Assembly: GCF_002563635.1 (NCBI RefSeq) | Contig: NZ_PDIZ01000001.1 | Span: forward strand, 806,001-870,000 | Reading direction: 5' to 3' | From: Bacillus sp. es.036 | GTDB lineage: Bacteria; Bacillota; Bacilli; Bacillales; Guptibacillaceae | DNA length: 64,000 bases | In this document: piece after piece, positions 1 to 64,000 of the stretch | Position numbering within the stretch: position 1 is the stretch's first letter | Layout: each line of letters begins with the position of its first letter | Notes under the pieces: model-generated | Told to the model about the DNA's origin: nothing | Database searches by the model: none | Seen by the model: only the letters and a program-made list of their open reading frames with translations | Program-made: the position numbers and the translations under genes

Positions 1-472
1 TCCAAACTTAATTTTGATTATTCTCTTTATTTTAATATTTGAACCAGGTATATTCTCGATCATTTTGGCCTTATCAGTCACCGGCTGGATAGGGATGTCG
101 CGGATAGTTCGAGGACAAGTTTTAAAACTTAAAACACAAGAGTTTGTATTGGCTTCTCGTACTTTAGGAGCTACAAGCGGACGAGTAATTGGGAAGCACT
201 TAATTCCAAACGTGTTAGGACAAATTATTATTACAACGATGTTTACCATTCCGAGTGCAATATTCTTCGAGGCGTTCCTAAGCTTTATCGGTCTTGGACT
301 ACGCCCACCAGAGGCTTCACTAGGATCCATTATCAACAACGGATTTAAGAGTCTACAAATTTATCCGCATCTTGTGCTATGGCCATCTATTATCATTTCA
401 TTGATTATGATTGCCTTTAACCTTCTTGGTGACGGCCTTAGAGATGCATTTGATCCAAAGCTACGTAAATAG
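1..472 (+). CDS. oppC: Oligopeptide ABC transporter permease OppC, C-terminal part
   Basis: The reading frame is open from the left edge, so the start lies outside the window; about 157 C-terminal residues are present. OppC is one of two membrane permeases of the oligopeptide importer that feeds peptides for nutrition, sporulation and competence signalling. The visible part has hydrophobic membrane segments and the permease coupling region: an EFVLASRTLGA stretch followed by LIPNVLG, which contacts the ATPases. It ends in the family-typical GDGLRDAFDPKLRK. The stop is 12 bases before oppD on the same strand, as expected for one oppABCDF transcript. Identity is firm because oppD and oppF follow directly. 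Confidence 0.93.
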   Translation, partial: PNLILIILFILIFEPGIFSIILALSVTGWIGMSRIVRGQVLKLKTQEFVLASRTLGATSGRVIGKHLIPNVLGQIIITTMFTIPSAIFFEAFLSFIGLGLRPPEASLGSIINNGFKSLQIYPHLVLWPSIIISLIMIAFNLLGDGLRDAFDPKLRK

Positions 473-484
473 GGGGGAATTAGA

Positions 485-1555
485 ATGGAAAAGATTCTAG
501 AAGTGAACAATTTGCACGTCTCCTTTGATACGTTTGCTGGAGAGGTACAGGCAGTTCGTGGAGTAAACTTCCATTTAAATAAAGGTGAAACATTAGCAAT
601 TGTAGGAGAGTCAGGGTCAGGTAAATCCGTTACATCAAAAGCAGTTATGCGCTTGATTCCAAACCCTCCTGGACGTATTAAAGAAGGTGAGATCAAGTTC
701 GGTGATCGTGATCTTGCTCAGCTGTCCGAAAAGGAAATGCAAAAACTTCGCGGATCTGAAATCTCAATGATTTTCCAGGATCCAATGACATCATTGAACC
801 CAACCATGACAATTGGAAAACAAATCATGGAAGGGTTAGTAAAGCATCAAAACATGAGTAAGTCTGAAGCGAAAGAACGTGCGATCGAGCTTTTGAAACT
901 TGTTGGTATTCCAAATGCAGAGGGAAGAGTGAATGAATTTCCTCACCAATTCTCTGGTGGTATGAGACAGCGTGTTGTTATCGCAATTGCCCTAGCGTGT
1001 AATCCACGTGTTCTTATTGCGGATGAGCCAACTACAGCACTTGATGTAACGATTCAGGCACAAATTCTTGAACTATTAAATGACCTTCAAGAAAAAATGG
1101 GTACGTCGATTATCTTTATTACGCACGACCTTGGGGTTGTAGCAAATATTGCAGATCGTGTAGCTGTTATGTATGCAGGTAAAATTGTTGAAACAGGAAC
1201 TGTTGATGAAATCTTCTACAACCCTCAACATCCTTACACTTGGGGACTTCTTGGTTCCATGCCAAGTCTTGATTCAACGGATGAAGAGCTAATTGCGATT
1301 CCAGGTTCACCTCCAGATCTTCTTGATCCGCCTAAAGGTGACGCATTTGCACCACGTAATCCTTATGCGATGAAGATTGACACGGAGATGGAACCACCTT
1401 TATTCAAGATTTCAGATACGCACTATGCAGCTACATGGCTATTGCACGAAAAGGCACCTAAAGTAGAACCGCCTGCAGCGATTAAAAAGCGGATGCAGGG
1501 AATGGCTCCAAGCGAGCCGATCATTGGCGCGAAAGATGGTGGGAAGAATGTCTAG
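485..1555 (+). CDS. oppD: Oligopeptide ABC transporter ATP-binding protein OppD
   Basis: This 356-aa cytoplasmic ATPase powers oligopeptide import with OppF. The Walker A motif GESGSGKS is at residues 41-48, the ABC signature FSGGMRQRV near residue 157 and Walker B VLIADEP near residue 180. The C-terminal oligopeptide/dipeptide extension ([13 protein letters not shown] onward) is typical of OppD/DppD. The start is the ATG after a purine-rich AGGGGGGAAT. It follows oppC closely and overlaps oppF by 8 bases, so translational coupling is likely. Length matches the family. Confidence 0.95.
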
Positions 1556-2480
1556 TCAAGAGAAACTATTAGAAATCAAAAATTTGAAGCAGCATTTTAA
1601 AGTAGGTAAAAGCACTGTAAAAGCTGTTGATGGTTTAACATTTGATATTTATAAAGGTGAGACGTTCGGCCTTGTAGGTGAGTCTGGTTGTGGGAAATCG
1701 ACAACTGGACGAACGATTATTCGCCTCTACGATGCAACAGATGGTGAAGTTCGTTTTAATGGTGAAGATGTTCATGGAAAGAAGTCTGCAAAAGAGCTTA
1801 AGAAATTTAATCAAAAAATGCAGATGATTTTCCAGGATCCTTATGCTTCATTAAATCCGAGAATGACCGTTTCTGATATTATTGCTGAAGGCATTGATAT
1901 CCACGGTCTTGCAACGTCTAAGAAAGCTCGTATGGACAAAGTGGTTGAGCTTCTTGAAACAGTAGGATTGAACAAAGAGCATGCGAACCGCTACCCCCAC
2001 GAATTTAGTGGTGGACAAAGACAGCGTATCGGAATCGCTCGCGCCCTTGCTGTAGATCCGGAGTTTATCATTGCTGATGAGCCAATTTCTGCACTGGATG
2101 TTTCGATTCAAGCACAGGTCGTTAACTTGATGAAGAAGCTCCAGCGTGAAAAAGGCTTAACGTATTTGTTTATTGCGCATGACCTTTCGATGGTGAAATA
2201 CATCAGTGACCGGATTGGTGTTATGTATCGTGGTCAAATTGTTGAGCTTGCTGAAAGTGAAGAGCTTTACCGTAACCCGCTGCATCCCTATACGCAGTCG
2301 CTACTTTCTGCGATTCCACTTCCGGATCCAGAATATGAGCGTTCAAGAAAGCGTAAAATTTATGATCCTGAAAAGCACCTTCCTAAAAATGGGGAAGAGC
2401 GTGTCCTTCGTGAAGTAGTGGAAGGCCACTGGATTGCTTGTACAGAAGAAGAGTACCAAAAGTATCAAGTAACGGTTTAA
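1548..2480 (+). CDS. oppF: Oligopeptide ABC transporter ATP-binding protein OppF
   Basis: This second ATPase of the Opp importer is 310 aa from the ATG at 1548. Walker A GESGCGKS lies at residues 44-51, followed by the Q-loop region FQDPYASLNP, signature FSGGQRQRI, Walker B FIIADEP and the switch histidine in LFIAHDL. An earlier in-frame ATG at 1524 exists inside oppD, but 1548 has a GGTGGGAAG ribosome site and gives the length and N-terminus usual for OppF. It is the last gene of the opp operon; a strong hairpin terminator follows 10 bases later. Confidence 0.94.
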   Translation: MSSQEKLLEIKNLKQHFKVGKSTVKAVDGLTFDIYKGETFGLVGESGCGKSTTGRTIIRLYDATDGEVRFNGEDVHGKKSAKELKKFNQKMQMIFQDPYASLNPRMTVSDIIAEGIDIHGLATSKKARMDKVVELLETVGLNKEHANRYPHEFSGGQRQRIGIARALAVDPEFIIADEPISALDVSIQAQVVNLMKKLQREKGLTYLFIAHDLSMVKYISDRIGVMYRGQIVELAESEELYRNPLHPYTQSLLSAIPLPDPEYERSRKRKIYDPEKHLPKNGEERVLREVVEGHWIACTEEEYQKYQVTV

Positions 2481-2489
2481 AACCGTTAA

Positions 2490-2522
2490 GGACCGCATTT
2501 CAGCTGAAATGCGGTCCTTTTC
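2490..2522 (+). terminator. Rho-independent terminator of the opp operon
   Basis: A perfect 13-bp stem (GGACCGCATTTCA pairs with TGAAATGCGGTCC) with a 2-base centre is followed by TTTT. It sits just after the oppF stop. The small minus-strand gene at 2522 ends beside it, so it may serve both directions. Confidence 0.9.
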
Positions 2523-2698
2523 TATGATGCTTTTTTGTTTTTAAATTTTGTTACAAGATAAGCGATGTAAGTGATGAGTGGTACGATCAGAAATCCTTTA
2601 ATATAAAGGGATAAGTCAGTGTACACCGAATAGTCTACTAAAATAAGGCCACATAGAATAAAAGTGGAAATGAGTAAACTAAGTTTCAATTTAGACAT
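2522..2698 (-). CDS. Small hypothetical membrane protein (58 aa)
   Basis: This short minus-strand frame starts at an ATG preceded by AAAAGGAGCTCTT, an excellent ribosome site at correct spacing, and ends at TAG beside the opp terminator. The product is 58 aa with two hydrophobic stretches (about residues 5-21 and 34-50) separated by a short polar loop, and a lysine-rich tail (KFKNKK). That suggests a two-pass membrane protein with a cytoplasmic basic tail. I do not recognise the family. It is convergent with oppF and divergent from the gene at 2779. Confidence 0.72.
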   Translation of the reverse strand: MSKLKLSLLISTFILCGLILVDYSVYTDLSLYIKGFLIVPLITYIAYLVTKFKNKKAS

Positions 2699-2778
2699 AA
2701 GAGCTCCTTTTGGATGGTGAAGTTTTAAATTAAGCTAGCGTTAAATACAAAATAGGTCGTTTAAAGAGGAGGTATTGT

Positions 2779-3168
2779 ATGATTTTTTACGCATATAACC
2801 CTGACTTTGATAACGAAACACTCGAATCAATCAGGTCTGAAAACGTCATAAGAGTCGGAAATGCACCTTCCCCTTATTCTACAATATACCTTTTTGAATC
2901 AAAAGATCAAACAGTTGGTTACGTGTGGATGGAAAGTTTATCAGAGTGCATGGAGTTATTGGAGTTTTTTTATCAAGGTTCAGAAGAAAAAAGATGGGGT
3001 CTTTATGATTTTGTGGTTAAGTTAGCTGAAAAACAGAGAAAAAAAGCAATTAGAATGAAAACGCCGGCTAATGAAATGGGAGAGAAGTTTCTTAAAAAAT
3101 GGGGAGGGATGGTGGTGGAAAGGGATGAAAGGGGGATGCTCATTGAAATCCCTTTCCTATGCGAATAG
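2779..3168 (+). CDS. Hypothetical protein, possibly GNAT-like
   Basis: A 129-aa soluble protein with a strong ribosome site (AAAGAGGAGGTATTGT before ATG). The pattern of a GYVW strand, an acidic helix, a conserved-looking helix with LAEKQRKKAIRMK and a final short strand recalls a small acetyltransferase (GNAT) fold, but no clear acetyl-CoA loop (Q/RxxGxG/A) is visible. The function is therefore left open. It stands alone, convergent with the HD-domain gene, whose stop is only 8 bases downstream. Confidence 0.7.
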   Translation: MIFYAYNPDFDNETLESIRSENVIRVGNAPSPYSTIYLFESKDQTVGYVWMESLSECMELLEFFYQGSEEKRWGLYDFVVKLAEKQRKKAIRMKTPANEMGEKFLKKWGGMVVERDERGMLIEIPFLCE

Positions 3169-3176
3169 GAGTAAGT

Positions 3177-3713
3177 CTATACACTTTGTTGCCACTCATT
3201 TTGATTGTTTAAACTACTTTCAACTAAGTCATCCAATGCATTAAGTTCAGCTCTTGCTTCCTCTTCAGACATCACTTTGTAGTGGTGTTTGCCACCGGGC
3301 TCTTCGTCAGCTTCATCAGCCATAGCGACGACTTCTTGCAAAGCATTGCGGTTAACGGTACCCATAAAGTACGAATCTGTATGAAAAAGAATGGCGACGG
3401 CAATTTCTTTAGCTGATACAGGATTTTCACCGAGGCGAATAAGCATTTTGTGTGCTCGCTCAGCTCCCTTAATCGCATGAATGTCATTTTGTTTATATAA
3501 ATTATAGTCCCATTGTCCATTGCGGTACCATGTATAGTGACCAATATCGTGAAGTAAAGCTGCTTTTGTCGCAAGATCGGGATTAACCTCATGCTTATTT
3601 GCAAAATGATAAGCGTGTTTGGCCACGGTAATCGCATGAGCCAGTCCAGCGCGTTTTAGGTATTTTCGTGCAAATGGAAGTTGGAAAATATCTGATAAGG
3701 TGACGTTTCTCAT
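3177..3713 (-). CDS. HD-domain protein (putative metal-dependent phosphohydrolase)
   Basis: This 178-aa protein has the HD superfamily signature: a helix with H33/H36, then LLHDIGHY (H55, D56) and a later HTDSYF segment supplying further metal ligands. HD proteins hydrolyse phosphate esters of nucleotides or related substrates using a metal centre; the substrate here cannot be read from the sequence. The ATG has GTTAGGAGG upstream. It appears monocistronic. Its C-terminus is acidic and lacks any membrane or nucleic-acid binding module. Confidence 0.8.
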   Translation of the reverse strand: MRNVTLSDIFQLPFARKYLKRAGLAHAITVAKHAYHFANKHEVNPDLATKAALLHDIGHYTWYRNGQWDYNLYKQNDIHAIKGAERAHKMLIRLGENPVSAKEIAVAILFHTDSYFMGTVNRNALQEVVAMADEADEEPGGKHHYKVMSEEEARAELNALDDLVESSLNNQNEWQQSV

Positions 3714-3830
3714 GTTAATGGCCTCCTAACTTTCTTGAATTTATTTTTCTAAACATCATACCATCTAGAAAAAAATAAATCAATCATAAGAGTTCACGAA
3801 AAAGACATGAGAAATTTTACTGGAAGTTCT

Positions 3831-3858
3831 TTCAAAGCCCGGTTATTCGTCTTATAAT
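3831..3858 (+). promoter_or_regulatory. Candidate sigma-A promoter for the DUF4015-type gene
   Basis: TTCAAA at 3831-3836 and a perfect TATAAT at 3853-3858 are separated by 16 bases, 34 bases upstream of the GTG start. The -10 is consensus; the -35 matches four of six positions. Confidence 0.5.
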
Positions 3859-3891
3859 AGAGGAGGCAAACTAATAAAGGGGAGAGAAGCT

Positions 3892-5100
3892 GTGCGTATT
3901 TTTAAACTTGGGTTGAAAAGCCTGCTCGCGTCATTTTTGCTATTTTCTGTGTTCGGACAACCTGTATTTGCAGAAGATGGACGATCCGCGACAAATCTTA
4001 AAGGTTTTGAATTAGAAAACAAAGAATTAACACTTCCAGATCGTCTTCCAAGATTTGTATATGATTCTGGACTGGATTTTAAGTATCCAGATGCAGTACG
4101 AGGTATTTATGTAACGGGAAATTCAGCTGGGGGAAGTCGTTTTAGTAAGCTCACGGAGTTCGTGAATTCAACAGATCTAAATGCAATGGTCATCGATATT
4201 AAAGATGATTTTGGAAACCTTACATATGAACCAAAGAAGGACTCGCCATTGGCAGAGTACGAGATTGGGAAACCTTATATGAAAGATCCTCGTAGCGTAT
4301 TAGAAGAAATGGAGAAAAACGATATTTATCCAATTGCGAGAGTAGTTGTTTTTAAGGATACTGTTCTTGCGGAAGCGAGACCAGAACTTTCCTATAAAGA
4401 GGGCGGTTCTGTTTGGAAAAATGGACGCGGAGAAGCGTTTGTTAATCCATTTAAAGAAGAAGTGTGGGATTATAACGTGGAAATTGCGATTGAAGCAGCT
4501 AAAATGGGCTTCAAAGAAATCCAATTCGACTACGTTCGTTTCCCAGAAGGATTTGAAACACGCGAAGACACATTAGAGTATTCGATGGGCAAGTATGCCG
4601 ATATGGATATGGACAATGTCCAAAAACGAGTTCAAGCTGTCACTGATTTTGTGGAGTATGCTAATGCTAAGCTTGAACAATATGATGTGGATGTATCGGT
4701 TGATATTTTTGGCTACTCAGCGACGATTCCTGAAGCACCGGGAATTGGACAAAACTTCTCTAAAATTTCAAGTAATGTTGATGTGATTTCGTCCATGATC
4801 TACCCAAGTCATTGGGGATCTTACTTTGGCATCGCTAAGCCGGATCTTGAGCCATACAACTTAGTGAACGAATATGCGAAGGTAGAAAACGCAGTGTTAG
4901 GTAAGCTTGAAGAAGCACCTACAAGTCGTCCTTGGATTCAGGATTTCACTGCAAGCTATCTTGGTAGCGGAAATTATTTAAACTATGGTAAAGCGGAAGT
5001 TGAAGCGCAAATCAAAGCTTTAAATGACAACGGCATTAATGAATTCCTACTATGGGATGCGAGTAATAGTTATACAAAAAACGTCGATTATACACCATGA
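3892..5100 (+). CDS. Secreted putative glycoside hydrolase (DUF4015 type)
   Basis: A 402-aa protein with an N-terminal signal peptide (basic start, hydrophobic core around residues 8-25, cleavage likely after VFA). The rest resembles the DUF4015 putative glycosyl hydrolase family, a TIM-barrel fold: GIYVTGNS near the first strand, MVIDIKDD, PIARVVVF, and IQFDYVRFP with acidic residues on strand ends. The substrate is unknown; members are thought to act on extracellular or cell-wall polysaccharide. The start is GTG with AAGGGGAGAGAAG upstream. It is followed by its own terminator, so it is monocistronic. Confidence 0.82.
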   Translation: MRIFKLGLKSLLASFLLFSVFGQPVFAEDGRSATNLKGFELENKELTLPDRLPRFVYDSGLDFKYPDAVRGIYVTGNSAGGSRFSKLTEFVNSTDLNAMVIDIKDDFGNLTYEPKKDSPLAEYEIGKPYMKDPRSVLEEMEKNDIYPIARVVVFKDTVLAEARPELSYKEGGSVWKNGRGEAFVNPFKEEVWDYNVEIAIEAAKMGFKEIQFDYVRFPEGFETREDTLEYSMGKYADMDMDNVQKRVQAVTDFVEYANAKLEQYDVDVSVDIFGYSATIPEAPGIGQNFSKISSNVDVISSMIYPSHWGSYFGIAKPDLEPYNLVNEYAKVENAVLGKLEEAPTSRPWIQDFTASYLGSGNYLNYGKAEVEAQIKALNDNGINEFLLWDASNSYTKNVDYTP

Positions 5101-5108
5101 TTTCAAGT

Positions 5109-5135
5109 AAAGACCGCCAATGATGGCGGTCTTTT
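5109..5135 (+). terminator. Rho-independent terminator
   Basis: AAGACCGCCA-ATGA-TGGCGGTCTTTT forms a 10-bp stem with a tetraloop and T-run just after the DUF4015-type gene. The convergent small gene at 5140 may share it. Confidence 0.88.
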
Positions 5136-5139
5136 CTAA

Positions 5140-5319
5140 TTAGTTAGGATCATTCGATAATTTTTTCCAGTTTTTTTGACTACTATGAAGTGGTTTCTGA
5201 AAAATATTCTTTTTCTTTTGGAAAAGGAGACGACCTGAAGCATTTAAAAATATAGCAATAAAAGCTGTAAAAGTAATAAGTAGCGCAGCTAATAAAAGAA
5301 ATTCACTAAAAAAATTCAT
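5140..5319 (-). CDS. Small hypothetical membrane protein (59 aa)
   Basis: The likely start is the ATG at 5319, preceded by GAGGAGGAAGGAC, rather than an upstream TTG that would lie within the ribosome site. The 59-aa product has one long hydrophobic segment (about residues 4-26) followed by a basic, Lys/Gln/Ser-rich tail, so it is predicted as a single-pass membrane protein with a cytoplasmic tail. The family is not recognised. It is convergent with the preceding gene. Confidence 0.6.
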   Translation of the reverse strand: MNFFSEFLLLAALLITFTAFIAIFLNASGRLLFQKKKNIFQKPLHSSQKNWKKLSNDPN

Positions 5320-5432
5320 GTCCTTCCTCCTCAAATCTTATTATAGTATGAGTGTACTAAATGTTTACTTATTTAAGAAGAGGGGAAAATAACGATTAGC
5401 ATGTCTAGCACTATTTTACTGGATAAATGTGT

Positions 5433-5438
5433 TATACT
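5433..5438 (+). promoter_or_regulatory. Candidate extended -10 promoter for yjbC
   Basis: TATACT preceded by TGT (an extended -10 TGnTATACT) lies 35 bases before the yjbC ATG. No good -35 is seen at 17-bp spacing. Confidence 0.42.
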
Positions 5439-5472
5439 GATAGTGAAGAATTAATTATAAGGGAGTAGATCA

Positions 5473-6036
5473 ATGAACTGGTATGAGAAGCTGAAGCAAT
5501 ATTTCCCCATTGAAGAGATGAAATCAAAAGAGCATATGGACTTGCTATTGGAAGAAAAGGGTGACATTTACAATAAGGACGAGGGACCGCACCATGTTCT
5601 AATGTATGCCGATCTTCCTGATTTCATATTCGTGGACTATATTTTCGTTTCCAGGGATGCCAGAGGTCAGGGGCTAGGAAAGAAATTAATTGAACAATTG
5701 AAAGAAAAGCAAAAACCAATTATCCTTGAAGTTGAGCCAGTTGATTATGAAGAAACAGATACGGAAAAAAGACAGCGCTTTTATCTTCGAGAAGGTTTTA
5801 AACATGCGAAGTCAATTGGCTATCGTAGAAGATCTCTTGCTACTAACGAAATTAATGAAATGGAGATCTTATACTGGTCACCGAGTGAAGCTGGTGAGAA
5901 AGAAGTATACGAAGCAATGAAACATACGTATCAAGAGATTCACACCTATAAGGATAAACAGCTTTATGGTGAATCGTATCAGCCGGTAGAAGAAGTGCTG
6001 AGCCTTAAAGAAGAGAAGGAACTTATCGAAGAATAA
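5473..6036 (+). CDS. yjbC: GNAT family N-acetyltransferase YjbC
   Basis: A 187-aa protein with a clear acetyl-CoA binding segment, DARGQGLGKKLIEQL (R/Q-x-x-G-x-G type) around residues 61-75, flanked by a strand (FIFVDYIFVS) and a later EVEPVDYE strand. Size and position upstream of spx match B. subtilis YjbC, a general stress protein cotranscribed with spx. Here, however, spx is 4.7 kb further on. Start ATG with GGGAGTAG upstream. The acetylation target is unknown. Confidence 0.83.
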   Translation: MNWYEKLKQYFPIEEMKSKEHMDLLLEEKGDIYNKDEGPHHVLMYADLPDFIFVDYIFVSRDARGQGLGKKLIEQLKEKQKPIILEVEPVDYEETDTEKRQRFYLREGFKHAKSIGYRRRSLATNEINEMEILYWSPSEAGEKEVYEAMKHTYQEIHTYKDKQLYGESYQPVEEVLSLKEEKELIEE

Positions 6037-6069
6037 GAGTACTGTTTTCGATCAGGAGGGAAACTTCTT

Positions 6070-6198
6070 ATGAAGAATCGTGAGAAGAAAAAGCAAAAGA
6101 AGCGCGAATGGTTGAAGGATTTATTGAAAAGACGCTGGAAAACCTGGAAACCGCAGTCTTCGAAAGAGCCCGCCTCAAATACGAGAACCTCTGCTTAA
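6070..6198 (+). CDS. Small very basic protein (42 aa)
   Basis: This short frame has a textbook ribosome site (CAGGAGGGAAACTTCTT before ATG) and stops just before a terminator hairpin. The 42-aa product is Lys/Arg-rich over its first 28 residues, with Trp at several positions, and ends in a polar Ser/Thr tail. It could bind nucleic acid or a membrane surface, but this is only composition-based. It lies 33 bases after yjbC and is probably cotranscribed with it. Confidence 0.6.
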   Translation: MKNREKKKQKKREWLKDLLKRRWKTWKPQSSKEPASNTRTSA

Positions 6199-6212
6199 TG
6201 CTAGCGATTATA

Positions 6213-6247
6213 AAAACCGAAAGCCAATGACGGCTTTCGGTTTTTTC
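6213..6247. terminator. Bidirectional terminator between the yjbC unit and the RND pump
   Basis: AAAACCGAAAGCC-AATGAC-GGCTTTCGGTTTTTT makes a 13-bp stem with A-rich and T-rich flanks. It can end the plus-strand yjbC unit and the minus-strand RND transporter. Confidence 0.88.
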
Positions 6248-9200
6248 TATTGATTCATTTCCATTTTCTTTTCTAGCCGTTTTTGGCGACGAAGATCAAT
6301 TAGGTAATACACTACTGGAATAAAGACTAGCGTAATAAAAGTGGCAACGCTTAGCCCAAATACAATGACAATCGCCATAGGCTGTTGAATTTCAGTTCCT
6401 TCTCCAAATCCAAGCGATAGTGGTACAAGGCCAAGGATCGTTGTTAAGGCCGTCATGAGGATTGGTCTTAAACGAATAGGTCCAGCTTCTAAAATCGCTT
6501 CTCGCGTGTTCATTCCTGTCTCACGTAGCTTATTAATATAATCAACAAGGACTATCGCGTTATTTACAACGATCCCAGTTAAGATAAGCATGCCGACGAG
6601 CGAACCTACGCCGAGAGGTTGGAAGGATATGAGCAGCCCAAAAATAATACCGATGGCCGTTAGTGGAACAGAGAACATGATAATAAACGGATAGAGAAAG
6701 GATTCAAATTGTCCGGCCATTACCATATAGACCAAAACGATAGCAAGCGCAAGTGCTCCAGATAATTTAAAAAAAGCATCATTCATTTGTTCATCTTGAC
6801 CACCAAACGTGATTTTATAAGAATTACCTGGTAGCGGAACGTCTTTAACAAGCTTCTCACGAATTTCGTCGGTTACTGTTCCAAGGTCTCTGCCTAACAA
6901 ACTGGCTGTAATTTCAACTTGCCTTAGTCGATCAGTACGTGTAATCTCCGAAGGACCTAATCCTCGCTCAATTTCAGCTACAGCGGAAAGAGGAACTTTT
7001 TCACCGGTTTGTGTTTCGATAAGCAGACTCGAGAGTGAATCTAGTGAATCTGTATATTTATCTTCGACTGCAAGGCGAATGTCCAGTTGGTTTCCGTCTC
7101 GAGCAAGATTACTCGCAACAAGCCCCTTCGTTGCATTTGAAATAGCGGTTGAAATTTGAGAACTTCCTATTCCATAACTAGCTGCTTTCTCGCGATCAAT
7201 TAGGATTTGAACTTCAGGATTGTTGGATTCAATACTAGAAGTTGGTTCTCTTACGCCATCAACCTCTGAAATGCTTTCCATCACATCATCTGATAGCTCT
7301 TTAAGAACATCAAGGTCTGATCCAATAATATTAATCGAAATCGGATCAGCACTAAATCCAGAGTCACTTGCAGAAACAGATATATCAGCATTTGGAATAT
7401 CTTTGAGTTTCATTCGTATATCCTCTGCTACTTCTAAATCGGACTGCTCACGCTCATCAATAGGTACGAGCAGTACGCTATAAGTAGCTCGATTCGTCTG
7501 GCTTCCTGCACCAATGCTAAAATTGTCAGAACCACCTGCCGTTAAATAAGAAAGGTCAACTTCAGGAATCGAATTTAACACATTGTCAATTTCCTCAGTA
7601 ACGTTCTCGGTTGCATCTAAAGAACTTCCCGCAGGCAGATTAGCTGATATGTTTACGAAGCTTTGGTCCTGTGCAGGCAGAAACTCCGTGCCAATAAAAG
7701 GGGTTCCTGCTGCAGAAATGGCTAATAGTAAGACGGTAAAACCAACCGTCTTTTTAGGATGAGATAAGGTTTTATCTAATATCCGTCTGTACCAATTGTT
7801 CAGGCGATCGAATTTTAGTTGGAAAATGGATTTTGATTCATTTCGATTCATTAATAGTGAAGAAAGCAAAGGTACAATAATCAGAGCTGTAAACAGCGAC
7901 GCCAATAAAGAAAATGTTACAGCAAGCGCCAGTGGTTTAAAGAGCTGAGCGGCAAGACCAGTAACGAACACGATTGGCAAGAACACAACAACGGTTGTGA
8001 GTGTAGACGCAATAATGGCGCTACCTACTTCTTTTGTTCCTTCTACAGCTGCTTCTTTCAGTGATTTTCCTTCTTGTCTTAACCGGTAGATATTCTCGAG
8101 AATAACGATCGAGTTATCGACCATCATACCAACGCCTAGCGCCAGGCCTCCCAATGTAAGAAGATTAATGGTTTGGCCGGAAAAGTACATTAAAATAAAT
8201 GCCCCTACGATCGAGATTGGAATGGACAGACCAATAATCAGCGTGCTGCGAATGTTTCGTAAAAACAGATAAAGCACTGCAGCTGCTAAAAGGCTTCCTA
8301 TGATAATGTTCCATACAACTGCACGAATGGATTGATTAATAAATTTAGCTTGATCAAACACCGTTTTAATTTCCATATTTTCTGGAAGAGAAGGCTGTAT
8401 TTCTTCAAGCTTTTCATTAACCTGTTTCACGACTTGAACCGTATTTGCACCTGATTGCTTTTGAATTGAAAAGCCAATCGCTGGTTCACCGTTTAGGAAA
8501 CTTTCTTGAACAGCAGGCTTCATCATCTCTTCAATTTCAACGAGCTGATTGAGCTTTACCGTACCGTTTTCTGTTGGAACGGATAGATTCTTTAAGTCAT
8601 CTACAGATTTAAACTCACCAGTCACACGAAGCGGTAAGTTCTTATTTTCGGTTTCGATGGACCCGCTCGGTAGGTTAAGATTTTCTGAGCCAATGAGCTG
8701 CTGTAAATTTGTTAGTGTAACCCCATATTGACTAAGTTTATCGGGATCAGCTGTTAGTCGTATTTCTTTTTCAAGCTGTCCTTCAATGGTAACGGCAGCA
8801 ACTCCAGGGACGGAGTCAAGTGATGGCTTAATTTGATCTTCAATCACTTTTTTAACAGCGGTAAGGTCTTCTTCTGAGCCGGCAACACCAAGCTGCATAA
8901 TGGGGATATCACTTGGATTAAATCGCAATACTTTTGGGATTGGAACTTCAGATGGAAGAGTATCTCTCACGGCATCAATTTGTTCCCGCATATTAAGTGT
9001 CGCAAAATCCATGTCGGTACCCCACTCAAAAGAAACGAGGATTAACGCTCCGCCATTTTGTGAGACGGAAGAAATGCTTTCGACATTTGGAAGAGTCCCC
9101 ATGACATTTTCAAGAGGGGAGGCGAGTAGATTCTCAACCTCTTCAGGTCCAGCGCCTTCATAAGTAACGGTTACCGCAGCAACAGGAAACGTTAAATCTG

Positions 9201-9312
9201 GGAAAAGGTCGACCGGCATGTTTCGAAGTGAAACGGTTCCGATGATGAGAATGAAAATAATGACCATCCCCATGGCAATGGGGCGAAACACGGAAAGCTT
9301 AGCAATATTCAT
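6247..9312 (-). CDS. RND family efflux transporter (SwrC/AcrB type)
   Basis: This 1,021-aa inner-membrane pump exports drugs or lipophilic compounds using the proton gradient. Its N-terminus (MNIAKLSVFRPIAMGM, one TM, then PVDLFPDLTFP) is the usual RND/HAE1 start. Twelve TM segments fall in two groups around residues 330-520 and 840-1010, with two large extracytoplasmic loops between. The TM4 LGVGMMVDNSIV motif carries the acidic proton-relay residue. Closest known relative by layout is B. subtilis SwrC (YerP), but here an adaptor gene lies 11 bases upstream, so the symbol is left blank. The pair is inserted between yjbC and spx on the opposite strand. Confidence 0.9.
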   Translation of the reverse strand: MNIAKLSVFRPIAMGMVIIFILIIGTVSLRNMPVDLFPDLTFPVAAVTVTYEGAGPEEVENLLASPLENVMGTLPNVESISSVSQNGGALILVSFEWGTDMDFATLNMREQIDAVRDTLPSEVPIPKVLRFNPSDIPIMQLGVAGSEEDLTAVKKVIEDQIKPSLDSVPGVAAVTIEGQLEKEIRLTADPDKLSQYGVTLTNLQQLIGSENLNLPSGSIETENKNLPLRVTGEFKSVDDLKNLSVPTENGTVKLNQLVEIEEMMKPAVQESFLNGEPAIGFSIQKQSGANTVQVVKQVNEKLEEIQPSLPENMEIKTVFDQAKFINQSIRAVVWNIIIGSLLAAAVLYLFLRNIRSTLIIGLSIPISIVGAFILMYFSGQTINLLTLGGLALGVGMMVDNSIVILENIYRLRQEGKSLKEAAVEGTKEVGSAIIASTLTTVVVFLPIVFVTGLAAQLFKPLALAVTFSLLASLFTALIIVPLLSSLLMNRNESKSIFQLKFDRLNNWYRRILDKTLSHPKKTVGFTVLLLAISAAGTPFIGTEFLPAQDQSFVNISANLPAGSSLDATENVTEEIDNVLNSIPEVDLSYLTAGGSDNFSIGAGSQTNRATYSVLLVPIDEREQSDLEVAEDIRMKLKDIPNADISVSASDSGFSADPISINIIGSDLDVLKELSDDVMESISEVDGVREPTSSIESNNPEVQILIDREKAASYGIGSSQISTAISNATKGLVASNLARDGNQLDIRLAVEDKYTDSLDSLSSLLIETQTGEKVPLSAVAEIERGLGPSEITRTDRLRQVEITASLLGRDLGTVTDEIREKLVKDVPLPGNSYKITFGGQDEQMNDAFFKLSGALALAIVLVYMVMAGQFESFLYPFIIMFSVPLTAIGIIFGLLISFQPLGVGSLVGMLILTGIVVNNAIVLVDYINKLRETGMNTREAILEAGPIRLRPILMTALTTILGLVPLSLGFGEGTEIQQPMAIVIVFGLSVATFITLVFIPVVYYLIDLRRQKRLEKKMEMNQ

Positions 9313-9323
9313 ATGGACTCAAC

Positions 9324-10526
9324 TCACTTCTGTACCTGGATTTCGGATGCCTCATTTAAGCGGTCTTTTCCTTCTGTAATCACTTGGTCACCTTTTGAAA
9401 GGCCGCTTGTAATCTGGATGGTTTTATCAGTTTCTGCACCAAGTTCAACATTGACTTGTTTTACTTTCTTCCCTTGAGGAACGTACACAAATGTTTCTTC
9501 TTCACCATAGATGATTGATTCTTTTGGCACAACGATGGCATTCTCAATTAGGTCAGTCTGAATGGTAGCAGTAGCTTTCATGCCGCCTTTAATTTTTAAA
9601 TCTTTATTCTCAAGAGGAATTTCGATTAGAAACGAGCCCGTTTGTTCATTAGCGGTTGGTGGGATGGCTTTTAATTTTCCATCAAATGTACCGTCAACTC
9701 CGTCGAATGTAATCGCTACATCTTGATCCTTTTTTAATTGCGATATTTGAAAGCTATTCACCTGAAATGTTGCTTTGATTGGATTTAAATTAACGACGAC
9801 TGCAAGAGGCGTACTTGGAACGGCCGCTGCATTTTCTTCGGCATTAATCTGAGAAACAATGCCATTAATAGGTGATTCAATTGTTGTCGCATTTAAGACA
9901 TCCTGTGCTTGATTCAAACTTGCTTTTGTTTCGGATAGCTGTGTTTCTAATTGTGTGACATTACCCGCAGACATTGAAGGTACCTGTGCAGCTGCTTGTG
10001 ATAGCTGTGCTTGCTTGATTGTCACTTCAAGACTTTCTTTTAAAACATCTGCTGCTGTTACTTCTTCAGAATCCAATTCACTTAGAAGCTCTTTAGAGCG
10101 CTCGAGAGAATGATTTAATTCTGATTGAAGATCTTTCAGTTCCTGAGCACTTTTCTCAGCTTGTCCAGAAAGCTCCTTGGCTTGATTAACAGCCTTCTCG
10201 AGTTCGTTCACTGCATTAGTTAGTTGAGTGACATTTTCTCTTGCAGTTGAATCATCTAGAGCAGCAATTAAATCTCCCTTTTCGACTGTGCTTCCAACCG
10301 TCACGTTTATCTCCGTCACTTTAAGTGGAGAAGGTGCAGCAAGAGGGATGGTTACTCCAGGGGTAGCTTGACCGGATAATTCAAGATCATTTGAAATATC
10401 TTTTTGATCAACCGATGCTACTTCTACCGGTATTGGTTCATTTGCAGTTTCTTGATTTGTAATCTCTTCTGTTGTACAAGCGCTTGCAAAGACAAGCATA
10501 CTAGCAAGGAAAACAGCCTTTTTCAT
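9324..10526 (-). CDS. RND efflux periplasmic-type adaptor lipoprotein (HlyD/MFP family)
   Basis: A 400-aa membrane-fusion protein predicted to partner the RND pump directly downstream. It begins with a lipoprotein signal (MKKAVFLASM, lipobox ASAC), so it is probably anchored on the outer face of the membrane. The order is typical: half-lipoyl segment (PSPLKVTEINVTVGSTVEKGDLIAALD), long alpha-helical hairpin about residues 100-205, second half-lipoyl (ESPINGIVSQINAEEN), beta-barrel, and membrane-proximal domain ending VITEGKDRLNE. The start at 10526 is chosen over a GTG three codons upstream because GAGGTGAAT then serves as the ribosome site. Confidence 0.88.
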   Translation of the reverse strand: MKKAVFLASMLVFASACTTEEITNQETANEPIPVEVASVDQKDISNDLELSGQATPGVTIPLAAPSPLKVTEINVTVGSTVEKGDLIAALDDSTARENVTQLTNAVNELEKAVNQAKELSGQAEKSAQELKDLQSELNHSLERSKELLSELDSEEVTAADVLKESLEVTIKQAQLSQAAAQVPSMSAGNVTQLETQLSETKASLNQAQDVLNATTIESPINGIVSQINAEENAAAVPSTPLAVVVNLNPIKATFQVNSFQISQLKKDQDVAITFDGVDGTFDGKLKAIPPTANEQTGSFLIEIPLENKDLKIKGGMKATATIQTDLIENAIVVPKESIIYGEEETFVYVPQGKKVKQVNVELGAETDKTIQITSGLSKGDQVITEGKDRLNEASEIQVQK

Positions 10527-10740
10527 ATTATTCACCTCAGAATTAGTGTATCTCTTACGAATCGTATCATGTGAAGCAAACTTTTTTTATCTGAAATTCA
10601 AACATTTTTATAACAATACAGGTTTGGATAGTTGGCGATGGGGAATATAGGAGTTAGACTTAACATTAAACAATTGTATAGCTATTGTATAGCTTTTATG
10701 TAATTTTTGTCATCCCCTATTTATTTGATAAGAATTGTAG

Positions 10741-10746
10741 TATAAT
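10741..10746 (+). promoter_or_regulatory. Candidate -10 element of the spx promoter
   Basis: A perfect TATAAT lies 69 bases before the spx ATG, in an AT-rich stretch after a short repeat of TTGTATAGCTA. No convincing -35 is present at 16-18 bp, so an activator or alternative sigma may be needed. Confidence 0.4.
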
Positions 10747-10814
10747 ACAAATTGTGAAAAGATAATTTTTCTAATGTGGATTTGACGTTTACTTATAGAA
10801 AGGAGCAATTCCTT

Positions 10815-11210
10815 ATGGTAACACTCTATACATCTCCAAGCTGCACATCTTGCCGAAAAGCAAAAGCGTGGTTGCAAGAGCATGATATTCCGTTTACAGA
10901 ACGAAATATTTTTTCCGAGCCTCTAACAATCGAAGAAGTGAAAGAAATTCTACGGATGACGGAAGACGGAACAGATGAAATTATATCAACTCGCTCTAAA
11001 ACATTCCAGGAATTGAACTTAAATCTTGATACGGTTTCATTACAGGAATTGTTTGAACTGATTAGCGAGCATCCCGGATTGCTTCGCCGTCCAATTATTT
11101 TGGACGAAAAACGACTTCAGGTTGGATATAACGAAGATGAAATTCGTCGTTTCCTACCTAGAAAAGTTCGTACGTTTCAACTTCAAGAGGCACAGCGTCT
11201 CGTTAATTAA
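10815..11210 (+). CDS. spx: Redox-sensing RNA polymerase-binding regulator Spx
   Basis: At 131 aa it has exactly the B. subtilis Spx length. Spx binds the RNA polymerase alpha C-terminal domain and reprograms transcription under disulfide and cell-wall stress. The redox switch CTSC is at residues 10-13 and the alpha-contact glycine is G52 (in MTEDGT). The LLRRPII segment is typical of the ArsC-like family. The start is ATG 10815, preceded by AAAGGAGCAATTCCTT; an upstream in-frame start would lack this. Its degradation adaptor spxH and the other adaptor gene, mecA, are both in this window. Confidence 0.97.
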
Positions 11211-11211
11211 T

Positions 11212-11249
11212 AAAAAACTTCTACAGCATTGCCTGTAGAAGTTTTTTTG
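11212..11249. terminator. Bidirectional terminator between spx and yjbE
   Basis: AAAAACTTCTACAG-CATTGC-CTGTAGAAGTTTTTTT is a 14-bp perfect stem with T-run, located between the convergent spx and yjbE genes. Confidence 0.92.
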
Positions 11250-11262
11250 TTAGAAAAATTAT

Positions 11263-11949
11263 TTATTGGATGTAAACGATATTCCCTTTTAGTTTCTTTA
11301 CGAACCAGCCTCCAACAATTACTAAAAGAAGGAAGGCAACTTGAGTCGCAATTTCTAAGGAAGGGTAAGTATAGAAAAACGTTTTTAATTCAGCTGCGCT
11401 TGTTAACATTTTGGCCGATGTAAAAGCTAAAATTCCAGCACCGATGTAAATTAAAATCGGAAAATGATCAAGGGCATGCATGATCATGCGACTCCCCCAT
11501 ACGATAATAGGGATAGAGATCACTAATCCGAAAACAACAAGCGGTAATTTTCCTTCAGAAGCGCCTGCTATTGCAAGCACATTATCGAGGCCCATGATTA
11601 AATCAGCTACGACAATTGTACGGATCGCTCCCCAGAAAGAGAAAGTCGAATGAATGTTTTCACTGCCCTCACTATCAATCACAAGTTTAAAGGAAATGTA
11701 GAGAAGAAAGAGGCTACCGACAATTAATAAGAAAGGGAGCATTAATAAATAGACAGCCACTATTGTTAGTGCTATTCTAAGTCCAACAGCAATAGCTGTA
11801 CCCATCATAATGGCCTTACTTCGATGAGAGGGAGGGAGATTACGACAGGCGAGTGCAATGACAACTGCGTTATCTCCACCAAGTACGATATCAATTCCGA
11901 TAATGAAGAAAACCTGAGTAATGGTTTCTAAGTTAAACAAGGAATCCAC
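11263..11949 (-). CDS. yjbE: TerC family integral membrane protein YjbE
   Basis: A polytopic membrane protein of about 225-228 aa with roughly seven TM segments. The two family signatures are visible: GGDNAVVIAL near residue 24 and GLDNVLAIAG near residue 119, whose aspartates sit in the membrane. TerC proteins in Bacillus are linked to manganese export and metallation of secreted enzymes; YjbE itself is less studied. Start is uncertain: GTG at 11949 or, better spaced to GGGAGTGG, TTG at 11940. Position between spx and mecA matches B. subtilis. Confidence 0.9.
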   Translation of the reverse strand: MDSLFNLETITQVFFIIGIDIVLGGDNAVVIALACRNLPPSHRSKAIMMGTAIAVGLRIALTIVAVYLLMLPFLLIVGSLFLLYISFKLVIDSEGSENIHSTFSFWGAIRTIVVADLIMGLDNVLAIAGASEGKLPLVVFGLVISIPIIVWGSRMIMHALDHFPILIYIGAGILAFTSAKMLTSAAELKTFFYTYPSLEIATQVAFLLLVIVGGWFVKKLKGNIVYIQ

Positions 11950-12076
11950 TCCCGAGTAGCGAATTTTTTAATCTCATGACAGGAGCACTTTTGGGCAAGC
12001 TATACACATAAATAAATATATCGTGTATATGGTGTAATATGAGTGAAAAAATCAAACGATTTTTTATTTCCATTCT

Positions 12077-12208
12077 TTGATGGTTTATCATAGAATGGTA
12101 TTACAAGAGAAAAGTGGTTAATTTGAACCGCTTAAGGGAAAGAGGAAATTAGGAGTATCCCAGAGGGAATAGCCTTCCGGTTAACTAAACAGGAGGGAGA
12201 GAGTGCAC
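12077..12208 (+). promoter_or_regulatory. Candidate mecA promoter and structured leader
   Basis: TTGATG (12077-12082) and TATTAC (12099-12104) are spaced by 16 bases and make a weak sigma-A candidate. The following ~100-base leader can form a long-range stem (GAACCG...AAGG with CCTT.CGGTT, about 12127-12183) enclosing a TCCC-AGA-GGGA hairpin. It matches no riboswitch I know. Confidence 0.33.
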
Positions 12209-12892
12209 ATGGAAATCGAACGCGTCAACGCGAATACATTGAAATTCTTTATTACGTATAGAGACATTGAAAATAGAGGATTCGATCGAGAAGAAATTTG
12301 GTACGACAGAGAAAGAGGAGAAGAATTGTTCTGGGAGATGATGGATGAAGCTCATCAAAGAGAACAGTTTTCACTCGAGGGCCCTCTCTGGATTCAGGTT
12401 CAAGCTCTTGAAAAAGGACTTGAGATCATTGTCACTCGTGCTCAAATGTCAAACGACGGATCTAAACTTGAATTACCGATTTCAGAGGAAAAGCAGCTTG
12501 ATCTTCCACTCGATGAAAACATGGATAAAATTCTTGATGATAAGTTTGCCCTTCAGAATAATTTAGATCCAGAAGACGAGCCTGAACCTCTTGAAGGAGA
12601 AGAGCTTTCCTTTATGATCGCGTTTAGAGATTTTGAAGATGTCATTTCATTATCGCACGGATTTGATCCTGTTGGAGTTGAAAATGGTCTATACCATTAT
12701 GAGGATCGTTACTATCTCCACGTTGTCTTTGATGATACATTGATAGAAGAAGATCAAGACAACCGTTTAAGTCAGCTGTTGGAATATGGATATGAGACAG
12801 AATTGACGATTCACCGCATACAGGAATACGGTAAGGAGATTCTCTCTGAGGAAGCTCTAGAACAACTCCGCGGACACTTCCCACTCTTATAA
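12209..12892 (+). CDS. mecA: ClpC adaptor protein MecA
   Basis: A 227-aa adaptor that delivers ComK, ComS and other targets to the ClpC-ClpP protease and helps ClpC assemble. The N-terminal domain starts MEIERVNANTLKFF and contains the conserved RGFDREEIWY; an acidic linker spans about residues 85-140; the C-terminal ClpC-binding domain begins at EGEELSFMIAF. The ATG at 12209 fits the family N-terminus; a GTG six bases earlier has better spacing to GGAGGG and could also be used. Gene order mecA-coiA-pepF is conserved in Bacillus. Confidence 0.95.
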   Translation: MEIERVNANTLKFFITYRDIENRGFDREEIWYDRERGEELFWEMMDEAHQREQFSLEGPLWIQVQALEKGLEIIVTRAQMSNDGSKLELPISEEKQLDLPLDENMDKILDDKFALQNNLDPEDEPEPLEGEELSFMIAFRDFEDVISLSHGFDPVGVENGLYHYEDRYYLHVVFDDTLIEEDQDNRLSQLLEYGYETELTIHRIQEYGKEILSEEALEQLRGHFPLL

Positions 12893-12898
12893 AATGAT

Positions 12899-12928
12899 GC
12901 CGATTTCCAATGGGAATCGGCCTTTTTA
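12899..12928 (+). terminator. Terminator after mecA
   Basis: GCCGATTTCC-AATG-GGAATCGGC followed by CTTTTT forms a stem of about 9 bp with one bulge. Confidence 0.82.
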
Positions 12929-13023
12929 TATGTAATATACAAAATCCAGTTGCGAAACGAAGAAGGACTATGGACCTTCGAAGCGAATAGAGGTTAAGGA
13001 ACAATTGAAAGAGAGGTGTTGTG

Positions 13024-14202
13024 ATGTTAACAGCCCGAGCAATGAATGGAAATTTGCTCAATCTTGCAGACCGGCAATATCGTCTAGATGAACTTATCAA
13101 ATTAAGACGTTCCACTTCCTACTTTTGTCCAGGATGTCGACAACCTGTCGTCATGAAACTAGGTGAGAAGAGGACCTGGCATTTTGCTCATCATGGAACT
13201 CACACGTGTGAAACCCAGTGGGAACGTGAGTCAAACGAGCATCTAACTGGAAAGCTTCAGCTCTATGAATGGTTGAAAAAAGATTATTCTAATGTGGAAG
13301 TGGAGTATTTCCTAACCAAAACTAATCAGCGCCCCGATTTATTTCTTCCTCATTCGCAAACGGCAATTGAATATCAATGCTCTTCTATTGAGGACAAACT
13401 TCTTACAAAACGAACGCTTTCTTATGAATCAGCAAACATTCAAGTTCAATGGATATTAAGTGCAAAGCGCCTAAGAAGATCGTACCAATCCGTTTATACG
13501 ATGTCTTCAATGGATTGGGCAGCAGCTTCCCACCATCACCGTTTCCCAACCATTTATTATTATTGCCCCGTAGAACGAAAATTCGCGACTGTCCTTCTTC
13601 ATCATAGCTTAACTCCCACCAAATTTATTTGTTCCACATTGTATACCTCTGCATTAAAGACATCATACAACCCCCTTTTTACAAAACTTCCTGATTGGGA
13701 AGAACAGCTACATTCCTATTCCATTTGGTTTAAGCAAAAGAAAATTTGGCGCCAAAATCCCCATGGTGAAAGGTCATATGCCTTTTTTTATCTGCGTAAA
13801 CGTTTATATGCTGGCGGTCATTCAATTCGGTTTTTTCCTTCAGAAGCCGGCATTCCCTCTGACGATAATTACTGGATTGAAACACCTGCCTATTTGTGGC
13901 AGACGTGGATTCTCCTTTGCTACCTTCCTACGATCCATTTCCACAGTGGTTTTACCTTTCAATCATTGTTTCATGCATTTGCACAAGTTATTTCTTCTGG
14001 CTTGATTCTACCAAGATATTGTCCAGCTCATATTGATGGTGTTCGTGCTGCTCTTCAAGGTTATGTAAAGCAATTAGTTCGGTTAAAAGTGTTAAAAAAA
14101 TGGGATAATGAACGATATGAAAAGCTTTATCAACCGACGATTCATAAACAGGTAGAACAGTGCTTCCATTTTGACAAATTGATGTATAAGAAGCTTATTT
14201 AG
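13024..14202 (+). CDS. coiA: Competence protein CoiA
   Basis: A 392-aa cytoplasmic protein of the CoiA family, required for transformation at the DNA-uptake/recombination step. An N-terminal zinc-ribbon-like segment holds CPGC, then WHFAHH and a further Cys. A PD-(D/E)xK nuclease core follows: RPDLFLP and IEYQCSS near residues 105-125. The ATG at 13024 lies 7 bases after GAGAGG and is preferred to the adjoining GTG. No clear ComK box (AAAA-N5-TTTT) was found just upstream. Its presence implies the lineage keeps competence genes. Confidence 0.9.
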   Translation: MLTARAMNGNLLNLADRQYRLDELIKLRRSTSYFCPGCRQPVVMKLGEKRTWHFAHHGTHTCETQWERESNEHLTGKLQLYEWLKKDYSNVEVEYFLTKTNQRPDLFLPHSQTAIEYQCSSIEDKLLTKRTLSYESANIQVQWILSAKRLRRSYQSVYTMSSMDWAAASHHHRFPTIYYYCPVERKFATVLLHHSLTPTKFICSTLYTSALKTSYNPLFTKLPDWEEQLHSYSIWFKQKKIWRQNPHGERSYAFFYLRKRLYAGGHSIRFFPSEAGIPSDDNYWIETPAYLWQTWILLCYLPTIHFHSGFTFQSLFHAFAQVISSGLILPRYCPAHIDGVRAALQGYVKQLVRLKVLKKWDNERYEKLYQPTIHKQVEQCFHFDKLMYKKLI

Positions 14203-14296
14203 CTTGCAAGGTTTGTCGAGCGAAATTGTAAGCATCATTAAGAGAATATGGTACGATAATGAATGTGAGGAAATTATTTGATGGAGGTGTCGATTC

Positions 14297-16114
14297 ATGG
14301 AAGAGAAAAAAGTAAATGCACTACCTAAAAGAGATGAAATTCCGGTTGAAGATACGTGGGAATTAGAAGCGATCTATGAAAACGATCAGCAGTGGGAAGA
14401 GGAATTTAATGAAATAAAAGCACTTCTTCCACAAATGAAGGAATATAAGGGAAAGCTTGCAGAGTCGGCTGATAAGCTATATAACGCTCTGCAAAAACAA
14501 GATGAAATTACGATTAAACTTGGTAAGCTTTATACATACGCTCATATGCGCTATGACCAGGATACAACGAATTCGCATTATCAAGGGCTTAATGACCGAG
14601 CGGCTAATCTTGCAACACAAGTTAGCAGTGAATTAGCCTTTGTTGTACCAGAAATTTTAAGCGTACCTGAAGAGACGATTAAGCAATATTTGAGTGACAA
14701 GAAAGAATTAACGCTCTATGAGCACGCCCTTGATGAAATTAACAGAGAGCGGCCACACGTTCTTTCAAAGGAAGAAGAAGCGATCCTAGCAGGTGTGAGC
14801 GATGTTACAAGCAGTTCCAGCAATACGTTCGGTATGCTAAACAATGCAGATATGAAGTTTCCGACCATTAAAGATGAAAATGGTGAAGAAGTCGAAGTTA
14901 CACACGGGCGATACATCCGTTTTCTTGAAAGTAGCGATCGACGTGTAAGAAAAGATGCGTTTAAAGCTGTTTATGACACGTATGGTAAATTTAAAAATAC
15001 GTTTGCATCTACTTTAAGTGGCGCAGTAAAAAAAGATAATTATTATGCAAAAGTGAGAAATTACGATTCAGCAAGACAGGCAGCGCTTGATAGTAATAAT
15101 ATTCCAGAAGATGTTTACGACAACCTAATCGAAACCGTGCATAATCGCTTGGATTTGCTACATCGATATGTAAAGTTACGTAAGAAAGCGCTTGGACTTG
15201 ATGAGCTTCATATGTATGATATGTATACACCTCTCGTCTCTGATGTGAAAATGGAAGTTTCTTATAACGAAGCAAAAGAGTATATCGTAAAAGGGTTAGA
15301 ACCACTTGGTGAAGAGTACAAGAATATCCTTGAAGAAGGATTTGCCAATCGTTGGGTAGATGTTCAAGAGAACGTTGGGAAGAGAAGTGGAGCTTACTCG
15401 TCTGGAACTTACGGGACGCGTCCTTATATTTTGATGAACTGGCAAGATAATGTTAATAATCTCTTTACGCTTGCTCATGAGTTTGGTCACTCGGTTCATA
15501 GTTATTATACAAGAGAAAATCAACCATACCCATATGCGAACTATTCCATTTTTGTTGCGGAAGTAGCTTCCACGACGAATGAATCATTGTTAAATCATTA
15601 TTTACTTGAAAATACTTCAGATAAAAAAGAAAAGCTTTACTTATTGAATCACTATTTAGAAGGATTTAGAGGAACAGTGTTTAGACAAACGATGTTTGCG
15701 GAGTTTGAACATATGATTCATAAGAAAGCTCAGGACGGTGAGCCGCTAACGCCTGATTTACTTTCATCTCTTTACTATGACTTAAACAAGACGTATTTTG
15801 GGGAAGATCTTGTGATTGATGATGAGATTGCTCTTGAATGGGCGAGAATTCCTCATTTTTATTACAACTATTATGTGTTCCAATACGCGACAGGATTTAG
15901 TGCAGCAGCCTCACTCTCAAATCAAATTCTTGAAGAAGGGGACGACGCTGTCTCAAGATATATTGATTTCTTGAAAGCAGGTAGCTCGGACTACCCAATT
16001 GAGGTGCTAAAGAAAGCTGGTGTGGATATGACTTCATCTAAGCCTATCAGTGATGCGTTGGACGTATTTGAATCCATTCTAAACGAAATGGAAAACTTGT
16101 TGTTCGAAGCCTAA
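14297..16114 (+). CDS. pepF: Oligoendopeptidase F
   Basis: A 605-aa cytoplasmic M3-family zinc metallopeptidase that cleaves short peptides. The zinc motif HEFGH is near residue 394 (LFTLAHEFGHSVHSYY), with the downstream glutamate ligand in EVASTTNE. The N-terminal helical region is typical of PepF. Start ATG with GATGGAGGTG upstream. In B. subtilis the orthologue YjbG also follows coiA and affects sporulation signalling when overproduced. The gene ends in a strong terminator. Confidence 0.96.
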   Translation: MEEKKVNALPKRDEIPVEDTWELEAIYENDQQWEEEFNEIKALLPQMKEYKGKLAESADKLYNALQKQDEITIKLGKLYTYAHMRYDQDTTNSHYQGLNDRAANLATQVSSELAFVVPEILSVPEETIKQYLSDKKELTLYEHALDEINRERPHVLSKEEEAILAGVSDVTSSSSNTFGMLNNADMKFPTIKDENGEEVEVTHGRYIRFLESSDRRVRKDAFKAVYDTYGKFKNTFASTLSGAVKKDNYYAKVRNYDSARQAALDSNNIPEDVYDNLIETVHNRLDLLHRYVKLRKKALGLDELHMYDMYTPLVSDVKMEVSYNEAKEYIVKGLEPLGEEYKNILEEGFANRWVDVQENVGKRSGAYSSGTYGTRPYILMNWQDNVNNLFTLAHEFGHSVHSYYTRENQPYPYANYSIFVAEVASTTNESLLNHYLLENTSDKKEKLYLLNHYLEGFRGTVFRQTMFAEFEHMIHKKAQDGEPLTPDLLSSLYYDLNKTYFGEDLVIDDEIALEWARIPHFYYNYYVFQYATGFSAAASLSNQILEEGDDAVSRYIDFLKAGSSDYPIEVLKKAGVDMTSSKPISDALDVFESILNEMENLLFEA

Positions 16115-16116
16115 TT

Positions 16117-16152
16117 AAAAGACCTTCTCCACTTTGGAGAAGGTCTTTTTTA
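16117..16152. terminator. Bidirectional terminator between pepF and a small membrane gene
   Basis: AAAAGACCTTCTCC-ACTTT-GGAGAAGGTCTTTTTT is a 14-bp stem with A and T flanks; the minus-strand 59-aa gene ends at its edge. Confidence 0.92.
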
Positions 16153-16329
16153 GCGATTAAATCCTCTGAATTGATTGCGAGAATTGAACATACTAACAGT
16201 AAAGAGAATGGAAGCAAATAAAAGTGCTGCTCCAATTGGTACAGGAATGAATTTTAGTAGACCCATAAGAAACATTACAAAGCTAATCACAATGAAGGCA
16301 ATGCCGATTATTAGATAGAAGCGCATCAT
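16150..16329 (-). CDS. Small hypothetical membrane protein (59 aa)
   Basis: A short frame on the minus strand with GAGGAGGGAAA directly before ATG-ATG and a stop adjoining the pepF terminator. The product has two hydrophobic helices (about residues 4-24 and 28-47) with a Pro-Val-Pro turn between and a basic tail, predicting a small two-pass membrane protein. A small gene (yizD) also lies between pepF and yjbH in B. subtilis, but I cannot confirm homology. Confidence 0.68.
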   Translation of the reverse strand: MMRFYLIIGIAFIVISFVMFLMGLLKFIPVPIGAALLFASILFTVSMFNSRNQFRGFNR

Positions 16330-16424
16330 TTTCCCTCCTCGACCTATACGTATGACACATTTACATACTTATAACTCGTATGAAAAAGCCGAAAAAAATA
16401 GCCCCGCTGGGACCATTTTTTTCT

Positions 16425-17348
16425 TTATCCATTTTTTACAGTACGCCAGAAAGAGCCGTGTTTGGCAGGAACTTTCTCTACTTTTTGTTTTAGTGCTAGC
16501 TTCTTCATCGCTGCATCCGCTTCTTCACAGCTCATGTCATACACGACTGCGACTTCTTTTGTCGCAACAAAGTGATACCGATCCATAAAAGCATCTAGAG
16601 ACGGGAGCGGTTCTGGCGTTGGCTTTGTCTTCAACATTTCGGTAAGAATTCGTACATACACATCATAGTCATAAAGGCCTGTAATCTTTAGCCCTTCTTC
16701 TTCAATGTTTTCATTGAAAAAGACAAGTGTAGGTAGTTCATTGACTTCCATTTCAGACGAAATTTTCAAATCACATTGAAAGGCTTTTACAGCTGCTTGA
16801 GAATGAAGATCTTTTTTGAATTCGTGAACGTCAAGGCCCGTTTCTTTAGCAGCTTGTACGAGATTTTCTTCCTTCGTCATATTTTGCTTCTGTATAAAAA
16901 GTAATTCTCTCATTTTACGAAGGAAGTTAAAGCCAGGTAGCTTTCCTTGAAGCTCTGCAGCCTTAATGGCGATCGATGCGATATAAGGGGTGTCCATAGG
17001 GTCCTCATACCATAGATCGCCGTCACAGGACATGCCAGAGCGGCTTGCAGTTCGTTCCCAGCGTTCGGCTACATCAGCGTGTGTGGTGATGCCTTCATTT
17101 TTTCGTTTAAACGAGTTAAATGTTTTAATGTTTCCTCCAACTAAATGTCGGATCCGGAACGTATGTCCATATTCAAGTTGTAGTTTCTTAATCATTGGTT
17201 CAAGACCCCAGCAGTCAGGACAGAGAGGATCTATAAATGAATATATTTCGATCGGTTTGCCCTTTTGAGTCTGGGCTGAACATGCTACATCGGATTGTCC
17301 ATTTGGATTGTAAGAATCGCAATAGGAACCAGTTACATTCGGTGTCAA
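16425..17348 (-). CDS. spxH: Spx degradation adaptor SpxH (YjbH)
   Basis: A 307-aa DsbA-fold adaptor that binds Spx and promotes its proteolysis by ClpXP; it aggregates under stress, stabilising Spx. The thioredoxin-like CPDC lies in FIDPLCPDCWG, followed by ASRSGMSCDG and FKKDLHSQ-A-VKAFQCD, as in B. subtilis YjbH. The start is TTG 17348 with AAAGGAGAATCGAA in front. It overlaps the yjbI stop by 4 bases, so the two are translationally coupled. Both Spx and its adaptor lie in this window. Confidence 0.94.
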   Translation of the reverse strand: MTPNVTGSYCDSYNPNGQSDVACSAQTQKGKPIEIYSFIDPLCPDCWGLEPMIKKLQLEYGHTFRIRHLVGGNIKTFNSFKRKNEGITTHADVAERWERTASRSGMSCDGDLWYEDPMDTPYIASIAIKAAELQGKLPGFNFLRKMRELLFIQKQNMTKEENLVQAAKETGLDVHEFKKDLHSQAAVKAFQCDLKISSEMEVNELPTLVFFNENIEEEGLKITGLYDYDVYVRILTEMLKTKPTPEPLPSLDAFMDRYHFVATKEVAVVYDMSCEEADAAMKKLALKQKVEKVPAKHGSFWRTVKNG

Positions 17349-17740
17349 TTCGATTCTCCTTTCTCTTCCTGATCACCCGAGTTAACCATGTGATGGGCAG
17401 TGAACGTTAATCGTGTTAATAGGTGTTCTTTTAAATCTTCATCGAGTTGTACCTCATCCATCGCTTCTTGCATGCATGAAAGCCATGCCGTTGCTCGTCT
17501 CGGTGTAATTTCAAATGGGAGGTGTCTCGCTCTTAACATAGGATGTCCATGTTCTTCTGAATATAGCGGAGGACCTCCAAGAAATTGAGTTAGGAATTGA
17601 GTTTGTTTTCGAGCTGTTTCAGTTAAATCTTCTGGAAAGATTGGTTTTAATTCAGGATGCTCGGCAACCCGGTTATAAAAAGCAGTCACAAGCTGTTCTA
17701 GCTTTACACCGCCGATATGATCATACATGTTTTGCTTCAT
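17345..17740 (-). CDS. yjbI: Truncated hemoglobin (group II) YjbI
   Basis: A 131-aa 2-on-2 globin. The haem-proximal histidine is in RARHLPFEI, with YDHIGG at the start and a conserved Trp in ATAWLSCM. In B. subtilis YjbI is cotranscribed with yjbH and is implicated in protein redox protection. Start ATG with AAAGGGGAAAATCATT upstream. Overlap with spxH by 4 bases indicates one transcript. Confidence 0.94.
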   Translation of the reverse strand: MKQNMYDHIGGVKLEQLVTAFYNRVAEHPELKPIFPEDLTETARKQTQFLTQFLGGPPLYSEEHGHPMLRARHLPFEITPRRATAWLSCMQEAMDEVQLDEDLKEHLLTRLTFTAHHMVNSGDQEEKGESN

Positions 17741-17840
17741 AATGATTTTCCCCTTTGGCAGGTAGAACCTTATTTCAATTTCATTTTAGCAACCTCCCTA
17801 CATAACAGCAAATAATCCGATTTGAAATCATTGCCAAACA

Positions 17841-17871
17841 AAAAAGAACAGGCCGTCTAGACCTGTTCTTG
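17841..17871 (-). terminator. Terminator of yjbK
   Basis: On the minus strand AAGAACAGG-TCTAGACGG-CCTGTTCTT is followed by TTTTTG. Its 5' arm covers the last codons and stop of yjbK. Confidence 0.82.
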
Positions 17872-18432
17872 GGAAGCAAGAAAGAAGCGTAAGATCTTGT
17901 TTTTCGCCTCTCGCTTTGGTATCTCATGCTTTTGAAGGAGGTGACTAAAAGCACGTTCCCCAGCTTCAAAAGCGCTAACTTCAAATTCGAGTTCAAAATC
18001 TTCTCGGTTAAGGTATTCGCTATGATCAAGAACGAGAAGTCCTTCATCCAGCATGTATTCTGCACGATGTGTTGTTAAACGTCCTAAATAGATAAGCTGA
18101 TCCTGAATACCGAACGCTTGTAGTTGAGTTAAGACTTCTCCTTCGGGTAAAGAAGCACTTTTCTTAATCGCTTCAAATGTTTCAAATGAAATTGGCTGAT
18201 GTGTTTCAAGCAATCCTTCATCTGCAGGTTGCTTTAATGTTAAGACAAACTTATCTTTTTTGTTGCGAACGCGTAATGCAGCTCCATTTTCTCGAATTAG
18301 AAAATCAGCTGTATCAAAATAATCATTCGTTTGCGTTTTAATGTTATTTTCTAACTTATGAGCAGTAAGTAAAGAAGTGTATTCTTCTTTCGTAAGCATA
18401 TTTTTAAATTCAATTTCTAGTTCCTGTGCCAA
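17857..18432 (-). CDS. yjbK: CYTH-domain phosphatase YjbK
   Basis: The protein is 191 aa from a TTG at 18432, preceded by AGGAGGACTCGTAC; the frame extends further upstream but without a ribosome site. It has the CYTH (CyaB/thiamine triphosphatase) signature ELEIEFK at residues 3-9, beta strands rich in Lys/Arg (RVRNKKDKFVLTLKQP) and the closing FELEFEVS. Such tunnel-fold proteins hydrolyse triphosphates, including inorganic triphosphate, with a divalent metal. Its length equals B. subtilis YjbK (about 190 aa). It is divergent from yjbL. Confidence 0.9.
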   Translation of the reverse strand: MAQELEIEFKNMLTKEEYTSLLTAHKLENNIKTQTNDYFDTADFLIRENGAALRVRNKKDKFVLTLKQPADEGLLETHQPISFETFEAIKKSASLPEGEVLTQLQAFGIQDQLIYLGRLTTHRAEYMLDEGLLVLDHSEYLNREDFELEFEVSAFEAGERAFSHLLQKHEIPKREAKNKILRFFLASQEQV

Positions 18433-18572
18433 GTACGAGTCCTCCTGTTTTGTTGGATATAAAAGAATTATGGCATATGTCTTGAAACAGAACAACAACG
18501 ATGAAATCCCCCAATGCATTATGATAAACTATTAGGTGATACATAATGGAAAGATTGAGAGGAGAGGTATTT

Positions 18573-18953
18573 GTGCCAGAACAATACTACATTATAACAG
18601 GGGAACTAACCGATCACACACTTACCTTTGGTTTGAATGAAAAAGTTGATCTAAGCCTCTATACAGCGACAGGCAATATGCTAGTGGATTCAGATTCCTT
18701 ATCGTTTGTTTATTTACTGGACGGGGGAGAAGGGTATACATACATTCGATTCCAGGAAGAAGTTTGGCCGATGTTAGCAAAAGTTCTTGAACAGGACGTG
18801 AACGTTACTGTTACTTCTGAACACGGTTCATCGTTAGAACTTGTCGATCTAAAAGAGGAACTTGGCTACCTCATTGAGAATATTAAAGGTAATTCGAACT
18901 ATGGAGAAGACATGAATCAAGCTGTTGAGAAAGTATTTCTAACAGCCTCGTAA
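18573..18953 (+). CDS. yjbL: Conserved hypothetical protein YjbL
   Basis: A small acidic protein of 126 aa from the GTG at 18573, which has GAGAGGAGAGG upstream. It carries mixed strands and an amphipathic C-terminal helix region (LVDLKEELGYLIENIK). No catalytic motif is visible. Assignment as YjbL rests on size and on its position between yjbK and yjbM, as in B. subtilis. It is probably cotranscribed with yjbM, 26 bases downstream. Confidence 0.78.
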   Translation: MPEQYYIITGELTDHTLTFGLNEKVDLSLYTATGNMLVDSDSLSFVYLLDGGEGYTYIRFQEEVWPMLAKVLEQDVNVTVTSEHGSSLELVDLKEELGYLIENIKGNSNYGEDMNQAVEKVFLTAS

Positions 18954-18979
18954 TAGATATCGTCGTTGGTGGTGGTTGG

Positions 18980-19621
18980 ATGAAAAATTGGGAAGAATTT
19001 TTAGCCCCGTATAAGCAAGCAGTAAACGAACTAAAGATAAAGTTAAAAGGTCTCCGTGAGCAGTTTGAAAAAGCCGATGATCATTCTCCTGTTGAATTTG
19101 TAACGGGGCGAGTGAAGCCCATTTCGAGCATTCTTGATAAGGCAAAAAACAAAAAGATTTCACTCGACCGGTTGCAAGAGGAGATGCATGACATTGCTGG
19201 GGTACGGGTCATGTGTCAGTTTGTGGAGGATATTAATAAGGTGATCCATCACCTTCGTGGAAGAAAAGACTTCGATATCATTGAAGAACGTGACTATGTG
19301 ACGAATCAAAAAGTAAGTGGCTACCGTTCTTATCATGTGGTTGTCCAATATCCGGTTCAAACAATTCAAGGTGAACAAATGCTTCTTGTTGAAATTCAAA
19401 TCCGCACGTTAGCGATGAATTTCTGGGCAACAATTGAGCATTCGCTTAATTATAAATACAACAAGAAGATTCCGGAGGATGTTAAAAAGCGTCTTCAGCG
19501 TGCTGCAGAAGCGGCATCTAAATTAGATGATGAAATGTCTGAAATACGCGGTGAAATCAAGGAAGCTCAAAAAGTATTTATGCAAAAAAAAGAAAATGAA
19601 CAAAAGAAAGCTGAAAATTAA
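18980..19621 (+). CDS. yjbM: Small alarmone synthetase (GTP pyrophosphokinase, RelQ/YjbM)
   Basis: A 213-aa small alarmone synthetase that makes (p)ppGpp from ATP and GDP/GTP, without the hydrolase domain of Rel. The RelA/SpoT synthetase motifs are visible: [16 protein letters not shown] near residue 72, [11 protein letters not shown] near residue 113, and [18 protein letters not shown] near residue 138. The C-terminal helix is Lys/Glu-rich and supports tetramer formation in RelQ. Its stop lies 19 bases before the nadF GTG. In B. subtilis the protein is also called SasB. Confidence 0.95.
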
Positions 19622-19640
19622 AGTAGACGAGGTGCCTATA

Positions 19641-20441
19641 GTGAAATTTGCGGTAAAGTCCAAAGGGGATCAAACCTCCAACCAACTTCAGCAGCGAATT
19701 AAAAATTATTTGCGTGATTTTGATCTAGACTATGATGAAGTAGAACCAGATATTGTGATTTCAGTTGGCGGCGATGGAACGCTACTTCATGCGTTTCACC
19801 ATTATCAAGACCGATTGGCAGATACAGCGTTTGTTGGTGTTCATACCGGGCATCTCGGATTTTACGCTGACTGGACACCTGAAGAAGTCGAAAAGCTAGT
19901 GATTCATATTGCAAGAACGCCTTTTCAAATTGTGGAATACCCACTGCTTGAAGTAACGGTTCGTTATTTGAATAGCTCGAAAGAAAATCGTTACCTTGCA
20001 CTTAATGAATGTACAGTGAAAAGTGTGGAAGGTTCTCTCGTCATGAATGTGGAAATTAAAGGCGATTTATTCGAAACGTTTCGTGGTGATGGGCTCTGCA
20101 TTTCCACTCCTTCTGGAAGCACCGCTTATAACAAAGCGTTAGGAGGAGCGATTATTCATCCGGCGCTTCCTTCGATTCAGCTTTCTGAGATGGCGTCCAT
20201 TAATAATCGCGTCTTTCGTACGGTAGGGTCGCCACTAGTCCTTCCGCAACATCATACGTGTCTTTTAAGACCTGTTAACGACGCTGATTTTCAAATTACA
20301 ATCGACCATCTTTTCCTACTTCAGAAAGATGTAAAGTCGATTCAATATCGAGTGGCGGAAGAGAAAGTTCGATTCGCCCGTTTCAGACCATTTCCATTTT
20401 GGAAAAGGGTAAAAGAATCTTTTGTAGATGAAGTATATTAA
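19641..20441 (+). CDS. nadF: NAD kinase NadF (PpnK)
   Basis: The 266-aa enzyme phosphorylates NAD to NADP using ATP or polyphosphate. The [10 protein letters not shown] motif and downstream [10 protein letters not shown] are the family signatures, and the C-terminus [15 protein letters not shown] is typical of Bacillus. The start is GTG 19641 after GACGAGGTG; it gives exactly the B. subtilis length. The frame is open further upstream inside yjbM, but that portion is not homologous. Confidence 0.96.
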
Positions 20442-20445
20442 GAAG

Positions 20446-20484
20446 AGAAAGTACTGTTCAATTTTGGACAGTGCTTTCTTTTTG
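20446..20484 (+). terminator. Probable terminator after nadF
   Basis: GAAAGTACTGT and ACAGTGCTTTC form an 11-bp stem with one G-T pair, followed by TTTTT. The downstream rluD-type gene starts 27 bases later. Confidence 0.65.
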
Positions 20485-20510
20485 CTAAAGTAGTAATGAG
20501 GTGAATTTTA

Positions 20511-21398
20511 TTGGAAATTAAAATGAACTGGACAGTTTTAGAGAAAGAAGCACACATGGTACTTAGAGAATTTCTTTTAAGAGAAAAGAACCTATCACGA
20601 AGTATGTTAACGGATATCAAGTTTAAAGGCGGGCACTTGTTAGTAAATGGGGTCCACCAAAATGTCAGGACCATTTTAAATGAGGGTGATGTCGTCGAAG
20701 TAGTTTTCCCGGAAGAACAAATAAGCGACACGATGTACCCACAACAATTGCCATTAAGGATTTGCTATGAAGATGAGCACTTTTTGCTGATTAATAAGCA
20801 AGCAAATCTGCCAACAATCCCTTCTCGCCATTCGACAGCATCCCTTGCAGAGGGTGTTTTGCATTATTATAAAACAAGCAACTTAAACAGAACCATTCAC
20901 GCAGTCAATCGCCTTGATCGTGATACGTCAGGTCTCGTTCTCTTTGCAAAACATCGTTATGCTCATGATCTACTTTCAAGACAGCAGAAAAATAAAGAAA
21001 TGAAACGATCTTATCTTGCGTTAGTACATGGTGAGCTCAAAGAAGATGGTGAAGTAGAAGCCCCAATAGGAAGGAAGGATGATAGTATTATTGAAAGAAC
21101 AGTGCGATCAGATGGACAGTACGCTTTAACCAGGTATCATACAGTGAAGCGATACAAGGGTTTCTCTCTTCTCCAACTATCCTTACAAACAGGGCGTACA
21201 CACCAAATTAGAGTGCATATGGCTCATTTAGGACATCCTCTTCTAGGTGATGATCTTTATGGGGGGAAGAAAGAACTTATTTCAAGGCAAGCACTGCATA
21301 GTGCCCAGCTTGAATTTCACCATCCTTTCCTACAAAAAAAGCTCCGATTTGAAGCGGAGCTTGAAGAGGATATGCGTGAACTTATTGAAACGAAGTGA
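20511..21398 (+). CDS. yjbO: RluD-family 23S rRNA pseudouridine synthase YjbO
   Basis: A 295-aa enzyme that isomerises uridines in RNA. An S4-like N-terminal region is followed by the catalytic [18 protein letters not shown], whose central Asp is the nucleophile, and by [13 protein letters not shown] and [11 protein letters not shown], all RluA/RluD family motifs. The start is TTG 20511, seven bases after GAGGTG; an ATG four codons later is a weaker alternative. It converges on prpE with a 17-base overlap of coding ends. Confidence 0.93.
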
Positions 21399-22116
21399 AC
21401 TTCTCTGAAACGTAAGGCATGGATGATTGAACCGACGTTGTTTTCAGTTCCGGATAGCTCAGCGCTGTTAATTTGCCACCAAATACGCAACCGGTATCAA
21501 TGTTCACAGTATGATTGACCCACCTTGGTTCTAAGACAGGGGTGTGGCCATAGACAATGAGCGCACCACCTTCATATTGACTTGCCCAGTCTTTGCGAAT
21601 AGGCATCCCGTTTGGATGGGATTCGCCTGTTATGTCGCCGTAAAGTACAAAGGTTTTTACTTTTTTCCCAACTTGTCCAATGTATTTCTCTGGTATACCT
21701 GCATGTGCAACAATCAACTCTCCATCATCAAGAGACAAATAAAGCGGGGCATTCTCATATAGCGCAATAAACGATTCTTTTATCATCGTACGGTCTTTAG
21801 CTGGTAACGCATTAAGTTCGGCCGTCGTTGTCTCAAGACCGTGGGTTTGCTGAACGTTCCTGCCAATCAAATAACGATAGAATTTATTACAATGATTACC
21901 AGGGCAATAGAACGCCTGTCCACTTGTCACGAGTTGAGAAACGATTTTGACAACCGCTAGAGAGTCGTTCCCTCGATCTGTGATATCGCCAGGGAAAACA
22001 AGTTTTCTCCCATCAGGATGAAGGGGAACACCACTTTCCCAGTCATATCCAAGACGCATCGTGAGTGTTTTCAACTCATCATAACATCCGTGTATATCAC
22101 TGATTATATCGAACAC
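21382..22116 (-). CDS. prpE: Serine/threonine protein phosphatase PrpE
   Basis: The 244-aa metallophosphoesterase equals B. subtilis PrpE in length. The motifs are DIHG (residues 7-10), GDITDRG and PGNHCNKF, then HAGIP and YGHTPV, giving the two-metal PPP/symmetrical Ap4A-hydrolase-like core. In B. subtilis PrpE is linked to spore germination receptor control and can cleave Ap4A. Start is GTG 22116, preceded by AAGGAGGGAATAGAAA. The gene order yjbO-prpE is conserved. Confidence 0.94.
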
Positions 22117-22193
22117 TTTCTATTCCCTCCTTATATGTTCTATCTTTTCCCTAAAGATAGAACAAGTATCACCATGAATCTAAGTTCCATATA

Positions 22194-22224
22194 AAAATAA
22201 CCTGCCGCGGTGGCAGGTTATTCA
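22194..22224 (-). terminator. Terminator of the rodA-type gene
   Basis: Read on the minus strand, AATAACCTGCC-ACCGC-GGCAGGTTATTTTTAT is a stem of about 11 bp with T-run; the 5' arm includes the stop codon. Confidence 0.88.
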
Positions 22225-23402
22225 AACATATACGTTTTAGTTCGAGAGCGAACGTTTAAGACAAGACCAACTGCAATCATGTAGGTTAAAAGGGCACTTC
22301 CTCCGTAGCTGACAAAAGGTAGTGGAATTCCGGTGATCGGTAAGATTCGAATCGTCATTCCAATGTTTTGAAATACCTGGAAAGTAAGCATTCCGATGAC
22401 ACCAGCACAAAGGTAGCTTCCGAATGATTCATTGCTTTCAAGAGCGGTATGAATCATGCGATAAATGAGCATGAAGAAAATCGAAATCGTAATGCTTGCA
22501 CCAATGAAACCAAATTCTTCTCCGATAACGGCAAAAATAAAGTCAGTGTGTGCTTCAGGAAAGTAAACAGTACCATCTGCATAGCCTTTTCCTTCAAGTT
22601 TACCTGACCCAATTGCTAGAATCGCTTTCGTAGCTTGATAGCCAGCATCCGCATATTCTTCTGGAGCAAGCCAGCCGTAGAATCGGGCTAGTTGATACTC
22701 ATCAAGTAAGTAAGCTTTAAAGAATGCGGGAAACTTGAAGAAAATAAAGACGAAAGTAGAAATACCCGCTACACCTATTAAACTTAAAAGAGAAAGAAGT
22801 CTCCAACGTACGCCGGATACTAGCGTAATGCTAACAACGATTGCTGTAAATACCATCGCTGTACCAAGGTCAGGTTGAGCCATAACAATAAGCAGAGGAG
22901 CAGCGGCAATACCGAAGATCTTCGCTAAAAGGATCAGATCTGTCTGAATGGTTTTTGATGGATGGTTTTCATGATGCGAGACAGAAGCTGAAGCAATGGC
23001 AATAATTAAAAAAATCTTCATAAACTCAGATGGCTGCACACTTCCGAGACCAGGAAGAACGAACCAGCTTTTGGCACCATTTCGAATTGGCGCGATTTGA
23101 TAACTTCCAATATATTCTGGACTTACTGCTAGTAAAATTAGAAGAAGAATTCCAAATCCGTAGAGATACCAGGAAAGCTGCCTAAAGCGATCAAAATCAA
23201 TGACCAGTGTGAGCGAAAGTACGAAAGCACCAACGAAATACCATGTAAGCTGTCTTCCTGCAAAGTTAAAGTTTTTCAATTCTCCAGGGAGTGAGGCCTG
23301 GGCACTGTAGATCGCAACAGTACTAATACACATCAGAAGAAATACAAAGAACAAAAGTGTAAAATCTATTTGTTGCCATGGTGTTTGATTGTCATTGTTC
23401 AT
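22218..23402 (-). CDS. rodA: RodA-type SEDS peptidoglycan glycosyltransferase
   Basis: A 394-aa integral membrane protein with about ten TM segments. SEDS proteins polymerise glycan strands from lipid II. Family motifs include QPSEFMK near residue 130, AQPDLGTA, the long extracellular loop with DEYQLARFYGW, and the C-terminal TDFIFAVIGEEFGFIGA and PLPFVSYGGSA. The spacing fits the rod-shape elongation member RodA better than FtsW or SpoVE. Start ATG with AAAGGA nearby. It is not part of this locus in B. subtilis. Confidence 0.87.
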   Translation of the reverse strand: MNNDNQTPWQQIDFTLLFFVFLLMCISTVAIYSAQASLPGELKNFNFAGRQLTWYFVGAFVLSLTLVIDFDRFRQLSWYLYGFGILLLILLAVSPEYIGSYQIAPIRNGAKSWFVLPGLGSVQPSEFMKIFLIIAIASASVSHHENHPSKTIQTDLILLAKIFGIAAAPLLIVMAQPDLGTAMVFTAIVVSITLVSGVRWRLLSLLSLIGVAGISTFVFIFFKFPAFFKAYLLDEYQLARFYGWLAPEEYADAGYQATKAILAIGSGKLEGKGYADGTVYFPEAHTDFIFAVIGEEFGFIGASITISIFFMLIYRMIHTALESNESFGSYLCAGVIGMLTFQVFQNIGMTIRILPITGIPLPFVSYGGSALLTYMIAVGLVLNVRSRTKTYMFE

Positions 23403-23500
23403 GATATAATCCTTTCTAAAGAAAAGCGTTCCTTCTTTTAATCACATTTCCTATCTTATCTGAAATCCTTCCGTTTGCAAATCGGTTCCTGTATTTATTT

Positions 23501-23530
23501 TTGACAAAATAACTACACACCGACTAAGAT
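23501..23530 (+). promoter_or_regulatory. Candidate sigma-A promoter for mgtE
   Basis: A perfect TTGACA (23501-23506) and TAAGAT (23525-23530) are spaced by 18 bases. The transcript would have a ~135-base leader before mgtE containing a TTATCG/CGATAA hairpin near 23590-23611. I looked for the M-box magnesium riboswitch core and did not find it. Confidence 0.5.
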
Positions 23531-23672
23531 AGGAAGGTAATTTTACTTTCTTTGCGTAATCGATTAAGGGAGCAGTACCTAAGCAAAGCTTATCGAAGTT
23601 TTACGATAAATGATATAGCCATATTTGAGCATTTGTAACTTTGTTATAAAAAACAACAGGGAGGTGTGCAGA

Positions 23673-25034
23673 GTGGCTTACCAGGAGCAAGAGACGCAGG
23701 CTTTATACGACGCACTCATACGTCACTTAGATCAAGAAGAAATAGACGCATTTCGTGAGTTATTTCTCGACATTCACCCATATGAACAATCGCAGTTCTT
23801 TTTAACAGTATCAGAACATATTAGGCTACTCGTGTACACCTATTTATCACCACGAGAGATGGCAGAAATCTTCCAGAACTTCGATATTGAAGAACAAGAA
23901 GAATATATTTCAGAGATGGAGCCGGCTTATGCGGCGAAGATGCTTGCTGAGATGTACGCCGATGATGCCGTTGACGTATTAAATGAGTTAAATCCAGAAC
24001 AGATTGCAAGCTACTTAACCATCATGGATGATGATGCAGCGGATGAAATTAAAGAGCTGCTTCACTATGAAGAAAAGACAGCCGGTAGTATTATGACGAC
24101 CGAATTTGTATCAATCCGCGCACACCAAACGGTAAAGCGAGCGATGCAAATCTTAAGGCAGGAAGCGCCAGAAGCAGAAACAATCTATTATATCTTCGTA
24201 TTAGATGAACAAAAAACGCTCGTCGGCGTTATTTCTTTGCGAGATTTAATTATTGCAGAAGAAGATACGTTAATTGAAGAAATCATGAATGAACGAGTTG
24301 TTTCAATTTCGGTTGGCGAGGATCAGGAAGAAGCCGCGAGAATTATGCGAGATTATGACTTTCTAGCTCTTCCGGTTCTTGATTTTCAAAACCATTTACT
24401 CGGGATTATCACACACGATGATATCGTTGATGTAATCGAAGAAGAAGCATCAGAGGATTATTCAAAACTCGCTGCGATTTCAGATGACGGTTCATTTGAT
24501 CGCAATCCGTTTTCTTCAGCAAAAAAGAGACTTCCCTGGCTGATTATCCTTCTGTTTCTAGGGATGATGACAGCGAGTTTAATTGGTCAATTTGAAGTAA
24601 CGCTCGATAAGGTGCCACTTCTTGCGGTCTTTATCCCTCTAATAGCCGGGATGGCAGGGAATACGGGGACGCAGGCCCTTGCGGTTGTTGTTAGGGGACT
24701 TGCAACGGGAGATTTTGAAGAGAATAGTAAGTGGACCTTAATTGTGCGAGAAGCAGGAACTGGTCTCATTACAGGCGCAACCTCTGGTGTTCTTGTAACG
24801 ATTATTATTTTTTTGTGGAAAGGAACCTTTTTACTTGGCTTATTGGTTGGCTTTTCGTTATTATTTACGTTGATTGTCGCAACACTCGCTGGTGCACTTG
24901 TCCCATTATTAATGCATAAGCTTAACATAGACCCTGCTGTTGCTTCAGGGCCATTCATCACGACGATTAACGACATTATCAGTATACTTATTTATTTTGG
25001 AATGGCGACTGCATTTATGAGCCAGCTTGTTTAG
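23673..25034 (+). CDS. mgtE: Magnesium transporter MgtE
   Basis: The 453-aa channel starts at GTG 23673, preceded by CAGGGAGGTGTGCAGA. An N-terminal helical domain (about 1-130) is followed by two CBS domains (about 135-255, with VGVISLRDL and LGIITHDDIVDVI) and five TM helices (about 285-450) containing the signature AGMAGNTGTQALAVVVRGL of the Mg2+ pore. The cytoplasmic domains sense magnesium and gate the pore. It is an insertion relative to the B. subtilis gene order, and precedes yjbQ by 33 bases; the two may be cotranscribed. Confidence 0.95.
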   Translation: MAYQEQETQALYDALIRHLDQEEIDAFRELFLDIHPYEQSQFFLTVSEHIRLLVYTYLSPREMAEIFQNFDIEEQEEYISEMEPAYAAKMLAEMYADDAVDVLNELNPEQIASYLTIMDDDAADEIKELLHYEEKTAGSIMTTEFVSIRAHQTVKRAMQILRQEAPEAETIYYIFVLDEQKTLVGVISLRDLIIAEEDTLIEEIMNERVVSISVGEDQEEAARIMRDYDFLALPVLDFQNHLLGIITHDDIVDVIEEEASEDYSKLAAISDDGSFDRNPFSSAKKRLPWLIILLFLGMMTASLIGQFEVTLDKVPLLAVFIPLIAGMAGNTGTQALAVVVRGLATGDFEENSKWTLIVREAGTGLITGATSGVLVTIIIFLWKGTFLLGLLVGFSLLFTLIVATLAGALVPLLMHKLNIDPAVASGPFITTINDIISILIYFGMATAFMSQLV

Positions 25035-25067
25035 CGCTTAAATGCAGACGTTTGGAGGAGGAAAGAA

Positions 25068-26915
25068 ATGGAACACGGTGCATCCGTATCATCACTTGTT
25101 ATCGTAGTCGTTATCGCATTTGTTATACCGTTTATCTTACACCGCTTCAGACTGAATTTCTTGCCGGTTGTAGTTGCTGAGATTATTGCTGGGATCTTCA
25201 TTGGCCAAAGTGGGTTTAATTTAGTTCAGGGAGATACGTGGCTTGATACGTTATCAACGCTAGGCTTCATTTTTCTCATGTTTTTAAGTGGTCTTGAAAT
25301 TGATTTTTCGGTTTTTGCGAATAAAAAGAAAAAAGTAAAGCTCCCGAGCGGTAAGTTTGAACCAAATCGTGTTCTTGTGTCGTTCATTGTATTTGTTCTT
25401 ATTTTCGTTGTATCCTATCTCCTTTCATTACTGTTTGTTGTTCTTGGATACACCGACAATGCGTTCTTTATGACACTGATTATCTCCACCATCTCGCTTG
25501 GTGTTGTTGTGCCGACATTGAAGGATGCCAACATAATGAAAAGCAGTATCGGACAAACGATTCTTCTAATCGCCGTTATTGCCGATCTTGCTACCATGAT
25601 TTTATTGGCCATTTTCGTTTCTCTGAATTCAGGTGGAGAAGGGAATATGTGGCTGCTTCTCATTCTTTTCGGAGCTGGGATTCTACTTTATTTCCTTGGC
25701 GCTTATTTCAGACATCTTTCCTTTATTGAAACGATGTCAAAAGGGACCATTCAAATCGGCACGAGAGCCGTATTTACGTTAATTATTGTATTGGTAGGGA
25801 TTTCTGAAACAGTTGGTGCTGAAAACATTTTAGGTGCCTTCCTTGCAGGGGCACTCGTTTCGTTACTCTCTCCAAATACAGAACTTGTCCAAAAGCTTGA
25901 TTCATTTGGATATGGTTTTCTAATCCCGATCTTTTTCGTTATGGTTGGGGTGGAGTTGGATATTTGGTCTCTATTCCAGGACCCGAAAGTCTTAATCTTA
26001 ATTCCACTTCTATTAATTGCGCTTTTCGCTTCAAAGCTTGTGCCAGTAGTCGTTTTAAGGAAATGGTATGATACAAAAACGGTGCTTGGTTCAGGAATGC
26101 TACTCACATCAACACTTTCTCTCGTTATTGCGGCCGCAGAAATTGGGGAACGTATTAACATCATTGATGATCAACTGTCATCTGCATTAATTTTGGTTGC
26201 GATTATGAGCTGTATACTAGCACCAATTCTCTTCAAGAAATTAATGCCGAAACCAGAAGAAAGTTCACATGCAAAGAAGCTTGCGATTATTGGGGCGAAC
26301 CAAATTACGTTACCGATCTCGCTTGAACTTGATCCTGCGAATTATGAAACATCCATTTATCATACGAAGCAGGAAAAAGTGGATTCTGAGAAGCAAAGTA
26401 GTCACTTTAAAGTCATCGAACTATCTGATTATAGTATCGATACGTTAAAGAACAGTGCGGTTTTTGATGCAGATATTCTTCTTATTTCTTCAGGAGATGA
26501 TGAGACGAATTCAGACATCGCTGTATTTGCGAAAGAATATGGAACCGAGCGTGTCATTGCACGAATTGAGCTTACTGAAATAGCGGATCAGCTACGAGAG
26601 CTTAATATTGATGTGTTTTCAGTGTTCTTCTCCACAAAAGCACTGCTAAAAGCGCTCATCGAATCGCCAGGTGTTGTGAATATCTTTACTCGCGAAGAAA
26701 ACGCGCTTTATCAAATTAACATGAACAATGTGGAATACAATGGCGTTCCACTGCGTAGCTTCCCGTATCTCGGGGATACGATCATCGTTCGTATTTTCCG
26801 CGGAAAAGATTCCATTGTCCCTCACGGCGATACAGAACTTCGAATCGGTGATCGCTTGATCGTAACAGGAAGTAGTGAGAGTGTCGACGAAGTGCGCACG
26901 CTGTTAAGCTACTAG
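25068..26915 (+). CDS. yjbQ: Kef-type cation/proton antiporter YjbQ
   Basis: A 615-aa CPA2-family transporter: about 12 TM segments (residues 5-390), including the conserved LFLMFLSGLEIDFSVF and NILGAFLAGAL stretches, then a cytoplasmic RCK region. That region has a TrkA-N-like part starting at KKLAIIGANQ (residue ~405) and a TrkA-C part ending with TELRIGDRLIVTGS. Such proteins export K+ (or Na+) in exchange for protons under ligand control. Length and location match B. subtilis YjbQ. Start ATG with GGAGGAGGAAAG. Confidence 0.93.
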   Translation: MEHGASVSSLVIVVVIAFVIPFILHRFRLNFLPVVVAEIIAGIFIGQSGFNLVQGDTWLDTLSTLGFIFLMFLSGLEIDFSVFANKKKKVKLPSGKFEPNRVLVSFIVFVLIFVVSYLLSLLFVVLGYTDNAFFMTLIISTISLGVVVPTLKDANIMKSSIGQTILLIAVIADLATMILLAIFVSLNSGGEGNMWLLLILFGAGILLYFLGAYFRHLSFIETMSKGTIQIGTRAVFTLIIVLVGISETVGAENILGAFLAGALVSLLSPNTELVQKLDSFGYGFLIPIFFVMVGVELDIWSLFQDPKVLILIPLLLIALFASKLVPVVVLRKWYDTKTVLGSGMLLTSTLSLVIAAAEIGERINIIDDQLSSALILVAIMSCILAPILFKKLMPKPEESSHAKKLAIIGANQITLPISLELDPANYETSIYHTKQEKVDSEKQSSHFKVIELSDYSIDTLKNSAVFDADILLISSGDDETNSDIAVFAKEYGTERVIARIELTEIADQLRELNIDVFSVFFSTKALLKALIESPGVVNIFTREENALYQINMNNVEYNGVPLRSFPYLGDTIIVRIFRGKDSIVPHGDTELRIGDRLIVTGSSESVDEVRTLLSY

Positions 26916-26918
26916 TGC

Positions 26919-26952
26919 TAACCCCTTTCTCATCATGAGAGAGGGGATTTTT
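26919..26952 (+). terminator. Terminator after yjbQ
   Basis: ACCCCTTTCTC-ATCAT-GAGAGAGGGGATTTTT forms a 10-bp stem and T-run. Confidence 0.88.
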
Positions 26953-27030
26953 ATGTTTTGAGGGTTAGGGAATAAATGTATGGGACAGGGCGATACTTCT
27001 ATCATAGGCGAACGGAAGGAGGAGAAGAGA

Positions 27031-27183
27031 ATGAATACTGAAATTCCAAAAGTAATTTGTCCCGTTTGTGGAAGAACCAATGAGATGGAGAAGTCCATAA
27101 CGGCTCAGTCAAATCAAAACATCATTTTTGAATGTCCCGCATGTGGTTATGAGAGACGAAATATTCAAACAAGTAAAGGGTGA
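27031..27183 (+). CDS. Small zinc-ribbon protein (50 aa)
   Basis: From the ATG at 27031 (GGAAGGAGGAGAAGAGA upstream) the product is 50 aa with two CPxC knuckles, CPVCGR and CPACGY, 22 residues apart, forming a likely zinc ribbon. There is no other domain. It occupies the place where B. subtilis has the tenA-thiamine genes between yjbQ and fabI. Its function is unknown; binding to nucleic acid or a protein partner would be typical of such ribbons. Confidence 0.78.
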   Translation: MNTEIPKVICPVCGRTNEMEKSITAQSNQNIIFECPACGYERRNIQTSKG

Positions 27184-27214
27184 AAAATCCTCATGGTACA
27201 TGTTTGATAAACCA

Positions 27215-27239
27215 TGTTATACTTAGGACGTGGTGCTAA
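27215..27239 (+). promoter_or_regulatory. fabI promoter with FapR-like operator
   Basis: An extended -10 (TGTTATACT, 27215-27223) is followed at 27223-27239 by TTAGGACGTGGTGCTAA, a 17-bp palindrome of form TTAGnAC-N3-GTnCTAA. This fits the FapR operator type, in which the malonyl-CoA-responsive repressor controls fabI and other fatty-acid genes. It overlaps the -10 and start region, a repressing position. Confidence 0.68.
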
Positions 27240-27272
27240 TAACTAATAATAAATTCGAGGAGGAGCATGGAT

Positions 27273-28049
27273 ATGAACCTGTCTCTTGAGAACCGTACAT
27301 ATGTTGTGATGGGCGTTGCAAACAAACGAAGCATTGCCTGGGGGATTGCACAGGCATTAAGCAGTGCTGGTGCAAGATTGATCTTTACTTACGCAGGTGA
27401 GCGTCTAGAGAAAAACGTTCGCGATCTTGCAGGTACACTAGATCGTGATGATTCCGTCATTTTACCTTGTGATATTACAAATGATGAGGAAATTGAAGCT
27501 ACATTTGCTCAAATTAAAGAAGAAGTCGGTGTGATTCACGGACTAGCTCACTGTATCGCATTCGCGAAAACAGAAGAATTAAAAGGGGAGTATCTTGAAA
27601 CAACGCGTGAAGGATTCTTGCTAGCGCATAACATTAGCTCATATTCCCTAACTGCTGTATCAAAAGCAGCTCGTCCACTTATGACTGAAGGTGGAAGCAT
27701 CCTTACGATGACATACCTTGGTGGCGAGCGTGTTGTAAATAACTACAACGTCATGGGCGTAGCAAAAGCATCGCTTGATGCAAGTGTGAAGTACCTTGCG
27801 AATGACCTTGGCAAAGACAACATCCGTGTTAATGCGATTTCAGCTGGTCCGATTCGTACGCTTGCGGCAAAAGGAATTGGCGACTTTAATTCTGTTATTA
27901 AAGAGATTGAAGAGAAATCTCCAATGCGTCGCACGGTAACGAAGGAAGACGTAGGAAACACAGCACTATTCTTAATGAGTGATCTTTCTGGAGGAATTAC
28001 TGGTGAGATGATTCATGTGGATAGTGGGTATAACATTATTGCTACTTGA
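27273..28049 (+). CDS. fabI: Enoyl-[acyl-carrier-protein] reductase (NADH) FabI
   Basis: The 258-aa SDR enzyme performs the last reduction in fatty-acid elongation. It shows the cofactor segment MGVANKRSIAWGIA, AHCIAFA, and catalytic Y148 (TYLGG) and Y158-x6-K165 (NYNVMGVAK). The start is ATG 27273, nine bases after GGAGG; an ATG two codons earlier would overlap the ribosome site. Its last 361 bases recur at 47268-47628. The protein is complete and the downstream terminator is intact. Confidence 0.96.
   Translation: MNLSLENRTYVVMGVANKRSIAWGIAQALSSAGARLIFTYAGERLEKNVRDLAGTLDRDDSVILPCDITNDEEIEATFAQIKEEVGVIHGLAHCIAFAKTEELKGEYLETTREGFLLAHNISSYSLTAVSKAARPLMTEGGSILTMTYLGGERVVNNYNVMGVAKASLDASVKYLANDLGKDNIRVNAISAGPIRTLAAKGIGDFNSVIKEIEEKSPMRRTVTKEDVGNTALFLMSDLSGGITGEMIHVDSGYNIIAT
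27689..28049 (+). repeat. Direct repeat, left copy (3' end of fabI)
   Basis: This segment matches 47268-47628 over 361 bases. By my reading there are 17 mismatches: one in the first ~190 bases and sixteen in the rest. All are synonymous or in the stop codon. The repeats bracket the ~19-kb glycosyltransferase/giant-protein block. Confidence 0.93.
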
Positions 28050-28062
28050 TCTAATACGAAAC

Positions 28063-28097
28063 CAAGCCCATCTTACAATTTGGAGATGGGCTTGTTC
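28063..28097 (+). terminator. Terminator after fabI
   Basis: CAAGCCCATCT-TACAATTTGG-AGATGGGCTTG forms an 11-bp stem followed by TTCTAATT. Confidence 0.82.
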
Positions 28098-28540
28098 TAA
28101 TTAGAAATACATTCAAACTCAAAAAAAAATCAGCTCCATACTCTTATTCGCAGCCTAAATTTGTAATTTTTATACATGATCTGGGCGAACTTAGAGCTAT
28201 TATTAGGTATTTTAGTTACTTTTGAATCAACATACGATATCAGAAATTGAAAGGTAATCTGAAATATTTTAGATACAAGTGTATCATCGTATGACAACTT
28301 AGAGCAGAATGTTTTCAGGGATAAAACGAATCATTGAAAATCAATACCAAACCATTATATGATTCGAAATTTATGTTTCTATGATACTGAGTCTAAAAAC
28401 ATCGTAAATACAATTTCGACGTTTGGAAAAATGCAATTAGACTAATGTGATTAATGATTGTTTCGGTCGACCTAAGTTTACTTTAGCTCTCTGTAGAAAT
28501 GACTTTTTTTTAGTTATGAGAAAAGGGACGTATTGAAAAA
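28098..28540. other. AT-rich intergenic stretch at the left end of the island
   Basis: About 440 bases without a convincing coding frame, ribosome site or repeated element. It is the left junction of the accessory block. No tRNA, integrase remnant or inverted terminal repeat is visible. Confidence 0.6.
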
Positions 28541-28584
28541 CAGCCTATTTATGTGAAGAAATTCGCATAAATAGGCTGTTTTTC
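28537..28584. terminator. Strong symmetrical hairpin terminator
   Basis: AACAGCCTATTTATG pairs perfectly with CATAAATAGGCTGTT around a 13-base loop, with AAAA on the left and TTTTTCG on the right. It lies 50 bases past the stop of the minus-strand gene at 28635 and probably terminates it. Confidence 0.85.
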
Positions 28585-28634
28585 GTTGTGTCTGACAACT
28601 TACTAACGATAATAACTGGAGAAGAGGAGACATA

Positions 28635-29288
28635 TTATTGGAAATTCATCAGATGATCGTGACGGCGCTTCATTTTCTTTTCTTTTATATTAAACAAAGT
28701 CCTTGGGCCTTCTACCTTTACTACCTGAGAAAGTTTGATATTCACGTCAATCTGCTTGAAATAATTAGAGCTACAGTCCTCTTCCGTGCAGATCACTTTT
28801 ACATCACAGCTATAGTCATTAATAAAGCAAGATACATTAGCGCCTTCCGGTCTATGAAGGAACAAATTTTCTATTATAGAAAATGGTTGTGCTAGTGATG
28901 TACATCCTTCGTTCATTGAATTCGTAAGTCGAATGACATAATAACCCTGTATGAGAAGTTTTACCTTTTGATAAACGACTATTTCACCAGAGGGAAGTAA
29001 TATCTTCACATCTTTATGGCCGTTTTTAATCGGAATTTCAGTACATTGAAGATCATGAGAGGTTGTAGGATTGATAGGATACCCATCTGGATCAGACAAA
29101 AAACATTCACCAACGAGTGATTCTTTTTTATCTGAGTGAGCAAGTTCATCACATAGGAAGTCTAGCCTCACTAATCCATTACAACCTATGAAGCTTTGTG
29201 GAGGAACCTCAATTTTCCTGACAACATGATCATAAATGGGTTTATTGACACAAGGTCTATTTTTTGAATCTTTATTTAATAATTGCAA
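28635..29288 (-). CDS. Hypothetical Cys-containing beta-rich protein, possible spore-surface component
   Basis: A 217-aa protein starting at TTG 29288, preceded by AAGGAGAGAGGG. It has no signal peptide. It contains about eight cysteines (for example SCFINDYSCDVKVICTEEDC) among alternating hydrophobic strands (VKLLIQGYYVIRLTNS, FSIIENLFLHRPEG), and ends in a basic His/Arg/Lys tail. I do not recognise it with certainty. The beta-rich, Cys-rich, leaderless make-up resembles spore coat or exosporium proteins of Bacillus. It is divergent from the glycosyltransferase gene at 29461, so the 170-base gap holds two promoters. Confidence 0.62.
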   Translation of the reverse strand: MQLLNKDSKNRPCVNKPIYDHVVRKIEVPPQSFIGCNGLVRLDFLCDELAHSDKKESLVGECFLSDPDGYPINPTTSHDLQCTEIPIKNGHKDVKILLPSGEIVVYQKVKLLIQGYYVIRLTNSMNEGCTSLAQPFSIIENLFLHRPEGANVSCFINDYSCDVKVICTEEDCSSNYFKQIDVNIKLSQVVKVEGPRTLFNIKEKKMKRRHDHLMNFQ

Positions 29289-29460
29289 TTCCCTCTCTCC
29301 TTAAGTCTATTTATATCTATTTTATTGAGGTTCAAAGGTACTTGTTCCATTATTCCACTATGGCCCTTTGCTTCAAAATTAGGTATCTCTACTTTTAAAG
29401 AGCATAACATTATAAGAGATCAGAATCCTTAAGTCTTACTGGAAAGGGGGGTTATCTGAT

Positions 29461-31482
29461 ATGTCAATGGTGATCCATACAATGCCTGTTATGCTACGTA
29501 ACGATCGTGATCTATCAATGTTGAATTTATGTTTGGAGAGCTTGTCAAAATCAGAAGATAATCCTTTTATTGTTATGTTTAATCAAGGGGACTACACGAA
29601 CGATAAGTTGAGGGAGATAGTGAATAAGCATTTGGTTAATTTCTATATTATGGGTGATGGAGAAAATACCGGTATCCCCTATGCTAGGCAAGCTTGCTTT
29701 GAGTATATATGGAAACATTACCCTCATTGCTCCTTTATTACCGAAATTCATCCAGACATGATCTTTTCTCCGCAATGGACGCTTCCTTTACAAGCATTCT
29801 TGCACAATAATCCTGATGAACCTTGTGTGTCTCCAGGAATACTAACAGCTAATGGCGAGTGGCATCCCCATCAGAAGGGGATACAAAGTGTAAAGATACC
29901 TGATTCGCTTGATATGTTAATCAGTCTATTAAATGAACATATTAGACCGGAAATAAAGGAAGGGTTTGTTCACCCAGTGATGCATCGTTCAATTGACCTT
30001 AAAAAAGTGGGCGGCTACATAATTGAAGATCTGCCTGGTAAACAAGGTTATGAAGATGATTATCTATTACTGTCTTACTATCATATACTGCGGTTACCAA
30101 AGAATTGGAAACCGAAAGCTGATCTTCGAAGCTGTGTTTTTCATTATACAATGGCTCAAAGGATGAGGTTACCCGGTATTGTAGAAGAGTCTAATAAGAA
30201 TTTACAGGGTTTGATCCGTCGTTTTGGGACAATGGGGCTCCAGGAACTTAGAGGCATACAGGAAATTCCTGTTCAAAATGAAGTGACAAGTAAAAAACTT
30301 GTTCACTTTCGAGACGATGAGTATGGTGACCTAAGCGATGTTTCTAGCATACAGGGGTATTCTTCTATCGTGGTGTCAAGGAGAGAAGAAACTTCTCAGG
30401 GGAATGGATTCACATACCTTCCAATCTCAATGACAAAGCAACTTGATCCGCAATGTTGTATTGCGATCGTAAACCATCCATTTTGGTTCAAGGAAGTGAA
30501 CCAATGGAGTCCGAAAGCCATCATCAGTTATATACCAGATTCGTTGCTTACGAATAATAGTGACCACATCGATTTTTATACGAATGCATTGTGCTTAAAA
30601 TCAGATGTTATTATAACAGATTCAGAAGAGAGCTTTATTAAATTGTCATTAAACTATCCGGTTGTCTTTTGTTACTCGTCTTCAGCCTATTGCGATATCC
30701 ATCAATCATCTATCGAATCGCCTCCTTCTGCAGATCAGAACACTTTATTATTAGAAATAATAAAGTGCCTAGAGAAAGATGGAATTGTCTCTTCTCAAGA
30801 ACTTAGTCAATTGAGTTATAGGAAGAGGAAAGCTAGAATAGATGAATTAAAAATGTCTCTTGAATCAGAACCGCACCACGAAGAGAACCTTTTCTTACTG
30901 GCGAAGTATCTCTATTTGAGCGGTGACTTTTCTGAAGCTGAACATTACTTTTATCAGGCGTTTTCAAGAAATGTAGTATTTAACAGATTCGACGGATTAA
31001 AGAAATATTATCCATGGTGTTCTCTTGTTCAGGCTAGACAGGGAAAGACGAACTCTGCTCTTAATTCGCATGGAATACTTGCAACGACACCGGAATTAAA
31101 GGCACATTATTATCAGTTGATTGCTATATATGATGAACAAGCCTATTCATTTATTAACGCGGAGATTTGTCGAGTTCATGGTGACTCACAATATGCTTTG
31201 AAACAATATGAAAATGTTCAATTCAACTTAGCAAAGTTAATTAAATATAAGCTTTATAGAGAAAGAATGGAATTTGATCGAGCTTTGGATCTTTTATCAG
31301 AACACAAGGATGAGCTGAATATTAGAAAAGAGAAATGGCTAGTCCTTGGGGAGAAGGAAGAATTAATGGGAGACAAGAGCCGTGCAATTAATTATTATCT
31401 TCAAGCAGCCAGTCATGATGAAGCAGTAATAAGCAAGGTTCTTAGAATTGAAGCTATTGATCAATTTATCCGTTTGTTGTGA
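29461..31482 (+). CDS. Multidomain glycosyltransferase with TPR-like C-terminus
   Basis: A 673-aa cytoplasmic protein. Residues 1-250 look like a GT-A-fold glycosyltransferase: ENTGIPYARQACFEY followed by FITEIHPDMIF (in the position of the DxD metal site) and GYEDDYLLLSYY. Residues 300-420 resemble a GT-B N-terminal half (CIAIVNHPFWF, AIISYIPDSL, LKSDVIITDSEESF). From about 450 to the end are helical TPR-like repeats (EEN-LFLLAKYLYLSGDFSEAEHYFYQAF). Start ATG after GGAAAGGGGGG. Donor and acceptor are unknown; it leads the plus-strand half of the island and 30 bases separate it from the next transferase. Confidence 0.75.
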   Translation: MSMVIHTMPVMLRNDRDLSMLNLCLESLSKSEDNPFIVMFNQGDYTNDKLREIVNKHLVNFYIMGDGENTGIPYARQACFEYIWKHYPHCSFITEIHPDMIFSPQWTLPLQAFLHNNPDEPCVSPGILTANGEWHPHQKGIQSVKIPDSLDMLISLLNEHIRPEIKEGFVHPVMHRSIDLKKVGGYIIEDLPGKQGYEDDYLLLSYYHILRLPKNWKPKADLRSCVFHYTMAQRMRLPGIVEESNKNLQGLIRRFGTMGLQELRGIQEIPVQNEVTSKKLVHFRDDEYGDLSDVSSIQGYSSIVVSRREETSQGNGFTYLPISMTKQLDPQCCIAIVNHPFWFKEVNQWSPKAIISYIPDSLLTNNSDHIDFYTNALCLKSDVIITDSEESFIKLSLNYPVVFCYSSSAYCDIHQSSIESPPSADQNTLLLEIIKCLEKDGIVSSQELSQLSYRKRKARIDELKMSLESEPHHEENLFLLAKYLYLSGDFSEAEHYFYQAFSRNVVFNRFDGLKKYYPWCSLVQARQGKTNSALNSHGILATTPELKAHYYQLIAIYDEQAYSFINAEICRVHGDSQYALKQYENVQFNLAKLIKYKLYRERMEFDRALDLLSEHKDELNIRKEKWLVLGEKEELMGDKSRAINYYLQAASHDEAVISKVLRIEAIDQFIRLL

Positions 31483-31512
31483 TTCATCATACAAATGAAA
31501 GGAGGAGTATAG

Positions 31513-32241
31513 ATGCAACCGGTTCGTAAAACATCTGAAAATACCCTAACAGCGCTTCTCCAAGTGCGTAATGAAGAAGGCCGCTATTTAAATGAAGTAT
31601 TATCAGAGTTGAGCGATTATGTAGACGATATGGTCATAGTGGATGATGCAAGTACGGATCGAACAGTGGAAATATGCCAATCCTTTCCCAAGGTGAAGGA
31701 AATTATTCCACTTCCCCAAAGTCAATTTAACAGGGAATGGGAATTAAGAAGTACACTATGGCGTGAAGGCTGTAAATATGAACCAGATTGGGTTCTAGCG
31801 ATTGATGCAGATGAGGTATTTGAATCTTCTTTCAAGACACACGTTCGTGATTTGATTAATCAAGATCAATTCGATTGGGTTAGTTTTCGAATGTATGATT
31901 TCTGGGGAGGTCGAACTCATTATCGTGAAGATGAATTCTGGAACTTGCACAGACACCATACGATGATGTTAGTTCGCTATTTACCTGATTTCCCTTACTA
32001 CTATATACAGCAGGATCATCATGTGAATCGTTTACCCTTATCATATGGTGCTCTTACAGGGTATTTATCCGACATACGTGTGAAGCATTATGGTTGGGCA
32101 GGTGATGAATCGGATAGAAAGCGAAAATATGATCGATACATGAGTATTGACCCTGAAGGAAAGTGGGGAAACTTGCAACATTACAAATCTATACTTGATC
32201 CTTTCCCTAATTTGGTTGAATGGGAGGAGGGGGCTACTTGA
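31513..32241 (+). CDS. Family 2 glycosyltransferase
   Basis: A 242-aa GT-A fold protein. It has the nucleotide-binding start (LLQVRNEEGRYL), the VDDASTDRTVEI motif, and WVLAIDADEVFE containing the DxD metal-binding residues near residue 97. The second half is rich in Trp/His/Tyr (FWGGRTHYREDEFW), typical of the acceptor side. There is no membrane segment, so it acts in the cytoplasm. Start ATG with AAAGGAGGAG. Its stop overlaps the next gene's TTG start (TTGA). Confidence 0.85.
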   Translation: MQPVRKTSENTLTALLQVRNEEGRYLNEVLSELSDYVDDMVIVDDASTDRTVEICQSFPKVKEIIPLPQSQFNREWELRSTLWREGCKYEPDWVLAIDADEVFESSFKTHVRDLINQDQFDWVSFRMYDFWGGRTHYREDEFWNLHRHHTMMLVRYLPDFPYYYIQQDHHVNRLPLSYGALTGYLSDIRVKHYGWAGDESDRKRKYDRYMSIDPEGKWGNLQHYKSILDPFPNLVEWEEGAT

Positions 32242-33371
32242 AAAAAGTTTCAATACTAACTCACAGTTTCCTGGATGCTTATAATAATCAAATTACGAAG
32301 CTATATGGGGGAGGGCTGGAACGTTACCTTTATGAACTATGCCTCATTCTTAAAGAGAAAGAAATCGATGTGGAGGTTCACCAGCTCTCCTTCAATGAAT
32401 CTTTCGAAACCAAGTTAGAGAGTACAGAGATCGCAGGAACGATTGTGTATGGTTACTATTGTGATGATCTTGATAAAATTGCTGATATTTTTGAAGAGAT
32501 GGCCAAAAAGGCATCTGGTTCACTTATTTATGCAAGTTGCATCTGGCATCCCATTCAATATCGTCCTAATAGTCTCGGTATTTGCCATGGAATAAATTGG
32601 GATAGGATAGACTTAGTGATTGAAGCAAAGGATCAGGTAAAAGAAAATGTCCAACGAGCCGTCACCTCGTTATCAAAAATTGTATCGGTTGATTCACACT
32701 TTCTAAGTTACTGTCGCTCTGTTTGTCATTATGATGATCCTGAAAAAATTGAGTTGATACCTAATTTTGTTGATACAGAGAAATTCGTACCAGGGGATGC
32801 GAAAGCTGTTGAAGGAGGGCGCTTACGCGTACTCTTTCCTAGAAGAATTAGTCATGAAAGAGGTATCCTCTTAATGATGGCTGCCACTGATCTATTGTTA
32901 CAGAAATTTCCTCAAGTCGAAATCATGTTTGCTGGAGAGATGATTAAAGAGACTGATATTTGTAGAGTATTTCAATACTGGATGAAAGTACACCCGAACA
33001 AGGATCGGATTATACATGAAGTTTGTTCGTTTGAAGATATGCCAGATGTCTATCAAAAAGCTGACATTGTTGTGATTCCTACTGTTTATTCAGAAGGGAC
33101 TTCTCTATCATGTTTAGAAGCATTAAGTGCCGGATTACCTGTTATCGCAACGAACGTGGGAGGACTTAATGACATTATTGTTGACGGCTTTAATGGATAT
33201 CTCATCACTCCTACAACGAACCGACTAGTGGCAACGATTTCAGAATTAATAACAAATAGAGAAAAGCGGTCGATGATCGCTTCGCATGCTAGAGAAACGG
33301 CAAAGGCTTTTGATCGAAGCATTTGGCAAAATAGCTGGAGAGGTGTCCTAGAAGAGTATTTGCAGGAATAA
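32238..33371 (+). CDS. Family 4 glycosyltransferase
   Basis: The 377-aa GT-B enzyme starts at TTG 32238, just downstream of GGGAGGAGG and overlapping the previous stop by 3 bases; an ATG at 32220 lies inside the ribosome site. The N-terminal half has a YGGGLERYLYEL loop; the C-terminal donor domain has LRVLFPRRISHERG and the E-x7-E motif region YSEGTSLSCLEALSAGLPVIATNVGG. It likely transfers a sugar from a nucleotide donor in a retaining reaction. Coupled to the upstream GT2, it may extend the same glycan. Confidence 0.88.
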   Translation: MKKVSILTHSFLDAYNNQITKLYGGGLERYLYELCLILKEKEIDVEVHQLSFNESFETKLESTEIAGTIVYGYYCDDLDKIADIFEEMAKKASGSLIYASCIWHPIQYRPNSLGICHGINWDRIDLVIEAKDQVKENVQRAVTSLSKIVSVDSHFLSYCRSVCHYDDPEKIELIPNFVDTEKFVPGDAKAVEGGRLRVLFPRRISHERGILLMMAATDLLLQKFPQVEIMFAGEMIKETDICRVFQYWMKVHPNKDRIIHEVCSFEDMPDVYQKADIVVIPTVYSEGTSLSCLEALSAGLPVIATNVGGLNDIIVDGFNGYLITPTTNRLVATISELITNREKRSMIASHARETAKAFDRSIWQNSWRGVLEEYLQE

Positions 33372-33387
33372 CTAAGGAGGCGATCGT

Positions 33388-33912
33388 ATGCCTAACTATA
33401 ATGTGTTCTCAAACATTAGGGACCCCCTCACTACAGAGGATATTGCCGCTACGTCAGCAGCAAATGGGGTAAATTACCGAGCTACTACTGGTTCGGTGGG
33501 AGTAGCAGCTAACGCTTTCCTTGCTTTCCAATTGTTGAACCCCACCACCTCTAGATACGCAGCGAGAATCGGAAGGATATTGGGGGGCGCCGTAACAAAT
33601 ACCGCCATTTTTCTAATGCGTAACGCTACAGTTTCGGGTGCGACGACATTGCAGGCAATAAATACGAATTTTGGTTATGCCAATGCTAGTCAATTAATCC
33701 CTAGTTTTTCGACAAGTACAGTTAATCCTGTAGTAGGAGGAGGGACATTTAGTACACTGATACAGACAGCGGGGATTATTACGGATGATGAACTTGGAAA
33801 AGTGATTTTACCTCCGAACAGTCGTTTGGTCATTGATGTCCAGAACTTAACGAATCAAACGAATACATTAGCAATAACACTAGGATGGTCAGAAGTAAGT
33901 CCAACTTCTTAA
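33388..33912 (+). CDS. Hypothetical beta-rich protein, candidate surface/structural protein
   Basis: A 174-aa protein rich in Thr, Asn, Ala and Val, with no cysteines, no signal peptide and no charged clusters; many short alternating strands are predicted. The C-terminal part (LPPNSRLVIDVQNLTNQTNT then a TLGWSEV strand) reads like a jellyroll or trimeric tip domain of an extracellular fibre. I cannot name the family. It is the last gene of the plus-strand glycosyltransferase run, 16 bases after the GT4, with ribosome site AAGGAGGCGATC. The context suggests a structural partner or glycan acceptor. Confidence 0.62.
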   Translation: MPNYNVFSNIRDPLTTEDIAATSAANGVNYRATTGSVGVAANAFLAFQLLNPTTSRYAARIGRILGGAVTNTAIFLMRNATVSGATTLQAINTNFGYANASQLIPSFSTSTVNPVVGGGTFSTLIQTAGIITDDELGKVILPPNSRLVIDVQNLTNQTNTLAITLGWSEVSPTS

Positions 33913-33921
33913 ACAGAATTC

Positions 33922-33966
33922 AGGAGAGAGTGCGTAGCGTGAAGCTAACTCTCTCCTTTACCTTTT
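33922..33966. terminator. Bidirectional terminator between convergent island operons
   Basis: AGGAGAGAGT and ACTCTCTCCT form a 10-bp stem around a 20-base loop that can add internal pairs (GCG/AGC). It is followed by TTTACCTTTTTC and sits between the plus- and minus-strand halves of the island. Confidence 0.72.
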
Positions 33967-33967
33967 T

Positions 33968-35896
33968 CTAAGAAGATAAATGAAAAGCAATAGCTATTAA
34001 TCTATTTTCATCTACTAGCTTCTCGGATGATCCATGTTGTTTCGCTAATAAGTAATAGAGATAAGAAAGAGTGATTCGGGGTAAGGGGTTTGTGGGGGAA
34101 TGAGTAATTAATGAGTTGAGAATTTCTTTTGCGCCATGATAGTTCTTAAGTTTCAGAAGAAGTATACTTAAAGTTAATTTTTCTCGTTCATTTAAATGAA
34201 GTAAGATTGAAGTCAGCTGCTTGACTATCCCCTTAATGAACCATTGAGGAGAAGCAAGGATCAGATAGAAATGGGACAACGGGTACAACATGTCCTCAGA
34301 AGTTAATGCTTGCGTCGTATTAATAAGGCGCAAATACCCTTTCCAACACTGCGTTTCTATAAGCATCAGCTTTGCAAGATACAAGGCGTATTTGTGTTCG
34401 TCGGATTGTTGTCCATGTTCCAATACTTCGTTAAGATTTCTTAAGACAAGATATTTCGAGGAATAAGTGTTCAAGAGATCTATGCCGTCTTGATTTTCTT
34501 CATAAACTATCGCCCATTGGAACAGAATTTCCTCCATCTTTAATTCACGCTTCTCCGAGTGGAGAGCGGCTAGCGCTTCCTGTTTATGTCCTTCTATAAA
34601 AAGTTTTATGGATACGGAAAGTGGTTTAATAGTAGATATTAGTTCAGCACGTATGTCTAGCGGGACTAAACCCCATATTTCTTCCAGAAAATGAAACTTT
34701 CCATTGTAGGTTAAAGATCTTATTAAAACTATCCATTGTTCTTTTGTTAGCTGCTCTTTCCAACTAGTTAATTTATTCATCATTTCAGATGAGGAAGAGA
34801 AGAATAAGTGCCCTAATACCCAACGGCTCCATGCAGGTATGTAAGCCGGGTGAAAATCTAATGCCACTTCATAATAATATAGTGCTTCAGTTGGTTCGAG
34901 GAGTTTCTCGTATATAGTGCCTAAAATATAAGCAGATCGATAGGATCCTGATCCAGATAAAGAAGAATAATTTGAATTGTCTCGATAAGAGTTTAATGAA
35001 CGTAATAGCGTATTTTTTGCAGATTCATACTGGTTCAGAAATAGGTGAAGATCTGCTTTTACATCAAGAAGGTCAGGGAAATCTGGATAATAAGTTAGCC
35101 CCTGTTCGATAAGAAGAAGGGCTTTGCTATCCTGATGGAATAAGCGCATGAGATGAACGGTTTTTAGAAGTAGATCAGGTACATAATCTGAAGTTGGTGG
35201 GAGTTGTTCCAGCAGTTCGACAAATGTATTCAAAGCTTGAGAATTCTGACTTGCTTGTAAATGTTCAACCCCTAAAGCATATTTCATTCGTATATTCTCA
35301 GGGGTTACTTGTAATGCTTTCTCTATTATTCTTACATTTCTTGTGTTTTTTTTCTTGAGAGTAATCATGTCATCGAGATAGCCATAGTGAAAAATAGTCA
35401 AGTCACTTTCTTTTATTTGTAACTTTAGTTCATTCATTGAAGATGTTATTTCTTCATGGATCTTTCCACGAAATTGTATGTGAAAATGGTTTTGAAAAAG
35501 TCGACATGCACGATCGGTGAAATAATGGGCTTTATCAAATTTTCCGTAGTAATTAATGAAGTTCAGATAGTATCCTTCTGCATTTGATGTCGTGATGAGA
35601 TCGACAAGTTTTGGATGGCAAAGAATATCAAGCTCCTCATCCGCATCTAGAATAAGAATCCAGTCACCTGTTGCCTCGTTAACTCCTCTGTTCCTAGCTT
35701 CACTAAAATCATCATTCCATGTGTAGTTGATAATGGTTGCCCCGAACGCTTCGGCAATCGTGACTGTTTGATCGGTTGATCCTGTATCTACTATGATGAT
35801 CTCGTCAGCAAGATTCTTCACAGAATTTAAGCAACGAGTTAAGTAATGCTCTTCGTTACATACAACCATACAGACAGATAAACTTGTTTTTTTCAC
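33968..35896 (-). CDS. GT2 glycosyltransferase fused to TPR repeats (copy 3)
   Basis: A 642-aa protein. The N-terminal GT2 domain (about 1-230) has SVCMVVCNEE, IIVDTGSTDQT, FSEARNRGV and WILILDADEEL, the last holding the DxD site. The rest is a TPR-type helical array (for example MKYALGVEHLQASQNSQAL, YILGTIYEKL-EPTEALYYYE). This arrangement is known from SunS-type and other protein-glycosylating GT2 enzymes, where the TPR part binds the protein acceptor. It is the third of three tandem paralogues downstream of the giant repeat protein; start ATG with AAGGAG upstream. Confidence 0.85.
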   Translation of the reverse strand: MKKTSLSVCMVVCNEEHYLTRCLNSVKNLADEIIIVDTGSTDQTVTIAEAFGATIINYTWNDDFSEARNRGVNEATGDWILILDADEELDILCHPKLVDLITTSNAEGYYLNFINYYGKFDKAHYFTDRACRLFQNHFHIQFRGKIHEEITSSMNELKLQIKESDLTIFHYGYLDDMITLKKKNTRNVRIIEKALQVTPENIRMKYALGVEHLQASQNSQALNTFVELLEQLPPTSDYVPDLLLKTVHLMRLFHQDSKALLLIEQGLTYYPDFPDLLDVKADLHLFLNQYESAKNTLLRSLNSYRDNSNYSSLSGSGSYRSAYILGTIYEKLLEPTEALYYYEVALDFHPAYIPAWSRWVLGHLFFSSSSEMMNKLTSWKEQLTKEQWIVLIRSLTYNGKFHFLEEIWGLVPLDIRAELISTIKPLSVSIKLFIEGHKQEALAALHSEKRELKMEEILFQWAIVYEENQDGIDLLNTYSSKYLVLRNLNEVLEHGQQSDEHKYALYLAKLMLIETQCWKGYLRLINTTQALTSEDMLYPLSHFYLILASPQWFIKGIVKQLTSILLHLNEREKLTLSILLLKLKNYHGAKEILNSLITHSPTNPLPRITLSYLYYLLAKQHGSSEKLVDENRLIAIAFHLSS

Positions 35897-35910
35897 AATT
35901 TTAATTCTCC

Positions 35911-37623
35911 TTACTCAATTAATCCTTCTTCAAAAGGAAGTGTCATTTTGGCTGCACGAATTAACTCAAATGATGGATGGTTCTTTAAAACCTTATCAAA
36001 ATGATGTTCAGCGTTAAATGAGAGTGTTTGGACAATTTGGAGAACCGAATGAGTTTGAAATTTCATTTCTTTCGTCGCATGTTCTTCCTTCCATTTTTCG
36101 ATATACTGTTGAAATGCACGGTGAAATCCTTGTGAGTATAAGATCCTGGCAATTCTTTCTGTATTCAGTATGCTTGTTAAAGAATGACCATCTAATCTAG
36201 GGTGAATGTCTGAGGGGAGGTTTGTTTCTGAAGAATTCTGCAAGAGAAATAATCTCGACAATTGTTCATTTATAAGGAGTGGCTTCGGTGAATTTTTTTC
36301 CTTGTTCTGATAAGATGTGTCTAATAGTCTGCATTCTTCTTTAATCTGTCGCCAGAGGTCTTGATCCGCTATACTTGAATTGTTTTCTTCTAGCCATAAC
36401 GTTAGTAATTGTTCAGCTGTGGAATAGCAGTGGGTTCGTAATAATATGTTCAAGATTACTTGTCGTTGCTCCTTAGAATCCAATTGGATTTTACTTGTTA
36501 ATAATGTAAGTAAGTCATTTTGTCTTTCTGTAGAGCGTAATAATTGAAAAATCCGATAAAGTGGTCGGTGAGATGTTGGTAAGTATTGATAAGAGCAATA
36601 ATAATGGTCAATCGCTTCATTATCTTCACTAAGACTTTCGTTCACTAATCCAAGCAAGTAATGAGTTGAGAACGTTCCAATGCCAGCCTCTGTATGGTAG
36701 TACTTGGGTTCTGATAATTGAATCGCTCTTGTTAGGCTTTCTTTTGCAGAAGGAAAGTCACCGCTGGCCATAAAGTAACTTCCTTTGTAATGATGAAGAT
36801 CTGTATACTCAGGAAAAGCTTCAATTCCAGCATTACAACATGTGATTGCTTCATCAATTCGATTTAGTGCACCAAGACACCTGGCCTCACATTTATACAA
36901 GAGGTGAGTATAATTAACTTTCGGATCAACGAGTTCTCGTGATTTCTTAAAACAGCGTAGTGCATTCTCGAAGTCTGATAACTGTAAATACTCAATACCG
37001 ATATTGTAAAGGTGGAAAGGATTGTTTGGATTGCTTTGTAACTCTTCCTTTAACAATGTAATGTTTCTTGTCGTTTTGTTTTTTTGATCACGGATTGTAG
37101 GTTGATACCCATAGTGATCGACACAAACGCTCGTCATCACAAAGCGAGCTTCTGGGTTAAATCTTTGGATGCTATCTGCAATTTGCTCATGAATAGCGCC
37201 TGAAAATCGGTACTCGGGACGGTTTTGGAACATCCTTATTGTTGGGTTTACACTTGCCTCTTTTCCTTTTTCTCCGAAATGGTTATACACTCTAAAGAAG
37301 TAAGCATCTGCATCGGGGTAAACGATCCACTTCTTCAATTCTTCAATGGATTCCGAACATAGTTCCTCATCAGCATCTAAAAACAAAATCCATTCCCCAT
37401 TTGCGTGTTCAAGTCCGATGTTACGGGAAAGAGAGAAGTCATTCTTCCATTCTTCTTCGATAATAGTAGCATTATGTTGTTTGGCAATTTCTATCGTGCG
37501 ATCCGTAGAGCCTGTATCAACTATAATGATTTCCGAAACAACCTCCTTGACGCTGTTCAAACAATTACTGATAAAATCCTCTTCATTTTTAACAATCATG
37601 CATAACGAGATGCTGTTTTTCAT
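35911..37623 (-). CDS. GT2 glycosyltransferase fused to TPR repeats (copy 2)
   Basis: The 570-aa protein starts at ATG 37623 with a strong AAAGGAGGAATCGAAATA site; longer frames upstream would invade the preceding gene. GT2 motifs are SLCMIVKNEE, IIVDTGSTDRT, NDFSLSRNIGL and WILFLDADEEL. TPR-like helices run from about residue 225 (PFHLYNIGIEYLQLSDFENALRC is the clearest, read in two parts). The coding region overlaps the upstream paralogue's end by 35 bases, indicating one transcript. Paralogue of its two neighbours, probably from local duplication. Confidence 0.85.
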   Translation of the reverse strand: MKNSISLCMIVKNEEDFISNCLNSVKEVVSEIIIVDTGSTDRTIEIAKQHNATIIEEEWKNDFSLSRNIGLEHANGEWILFLDADEELCSESIEELKKWIVYPDADAYFFRVYNHFGEKGKEASVNPTIRMFQNRPEYRFSGAIHEQIADSIQRFNPEARFVMTSVCVDHYGYQPTIRDQKNKTTRNITLLKEELQSNPNNPFHLYNIGIEYLQLSDFENALRCFKKSRELVDPKVNYTHLLYKCEARCLGALNRIDEAITCCNAGIEAFPEYTDLHHYKGSYFMASGDFPSAKESLTRAIQLSEPKYYHTEAGIGTFSTHYLLGLVNESLSEDNEAIDHYYCSYQYLPTSHRPLYRIFQLLRSTERQNDLLTLLTSKIQLDSKEQRQVILNILLRTHCYSTAEQLLTLWLEENNSSIADQDLWRQIKEECRLLDTSYQNKEKNSPKPLLINEQLSRLFLLQNSSETNLPSDIHPRLDGHSLTSILNTERIARILYSQGFHRAFQQYIEKWKEEHATKEMKFQTHSVLQIVQTLSFNAEHHFDKVLKNHPSFELIRAAKMTLPFEEGLIE

Positions 37624-39646
37624 TATTTCGATTCCTCCTTTGGCGACCTCTCCAATTCGAATGCCAGCTGTATTTAGAAGATAATTCAATCGATAAATTG
37701 ACTTTCTTTAAATTAGCCGTAAAGAGGGGGTACTCAGGTGTTTTTTCGTTCGAATCTTCAAGCAGCGCTTTAGCTTGCTGGTTGTAACAAAGGGAAGCGC
37801 CGATATGAGCTCTTACATCATCTGGTTGTTCCATTAGCACTTTCTCAAACAATAAAGACGCGTCATCCCACTTGCCTTGATCGTATAAATATTCTCCGAT
37901 AAGAAAAGTTCCCTCAACGTCAATTGAACCTTCTTCCATTAGCCTAAGCAATTCATCATATCCTTTTTTTGCATACCCTTCATAATACTTCATTTTAGCA
38001 ACGAACAAGTGAAATACGGTGTGTAAAGTAAGCAAGCGATTAAGCGTTTGTTCTGCACCTAGAATGATGGCTTGGTGTAAGAAATGTTTAACGAACAAGA
38101 GAAAGTCAATATCATTCTCGGACTCTTCTAAAGTAACGTTCGAATCCAATGATTTCTGTATTCTGTCATAGAAAGAAGCTTGAGGAAGTTTTTGGATATA
38201 GGAAATTAATTCTTTTGGAATAGGCTTCGCTTGTTCCAAATAAATCAAAACTAATGATTGAATAAGAGTATTTCGGATTGGTTGTACTTCTTCGGTCAAT
38301 GCCATCAATTCATCACTAGCCTTCTTTAATTCACCTACTTGTAGATAACTCATTATGATATTTTCCTTCATGTTATTTGACTGATCTTCTAGATCGTCAA
38401 TCACTTCTAGAAATTCTTGATAGCAGCCACCAGTGTATAGTACATTGGCCAGTTGTGTTAAACAATGTTGCTTTAAGTGTGGGGCGTCTGGTCTGTTTGC
38501 AAGTGATGGAGTTAATAAATGAATCAGTTCTTTCTTTATTTCCTGATTAGAGATGTTGGATGCAATTAGGATATCTACAAATCCATACAATGCATGATCG
38601 TAGTAAGGGCAATGTTGTAATGCATTCATATAAAATTGAAGTGCATCAGCATAAGCGAGCCATTTGACAGCGATATCTCCCATTAAAGTCCAAGCGCGAA
38701 ATGTACCTGCTCCCATTTCGAGTACGTATTTAGAAGAGGGTGACTCTTTCGTTGCGTTTTGAAAAGCACGAATGGCTTTGTCTTCTTCGTTCATACTGAA
38801 ATGACATAAGCCCAAATAATAATGAAGATCTGGATAGTTGGGATAATTTTGTATTTCCTTCTCAACTAACAAAATTGCAGAATCATATGATCCAACTTTT
38901 ATCATCACTTTTGCAAGGTCACGTACGATAGTGGGTCTAAAAGACATGTTTTGTTCCGTTAGATTAAGTGCTTCCTGCATTAACTTGATGGCGTGATCGG
39001 ATTGCGCCAATTGATCGTAAGTCAATCCAAGGTGATATAAATAGTATGGTGGTTGTGGAGTTTCTTCAATAGCCTTTTCTAAAATCTTTAGATTTCTCAT
39101 CGGTTTCTGATTCACTCTAAGGGCATCAGGTAGGTATCCATAGTGAATGATTTTTGTCCCAATTTTACCCACAACTTCGATTGAGTGGTTATGCTCTAAG
39201 ATAGATGGGAGGATGTCTTCATGTATAGGTCTCTGGAAAGAATAATATGGTCGAGATCGAAATATTCGAATAGAAGAATGAGATAATTTCTCGTATGGGA
39301 GTGGTCCTGTTAAATTTTCAATTTCTGTCCAAAAGGCTTCTTTATCTGTCTGCATTAATGTTTTACGAATTTCCTGTACATCTCCAGTGAAAATTTCGTC
39401 AGCATCCATATAGAGAATCCATTTGGTTTTCGCTTGTACTAGTGAAACATTTCGAGCTTTGGAGAAGTTATCATCCCATTTGATTTCAATCACGGTTGCA
39501 CCGAAGGATTTAGCAATGGCGATGGTATTATCTTGCGAACCGGTGTCAACAATAATTATTTCGTCTACCAATGACTGAACGCTGCTAAGACATTTTGCTA
39601 AGTGTTCGGACTCATTTTTCACAATCATATGTAGCCCTATTAACAT
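37589..39646 (-). CDS. GT2 glycosyltransferase fused to TPR repeats (copy 1)
   Basis: A 685-aa protein starting at ATG 39646 with GTTAGGAGGCTAACTTCTT upstream. GT2 motifs: GLHMIVKNESEHL at the start, IIVDTGSQDNT, NFSKARNVSL and WILYMDADEIF. A long TPR array follows, with a final unit YDQGKWDDASLLFEKVL near residue 600. It is the first transferase after the giant repeat gene (67 bases downstream of its stop), so the giant protein is the obvious candidate acceptor. The C-terminal ~40 residues are basic and unrelated to the paralogues. Confidence 0.86.
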   Translation of the reverse strand: MLIGLHMIVKNESEHLAKCLSSVQSLVDEIIIVDTGSQDNTIAIAKSFGATVIEIKWDDNFSKARNVSLVQAKTKWILYMDADEIFTGDVQEIRKTLMQTDKEAFWTEIENLTGPLPYEKLSHSSIRIFRSRPYYSFQRPIHEDILPSILEHNHSIEVVGKIGTKIIHYGYLPDALRVNQKPMRNLKILEKAIEETPQPPYYLYHLGLTYDQLAQSDHAIKLMQEALNLTEQNMSFRPTIVRDLAKVMIKVGSYDSAILLVEKEIQNYPNYPDLHYYLGLCHFSMNEEDKAIRAFQNATKESPSSKYVLEMGAGTFRAWTLMGDIAVKWLAYADALQFYMNALQHCPYYDHALYGFVDILIASNISNQEIKKELIHLLTPSLANRPDAPHLKQHCLTQLANVLYTGGCYQEFLEVIDDLEDQSNNMKENIIMSYLQVGELKKASDELMALTEEVQPIRNTLIQSLVLIYLEQAKPIPKELISYIQKLPQASFYDRIQKSLDSNVTLEESENDIDFLLFVKHFLHQAIILGAEQTLNRLLTLHTVFHLFVAKMKYYEGYAKKGYDELLRLMEEGSIDVEGTFLIGEYLYDQGKWDDASLLFEKVLMEQPDDVRAHIGASLCYNQQAKALLEDSNEKTPEYPLFTANLKKVNLSIELSSKYSWHSNWRGRQRRNRNNEKQHLVMHDC

Positions 39647-39670
39647 AAGAAGTTAGCCTCCTAACAAAAG

Positions 39671-39697
39671 GATCCCTCTGCTATGAACAGAGGGAGT
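39671..39697 (-). terminator. Weak hairpin between giant gene and GT operon
   Basis: CCCTCTG pairs with CAGAGGG around a 7-base loop; on the minus strand it is followed by ATCCTTTTG. Its modest strength would allow partial read-through from the giant gene into the glycosyltransferases. Confidence 0.5.
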
Positions 39698-39713
39698 ATA
39701 GTTTGATTTCATT

Positions 39714-42700
39714 TTATGAGCCTTGCGCATTAAATATTACAGAGATAGTACCTGAAGCAAGAGTAGTTGAAGATCTATAGGAGAGTCTCGTATATTTTAA
39801 AAACCTCTGTGGAACAAGGACATCTACTGAGCCGGCTCGTAAAGCAATAGTTGTTACATCTGTGTACCAATTTGTTCCATTTGCGCTTATTTCTACAATT
39901 GCATCGACTGTTCCTGTAGGACTTGAATTATACACAAAGAATGAATAATCTTCTAAAATAGACGTCGTGATGGATGATAATGGTGTGAACGTAGAGCTTG
40001 TTGTGCCCACATTGACATTGAGAAAACTTTGTTCAATAAACGTATTCTGTGAGACGGCTGTAAGTGTTCCGCCTGTAATCGTAACGGAAGGAATTTCAGC
40101 TGTAAGTGTCCCAGTAATGGCATTAATTGTTCCACCTAATATAGTGGCATTGATGAAACCAGACGTGATTGTAGCGCCGAGCACACTGGTAATGGTTCCG
40201 TTCAAGATGTTATTGAGTGTACCGCCCAAAATGGTTGCGTTGATATTCCCGCCTGTAATGGTAGCGCCAAGGACACTTTGGACAACGTTAATAGTTCCAC
40301 CAGTAATCGTAACAGAAGCGACTTCCGTCGTAACGGTTCCCGTAATAGCGTTAATGGTTCCGCCGAGAATGGTAGCGTTGATAAATCCGGATGTGATGGT
40401 AGCGCCAAGCACACTTGTAATGGTTCCGTTCAAAATGTTATTCAGGGTCCCACCCAAAATGGTGGCATTGATATTGCCAGCCGTTATCGTGGTACCTAAG
40501 ACGCTTTCGACCACATTAAGCGTACCTCCTGAAATGGTAACAGAAGCGATCTCCGCGGTGACAGTACCCGTGATGGCATTGATGGTTCCGCCGAGAATGG
40601 TAGCGTTGATAAACCCTGATGTGATGGTAGCGCCAAGGACGCTCGTAATGGTTCCGTTCAAAATGTTATTGAGGGTACCACCCAAAATCGTGGCATTGAT
40701 ATTTCCAGATGTGATCGTCGCACCTAAGACGCTTTCGACCACATTGAGCGTGCCGCCAGAAATGGTAACCGAAGCAATATCAGCCGTAACAGTACCCGTG
40801 ATGGCGTTGATGGTACCACCAAGAATGGTGGCATTAATAAATCCGGCCGTGATGGTGGCACCGAGCACACTATCTACGGTATTAAGTGTTCCGCCAACAA
40901 TTGTAGCTGCCTGCAATTCATTGACGGAATCGAGGGTACCCGCCGTGATCGTCGCTCCCAAAAGATTTTCAACGACATTGAGCGTACCTCCTGAAACGGT
41001 AACGGAAGCGATCTCCGCAGTGACAGTGCCCGTGATGGCGTTAATGGTTCCACCCAGGATCGTGGCGTTGATATTCCCAGCCGTTATCGTGGCACCTAAG
41101 ACGCTTTCGACCACATTAAGCGTACCTCCTGAAATGGTAACAGAAGCGATCTGAGCGGTGACGGTGCCCGTGATGGCGTTGATGGTGCCCCCGAGAATCG
41201 TGGCGTTAATAAATCCGGACGTGATGGTGGCGCCGAGCACACTTTCCACGGTATTAAGCGTCCCGCCGACAAGGGTAGCCGCCTGCACTTCATTGACGGA
41301 ATCGAGGGTACCCGCCGTGATCGTAGCTCCCAACAAATTTTCGACGACGTTGAGCGTACCACCTGAAACGGTGACGGAAGCGATCTCCGCGGTGACAGTA
41401 CCCGTGATAGCGTTGATGGTGCCGCCCAGGATCGTGGCATTGATGAAACCAGACGTGATGGAGGCACCTAAGACGCTATCCACGGTATTAAGCGTCCCAC
41501 CCACAAGAGTCGCCGCCTGAACTTCATTGACGGAATCGAGGGTACCCGCCGTGATCGTAGCTCCCAACAAATTTTCGACGACGTTGAGCGTACCACCTGA
41601 AACGGTAACGGAAGCAATCTCGGCGGTGACCGTACCCGTGATAGCGTTGATGGTGCCACCTAGAATCGTGGCATTGATAAACCCTGAAGTAATCGTAGCC
41701 CCAAGCACACTTTCGACGGTATTAAGCGTCCCACCAACAAGGGTAGCGGCCTGCACTTCATTGACCGAATCGAGTGTACCAGCGGTGATCGTCGCTCCTA
41801 AGAGATTTTCGATAACATTGAGCGTGCCCCCTGTAACCGTAACGGAAGCGATCTCCGCGGTGACAGTCCCCGTGATGGCATTAATCGTTCCGCCGAGAAT
41901 GGTTGCGTTGATAAATCCTGAAGTAATCGTAGCGCCCAGGACACTTTCGACCGTATTAAGTGTTCCCCCAACAAGAGTCGCAGCCTGAACTTCGTTGACG
42001 GAATCAAGCGTTCCCCCAACAAGAGTCGCAGCCTGAACTTCGTTGACGGAATCAAGCGTTCCAGCTGTAATAGTCGCCCCTAAAAGATTTTCGACGACAT
42101 TGAGCGTGCCACCTGAAACGGTAACGGAAGCGATCTCGGCAGTGACAGTTCCCGTAATGGCGTTGATGGTGCCGCCAAGGATCGTGGCATTGATGAAACC
42201 AGACGTGATCGTGGCGCCTAAGACGCTATCCACGGTATTAAGCGTCCCACCAACAAGAGTAGCCGCCTGGACTTCGTTGACGGAATCCAGTGTTCCCGCA
42301 GTAATCGTCGCTCCCAAAAGGTTTTCGATGACATTGAGCGTGCCGCCTGAAACGGTAACGGAAGCGATCTCGGCGGTGACGGTTCCCGTGATGGCATTGA
42401 TGGTGCCGCCGAGAATGGTGGCATTGATAAACCCTGAAGTAATCGTGGCCGCAAGCACGCTTTCCACGGTATTGAGGGTCCCGCCGACAAGGGTAGCCGC
42501 CTGCACTTCATTGACGGAATCCAGTGTACCAGCTGTAATGGTCGCCCCAAGAATGTTTTCAACGACATTGAGTGTGCCCCCTGTAACCGTAACGGAAGCG
42601 ATCTCCGCTGTGACCGTTCCCGTAATGGCGTTGATGGTGCCGCCGAGAATGGTTGCGTTGATAAATCCTGAAGTAATCGTAGCCCCAAGCACACTTTCGA

Positions 42701-45700
42701 CGGTATTAAGTGTGCCCCCGACAAGAGTGGCAGCCTGCACTTCATTAACCGAATCCAGTGTTCCCGCCGTGATCGTCGCTCCCAAAAGGTTTTCGATGAC
42801 ATTGAGCGTGCCACCCGAAACGGTGACAGAAGCGATTTCAGCTGTGACAGTGCCTGTGATGGCGTTAATGGTGCCACCCAGGATGGTAGCATTAATAAAC
42901 CCGGACGTAATCGTAGCCCCAAGCACACTTTCGACGGTATTAAGCGTCCCACCAACAAGAGTCGCAGCCTGAACTTCATTGACGGAATCGAGGGTACCCG
43001 CCGTGATCGTCGCTCCCAAAAGATTTTCAACGACATTGAGCGTGCCACCTGAAACGGTAACGGAAGCGATCTCCGCTGTGACCGTTCCCGTAATGGCGTT
43101 GATGGTGCCGCCGAGAATGGTTGCGTTGATAAATCCTGAAGTAATCGTAGCGCCCAGGACACTTTCGACCGTATTAAGTGTTCCCCCAACAAGAGTCGCA
43201 GCCTGAACTTCGTTGACGGAATCAAGCGTTCCAGCTGTAATAGTCGCCCCTAAAAGATTTTCAACGACATTGAGCGTACCACCTGAAACGGTAACGGAAG
43301 CAATCTCGGCGGTGACAGTGCCCGTGATCGCGTTGATGGTGCCGCCAAGAATGGTAGCATTGATATTGCCAGCCGTTATCGTGGTACCTAAGACGCTTTC
43401 GACCACATTAAGCGTACCTCCTGAAATGGTAACAGAAGCGATCTCCGCGGTGACAGTACCCGTGATGGCATTGATGGTTCCGCCGAGAATGGTAGCGTTG
43501 ATAAACCCTGATGTGATGGTAGCGCCAAGGACGCTCGTAATGGTTCCGTTCAAAATGTTATTGAGGGTACCACCCAAAATCGTGGCATTGATATTTCCAG
43601 ATGTGATCGTCGCACCTAAGACGCTTTCGACCACATTGAGCGTGCCGCCAGAAATGGTAACCGAAGCAATATCAGCCGTAACAGTACCCGTGATGGCGTT
43701 GATGGTACCACCAAGAATGGTGGCATTAATAAATCCGGCCGTGATGGTGGCACCGAGCACACTATCTACGGTATTAAGTGTTCCGCCAACAATTGTAGCT
43801 GCCTGCAATTCATTGACGGAATCGAGGGTACCCGCCGTGATCGTCGCTCCCAAAAGATTTTCAACGACATTGAGCGTTCCACCTGAAACGGTAACGGAAG
43901 CGATCTCCGCAGTGACAGTGCCCGTGATGGCGTTAATGGTTCCACCCAGGATCGTGGCGTTGATATTCCCAGCCGTTATCGTGGCACCTAAGACGCTTTC
44001 GACCACATTGAGCGTACCACCTGAAACGGTAACGGAAGCAATCTCGGCGGTGACCGTACCCGTGATAGCGTTGATGGTGCCACCTAGAATCGTGGCATTG
44101 ATAAACCCTGAAGTAATCGTAGCCCCAAGCACACTTTCGACGGTATTAAGCGTCCCACCAACAAGGGTAGCGGCCTGCACTTCATTGACAGAATCGAGTG
44201 TACCCGCGGTGATGGTCGCACCCAAGAGGTTTTCAATGACATTGAGTGTGCCACCTGTAACCGTGACGGAAGCGATCTCGGCGGTGACGGTGCCCGTGAT
44301 GGCATTGATGGTGCCACCAAGAATGGTGGCATTGATAAACCCGGATGTGATTGTAGCTCCCAGCACACTTTCGACAGTATTAAGTGTTCCGCCAACAAGA
44401 GTCGCAGCCTGCACTTCATTGACGGAATCGAGTGTACCCGCCGTAATGGTGGCTCCCAAGAGGTTTTCAACGACATTGAGCGTGCCACCTGAAACGGTAA
44501 CGGAAGCGATCTCCGCTGTGACCGTTCCCGTAATGGCATTGATGGTACCGCCGAGAATGGTTGCGTTGATAAATCCTGAAGTAATCGTAGCCCCAAGCAC
44601 ACTTTCGACGGTATTAAGCGTGCCCCCGACAAGAGTGGCAGCCTGCACTTCATTAACCGAATCCAGTGTTCCCGCCGTGATCGTCGCTCCCAAAAGATTT
44701 TCGACGACGTTGAGCGTACCACCTGAAACGGTAACGGAAGCAATCTCGGCGGTGACCGTACCCGTGATGGCGTTGATGGTGCCACCTAGAATCGTGGCAT
44801 TGATAAACCCTGAAGTAATCGTAGCCCCAAGCACACTTTCGACGGTATTAAGCGTCCCACCAACAAGAGTCGCAGCCTGCACTTCATTGACGGAATCGAG
44901 TGTACCCGCCGTAATGGTGGCTCCCAAGAGGTTTTCAACGACATTGAGCGTTCCGCCTGTAACGGTAACGGAAGCAATCTCCGCGGTGACGGTGCCCGTG
45001 ATGGCGTTAATCGTGCCGCCGAGGATCGTGGCATTGATAAACCCGGATGTGATCGTGGCACCTAAGACGCTTTCCACGGTATTAAGCGTTCCGCCCACAA
45101 GGGTAGCGGCCTGAACTTCGTTGACGGAATCGAGTGTGCCAGCAGTGATGGTCGCACCCAAGAGGTTTTCGACGACGTTGAGCGTGCCACCAGTGACCGT
45201 AACGGAGGCGATCTCCGCAGTAACGGTTCCAGCAATGGCATTGATCGTTCCGCCGAGGATCGTGGCATTGATAAAACCAGATGTGATTGTGGCGCCAAGA
45301 ACACTATCGACGGTATTAAGTGTCCCCCCAACCAGGGTAGCGGCCTGGACTTCCTTGACGGAATCGAGTGTACCCGCGGTAATCGTCGCTCCCAAAAGGT
45401 TTTCGATGACATTGAGCGTACCACCAGTGACCGTAACAGAAGGGATTTCGACGGTGACGGTTCCCGCAATGGCGTTGATGGTACCGCCGAGAATGGTAGC
45501 GTTGATGAAACCAGACGTGATGGTAGCTCCCAGCACGCTTTCGACGGTATTTAGCGTTCCACCGACAAGAGTGGCAGCCTGCACTTCATTGACGGAATCA
45601 AGCGTTCCAGCTGTAATGGTCGCCCCTAAAAGATTTTCAACGACATTGAGCGTCCCGCCGACAAGAGTAGCGGCTTGAACTTCGTTGACGGAATCCAATG

Positions 45701-46634
45701 TTCCTGCAGTAATCGTCGCTCCCAACAGATTTTCGATGACATTGAGAGTGCCACCCGTAACCGTAACGGAAGCAATCTCGGCAGTGACAGTCCCTGTAAT
45801 GGCGTTGATGGTGCCACCTAGGATCGTAGCGTTAATAAATCCGGACGTGATGGTGGCTCCAAGGACGCTTTCGACCGTATTAAGTGTTCCCCCAACAAGA
45901 GTTGCAGCCTGGACTTCGGTGACGGAATCCAACGTACCCGCCGTGATGGTCGCTCCGAGGAGATTTTCAACGACATTGAGTGTTCCACCGGTAACCGTAA
46001 CGGAAGCAATTTCCGCCGTGACAGTCCCCGTGATGGCATCAATAGTGCCGCCAAGAATGGTGGCATTGATAAACCCTGACGTAATCGTAGCCCCAAGCAC
46101 ACTTTCGACGGTATTAAGCGTCCCACCAACAATTGTAGTGGCCTGGACTTCGTTGACGGAGTCCAGTGTTCCGGCTGTAATGGTCGCCCCTAGAACACTT
46201 TCGACTGTATTAAGTGTTCCGCCGACAAGAGTGGCTGCCTGCACTTCATTGACGGAATCGAGTGTTCCAGCGGTGATCGTAGCTCCTAAGAGATTTTCAA
46301 TGACATTGAGAGTGCCACCCGTGACCGTAACGGAAGGAATCTCGGCGGTGACGGTTCCCGTGATGGCATTAATCGTTCCGCCGAGAATGGTGGCATTGAT
46401 ATTACCGCCCGTGATAGTCGCGCCTAGGACATTTTCAACCGTGTTGAGTGTCCCACCCACAATAGTAGCCGCTAAAACGTTTTTAACAACGTCCACCTTT
46501 GGACAACAACAATGACCTGGCTGACATTTACATTTTGCGTTTGCTATTCCTTGTAAAGAGCAGTCAATCTTTGGATCTTCTTTCTTACGAGGTTTGGAGT
46601 TATTATCGTCGTTACTAGGATGATAGCGGCTGAT
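39714..46634 (-). CDS. Giant Thr/Gly-rich tandem-repeat protein, putative beta-solenoid surface fibre
   Basis: About 2,306 aa. The N-terminus (~50 residues) is polar with a Cys cluster (CKCQPGHCCC), and there is no signal peptide. Then come roughly 25-28 copies of a ~78-residue unit made of ~16-residue steps: GGTLNVVENLLGATITA, GTLDSVNEVQAATLVG, GTLNTVESVLGATITS, GFINATILG, GTINAITGTVTAEIASVTV. The hydrophobic T-I/L-x-V periodicity suggests a beta-solenoid. The last ~100 residues form a distinct domain resembling DUF6385. The start is given as an ATC at 46634 at ideal distance from GGGGGTGAT; the first standard in-frame start is TTG 46649. High Thr/Ser content and three adjacent GT2-TPR genes suggest heavy O-glycosylation, perhaps on the spore. 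Confidence 0.8.
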   Translation of the reverse strand: MSRYHPSNDDNNSKPRKKEDPKIDCSLQGIANAKCKCQPGHCCCPKVDVVKNVLAATIVGGTLNTVENVLGATITGGNINATILGGTINAITGTVTAEIPSVTVTGGTLNVIENLLGATITAGTLDSVNEVQAATLVGGTLNTVESVLGATITAGTLDSVNEVQATTIVGGTLNTVESVLGATITSGFINATILGGTIDAITGTVTAEIASVTVTGGTLNVVENLLGATITAGTLDSVTEVQAATLVGGTLNTVESVLGATITSGFINATILGGTINAITGTVTAEIASVTVTGGTLNVIENLLGATITAGTLDSVNEVQAATLVGGTLNVVENLLGATITAGTLDSVNEVQAATLVGGTLNTVESVLGATITSGFINATILGGTINAIAGTVTVEIPSVTVTGGTLNVIENLLGATITAGTLDSVKEVQAATLVGGTLNTVDSVLGATITSGFINATILGGTINAIAGTVTAEIASVTVTGGTLNVVENLLGATITAGTLDSVNEVQAATLVGGTLNTVESVLGATITSGFINATILGGTINAITGTVTAEIASVTVTGGTLNVVENLLGATITAGTLDSVNEVQAATLVGGTLNTVESVLGATITSGFINATILGGTINAITGTVTAEIASVTVSGGTLNVVENLLGATITAGTLDSVNEVQAATLVGGTLNTVESVLGATITSGFINATILGGTINAITGTVTAEIASVTVSGGTLNVVENLLGATITAGTLDSVNEVQAATLVGGTLNTVESVLGATITSGFINATILGGTINAITGTVTAEIASVTVTGGTLNVIENLLGATITAGTLDSVNEVQAATLVGGTLNTVESVLGATITSGFINATILGGTINAITGTVTAEIASVTVSGGTLNVVESVLGATITAGNINATILGGTINAITGTVTAEIASVTVSGGTLNVVENLLGATITAGTLDSVNELQAATIVGGTLNTVDSVLGATITAGFINATILGGTINAITGTVTADIASVTISGGTLNVVESVLGATITSGNINATILGGTLNNILNGTITSVLGATITSGFINATILGGTINAITGTVTAEIASVTISGGTLNVVESVLGTTITAGNINATILGGTINAITGTVTAEIASVTVSGGTLNVVENLLGATITAGTLDSVNEVQAATLVGGTLNTVESVLGATITSGFINATILGGTINAITGTVTAEIASVTVSGGTLNVVENLLGATITAGTLDSVNEVQAATLVGGTLNTVESVLGATITSGFINATILGGTINAITGTVTAEIASVTVSGGTLNVIENLLGATITAGTLDSVNEVQAATLVGGTLNTVESVLGATITSGFINATILGGTINAITGTVTAEIASVTVTGGTLNVVENILGATITAGTLDSVNEVQAATLVGGTLNTVESVLAATITSGFINATILGGTINAITGTVTAEIASVTVSGGTLNVIENLLGATITAGTLDSVNEVQAATLVGGTLNTVDSVLGATITSGFINATILGGTINAITGTVTAEIASVTVSGGTLNVVENLLGATITAGTLDSVNEVQAATLVGGTLDSVNEVQAATLVGGTLNTVESVLGATITSGFINATILGGTINAITGTVTAEIASVTVTGGTLNVIENLLGATITAGTLDSVNEVQAATLVGGTLNTVESVLGATITSGFINATILGGTINAITGTVTAEIASVTVSGGTLNVVENLLGATITAGTLDSVNEVQAATLVGGTLNTVDSVLGASITSGFINATILGGTINAITGTVTAEIASVTVSGGTLNVVENLLGATITAGTLDSVNEVQAATLVGGTLNTVESVLGATITSGFINATILGGTINAITGTVTAQIASVTISGGTLNVVESVLGATITAGNINATILGGTINAITGTVTAEIASVTVSGGTLNVVENLLGATITAGTLDSVNELQAATIVGGTLNTVDSVLGATITAGFINATILGGTINAITGTVTADIASVTISGGTLNVVESVLGATITSGNINATILGGTLNNILNGTITSVLGATITSGFINATILGGTINAITGTVTAEIASVTISGGTLNVVESVLGTTITAGNINATILGGTLNNILNGTITSVLGATITSGFINATILGGTINAITGTVTTEVASVTITGGTINVVQSVLGATITGGNINATILGGTLNNILNGTITSVLGATITSGFINATILGGTINAITGTLTAEIPSVTITGGTLTAVSQNTFIEQSFLNVNVGTTSSTFTPLSSITTSILEDYSFFVYNSSPTGTVDAIVEISANGTNWYTDVTTIALRAGSVDVLVPQRFLKYTRLSYRSSTTLASGTISVIFNAQGS
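40465..41117 (-). repeat. Segmental duplication within the giant gene, copy A
   Basis: Matches 43357-44009 at a constant offset of 2,892 bases. I see only two mismatches (at 40986 and 40989), far fewer than between ordinary units, so this 653-bp copy is recent. Confidence 0.9.
41962..42057 (-). repeat. Perfect 48-bp tandem duplication inside the array
   Basis: Two identical 48-bp copies (41962-42009 and 42010-42057) encode GTLDSVNEVQAATLVG twice in a row, exactly one 16-residue step. This points to slippage or unequal crossing-over in steps of one solenoid rung. Confidence 0.9.
43357..44009 (-). repeat. Segmental duplication within the giant gene, copy B
   Basis: Partner of 40465-41117. It encodes the same rare variants (NELQAATIVG, ADIASVTISGG, NNILNGTITSV). 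Confidence 0.9.
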
Positions 46635-46649
46635 AAAAATCACCCCCAA

Positions 46650-47267
46650 AGTTGGATTTATAAAGTGAAAAAATTTATTTTTAGCGAAAATGCACGCGAA
46701 AAATAACCGATAAGCTCTTTAATCATATAGAAGAATATGGATTGATTTAATAAGCTATTTACTCACCGGTAAACAATTCGACAATTTATTAAATAATTTG
46801 ACGGATTAATTTTCCCTTGAAAGTTAGTTGGATTGGCATAAATAATCATAATTAGCATCCCATTATACAGTTGCCTCAAGGTGATATATCCACTTTGTGA
46901 ATATATCCAACATAATTGATAAGTGCATAGACAGGTTTATGTGATTTCAATTTTCTAATGGCTATAATTAGGAGAGGTTTTATTCATTAATTCCTTTTTT
47001 GTTTGAGCAAAATGTTTATTTCTCGATTTATGGGTCAGTTGAGTAGGTCATTCACTTTACTCGTTTATCAGCTATGGTGAAAATTTGTAAGGACCTCCCA
47101 ACCCTAAGCCCTATTCACTGAAATGATAGGTTATGAATAGCGGTAATGTGGGGATAACGCATAGTGTTTTTAATATTCTATTCTTTTTATAGAGATATTT
47201 GCGTATTTTAGCAATTAAAGAAGTTGTACAAACCAAATGTAGGAGGAGAATTATAGTTTATTGATGT
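46650..47267. other. Non-coding stretch upstream of the giant gene with a palindrome
   Basis: About 620 AT-rich bases without a credible gene. It should hold the minus-strand promoter of the giant gene; a CATATTCTT (reverse strand, near 46734) partly fits a sigma-K -10 but lacks the matching AC. A 25-bp near-palindrome lies at 46883-46907. Near the right end an AGGAGGAG stands before the fabI fragment without a usable start codon. Confidence 0.55.
46883..46907. repeat. Near-perfect 25-bp palindrome
   Basis: GATATATcCAC-TTT-GTGaATATATC has 11-bp arms with one mismatch, typical of a dimeric regulator's operator. No gene start is close: the giant gene begins about 250 bases away. Confidence 0.6.
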
Positions 47268-47628
47268 AGGTGGAAGCATCCTTACGATGACATACCTTGG
47301 TGGCGAGCGTGTTGTAAATAACTACAACGTCATGGGCGTAGCAAAGGCATCGCTTGATGCAAGTGTGAAGTACCTTGCGAATGACCTTGGCAAAGACAAC
47401 ATCCGTGTTAATGCGATTTCAGCTGGTCCGATTCGTACGCTTGCGGCAAAAGGAATTGGCGATTTCAATTCGGTAATTAAAGAAATTGAAGAGAAATCTC
47501 CAATGCGTCGCACGGTAACGAAGGAAGACGTAGGAAACACGGCACTATTCTTAATGAGTGATCTTTCAGGTGGGATTACTGGAGAGATGATTCATGTGGA
47601 TAGCGGATATAACATCATCGCAACTTAA
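47268..47628 (+). pseudogene. Truncated fabI copy (C-terminal fragment), right direct repeat
   Basis: The frame matches FabI from the Gly-Gly-Ser-Ile segment to the stop; the C-terminal 113 residues from the internal ATG at 47287 are identical in protein to intact FabI. No start codon with a ribosome site is in frame; a TAG lies just upstream of the homologous part. The fragment has the catalytic Tyr-Lys but lacks the N-terminal cofactor-binding half, so it cannot be functional alone. All differences from intact fabI are silent. It keeps its own terminator downstream. Confidence 0.92.
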
Positions 47629-47644
47629 TAACAAAAAAGACAAT

Positions 47645-47700
47645 GGGAAGTTAAAGGTTGTACATGCATACCGTGTATAATTCTTTAACTTCCTTTTTTA
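47645..47700 (+). terminator. Terminator after the fabI fragment
   Basis: GGGAAGTTAAAG and CTTTAACTTCC pair over 11 bases, followed by TTTTTTACAT; a TGTACATGCATACCGTGTATAA sub-hairpin lies in the loop. It may be the ancestral fabI terminator. Confidence 0.75.
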
Positions 47701-47743
47701 CATAAGGGTATATTGAATCAGTTATTATCTACCGCAACCCGCA

Positions 47744-47761
47744 GTTGCATGAGATTGCAAC
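47744..47761. promoter_or_regulatory. Palindrome upstream of the XRE regulator
   Basis: GTTGCA-TGAGAT-TGCAAC, a 6-bp inverted repeat, lies 70 bases before the regulator's ATG. It could be its autoregulatory operator. Confidence 0.35.
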
Positions 47762-47830
47762 TAGAGTTATCTTTACTATTATTCATTCTATCCATAATAA
47801 TGGAGAATAAGAAAAGAGGTGATAGATGAA

Positions 47831-48283
47831 ATGATTTTCGGTGAGAAATTAAAAAGTGAACGAAAGAATAAAGGCTGGTCCCAAGAAGAGTTAGCTGAAC
47901 AGCTATTCGTAAGTAGACAGTCCGTATCGAAATGGGAGAATGGTCAGAACTATCCAAGCATTGAAATCATTATCAAGATTAGTGATCTATTGGGTATTAC
48001 AATTGACGAATTGTTAAGAAGCGACGAAGACTTGAAAGAAAAGGTTATTCGAGATAGTCAGCAGTTAGCACATCCGAAGTTAAAATTTTTATTTGATGTG
48101 TTATTTTTAATAGGTGTCACTCTTTTGATGATTAAAATTGGCCTTGTGCTTCTATCAAAATTCACTTCTTTAGACATTACCTTATCTGGCGGGTGGTTCT
48201 TATGGAATTTTGGGCCATTGATACTGATGGTTGGTGCAGGGATTGGGTCAGGCATTCTTAAAGAACAATACATAAAAGAGTGA
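47831..48283 (+). CDS. XRE-family regulator with membrane-spanning C-terminus
   Basis: 150 aa from the ATG at 47831 (GAGGTGATAGATGAA upstream). The N-terminal helix-turn-helix (residues 3-60: SQEELAEQLFVSRQSVSKWENG) is typical of the Cro/CI family. Residues 85-145 contain two hydrophobic helices, so the DNA-binding domain would be tethered to the membrane. Small XRE proteins with this layout often sense envelope or membrane-active compounds; the target is unknown. It lies between the fabI fragment and the coat genes and ends at a bidirectional terminator. Confidence 0.85.
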   Translation: MIFGEKLKSERKNKGWSQEELAEQLFVSRQSVSKWENGQNYPSIEIIIKISDLLGITIDELLRSDEDLKEKVIRDSQQLAHPKLKFLFDVLFLIGVTLLMIKIGLVLLSKFTSLDITLSGGWFLWNFGPLILMVGAGIGSGILKEQYIKE

Positions 48284-48308
48284 AGCGTCACAAGGAAAAT
48301 TTTGAATA

Positions 48309-48347
48309 CAAAAAGAGCAAGTCGTTAACGATGACTTGCTCTTTTTA
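48309..48347. terminator. Bidirectional terminator between the XRE gene and cotI-like gene
   Basis: AAAAAGAGCAAGTC-GTTAACGAT-GACTTGCTCTTTTT is a 13-bp perfect stem with A and T flanks between convergent genes. Confidence 0.92.
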
Positions 48348-48379
48348 CTATATTGATATGTGTCTTCTATGATTATAGA

Positions 48380-49576
<1,197 letters not shown>

Positions 49577-49599
49577 CTACCAATTAAGTCTTTTCATAT

Positions 49600-49608
49600 T
49601 ACCGTATG
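49600..49608 (-). promoter_or_regulatory. Candidate sigma-K -10 for the cotI-like gene
   Basis: On the minus strand CATACGGTA fits CATAnnnTA exactly, 33 bases from the ATG. An AC at 16-17 bases is missing (the nearest is at 12), so support is partial. Confidence 0.35.
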
Positions 49609-49837
49609 GAACTATCTAAGGTCATGACACAACTTTCAAAGGATTTAGTAGAAAGTTGGATAATCAAGCCCTTTTTCATAAATAAGAAAATGAATTCGCA
49701 CAACCCTCAATTCCACTCCGTATCATGGCTAATAAACGTCTATTTGTTAGTTATAGGTATATCCTTTGCTCGACGACAAAACGCTGGCGTGACATAGGAG
49801 AAAAGCTGTTCTTCTTTGTATTTAAAGGAGGGTGAAA

Positions 49838-50977
49838 ATGAAAATTGCCTTAATTGCGACTGAAAAATTGCCTGTGCCAGCCATTAGAGGTGGCGCAATC
49901 CAAATTTACCTTGAAGCTGTTTCAAAACTATTGGCTAAACATCATCATGTGACAGTGATATCGATTAACGATTCAGATCTTAAGCAATCAGAGACAGCTC
50001 AAGGTGTCCATTATGTGCGACTTAATAAAGACAACTATGTGGCTGATATCAAACAATTTATTGAATCGAATCATTTTGATGTGATTCATGTTTGCAATCG
50101 ACCGCTTTGGATTGAAGAATTAAAAGCGGCTTCACCAAAGAGTAAGTTTATTTTAAGTGTGCATAATGAAATGTTTGCTCAAGGAAAAATGACAGATGAA
50201 GAGGGGAATCAATGTCTTTCCCATCTTTCAAAGGTCGTAACAGTAAGTGATTACATTGGTAAGACGATAACGAGACGTTTTCCAACTGCAAAAGGAAAGG
50301 TTCAAACCCTTTATTCTGGCGTTGACTTAAGCACCTATCATCCCAAATGGACAAATGAAGGGAGAAAATTAAGAGAAGCCATCCGCTCTCAATTAAATTT
50401 AACTGATAAGAAAATCGTTCTTTTTGTAGGGCGACTAAGTAAAGTCAAGGGTCCACATATACTCTTGCATTCATTACCAGAAATTATTGAGAAGCATCCT
50501 GATGCCCATATGGTGTTTATTGGGTCCAAGTGGTTTGGTGAAAATGATGTAAATAACTATGTCAAGCATCTCTATACGCTTGGCGCAATGTATCCAGATA
50601 ACATTACCTTTATTAAATTTGTAGAACCAAAAGATATTCCTAAACTGTATTCAATGGCAGATGTGTTCGTCTGTTGTTCACAGTGGCAGGAACCGCTAGC
50701 GCGTGTTCATTATGAAGCAATGGCGGCTGGTCTTCCTGTTATCACAAGTGATCGCGGCGGAAACCCTGAGGTAATCAATGAAGGGAAAAATGGTTATGTA
50801 GTTCACCAATTTGATCAGCCAGAAGCCTACGCGCAAATAATTCAATCTCTCTTTTCTAGCGACTCATTACGTGAAAATCTAGGGAAAAATGGGCGTGTGA
50901 AGGTAGAAAGCGAATTTGGATGGAATCGCGTAGCGAGTAATTTAAAAACGGTCTACGAAAATGCAGGGAAACGTTAG
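49838..50977 (+). CDS. cotSA: Spore coat glycosyltransferase CotSA (GT4)
   Basis: A 379-aa GT-B fold protein from ATG 49838 with a perfect AAAGGAGGGTGAAA site. The N-terminal half begins KIALIATEKLPVPAIRGGAIQ, as in CotSA; the donor half has VLFVGRLSKVKGPHILL, SQWQEPLARVHYEAMAAGLPVITS and GGNPEVI. CotSA is a mother-cell coat protein next to cotS in B. subtilis, and this gene is followed by cotS after 20 bases. It probably glycosylates a coat component. Its product is clearly paralogous to the YtcC-type protein at 53139. Confidence 0.9.
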   Translation: MKIALIATEKLPVPAIRGGAIQIYLEAVSKLLAKHHHVTVISINDSDLKQSETAQGVHYVRLNKDNYVADIKQFIESNHFDVIHVCNRPLWIEELKAASPKSKFILSVHNEMFAQGKMTDEEGNQCLSHLSKVVTVSDYIGKTITRRFPTAKGKVQTLYSGVDLSTYHPKWTNEGRKLREAIRSQLNLTDKKIVLFVGRLSKVKGPHILLHSLPEIIEKHPDAHMVFIGSKWFGENDVNNYVKHLYTLGAMYPDNITFIKFVEPKDIPKLYSMADVFVCCSQWQEPLARVHYEAMAAGLPVITSDRGGNPEVINEGKNGYVVHQFDQPEAYAQIIQSLFSSDSLRENLGKNGRVKVESEFGWNRVASNLKTVYENAGKR

Positions 50978-50997
50978 AGGAAGGTGAGGGAGAAGAA

Positions 50998-52095
50998 GTG
51001 GGGGAAGAAAACAATTTTGACCTAGAGGAAAACGAAGAAAGCTCTAAAAAGCATTCTATTCCGCATATGGAAGAGTTGAAAAATGTCTTAAGCTTTTACC
51101 CAATTGAGGTAAAAGACATCTCTTTACTTTTCAGTCGAGGCGGAAGAACAAAGTGGATAATCGAGTCAAACCCTGGCTCCTATGTGCTAAAGCAGGAATA
51201 CATTCGACCGGACCGGATGTTGTATATAGCAGGAGCTCATTGGCACTTACAAGAAAACGGACTACCAATCGCGAGATTAATTCCAACAAAAAATAATGGA
51301 TTATGTTTATCTGGAGAAGACCATGCTTATGTTTTATATGAACACTTTGATGGAGAGCCAATGCTGTATTACGATACGGAACAGGTAATGAAAACAATGG
51401 CCTTTATTGGTCAATTTCATCATGCCTCAAAAGGTTATAAACAACCTGACGGGAGCAAGAAAAGAAGTCGTATCGATAAATGGCATAAGCTGTATCGATG
51501 GAAAATTCAAGAATTAGAAGGGTATCAAAAACTGGCAGCCAATTACCTTGATGATCCTTTTTCAATTCTTTTTCTAGAAAATGTTGACCGTATGCTTACC
51601 CGTGCCAGAGAATCATTAGCCGAGTTAGATCAGCCTCATTTCAGTAGCTGGACAAAGGAAGTCTTTGAGAATAAATCATTCTGTCAACAGGATTTTACGA
51701 TGGCTCGAATGATTGAAAAAGACGAAAGAGCGTTTATGAAAGATCTTCATTCTGTCAATGCAGACTTACCTGCACGTGATTTGCGTATTTTGCTAAACAA
51801 AGTTATGAAGAAGCTAGCTGTATGGGATGATCAGCTTGCAACTGAAATGTTAATCAACTATGATCAAGTTCATCCATTAACGGAAGGGCAATACCGTGTC
51901 GTTTGGTCTGATTTGAAATTCCCACACTTATTTAGTGCGATCGCTCATAAATATTACCTCAGTCAGAAGAGATCATGGTCTGATGAGAAATACATGATGC
52001 ATATTCGGAATGTTGTATCGGTTGAAAATTCAAAAGAAGATTTCCTTCATTCATTTGATGAAACTTTTCAAAAGATTAAAGGAGGGAGTCAATAA
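50998..52095 (+). CDS. cotS: Spore coat protein CotS, apparent pseudokinase
   Basis: A 365-aa protein of the CotS family starting at GTG 50998 (GAGGGAGAAGAA upstream). The aminoglycoside-phosphotransferase fold is recognisable (GGRTKWIIESNPGSYVLKQE, then FIGQFHHAS, DLPARDLRIL). However, the catalytic segment reads CQQDFTMARM near residue 229 instead of CHQDxxxxN, and the second metal motif is KDLH instead of DLD. His, Asn and the metal Asp are thus replaced, which argues against kinase activity. Located between cotSA and an acidic protein, as in the B. subtilis coat locus. Confidence 0.86.
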   Translation: MGEENNFDLEENEESSKKHSIPHMEELKNVLSFYPIEVKDISLLFSRGGRTKWIIESNPGSYVLKQEYIRPDRMLYIAGAHWHLQENGLPIARLIPTKNNGLCLSGEDHAYVLYEHFDGEPMLYYDTEQVMKTMAFIGQFHHASKGYKQPDGSKKRSRIDKWHKLYRWKIQELEGYQKLAANYLDDPFSILFLENVDRMLTRARESLAELDQPHFSSWTKEVFENKSFCQQDFTMARMIEKDERAFMKDLHSVNADLPARDLRILLNKVMKKLAVWDDQLATEMLINYDQVHPLTEGQYRVVWSDLKFPHLFSAIAHKYYLSQKRSWSDEKYMMHIRNVVSVENSKEDFLHSFDETFQKIKGGSQ

Positions 52096-52776
52096 GTGGC
52101 ACACACATCTCAACATATGTCCATTCCTAAATTGGACTTAGAAGAATTCCATTTCTCTCCTCCTGGATCAATGGGTTGGAGCTATGCTGAATATGAAAAA
52201 ATTGTGGATCATGATGACGAAAAGTTAGAAATAACGACGACATCAAATCTTCCTAAGACAATAGCTAGCCAAAACTTAGTTGAGCTCCCTGCCGGATCGG
52301 CTGTAGAAATACAGGAAGAGGTCGAAGAAGAGAAGCAGATTGAAAAAGAAGCGGGGTCTTCTGAGGAGCATTTGGAAATAGCCCCTATTGAAGAAAAGCA
52401 AAAAGTAGTTGTTCACAATGAGAGTGCTTTAAGGGTGAAGGCGATCTCACAACCACGTCAACTGTTTAATAAAAAACTGAAGCCTCACACACAAGAAATT
52501 CATACTGCGAAAGATACAGTAAGAAGTATGAGATTAGTGCCTGAAACAATTGAGGAGGATATAGAAGAAAGTGAAAGCCCTGATGTAACGAACGAAGTTG
52601 ATCAGGAGTTGCTTCAAGAAACGAATTCAGAATTAGAAAACGAAACGACCTTAGTCGAATTAGAGCAAGATGAAGATGATGCGGAAGAAGAGTCTGAAGA
52701 AGAAATCGACTATGATTTTCAAATGAAATCGAAAGGTTCCACAAAAGCACCATGGCTTTCTATAAAGATAAGCTAA
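52096..52776 (+). CDS. Acidic low-complexity protein in the coat operon
   Basis: A 226-aa protein with GTG start and a perfect AAAGGAGGGAGTCAATAA site immediately after the cotS stop. Residues 1-60 hold a semi-ordered part (FHFSPPGSMGWSYAEYEKIV); most of the remainder is Glu/Asp-rich with Lys patches and likely disordered or coiled. There is no recognised domain. Direct coupling to cotS suggests a coat component, perhaps interacting with basic coat proteins. In B. subtilis an acidic protein (YtxO) is near the same locus, but homology is unproven. Confidence 0.7.
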   Translation: MAHTSQHMSIPKLDLEEFHFSPPGSMGWSYAEYEKIVDHDDEKLEITTTSNLPKTIASQNLVELPAGSAVEIQEEVEEEKQIEKEAGSSEEHLEIAPIEEKQKVVVHNESALRVKAISQPRQLFNKKLKPHTQEIHTAKDTVRSMRLVPETIEEDIEESESPDVTNEVDQELLQETNSELENETTLVELEQDEDDAEEESEEEIDYDFQMKSKGSTKAPWLSIKIS

Positions 52777-52806
52777 AAAATTACCATACTGTATCAACTG
52801 ACCTAT

Positions 52807-52833
52807 ACAAATCAATTGCATAAGCATATCTTA
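52807..52833 (+). promoter_or_regulatory. Sigma-K-type promoter for the poly-Glu gene
   Basis: AC at 52807-52808, a 16-base spacer and CATATCTTA at 52825-52833 match the sigma-K consensus (AC-N16/17-CATAnnnTA) exactly. The start codon is about 50 bases downstream. This places the gene under late mother-cell control. Confidence 0.62.
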
Positions 52834-52882
52834 TAAAGAATTCTTTTATAGAATACTAAAAACATACGGGAGGAAAGTAAAA

Positions 52883-53110
<228 letters not shown>

Positions 53111-53116
53111 ACAGAA

Positions 53117-53148
53117 GAAGAGATAGAACCCCACGGTTCTATCTCTTC
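53117..53148. terminator. Bidirectional terminator
   Basis: GAAGAGATAGAACC-CCAC-GGTTCTATCTCTTC is a perfect 14-bp stem. Its right arm contains the stop codon of the minus-strand ytcC-like gene. Confidence 0.85.
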
Positions 53149-54443
53149 CGCTTTCTGTAGGATCGATCAACAATCCATTTTTTATGAGTAATTTTAGAGG
53201 GAATCTCATTTTTTAATTCAACTTCAGGTTGTAAATATGATTTATCTTCAGACTCTTCTTCCGACTCTTCGATGGCAGGATCGTTTGATTGCATGGAAAA
53301 ATGACCGGCATAGGCTTTTAAATAAATCCTCTCTAACCGTTCTGCCACATGAAAATATTGGTGATTCGCTTCAACGACCTTTCTTCCATTTAAGCTAAAC
53401 TCAAGTGCCTGATGGGGATGGCTAAACAGATCACAGATCGCAGCAGCAAAGTTAGCTGGGTTTGAATAATTTTTCAACACAAGCCCATTATGCATATGTG
53501 TGATCACCTCTGCATTGCCACCACGTTTTGTGGTGATGAGGGGGACGCCTGCTGCCATGGCTTCATAATGAACTCTGGCGAGTGGCTCTTGCCACTGTGA
53601 GCTACATACAAAGACATCACCAAGTAAAAAGGAGTGTGGAATTTGGTCATGCGGGACGTATTGTGTAAAGCGAACATGTTCACCTAATGGCTCAGCCATT
53701 TTGTGTAACATCTTAACATACTTATTCGGACGATTATCACTAAACCATTTACCACCACAAATGACGAGTACCGCATCAGGATATTTTTCAAGCACGTGTG
53801 GCATCGCTTGAATAAGGAGGTGTGGCCCTTTTGTTTTACTTAATCTTCCTATAAATAAAATTACTTTTTTTCCTGATAAATTGTTCTTTTGTTTAAGATA
53901 CGAACTTATTTCTTGGCCTCGTTTTGTCCACTTCGGTTCAAATTGTTTTAAGTCTACTCCAGAATAAACAACGTGTGTTTTTTCAGTTGCCTCGGGAAAT
54001 CGTAAGATCACTGTCTTTCGAATATATTCACTTACCGTCATGATTGAGCTTACCGTTTCAACAACCTGCTTCCCTTCTTCGTCTGAGAGCTTATGTTCAG
54101 CAAACATTTCATTATGAAGACTTAACACAAACTGACTCTCTGGACTAGCGGCCTTGTAGATCGGAATGGCTTTTGGACGATTGAAGATGTGAATGACGTC
54201 ATAAGCTTCCTCTTTAGCTAGATGCGAGGCAACATGGTAAAAATAGTTCGCTCTCGGAACGCGAATATACTTAATCTGATCAATCTCCTCGGTTGTAGGG
54301 AGGGAAGGATCACTAACGGAGAAGATGGTCAGGTTATATTTATCGGACAAAAAAGGACTGACGCCATCAATCATCATTTGAATAGCGCCGCCTTTAATGG
54401 CTGGAGAAGGAAGTTTCTCAGTACAAACGAATGCTAAATTCAC
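53139..54443 (-). CDS. ytcC: CotSA-like glycosyltransferase YtcC (GT4)
   Basis: A 434-aa GT-B protein starting at GTG 54443 (GGGAGGGATC upstream), overlapping the ytcB stop by 4 bases. It begins NLAFVCTEKLPSPAIKGGAIQ and has VILFIGRLSKTKGPHLLIQ and SSQWQEPLARVHYEAMAAGVP, the same family as the cotSA product in this window. A C-terminal ~60-residue acidic-then-basic extension (EESEEESEDKS, RSYRKRKR) is absent from the paralogue. In B. subtilis ytcA-ytcB-ytcC are coat-locus sporulation genes. Confidence 0.88.
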   Translation of the reverse strand: MNLAFVCTEKLPSPAIKGGAIQMMIDGVSPFLSDKYNLTIFSVSDPSLPTTEEIDQIKYIRVPRANYFYHVASHLAKEEAYDVIHIFNRPKAIPIYKAASPESQFVLSLHNEMFAEHKLSDEEGKQVVETVSSIMTVSEYIRKTVILRFPEATEKTHVVYSGVDLKQFEPKWTKRGQEISSYLKQKNNLSGKKVILFIGRLSKTKGPHLLIQAMPHVLEKYPDAVLVICGGKWFSDNRPNKYVKMLHKMAEPLGEHVRFTQYVPHDQIPHSFLLGDVFVCSSQWQEPLARVHYEAMAAGVPLITTKRGGNAEVITHMHNGLVLKNYSNPANFAAAICDLFSHPHQALEFSLNGRKVVEANHQYFHVAERLERIYLKAYAGHFSMQSNDPAIEESEEESEDKSYLQPEVELKNEIPSKITHKKWIVDRSYRKRKR

Positions 54444-55381
54444 AAAGGATCCCTCCCGGAAAGGTACAGTTCCTCTAAATCTTCAATTTCGTAACGCAAT
54501 CCTTCTTTTAATGAGATCTGAGGTTGATAGTTTAAAATCGTTTGCGCTTTTGTAATATCAGCCCATGTTTGGAGCGGTTCACCTTTTGCTTTGTTTGTAA
54601 ATATCACTTGCGCTTTTTTGTTCATTAATTGTTCCAGAAGATGAATGACTTCAAGAACGGATGCCCGTTCTTTACCTCCTATGTTAATCGTTTCACCTAT
54701 CACATCTTGAGCACGACAAACGGCAGATGTTGCCTTCACACAGTCATTCACATAAGTGAAATCTCTCGTCTGCTGACCATCTCCGTAAACGGTAAGAGGC
54801 TGATCGAGGAGCAGTTGTTTAATAAACCGATGAAAGGCCATGTCTAGTCGCTGTCGAGGGCCATACACAGTGAAATAACGAAGGATAACTATAGGAACAT
54901 CGTAATACTGATGATAAACTCTGCAAAGGTGTTCACCTGTTAGTTTTGTAATGCCATAGGGCGATAAAGGAATTGGTCTCATCTCTTCTGAGACGCTGCC
55001 ACTTTTTTCACCATAGACGGATGACGTAGAGATATAGATGAATTTCTTGAGGGATTCATTTTTGCAGGCATCTAATAGGTTCTGTGTCAATAACGCATTA
55101 TGAAGAAGATAAGTCTCAAAGTCTTTTCCCCAGCTTGATCGGACACCAGGAATACCCGCTAGATGATAAATGACGTCCACGTTGTGTATAAGGTCTGAAA
55201 GGTCGCAAGTCAATAGGTCAAGTTCGATTGAAGTAAAACGGTCGTTTTTTAGAAGAGTTGTATTTCTCGTTTTCATGTTTCGATCAACGCCAATTACGGT
55301 GTCATGTGGGTTTTGTTGCAGTAATTCCATACATAAATGTGAGCCTATAAAACCTCCTGCACCTGTGACTAAAATGTTCAT
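54440..55381 (-). CDS. ytcB: NAD-dependent UDP-sugar epimerase YtcB
   Basis: A 313-aa extended SDR. The Rossmann motif TGAGGFIGSHL is at the start; ISTSSVYG and the active-site Tyr-x3-Lys (YGITK) lie near residues 123-155, and RYFTVYGPRQR follows. It most resembles UDP-glucose/UDP-glucuronate 4-epimerases. Being directly coupled (ATGA overlap) to the UDP-glucose dehydrogenase upstream, it probably acts on UDP-glucuronate to give UDP-galacturonate; this is inference. Symbol from gene order and size. Confidence 0.85.
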   Translation of the reverse strand: MNILVTGAGGFIGSHLCMELLQQNPHDTVIGVDRNMKTRNTTLLKNDRFTSIELDLLTCDLSDLIHNVDVIYHLAGIPGVRSSWGKDFETYLLHNALLTQNLLDACKNESLKKFIYISTSSVYGEKSGSVSEEMRPIPLSPYGITKLTGEHLCRVYHQYYDVPIVILRYFTVYGPRQRLDMAFHRFIKQLLLDQPLTVYGDGQQTRDFTYVNDCVKATSAVCRAQDVIGETINIGGKERASVLEVIHLLEQLMNKKAQVIFTNKAKGEPLQTWADITKAQTILNYQPQISLKEGLRYEIEDLEELYLSGRDPL

Positions 55382-56658
55382 GGACGAGCCACCCCCAAGT
55401 ACCGTAATCCTGATGCACTGATGGCTTCTTGGTCGAGGGTATTTCTTCCATCTAGTATGATGTTTCCTTTCATCAAGTGCTTCACCCTATTCCAATCGGC
55501 CTGGTTAAATTCATCCCACTCAGTAGCGACAATTAACGCGTCTGACTGATAAACGGCATTGTAAATGTTGTTTTCTTCTTTTATGTGATTGTTGTGAGAT
55601 GTGGCTTTAGGATCATACGCGATAATCGTACATCCTTTTTCAATCAGGCGTTCACATAGCGTAATCGCTCTTGAGTCTCGTATGTCATCCGTATTCGGTT
55701 TAAAGGAAAGCCCCCAAACGGTAATTTGTTTGCCTTTAAAGCCATTTAATGGTTCAGCTAATTTATTTACGTAGACATCCACTTGTTGATGATTGACTTT
55801 CCTAACAGCATCTAGCAAGTTCGTTTTAATCCTTTTCTTTCGAGCAGCAAAGCTGATGGCATCTAAATCTTTCGGAAAGCAAGATCCGCCATACCCTAAT
55901 CCTGATTGAAGAAAATGGGGGCCAATTCTAGGATCGAGACCAATCGCCTTCGTCACATCAAGAATGTTTACATTATATCCATCACAAATTCGCGCAAATT
56001 CATTAATAAATGAAATTTTTGTTGCAAGAAAAGCGTTTGATGCATATTTCACCAATTCAGCTCCAGTTAAAGTCGTTTCAATACATGGCGCTTGTAAACT
56101 CTCGTAGAGCTGCTTTACCTTGTTTATCGCTTGTTTCGATTTTGATCCGACCACGACTTTATCGGGATGAAATGAATCATAGACTGCGGTGCCTTCTCTT
56201 AGAAATTCAGGGTTCGAAACAATTTCGAACATTTTCTCATCTACTCCCTGATCGATTAGGTACTGATGAAACCACTCGTTACTTCCTGGTGGCACTGTGC
56301 TTTTGACAATAATCAATTTATGAGAAGTAATGTTCATTGCAATATGTTCAAACACTTTTTTTATAGCACTTAAATCACTATCTCCATTCGGTTTAGAAGG
56401 TGTTCCGACAGCAATCAAAAGAATCGGTGAGTTAAGAATACAGGCTTCACGGTCATCAGAAAAAACTAACCGGCCTCGCTGATGGTTTTTTATTAATAAT
56501 TCTTCTAAGCCTGGTTCGTGGATTGGAGATTTCCCTTTATTTAAGATCTCAATTTTAGAGATATCTTTATCAATCACATGGACGTTATGACCAAGATCTG
56601 AAAGTAGGGCAGAAGTTGTTAACCCAACATAACCTGCTCCAACAGTACAAATTTCCAT
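55378..56658 (-). CDS. ytcA: UDP-glucose 6-dehydrogenase YtcA
   Basis: The 426-aa enzyme oxidises UDP-glucose to UDP-glucuronate with two NAD+. Motifs are GAGYVGLTTSALLSDLGH at the N-terminus, STVPPGSN, VSNPEFLREGTAV, and the catalytic cysteine in GYGGSCFPKDL near residue 260; the C-terminal domain has GLSFKPNTDDIRDS. Start ATG with GGAGGGAATTCTAG. It begins a three-gene minus-strand operon with ytcB and ytcC; a sigma-K-like promoter lies 45 bases upstream. It supplies an acidic sugar for a coat or spore glycan. Confidence 0.93.
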   Translation of the reverse strand: MEICTVGAGYVGLTTSALLSDLGHNVHVIDKDISKIEILNKGKSPIHEPGLEELLIKNHQRGRLVFSDDREACILNSPILLIAVGTPSKPNGDSDLSAIKKVFEHIAMNITSHKLIIVKSTVPPGSNEWFHQYLIDQGVDEKMFEIVSNPEFLREGTAVYDSFHPDKVVVGSKSKQAINKVKQLYESLQAPCIETTLTGAELVKYASNAFLATKISFINEFARICDGYNVNILDVTKAIGLDPRIGPHFLQSGLGYGGSCFPKDLDAISFAARKKRIKTNLLDAVRKVNHQQVDVYVNKLAEPLNGFKGKQITVWGLSFKPNTDDIRDSRAITLCERLIEKGCTIIAYDPKATSHNNHIKEENNIYNAVYQSDALIVATEWDEFNQADWNRVKHLMKGNIILDGRNTLDQEAISASGLRYLGVARP

Positions 56659-56702
56659 CTAGAATTCCCTCCAGTAGCAGCTCTCTATACAGCATCACCT
56701 TA

Positions 56703-56729
56703 TATCGTATTAGGCCTTATAGGTAAGGT
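56703..56729 (-). promoter_or_regulatory. Candidate sigma-K promoter of the ytcA-B-C operon
   Basis: On the minus strand AC (56729-56728), a 16-base spacer and AATACGATA (56711-56703) match the sigma-K pattern with one mismatch (A for C in the -10), 45 bases from the ytcA ATG. Confidence 0.4.
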
Positions 56730-56805
56730 GTGTTGAAATAGCCGTTTTCGGAGATAATTAGGCGATTGTCTAAGGAGGTAAGTATGTAAAATAATGAACA
56801 TAAAG

Positions 56806-56835
56806 AAAAAACCTGGTTAAACGCTCCAGGTTTTA
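56806..56835 (-). terminator. Terminator of the 83-aa Cys-rich gene
   Basis: On the minus strand AAAACCTGG-AGCGTTTAA-CCAGGTTTTTTC forms a 9-bp stem and T-run, 12 bases after the stop. Confidence 0.85.
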
Positions 56836-56847
56836 CTAAATTATCAA

Positions 56848-57099
56848 TTAACCATTAACTAAGCGAATGGCTTCAATTTTATTACAATCTGCGATAAATG
56901 TACTCGTTTCATCTAAAAAAGTTGCACAGCACGTTTTAGAATCAAAGCATGTAAAGACAAGGTTAGTAAAGTCTTCACCTGACAAGATAATATCAACTAT
57001 TCTACCAGCGGTTAGTTTTCTTAGCATGTTACAAATACAACTATTGCAATGATTATCTGAATGATTCGAAGCTTTTCCACACTCATTAAATAAGCTCAT
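56848..57099 (-). CDS. Small Cys-rich putative spore coat protein
   Basis: 83 aa from ATG 57099, preceded by AAAGGGGGGATTAGAA. The N-terminus has CNSCICNML; the rest is a compact beta pattern (GRIVDIILSGEDF, NLVFTCFDSKTCCATFLD, FIADCNKIEAIRLV) with eight Cys in total. The strand order (short helix then five strands, ending in I-x-x-I) recalls an Sm-like barrel. Leaderless Cys-rich small proteins are common in spore coats through disulfide cross-linking. No firm family. Confidence 0.68.
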   Translation of the reverse strand: MSLFNECGKASNHSDNHCNSCICNMLRKLTAGRIVDIILSGEDFTNLVFTCFDSKTCCATFLDETSTFIADCNKIEAIRLVNG

Positions 57100-57257
57100 T
57101 TCTAATCCCCCCTTTTCAAAACTCATAATTGTTAGAGATACTATACTTTATTTATAAATTGGAGAATTGCTTGTTTATAAGCCTATTAATCAAAATTGTT
57201 TGGAGCTAGTTCTATTCAGTTTTATAATTTTTTTTTATTTAGAAGGTATTGTCCTAT

Positions 57258-57284
57258 ACAGATTTTAGCTGACTACATAAACAT
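57258..57284 (+). promoter_or_regulatory. Candidate sigma-K promoter for the 68-aa gene
   Basis: AC (57258-57259), a 16-base spacer and CATAAACAT (57276-57284) match the sigma-K pattern with one -10 mismatch, 44 bases before the ATG. Confidence 0.45.
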
Positions 57285-57327
57285 GAAGGGAGTAGACTTT
57301 TTACTTATTTCAAAAGGAGGCAAAATA

Positions 57328-57534
57328 ATGGCAAGTTCACCAGTTGTAAAATACCGGAAGTTAATTGGGGTACCTCTTACCGAAGTAATTGTTCTCGGTG
57401 CTGATGAGGACTTAGTTTTAATGAACGTTGTAATGGTAGAAGTTGGGCGTGATTATGCAGTATTAAATCAGGGTGGTTCCGGTGGCTTAGGAACAGTTAT
57501 TGTTCCATTAGATAAAATCGTTGCCATCGTTTAA
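57328..57534 (+). CDS. Small hypothetical beta-barrel-like protein (68 aa)
   Basis: From ATG 57328, with an ideal AAAAGGAGGCAAAATA site. The 68-aa product is nearly all strands: YRKLIGVPLTEVIVLG, LVLMNVVMVEVGRDYAVLNQ, GGLGTVIVPLDKIVAIV. Spacing and the closing IVPLDKIVAI resemble an Sm/Hfq-like or similar small barrel, but RNA-binding residues are not evident. It lies opposite the 83-aa Cys-rich protein, which has a similar strand layout without the cysteines, so the two may be distant relatives. Probably a coat component, given the promoter. Confidence 0.68.
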   Translation: MASSPVVKYRKLIGVPLTEVIVLGADEDLVLMNVVMVEVGRDYAVLNQGGSGGLGTVIVPLDKIVAIV

Positions 57535-57537
57535 GTA

Positions 57538-57563
57538 AAGAGCTCCTTTAGGGGCTTTTTTCT
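57538..57563 (+). terminator. Terminator after the 68-aa gene
   Basis: AGCTCC-TTTA-GGGGCT with TTTTTTCT following; short stem with one G-T pair. Read-through into the next gene at 57585 is likely. Confidence 0.6.
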
Positions 57564-57584
57564 AATTACACGAAAGAGGCGGTA

Positions 57585-58517
57585 GTGATCAAAAAGATTA
57601 AATTATTATTTATTACAAAAGACTTAACTGATTACATTGAAAAAAGCACGATTTATTTAGTGGAGGAGCTAAGGGAGTTAACAGATTTAGTTATTTGGTC
57701 GAATGATGGACACATTGACTCCATATTAACTGAAGTAGGGTTTACCCCGGATTTTATTTTGCTGAATGATTTCAAGTCAGATTACTCTCCACAGATTCAT
57801 GGGTTGAAGAATTGTGGCATCCCAAGGGCGATCATCATGCATGACTTGCATTACAGGCGTTCTTCTCGGAAAAAATTTATCGAAAAAGAAGATATTAATC
57901 ATATTTTTTCTATTTATAGAGATAAGTTTAATCAGTGGTATCCCGAATACAAAGACTTCATGACCTGGTTTCCGCATCACGTACCTACAACGATCTATAA
58001 AGATTATCACTTAGAAAAAGATCGGAAATTGCTCCTAATGGGCAGTACCGATCGAGAACTTTATCCGCTTCGTCATATGATAGCACAGCAGCTTAAAGGC
58101 AATCCGGATTTTATTGATTATTCTCATCCTGGTTATCTTCCCATGAATCATAAGAAAGCTGGATATAAAGTAGAGCACGAATATGCCAGAGAAATAAATC
58201 GCGCTCGCATCTTTTTTACATGTGATTCGAATTTTCATTATCCTGTCTTGAAGTATTTCGAAGTGCTCGGTTGTAGAACGTTATTGTTAGCTTCAGGTTC
58301 ACAGGAACTAAAAGACCTTGGTTTTATTGATGGAAAAACATTTGTAGAGATTAACCAACAGAATTTTATGGAGAAGGCTACCTTTTACTTAAATGAAGAG
58401 GTTATTTCAAAAGAAATTGTGATGAATGGGGCAAGGTTAATTGAAGAAAAGCACTCCACTGAAATACGAGCAACGCAACTCGTGCAAAAAATCATATCAC
58501 TTATAGACGATAAGTAG
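57585..58517 (+). CDS. CgeB-like glycosyltransferase
   Basis: A 310-aa protein with GTG start (AAAGAGGCGGTA upstream). The N-terminal half (LLFITKDLTDYIEKS, IPRAIIMHDLHYRR) and the C-terminal half (RKLLLMGSTDRELYPLR, INRARIFFTCDSNFHYPVLKYFEVLGCRTLL) match the GT-B, CgeB/DUF3880-type family. CgeB in B. subtilis is a sporulation protein shaping the outermost spore glycan layer. No membrane segment. It ends with its own terminator; the closeness to the small coat genes fits spore glycosylation. Confidence 0.8.
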   Translation: MIKKIKLLFITKDLTDYIEKSTIYLVEELRELTDLVIWSNDGHIDSILTEVGFTPDFILLNDFKSDYSPQIHGLKNCGIPRAIIMHDLHYRRSSRKKFIEKEDINHIFSIYRDKFNQWYPEYKDFMTWFPHHVPTTIYKDYHLEKDRKLLLMGSTDRELYPLRHMIAQQLKGNPDFIDYSHPGYLPMNHKKAGYKVEHEYAREINRARIFFTCDSNFHYPVLKYFEVLGCRTLLLASGSQELKDLGFIDGKTFVEINQQNFMEKATFYLNEEVISKEIVMNGARLIEEKHSTEIRATQLVQKIISLIDDK

Positions 58518-58525
58518 TTATAAAA

Positions 58526-58560
58526 AAACTTTCCATATGAGTGATTGGAAAGTTTTTTAG
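58526..58560. terminator. Bidirectional terminator
   Basis: AAAAAACTTTCC-ATATGAGTGATT-GGAAAGTTTTTT is a 12-bp stem between the convergent CgeB-like and GT4 genes. Confidence 0.88.
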
Positions 58561-58564
58561 TAGC

Positions 58565-59641
58565 TTAAGATTTTTGTGAGATTTGTTTTAGCATTTTAGT
58601 AAAGTTTTCGTTATATTTTTTGGGATCAAGCGTGCTTTTAATTTTTTTATTTGCCTGTTTAACTAGTTGATTTTTCATTTCCGCATTATTAAATACTTCT
58701 AGGCATTCTGACGTAGCTTTATCTAAATCATCAATGTTTATTATTTTACCCGTCTCGTTATGAGTAAGAAAACTTCTTATTCCATCTGAATCAGTACTTA
58801 CTACAGGACATTGGCAACTCATTGCTTCGACAACTGCATAACCAAACCCCTCTACCTGTGATGTAGCACATAGGAATCCTCCTGAGTCTGCAATAATAGA
58901 ATAATAAATCGCCATTTCTTGATGTGGGATATTAGAGTGTACAGTTACAATTTCTTCTAAATGATGCTGCTGAATAAATTGTTGGAACTTTGTTTTTTCG
59001 CTTTCAGAAGCAAGCGTAGCGTCCTGAAACATCCAAACGTTAATATTTGAATTTTTACTCAAAATCATATTTACTAGTTGAAGAAATCCGTACCAATTTT
59101 TATTCGGTTCTAATCGTCCTACCCATCCAATAATAGGGTTCTTTGCATGAAATGTAGAGGTTACATAATGAAAATGGTCTGTATCAAAACAATTGTGAAA
59201 AGAGTAAGACTTTACATTTGGAATAAAGGTTTGACATAACTGTTCAAGATGCGAGGTCCGAGGATAAAAAACAGCATTAGCGTATGTTTGAATAAATGGT
59301 TGCGCGCTGACCATCCAGTTTCTTGCTTCTTTTTCTGTTCCAAGACCCTGAATTTCATATAATAGGGGTCCTGAGTAGCCTAGTTCACGAATTCGTTTTA
59401 AAAACAGATGATCCGAACATATCATTACTGCTGAATAATTTTGTTTTTCCAATAGAAGCTTTATTTCTTGATTATCGTTTGTAACATATACAGGTATATC
59501 ACAGATATTGTGATAGCCGGTACCTTGTTGCATGTATAGAAGTTCGCAAAAAATCCCTGCTTCTTTTAATGCCTTACATCTTTGCCGGTTTAATGTTTCA
59601 ACTCCACCGCTTGGCAAGTAATAAACAAATAAAACCTTCAT
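58565..59641 (-). CDS. Family 4 glycosyltransferase
   Basis: A 358-aa GT-B enzyme with ATG start and TTAGGAGGAGATCGTTT upstream. It shows YYLPSGGVETLNRQR at the N-terminus, PIIGWVGRLEPNKNW, and SQVEGFGYAVVEAMSCQCPVV with the E-x7-E catalytic/donor motif, then DSDGIRSFL. It is a retaining transferase acting in the cytoplasm; specificity unknown. It stands alone and is divergent from the nucleotide-sugar operon starting at 59930. Confidence 0.88.
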   Translation of the reverse strand: MKVLFVYYLPSGGVETLNRQRCKALKEAGIFCELLYMQQGTGYHNICDIPVYVTNDNQEIKLLLEKQNYSAVMICSDHLFLKRIRELGYSGPLLYEIQGLGTEKEARNWMVSAQPFIQTYANAVFYPRTSHLEQLCQTFIPNVKSYSFHNCFDTDHFHYVTSTFHAKNPIIGWVGRLEPNKNWYGFLQLVNMILSKNSNINVWMFQDATLASESEKTKFQQFIQQHHLEEIVTVHSNIPHQEMAIYYSIIADSGGFLCATSQVEGFGYAVVEAMSCQCPVVSTDSDGIRSFLTHNETGKIINIDDLDKATSECLEVFNNAEMKNQLVKQANKKIKSTLDPKKYNENFTKMLKQISQKS

Positions 59642-59706
59642 AAACGATCTCCTCCTAACTAACGCACCTCTTACACAACGTATGCTAAAATATATACTTT
59701 TCTACT

Positions 59707-59737
59707 AAACACGAGACCAAATCGACCTCGTGTTTAA
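59707..59737. repeat. Inverted repeat in a divergent promoter region
   Basis: AAACACGAG and CTCGTGTTT form a 9-bp inverted repeat around a 12-13-base spacer between the divergent genes at 59641 and 59930. It lacks a proper T-run for either operon's end, so an operator or leader hairpin is more likely than a terminator. Confidence 0.45.
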
Positions 59738-59929
59738 AAAAGCTTTGTTATAAGAAATCCCATTCCATTTGGTATAGCTTATCCTATGCTCCACAAAATG
59801 AAAGGAATAGACAAGTCTCTAGATAAGTAAAAAAATGATTTCACTAAACTAGGAGATTGTCCCTTGCAAGCTATTCCAATCATCATAAATTATCTAGTAC
59901 AACAAAGTAATGTAGAAACGAGGTCAGAG

Positions 59930-61024
59930 ATGAAAGTTGCGACAATTCTTGGAACGCGACCAGAAATTATTCGATTAAGCCTCATTATTGAAAAGCTTGA
60001 TCGTTTAGCAGAAGAGCATATTGTCATTCATACAGGCCAGAATTCCGTGCATTCACTTAAAGAAGTTTTCTTTAAAGAAATGGGAATTCGTACACCTGAT
60101 TATACGTTGAAAGGAAATACATCTTCTCTAGGAGAACAGCTTTCCATTATGTTTAAAAATGTTGAACAAATTCTGTTAAAGCACCGTCCAGATCGTATCT
60201 TAATCCTTGGCGATACGAATTCAGCCCTATGTGCCTTATTAGGTGAAAGGCTCAATATTCCGGTAACTCACATGGAAGCTGGTAATCGATGTTTTGATTT
60301 AAACGTACCAGAAGAAAAGAATCGAAAAGTAATTGATGCGATTTCAAGCTATAACCTTCCTTATACCGTTCAAAGTAAGGAAAACTTACTGCGAGAAGGT
60401 TTTCCTTCAAACCGTATCTATGTAACTGGTAATCCGATCTTCGAGGTGTTAACACATTATAAGAAAGAAATTGAGCGAAGTCAGATCCTTCACACACTTA
60501 ACTTACAAAAACAAGATTACTTTTTAGTTACCGTGCATCGCGCTGAGAATGTTGATAATGCCACAAACCTTTCTGAGATTCTTAATGGTTTATCAATGAT
60601 TGCGGATCAGCATAACAAAAGAATGATTTGTAGTATCCATCCAAGAACGAGGTCAAAGCTAACTTCAGATCAATTACACCAGTTAAACTCGTTGATTGAA
60701 TTACATGAACCGTTTGGTTTTTTTGATTTCATTCAACTTGAAAAGTCAGCTTTTTGTGTGTTGACAGATAGCGGTACAGTTCAAGAAGAATGTTGCTTGT
60801 TTCATATTCCAGCTGTAACAGTCAGAACGACAACTGAAAGGCCTGAAACAATTTCTTGTGGAAGTAACATCGTTTCAGGACTTAATGCAAAGCAAATAAA
60901 AGAAGCTACAAATGTCATGATCAATAGTCAGCGGAATTGGTCTTTTCCAACAGGCTATGATGACCCGGATGTATCTGACCGAGTTGTGAAATTTGTATTA
61001 GGAGGAATGAAGATTGTTCCGTAA
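59930..61024 (+). CDS. wecB: UDP-N-acetylglucosamine 2-epimerase (WecB/CapG type)
   Basis: 364 aa from ATG 59930 (GAGGTCAGAG upstream); a TTG 22 codons earlier adds a non-homologous stretch. The non-hydrolysing 2-epimerase motifs are KVATILGTRPEIIRL, HTGQN, VLGD-type ILILGDTNSALC, HMEAGNRCFDLNVPEE, VTVHRAENVD and TDSGTVQEE. It inverts C2 of a UDP-N-acetyl sugar. In CapG/WbjD/WbvD pathways it follows a 4,6-dehydratase and a reductase, both of which are next in this operon, so a deoxy-sugar substrate is plausible. It overlaps the next gene by 11 bases. Confidence 0.92.
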   Translation: MKVATILGTRPEIIRLSLIIEKLDRLAEEHIVIHTGQNSVHSLKEVFFKEMGIRTPDYTLKGNTSSLGEQLSIMFKNVEQILLKHRPDRILILGDTNSALCALLGERLNIPVTHMEAGNRCFDLNVPEEKNRKVIDAISSYNLPYTVQSKENLLREGFPSNRIYVTGNPIFEVLTHYKKEIERSQILHTLNLQKQDYFLVTVHRAENVDNATNLSEILNGLSMIADQHNKRMICSIHPRTRSKLTSDQLHQLNSLIELHEPFGFFDFIQLEKSAFCVLTDSGTVQEECCLFHIPAVTVRTTTERPETISCGSNIVSGLNAKQIKEATNVMINSQRNWSFPTGYDDPDVSDRVVKFVLGGMKIVP

Positions 61025-62000
61025 TAAAGTCATTTTAGTCACAGGGGGAACGGGGTCGTGGGGTAACGAACTGGTAAAGCAGCTCTTGCAAAAATCTCCT
61101 GCTGAAATTAGGATTTTTTCTCGTAATGAAACAAGTCAGGTTGAAATGAAGAGGAAATTTCAACAGAGTCCCCTGCTCACTTTTGTTATTGGTGATATCA
61201 AAGAACGAGAAGCACTACTTGATGCGAGTAAAGGGGTTGACTATATCTTCCATCTAGCGGCGTTAAAACACGTTCCCGTTTGTGAAGATCAACCGATTGA
61301 AGCATTAAATACAAATGTCATTGGCACTCAGAATGTGATACGTGTGGCCATTGATAATAAAGTGAAGAAAGTGATTTATATCTCAACAGACAAAGCAGCC
61401 AATCCTTCAAATTTCTACGGTTTTTCCAAAGCAATGGGTGAGCGTTTAATTATCCATGCGAATACGTTGAAATCTGATACAACGTTTGTTTGTGTTCGTG
61501 GAGGAAATGTTTTAGGAACAAACGGCAGTGTTATTCATGTTTTTAATAATCAAATTCGATCAAATCGAGAGATCGGGATAACGCATCCGGATATGACCCG
61601 CTTTTTCTTAACACTTGCAGATGCGATAAAGTTATTATTTAAAGCAACCTATGAAAGTCGCGGTGGAGAGATCTTCGTCATGAAGATGCCGACATGCAAA
61701 ATTTATGATCTAGCTGAAGTGTTAATCGATGCATCAGGTGTTCAGGGGGTTAAGATCGTTGAACAGGGAATACGACCAGGTGAAAAGCTTCATGAAATCT
61801 TATTCTCTGAATATGAAAGTCAAACAACCCTTTATTATGATCAAGAATATTTTGTTATTTTACCATCAATCGAAATTAAAGGTCTTGAAGAACATTATGC
61901 AGCATTCAAACCTGTTAAGTTAACAAACTACAATTCAAGCGAAGATCTTATGACAAAGGATGAAATAAAGGCGATGCTGATTAAAGGTGGTTTTATGTAA
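61014..62000 (+). CDS. UDP-GlcNAc 4,6-dehydratase/5-epimerase-like SDR (CapE/FlaA1 family)
   Basis: A 328-aa extended SDR with TTG start after AGGAGGAATGAAGA. The motifs are ILVTGGTGSWGNELV, the family-specific HLAALKHVPVCEDQPIEA, YISTDKAANPSNFYGFSKAMGE, RGGNVLGTNGSV, and THPDMTRFF. The HLAALKHVP...P-E-A segment is characteristic of CapE/PseB/FlaA1-type UDP-GlcNAc dehydratases. However, the active-site position reads Y-x3-K (YGFSK) rather than the usual M-x3-K. It probably starts synthesis of a UDP-6-deoxy-N-acetyl-hexose. Coupled to the genes on both sides. Confidence 0.86.
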   Translation: MFRNKVILVTGGTGSWGNELVKQLLQKSPAEIRIFSRNETSQVEMKRKFQQSPLLTFVIGDIKEREALLDASKGVDYIFHLAALKHVPVCEDQPIEALNTNVIGTQNVIRVAIDNKVKKVIYISTDKAANPSNFYGFSKAMGERLIIHANTLKSDTTFVCVRGGNVLGTNGSVIHVFNNQIRSNREIGITHPDMTRFFLTLADAIKLLFKATYESRGGEIFVMKMPTCKIYDLAEVLIDASGVQGVKIVEQGIRPGEKLHEILFSEYESQTTLYYDQEYFVILPSIEIKGLEEHYAAFKPVKLTNYNSSEDLMTKDEIKAMLIKGGFM

Positions 62001-62833
62001 TGAAAATTCTTGTGCTCGGTGGAAAAGGAATGGCGGGGCACGTGATCGTTAAATACCTTAAAGATCAACGGAAATCAGATCAAATTCTCTATACTTCAAG
62101 GGATCCATTGGATATAGAAGGATTCTATCTTGATGTTTTAAGTCAAAGCGAGTTAGAGACGCTCATTGACAAAACGGAGCCGGATTTAGTGATTAATGCA
62201 ATTGGCGTACTAAATAACGATGCAGAAAAAAATGAGCAGAAGGCATTCAAAATAAATGCGCTACTGCCACACCAGCTTGTAAAACTAATGAATCGAAGAC
62301 GTGGTAAGGTGATTCATATTAGTACAGACTGCGTTTTTTCAGGAAAAAAAGGGAGTTATACCGAGTCAGATGCTCCCGATGGAGATAGCGTCTATGCACG
62401 TACAAAAGCAATAGGGGAGATTACTCAAGCACCACACCTAACGATACGAACCTCCATTATTGGACCAGAATTAAAAGCGGATGGCATTGGTTTATTTCTA
62501 TGGTTTATGAGTCAAAAAGGAGAAATACCAGGATATCAAAAGGTTTTTTGGAATGGGGTTACTACGTTAGAACTTGCCCGGGTAATCAACCAGTTAATTG
62601 ATGAACAGGTGGAAGGACTCATTCATCTCCATTCAAAAAACACGATTTCAAAATATGAGCTGTTAAAATTGATGAAGGAAATATTTGAGAAAAAAGATGT
62701 ATCGATTATTCCTTCAAATCCCTTCTTTTTAGATCGTACCATTCTAAATACACGCGAAGACTTTCGTTATACGGGTCCTTCGTACTGGGAAATGCTAATT
62801 GAACTTAAGAAATGGATGAACAACAGTGGGTAA
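62000..62833 (+). CDS. RmlD-like UDP-4-keto-sugar reductase
   Basis: A 277-aa SDR of the RmlD (dTDP-4-dehydrorhamnose reductase) superfamily: KILVLGGKGMAGHVI, LVINAIGVLNNDAEKNEQKA, HISTDCVFSGKKGSY and YARTKAIGE (Tyr-x3-Lys). It lacks the cupin domain of the CapF/WbjC type, and so resembles the single-domain reductases such as WbvR that lead to L-rhamnosamine/L-quinovosamine precursors. The start ATG overlaps the previous TAA by one base. The assignment of the exact sugar is inference from the trio. Confidence 0.84.
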   Translation: MKILVLGGKGMAGHVIVKYLKDQRKSDQILYTSRDPLDIEGFYLDVLSQSELETLIDKTEPDLVINAIGVLNNDAEKNEQKAFKINALLPHQLVKLMNRRRGKVIHISTDCVFSGKKGSYTESDAPDGDSVYARTKAIGEITQAPHLTIRTSIIGPELKADGIGLFLWFMSQKGEIPGYQKVFWNGVTTLELARVINQLIDEQVEGLIHLHSKNTISKYELLKLMKEIFEKKDVSIIPSNPFFLDRTILNTREDFRYTGPSYWEMLIELKKWMNNSG

Positions 62834-63722
62834 GCCAATTCTTCTGATTACAGGGGCTGATGGATATACAGGTAGACATGCTTTAAACTACTTCAAAGAT
62901 TATCATGTTATTGGAGTAACGAGAAAAAAGAATGAATCGAAAAACAAACACTTCGCTGATTTAACTAATGAAGAAAATGTTAATCGATTGATTGAGCTCA
63001 TAAAACCGGATATGGTCCTTCATTTAGCTGGTCAGAACCATGTAGGAAAGTCCTGGGAATCTCCCGTATCTACAATTCAAACCAACTTTATGTCTACGTT
63101 GTATTTACTATCTGCCGTGAAAAATTATGCTTCAAAAGCTAAGGTTTTAGTAGTCGGATCAGCTTTGCAAACAGAAAGCTCATACCCACACCCTTATAGT
63201 TACAGCAAGTCGCTGCAGGGAGAATTATTAAAGGTTTGGCAACAATTCTACGGAGGAAATGCAATCTTTGTCAAAACAACAAATTTAATTGGACCGGGAC
63301 CATCGACGGGCGTATGTGCAAATATTGCTAGGAGCATTGTCGATCTGGAAAATAAAAAAATAGATAACGAGGCAATCCTTTACCTTCAAAATAAACAAGT
63401 TATGAGAGATTATGTGGATGTCCGTGATGCCGTACGTGCCTATCATCTCATTTTAGAACAAGGTAAGCCTGGCCAAGAATTCGAGATTAATTCAGGAGAA
63501 GTACGTTCACTTGAAGAGATTTCACGTATTTTTCAGGAATTATCTAAGGTCCCATTTACAGTTCAATTTGCTGAAAATAAGCATGATCAACCCAAGTTAC
63601 TAACTAGTTTAGCTTTGAAGAGACTAGGATGGGAACGAGGATTCGATATTCGTACTTCTTTAGAAGATACGCTAAATTATTTTAGAAAGTTTTATAGAAA
63701 TGAAGGAGGAGATGGCATTTGA
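62826..63722 (+). CDS. NAD(P)-dependent sugar epimerase/dehydratase (SDR)
   Basis: A 298-aa extended SDR with GTG start, overlapping the previous gene by 8 bases. It contains [43 protein letters not shown] (Tyr-x3-Lys), [12 protein letters not shown] and [16 protein letters not shown], which most resemble GDP-4-keto-6-deoxy-mannose reductases and related NDP-sugar enzymes. It may make a second nucleotide sugar or modify the one made upstream. The substrate cannot be fixed from sequence. Confidence 0.83.
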
Positions 63723-64000
63723 AGAAAGTCTCCATTATTATTCCTTTTTATAATTGTGAATACATCGATAAAGCAATAGACAGTGCATTAGGGCAAACGT
63801 ATAGCAATATTGAAGTCATTGTGGTTAACGATGGGTCAACGACTTTCGCTGAAAAAATTGTTCCCTATTACAATTCAATTCGTTATATTGAACAAAGTAA
63901 TAAAGGTACTGCAGGGGCTTTAAATACAGGAATTAAAGCAGCTACTGGTGATTACTTCACCTGGCTTAGTGCCGATGATCTCTACGCAAAAGATAAAGTT
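63719..64000 (+). CDS. Family 2 glycosyltransferase, N-terminal part
   Basis: The frame begins at TTG 63719 (GAAGGAGGAGATGGCA upstream, TTGA overlap with the preceding stop) and runs off the right edge after 94 codons. The GT2 start is unmistakable: [50 protein letters not shown], with the Asp pair for metal binding. It is likely the transferase for the sugar made by this operon. Confidence 0.9.

Follow-up and report, generated by a model that had tools for sequence, protein, structure and literature searches.

A candidate spore-surface glycoprotein fibre cassette built around a giant threonine-rich repeat protein in Bacillus sp. es.036

Results

The repeat protein

The window analysed here is a stretch of 64,000 nucleotides from Bacillus sp. 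es.036. It carries an island located downstream of a complete gene (27267..28049, + strand), which we take to be fabI and which forms its left border; the right border is a duplicate of the 3′ end of this gene (47258..47626, +; 94.9 % identical to the first). The flanking duplicate was absent from the original prediction. The island encodes a repeat protein of 2,311 aa (39714..46649, −), and the single long coding region expected at this place is indeed open over 2,311 codons without an internal stop. Using the ORF, Pfam, autocorrelation, AlphaFold2 and an alignment of the units, we divided the protein into a Cys-rich basic N-terminus (residues ~1-52), a Thr/Gly-rich shaft (~52-2200) and a predicted DUF6385 jelly roll (2229-2309).

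The protein contains 19.2 % Thr and 13.8 % Gly. Autocorrelation over residues 51-2200 shows peaks at 78 (0.68) and 156 (0.55), and reading of the unit by eye showed that 16 residues is the most frequent spacing within the 78-aa unit, with shorter and longer steps interspersed. Twelve units are exactly 78 aa long; the remaining spacings are 76, 94, 110, 124 and 156 aa, so the proposed scheme of 16-residue steps in ~78-residue units holds for the main periodicities, but the unit is not strictly uniform. The 12 exact units share 97 % identity in protein and 84 % in DNA (dN 0.02, dS 0.90), which indicates strong purifying selection, and we rejected an origin of the repeats by recent slippage because dN/dS is ~0.02 over 66 unit pairs. 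Direct reading revealed no Gly-X-Y triplet pattern in the unit. At E<=1, Pfam returned nothing but DUF6385 for the repeat protein, and NCBIfam returned no family.

The separate C-terminal domain that had been proposed corresponds to Pfam DUF6385 (PF19912; E 4.9e-25, 87.8 bits against a gathering cut-off of 26.8), and it is the only DUF6385 match in the window genome. AlphaFold2 suggests that the domain is a jelly roll. Foldseek searches with this model gave Ena3A as the top match and endospore appendage chains at ranks 1, 5, 11 and 12; TNF-like lectins were also among the matches, and unrelated jelly rolls scored equally by Z. For the shaft AlphaFold2 suggests a parallel beta-solenoid, as anticipated, at moderate confidence (pLDDT 50-80); by VIA-align it aligned to phage tailspikes. 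A phage origin is not supported, as the DUF6385 alignment gave 50 pattern hits in viral contigs and none was confirmed. Sequence comparison with solved structures gave no significant relation for the repeats, for DUF6385 or for a 174-aa protein of the island (the best matches, where there were any, had E 0.43 to 1.3). The original prediction knew no described counterpart of the protein. DUF6385 is in fact an already named Pfam family, widespread in Paenibacillus, but it is uncharacterised, and we found no description of it or of the cassette in the literature, among the matches listed.

Regarding the N-terminus, the hydropathy plot displays no hydrophobic stretch, in agreement with the proposed lack of a signal peptide. 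All six cysteines lie within residues 30-49. A Cys-rich start is present in the window protein and in those of Thalassobacillus and Fictibacillus. As a general mechanism, the suggested crosslinking by N-terminal cysteines is weakly supported: an MPN[FY]-like start occurs in 53 of the 83 cassette rows, and in nearly all of these cysteine is missing from the first 120 residues. Pfam gave no match at E<=0.01 for the N-terminal domain of the Rossellomorea protein.

Glycosyltransferases and other genes of the island

The three GT2-TPR genes predicted directly downstream of the repeat gene were recovered by ORF, Pfam and NCBIfam analyses. GT2-TPR 1 (37589..39646, −; 685 aa) and GT2-TPR 2 (35911..37689, −; 592 aa) match the NCBIfam SunS and TPR-type models below cut-offs, and GT2-TPR 3 (33968..35896, −; 642 aa) contains GT2 and TPR by Pfam. 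A DxD motif is found in all three, in GT2-TPR 1 as DAD at residue 81. The comparison with solved structures covered GT2-TPR 2 only and placed GmaR and SunS nearest to it. By our reading, the true start of GT2-TPR 2 is probably internal, at MKNSISLCMIVKNEE. Outside the island, a search of the window genome with GT2-TPR 1 matched a single protein of 870 aa.

Convergent to this triplet, Pfam identified a GT4-family (32220..33371, +; PF00534) and a GT2-family glycosyltransferase (31513..32241, +; PF00535, PF13704). For the third convergent glycosyltransferase of the original prediction, a 673-aa protein (29461..31482, +), Pfam matched TPR models weakly and glycosyltransferase models not at all; its position and our own reading suggest that it may be glycosyltransferase-like. 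The 174-aa protein (33388..33912, +), expected to be beta-rich, is predicted as an all-beta jelly roll save for one short helix; residues 1-24 form an N-terminal tail that is modelled at low confidence. Profile comparison showed no relation to DUF6385 (0.2 %) or to Enas (9.8 %). At the left end of the block lies a gene for a morphogenetic spore coat protein of the BMQ_0737 family (28635..29288, −; NCBIfam NF052457, 92.9 bits, cut-off 71). This gene falls inside the span of the original prediction, yet it was unmentioned there. Genes of the cotI and cotS families are found nearby beyond the island, in a neighbourhood rich in sugar-nucleotide and GT4-like genes.

Conservation of the cassette

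We inspected the best 80 of 92 relatives, so distant members are under-represented, and labelled the genes by their best BLAST match to window proteins (E<=1e-6). The order DUF6385-GT1-GT2-GT3 is kept in at least 75 of these 80 loci of other genomes, mostly Paenibacillus; the number is a lower bound, as the ORF picker loses or mislabels genes overlapping long antisense ORFs in the repeat arrays. In L070 and L104 the glycosyltransferase triplet is kept and the labelled DUF6385 ORF is absent; L082, L083 and L101 fail too. Several cassette loci are interrupted by contig ends. Among the same best 80 of 92 relatives, opposite-strand homologues were found for the GT4 (54/80), the GT2 (50/80) and the 673-aa protein (33/80), members of the 174-aa family lie near 29 of the 80 cassettes, and a small Cys-containing, repeat-free DUF6385 protein is encoded just upstream in 26 of the 80. 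The cassette occurs in many Paenibacillus and in a few Bacillus relatives. In the quick tree, the window protein was represented by its first 450 residues only.

Link to sporulation

DUF6385 was detected in 51 of 398 Bacilli genomes, and spoIVA is present in all 51 of these, compared with 268 of 398 overall (the cross-table was compared by eye from lists). In a control scan of 14 well-known genomes none was positive for DUF6385; SpoIVA was detected in B. subtilis and Thermotoga maritima, of which one exceeded the cut-off. A sigma-K-like −10 is enriched upstream. The first promoter count, in which a −35 AC was also required, yielded 12 of 61, compared with 46 of 817 for all other starts; shuffles of the 61 averaged 3.8. 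Together with the BMQ_0737-family gene and the cotI/cotS neighbours, the spoIVA distribution and the −10 enrichment leave the proposed spore-surface setting well supported. The genes themselves, the selection on the repeats, the conserved order, the confinement to spoIVA carriers among the 398 Bacilli genomes and the position at fabI are observations; the spore location, glycosylation, fibre formation and expression time of the repeat protein are inferred.

Discussion

Proposed model and its alternatives

We consider an acquired cassette for a spore-surface glycoprotein fibre to be the best explanation of the locus, and a likely one. That the GT2-TPR enzymes would glycosylate the repeat protein is supported by the synteny, by the similarity of GT2-TPR 2 to GmaR and SunS and by the SgtA-BclA3 precedent. 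The repeat protein would be synthesised in the mother cell without a signal peptide. The TPR parts of the three enzymes would hold it while O-linked sugars are transferred to the repeat threonines, as modelled on SgtA, GmaR and the gene order, and the convergent GT2 and GT4 enzymes would probably extend the glycan. With a rise of 0.48 nm per 16-residue solenoid coil, the repeats could form a long beta-solenoid shaft estimated at ~60-65 nm, in which the C-terminal DUF6385 jelly roll would serve for trimerisation or as the distal head. At the other end, the Cys-rich basic N-terminus might anchor the fibre in the disulphide-linked outer coat, and in most of the examined Paenibacillus the MPN[FY]-like peptide would substitute for this anchor. 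The BMQ_0737-family and 174-aa proteins are probable coat partners.

Several other explanations were weighed. The abundance of sugar-nucleotide and GT4-like genes beyond the island, and the presence of three glycosyltransferases plus a convergent block, which is many for a single protein glycan, could mean that the enzymes make a free spore-crust polysaccharide and that the repeat protein just travels along with them, as a scaffold that carries no glycan. However, the triplet directly adjoins the gene for the Thr-rich protein in at least 75 of the best 80 of 92 loci, the nearest solved relatives of GT2-TPR 2 act on proteins or peptides, and GT2-TPR 1 has just the one 870-aa match elsewhere in the window genome, so we hold this explanation to be unlikely. 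We judge it similarly improbable that DUF6385 heads dock mutually or on short DUF6385 partners, in the manner of Ena or F-ENA subunits, and produce long, pilus-like appendages rather than a short nap. The appendage subunits among the Foldseek matches favour such a polymer, as does the short DUF6385 protein beside the repeat protein in 26 of the best 80 of 92 loci, an arrangement that recalls F-Anchor/F-ENA as presented in PMC11952670. Against it stand the profile comparison of DUF6385 with Enas (probability 1.9 %), the equal Z of jelly rolls unrelated to Ena and the single DUF6385 match in the window genome.

Vegetative adhesins, too, can be large Thr-rich repeat proteins that come with glycosyltransferases of their own, but a surface adhesin of growing cells is very improbable here: the repeat protein is without a hydrophobic leader, Pfam did not find a wall-anchor domain in it, and DUF6385 is confined to spoIVA carriers among the 398 Bacilli genomes. 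The start codon raises another doubt. Where the Thalassobacillus homologue starts with ATG, alignment by eye shows ATC in the window, 3′ of the ribosome-binding-like stretch GGGGGTGA, and the repeat gene of an inherited island could therefore be poorly expressed or silent in this genome. We give this very little credence, as the frame is free of stops, dN/dS between the units is ~0.02 and TTG and GTG are available a few codons upstream. ATC or ATT start codons are rare but existing, and a base error is possible.

A leaderless, O-glycosylated spore-surface fibre acting like BclA3 and SgtA, with a solenoid replacing the collagen, is our best reading. Whether it represents a new class of spore-surface fibre that is widespread in Paenibacillus and moved into Bacillaceae, with an O-glycosylated solenoid, a DUF6385 head and a self-contained cassette in which three dedicated GT2-TPR genes accompany a single fibre gene, is in our view evenly balanced. 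The spore surface governs the sticking, dispersal and resistance of spores, and the best-described spore fibres are collagen-like proteins (BclA) or small Ena and F-ENA subunits. If our reading is true, the conserved cassette, which couples a Thr-rich protein of solenoid-like build to three probable protein glycosyltransferases, would solve the spore-surface fibre problem in a separate way and be to solenoids what the nap is to collagen. DUF6385 would also gain a role across dozens of Paenibacillus species, and cytoplasmic O-glycosylation of repeat proteins could be studied, and perhaps used, in a compact system.

Comparison with known systems

The predicted jelly-roll head, with Ena3A as its top Foldseek match, may resemble the Enas (S- and L-type endospore appendages, PF13157), with the equal Z of unrelated jelly rolls as noted above. 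The aligned Ena proteins are small (111-155 aa) and without a repeat shaft, and membership was rejected, with no Pfam PF13157 match and a low hhalign probability against 13 Ena rows; a PF13157 match was not found in genome G000 either. According to PMC11952670, F-ENA and F-Anchor are paired proteins that share their C-terminal head domain, and one of the two is fixed to the spore; the pairing of the repeat protein with the short DUF6385 protein is similar. F-ENA has another Pfam domain, DUF4183. Our protein is without a collagen stalk, and we rejected F-ENA membership because neither it nor the 174-aa protein contains DUF4183 (Pfam, E<=1). PMC11952670 also describes BclA and F-BclA of the B. 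cereus group, which form nap and tip fibres, with N-terminal attachment, a long repeat stalk and a C-terminal jelly roll, and gives TIGR03720 as the exosporium leader model. The repeat protein is predicted to have this three-part layout; it is not a BclA member, lacking Gly-X-Y (by reading), TIGR03720 (NCBIfam) and BclA_C (PF18573, Pfam).

Regarding the enzymes, GmaR of Listeria, SunS and FlmG each modify a specific protein, and GT2-TPR 2 is similar in sequence to the first two. GmaR and SunS act on flagellin or bacteriocin acceptors. The acceptor of the FlmG protein glycosyltransferase is likewise among these types (PMC7591256), in contrast to the Thr-rich repeat protein proposed here. A close parallel is found in C. 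difficile, where PMC7157674 describes BclA3 as a spore-surface repeat protein with glycosylated threonines and the adjacent SgtA as a GT-A + TPR protein. Collagen repeats there stand against 16-residue non-collagen steps here, one described enzyme against three, and the C-terminal domains are of different families; in both, the gene of a Thr-bearing repeat protein, which in our case would be glycosylated too, lies beside that of a GT-A + TPR glycosyltransferase.

The repeat protein and its array

The repeat protein is encoded on the reverse strand at 39714-46649 (2,311 residues, no stop inside). Its N-terminus (residues 1-52) is basic and contains every one of the six cysteines (30, 40, 42, 47, 48 and 49). 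The next ~2,150 residues have a main period of 78 and are largely made up of Thr (19 %), Gly, Val, Ala, Ile and Leu, and the last ~80 residues match the Pfam family DUF6385 (87.8 bits, cut-off 26.8). The expected giant ~2,300-residue protein with ~78-residue units and a separate C-terminal domain was thus recovered. Third-position GC of the gene is 0.52, compared with 0.29-0.39 in 13 other window genes measured.

Pairwise identity among the 12 units of exactly 78 residues is 96.6 % for protein versus 84.0 % for DNA. Over the 66 unit pairs, codons differ on average by 32.7 synonymous and 2.6 non-synonymous changes (NG86: dN 0.021, dS 0.90). With many synonymous differences and few non-synonymous ones, the repeat is under selection; it looks like an old array kept constant as protein and not a fresh expansion. 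Spacings of 76, 94, 110, 124 and 156 also occur in this protein, so the unit itself is variable. As the best period differs among the 15 relatives examined (e.g. 62, 87, 59, 55, 27, 16), the conserved element would be the short step and the long unit a local feature.

At the 5′ end of the gene (46632-46649), the ATG start of the Thalassobacillus homologue (locus L033), aligned by eye, matches an ATC behind a GGGGGTGA stretch; the TTG and GTG codons upstream of this ATC have no obvious ribosome-binding site. In Sediminibacillus massiliensis (L032, left of 7769) the repeat ORF begins mid-repeat with a 2,541-aa antisense open frame to its left, and the array probably continues past the ORF start.

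Cassette composition and distribution

Three GT2-TPR genes (685, 592 and 642 aa) lie behind the repeat gene on the same strand. A convergent block encodes a 673-aa protein that matches TPR models weakly, one enzyme each of GT2 and GT4 type, and the 174-aa protein, a predicted jelly roll (33388-33912, forward strand). The outer end of the island carries a gene for a BMQ_0737-family morphogenetic spore coat protein (28635-29288, reverse strand; 92.9 bits, cut-off 71); BMQ_0737 is described as one of the outermost B. megaterium spore proteins (PMC4656864, excerpt).

We scanned genome contigs with the DUF6385 alignment and kept the best 80 of 92 relatives. Record titles name Paenibacillus in 70/80; the other ten are Rossellomorea, Sediminibacillus, Thalassobacillus, Fictibacillus, Cohnella (two), Bacillus methanolicus, a Bacillus sp., Kyrpidia and Hydrogenibacillus. 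The order DUF6385-GT1-GT2-GT3 on one strand, where GT1 to GT3 are the GT2-TPR genes, is kept in 75 of these 80 loci. Opposite-strand homologues were found for the GT4 enzyme (54/80), the GT2 enzyme (50/80) and the 673-aa protein (33/80), while the 174-aa family occurs in 29 loci and a short repeat-free DUF6385 protein in 26. Among the 62 rows that are not truncated at a contig start, repeat protein lengths range from 140 to 1,748 aa, values that are minima since some starts lie mid-repeat, and reach at least 2,330 aa in one Rossellomorea fragment.

In a quick GT1 tree of 82 proteins, the window's protein clusters with those of Rossellomorea, Sediminibacillus and Thalassobacillus (SH-aLRT 95), followed outward by Fictibacillus (99) and Paenibacillus tyrfis/elgii (99). 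Carriers are scattered: 6/397 genomes of the window's order have the repeat and 5/61 relatives have DUF6385, and searches for each in the 13 other genomes of the genus found neither.

N-terminus types

The window's protein shares a Cys-rich N-terminus with those of Thalassobacillus and Fictibacillus. In 53/83 cassette rows (one Bacillus methanolicus gene counted twice) the protein has an MPN[FY]-like start, also seen at the beginning of many members of the 174-aa family. The other 30 rows comprise 11 without an adjacent DUF6385 ORF, 10 cut by the contig, six of other kinds and three Cys-rich, two of these being the same Fictibacillus gene. With two such types, anchoring would differ between carriers; the crosslinking by N-terminal cysteines envisaged in the original prediction can be proposed only where the N-terminus is Cys-rich. 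In 26/80 loci (between L043 and L098) the repeat gene is preceded by one for a short DUF6385 protein of about 144-180 aa, which has cysteine in its basic N-terminus and resembles an anchor partner. The probable N-terminal fragment of a homologue from a Rossellomorea vietnamensis genome (L030:1-1316, G166) begins with a separate ~120-aa domain and not a Cys-rich tag; no Pfam match was found for this domain.

Glycosyltransferases and sugar supply

All three GT2-TPR enzymes keep the DxD motif. Comparison with solved structures covered GT2-TPR 2 alone and placed it nearest to GmaR (E 2.6e-37) and to SunS (E 4e-29), both of which act on a protein or peptide. No GT2-TPR gene was found near DUF6385 lacking Thr repeats in the two such loci fetched (L028, L029). 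In Clostridioides difficile the gene beside bclA3 encodes SgtA, in which TPRs come after a GT-A domain; this enzyme puts beta-O-GlcNAc on threonines of BclA3 peptides in vitro (PMC7157674, excerpt). Caulobacter FlmG is described as a cytoplasmic O-glycosyltransferase dedicated to its own protein (PMC7591256, excerpt).

About 25 kb right of the window (G000:C1:895214-897484, same genome), an 870-aa open frame resembles, in two stretches, the GT2 domain of GT2-TPR 1. At 59864-63722 we noticed, in a row, a WecB-like epimerase, a PseB/FnlA-like dehydratase, an RmlD-like reductase and another dehydratase-like gene, labels of which WecB alone passes its cut-off. These genes may supply an amino-sugar nucleotide; the region is also present in island-free relatives.

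Arrival at fabI

Two copies of the fabI 3′ end bracket the island, one within the complete gene (27679-28047) and the other at 47258-47626 (~370 bp, 94.9 % identical). Of 14 genus genomes only this one has the second copy; one other has a 53-base match elsewhere. We fetched the region downstream of fabI from seven of the 13 other genomes. In three (L128, L131, L132) fabI is followed by the genes found right of the island in the window, an arrangement that is the empty site. The remaining four (L127, L129, L130, L133) have different genes there, with sets varying by species, and by reading only several resemble spore coat or crust proteins. Beyond the second copy the sequence runs on as in the empty site of L128, and the partial copy therefore lies in the ancestral right flank; all seven relatives are closer to the complete copy than to the fragment. 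A scan of nine island ORFs revealed no integrase. A crossover duplicating part of fabI would be the simplest reading of the island's arrival.

Link to sporulation

DUF6385 was found in 51/398 Bacilli genomes (48 over cut-off) from 19 families. The SpoIVA ATPase family is present in 268/398, including all 51, in lists compared by eye and for genomes that are not independent. The right flank of the island contains CotI (605.7 bits, cut-off 550) together with a CotS-family protein and CotSA-like glycosyltransferases. In 19/61 loci the sigma-K-type -10 motif CATANNNTA lies no more than 300 nt upstream of the cassette's first DUF6385 gene, and in the other 42 it is missing there; for other intergenic starts of those loci the figure is 19/284 (odds ratio 6.3, Fisher p 1e-6; the rows are related to one another). 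For the window's repeat gene the nearest one is only at 486 nt upstream. Enas (PF13157) had no match in the window's genome or its genus relative G012; genus relatives G002, G003 and G013 have one or two matches each.

Comparison with known systems

DUF6385 has a Pfam name but no assigned function, and we found no mention of it in the PMC literature. Among the PMC matches listed for spores, Paenibacillus, exosporium, appendages, BMQ_0737, GT2-TPR and solenoids, a scope largely excluding subscription papers and bioRxiv preprints, none describes the cassette.

We propose that a leaderless glycoprotein would be made in the mother cell, where three dedicated GT2-TPR enzymes would modify the repeat threonines; the shaft would fold into a solenoid, with a jelly-roll head facing outward and the N-terminus held in the outer coat. 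F-ENA, as described in an excerpt of PMC11952670, is a different, DUF4183-based fibre also found in Paenibacillus. We rate the glycosylated spore-surface fibre as a known kind and see the novelty in this variant, a solenoid-like shaft that has a head domain and a set of enzymes of its own. The system would work like BclA3 with SgtA of C. difficile, but the repeat protein falls outside every fibre family tested.
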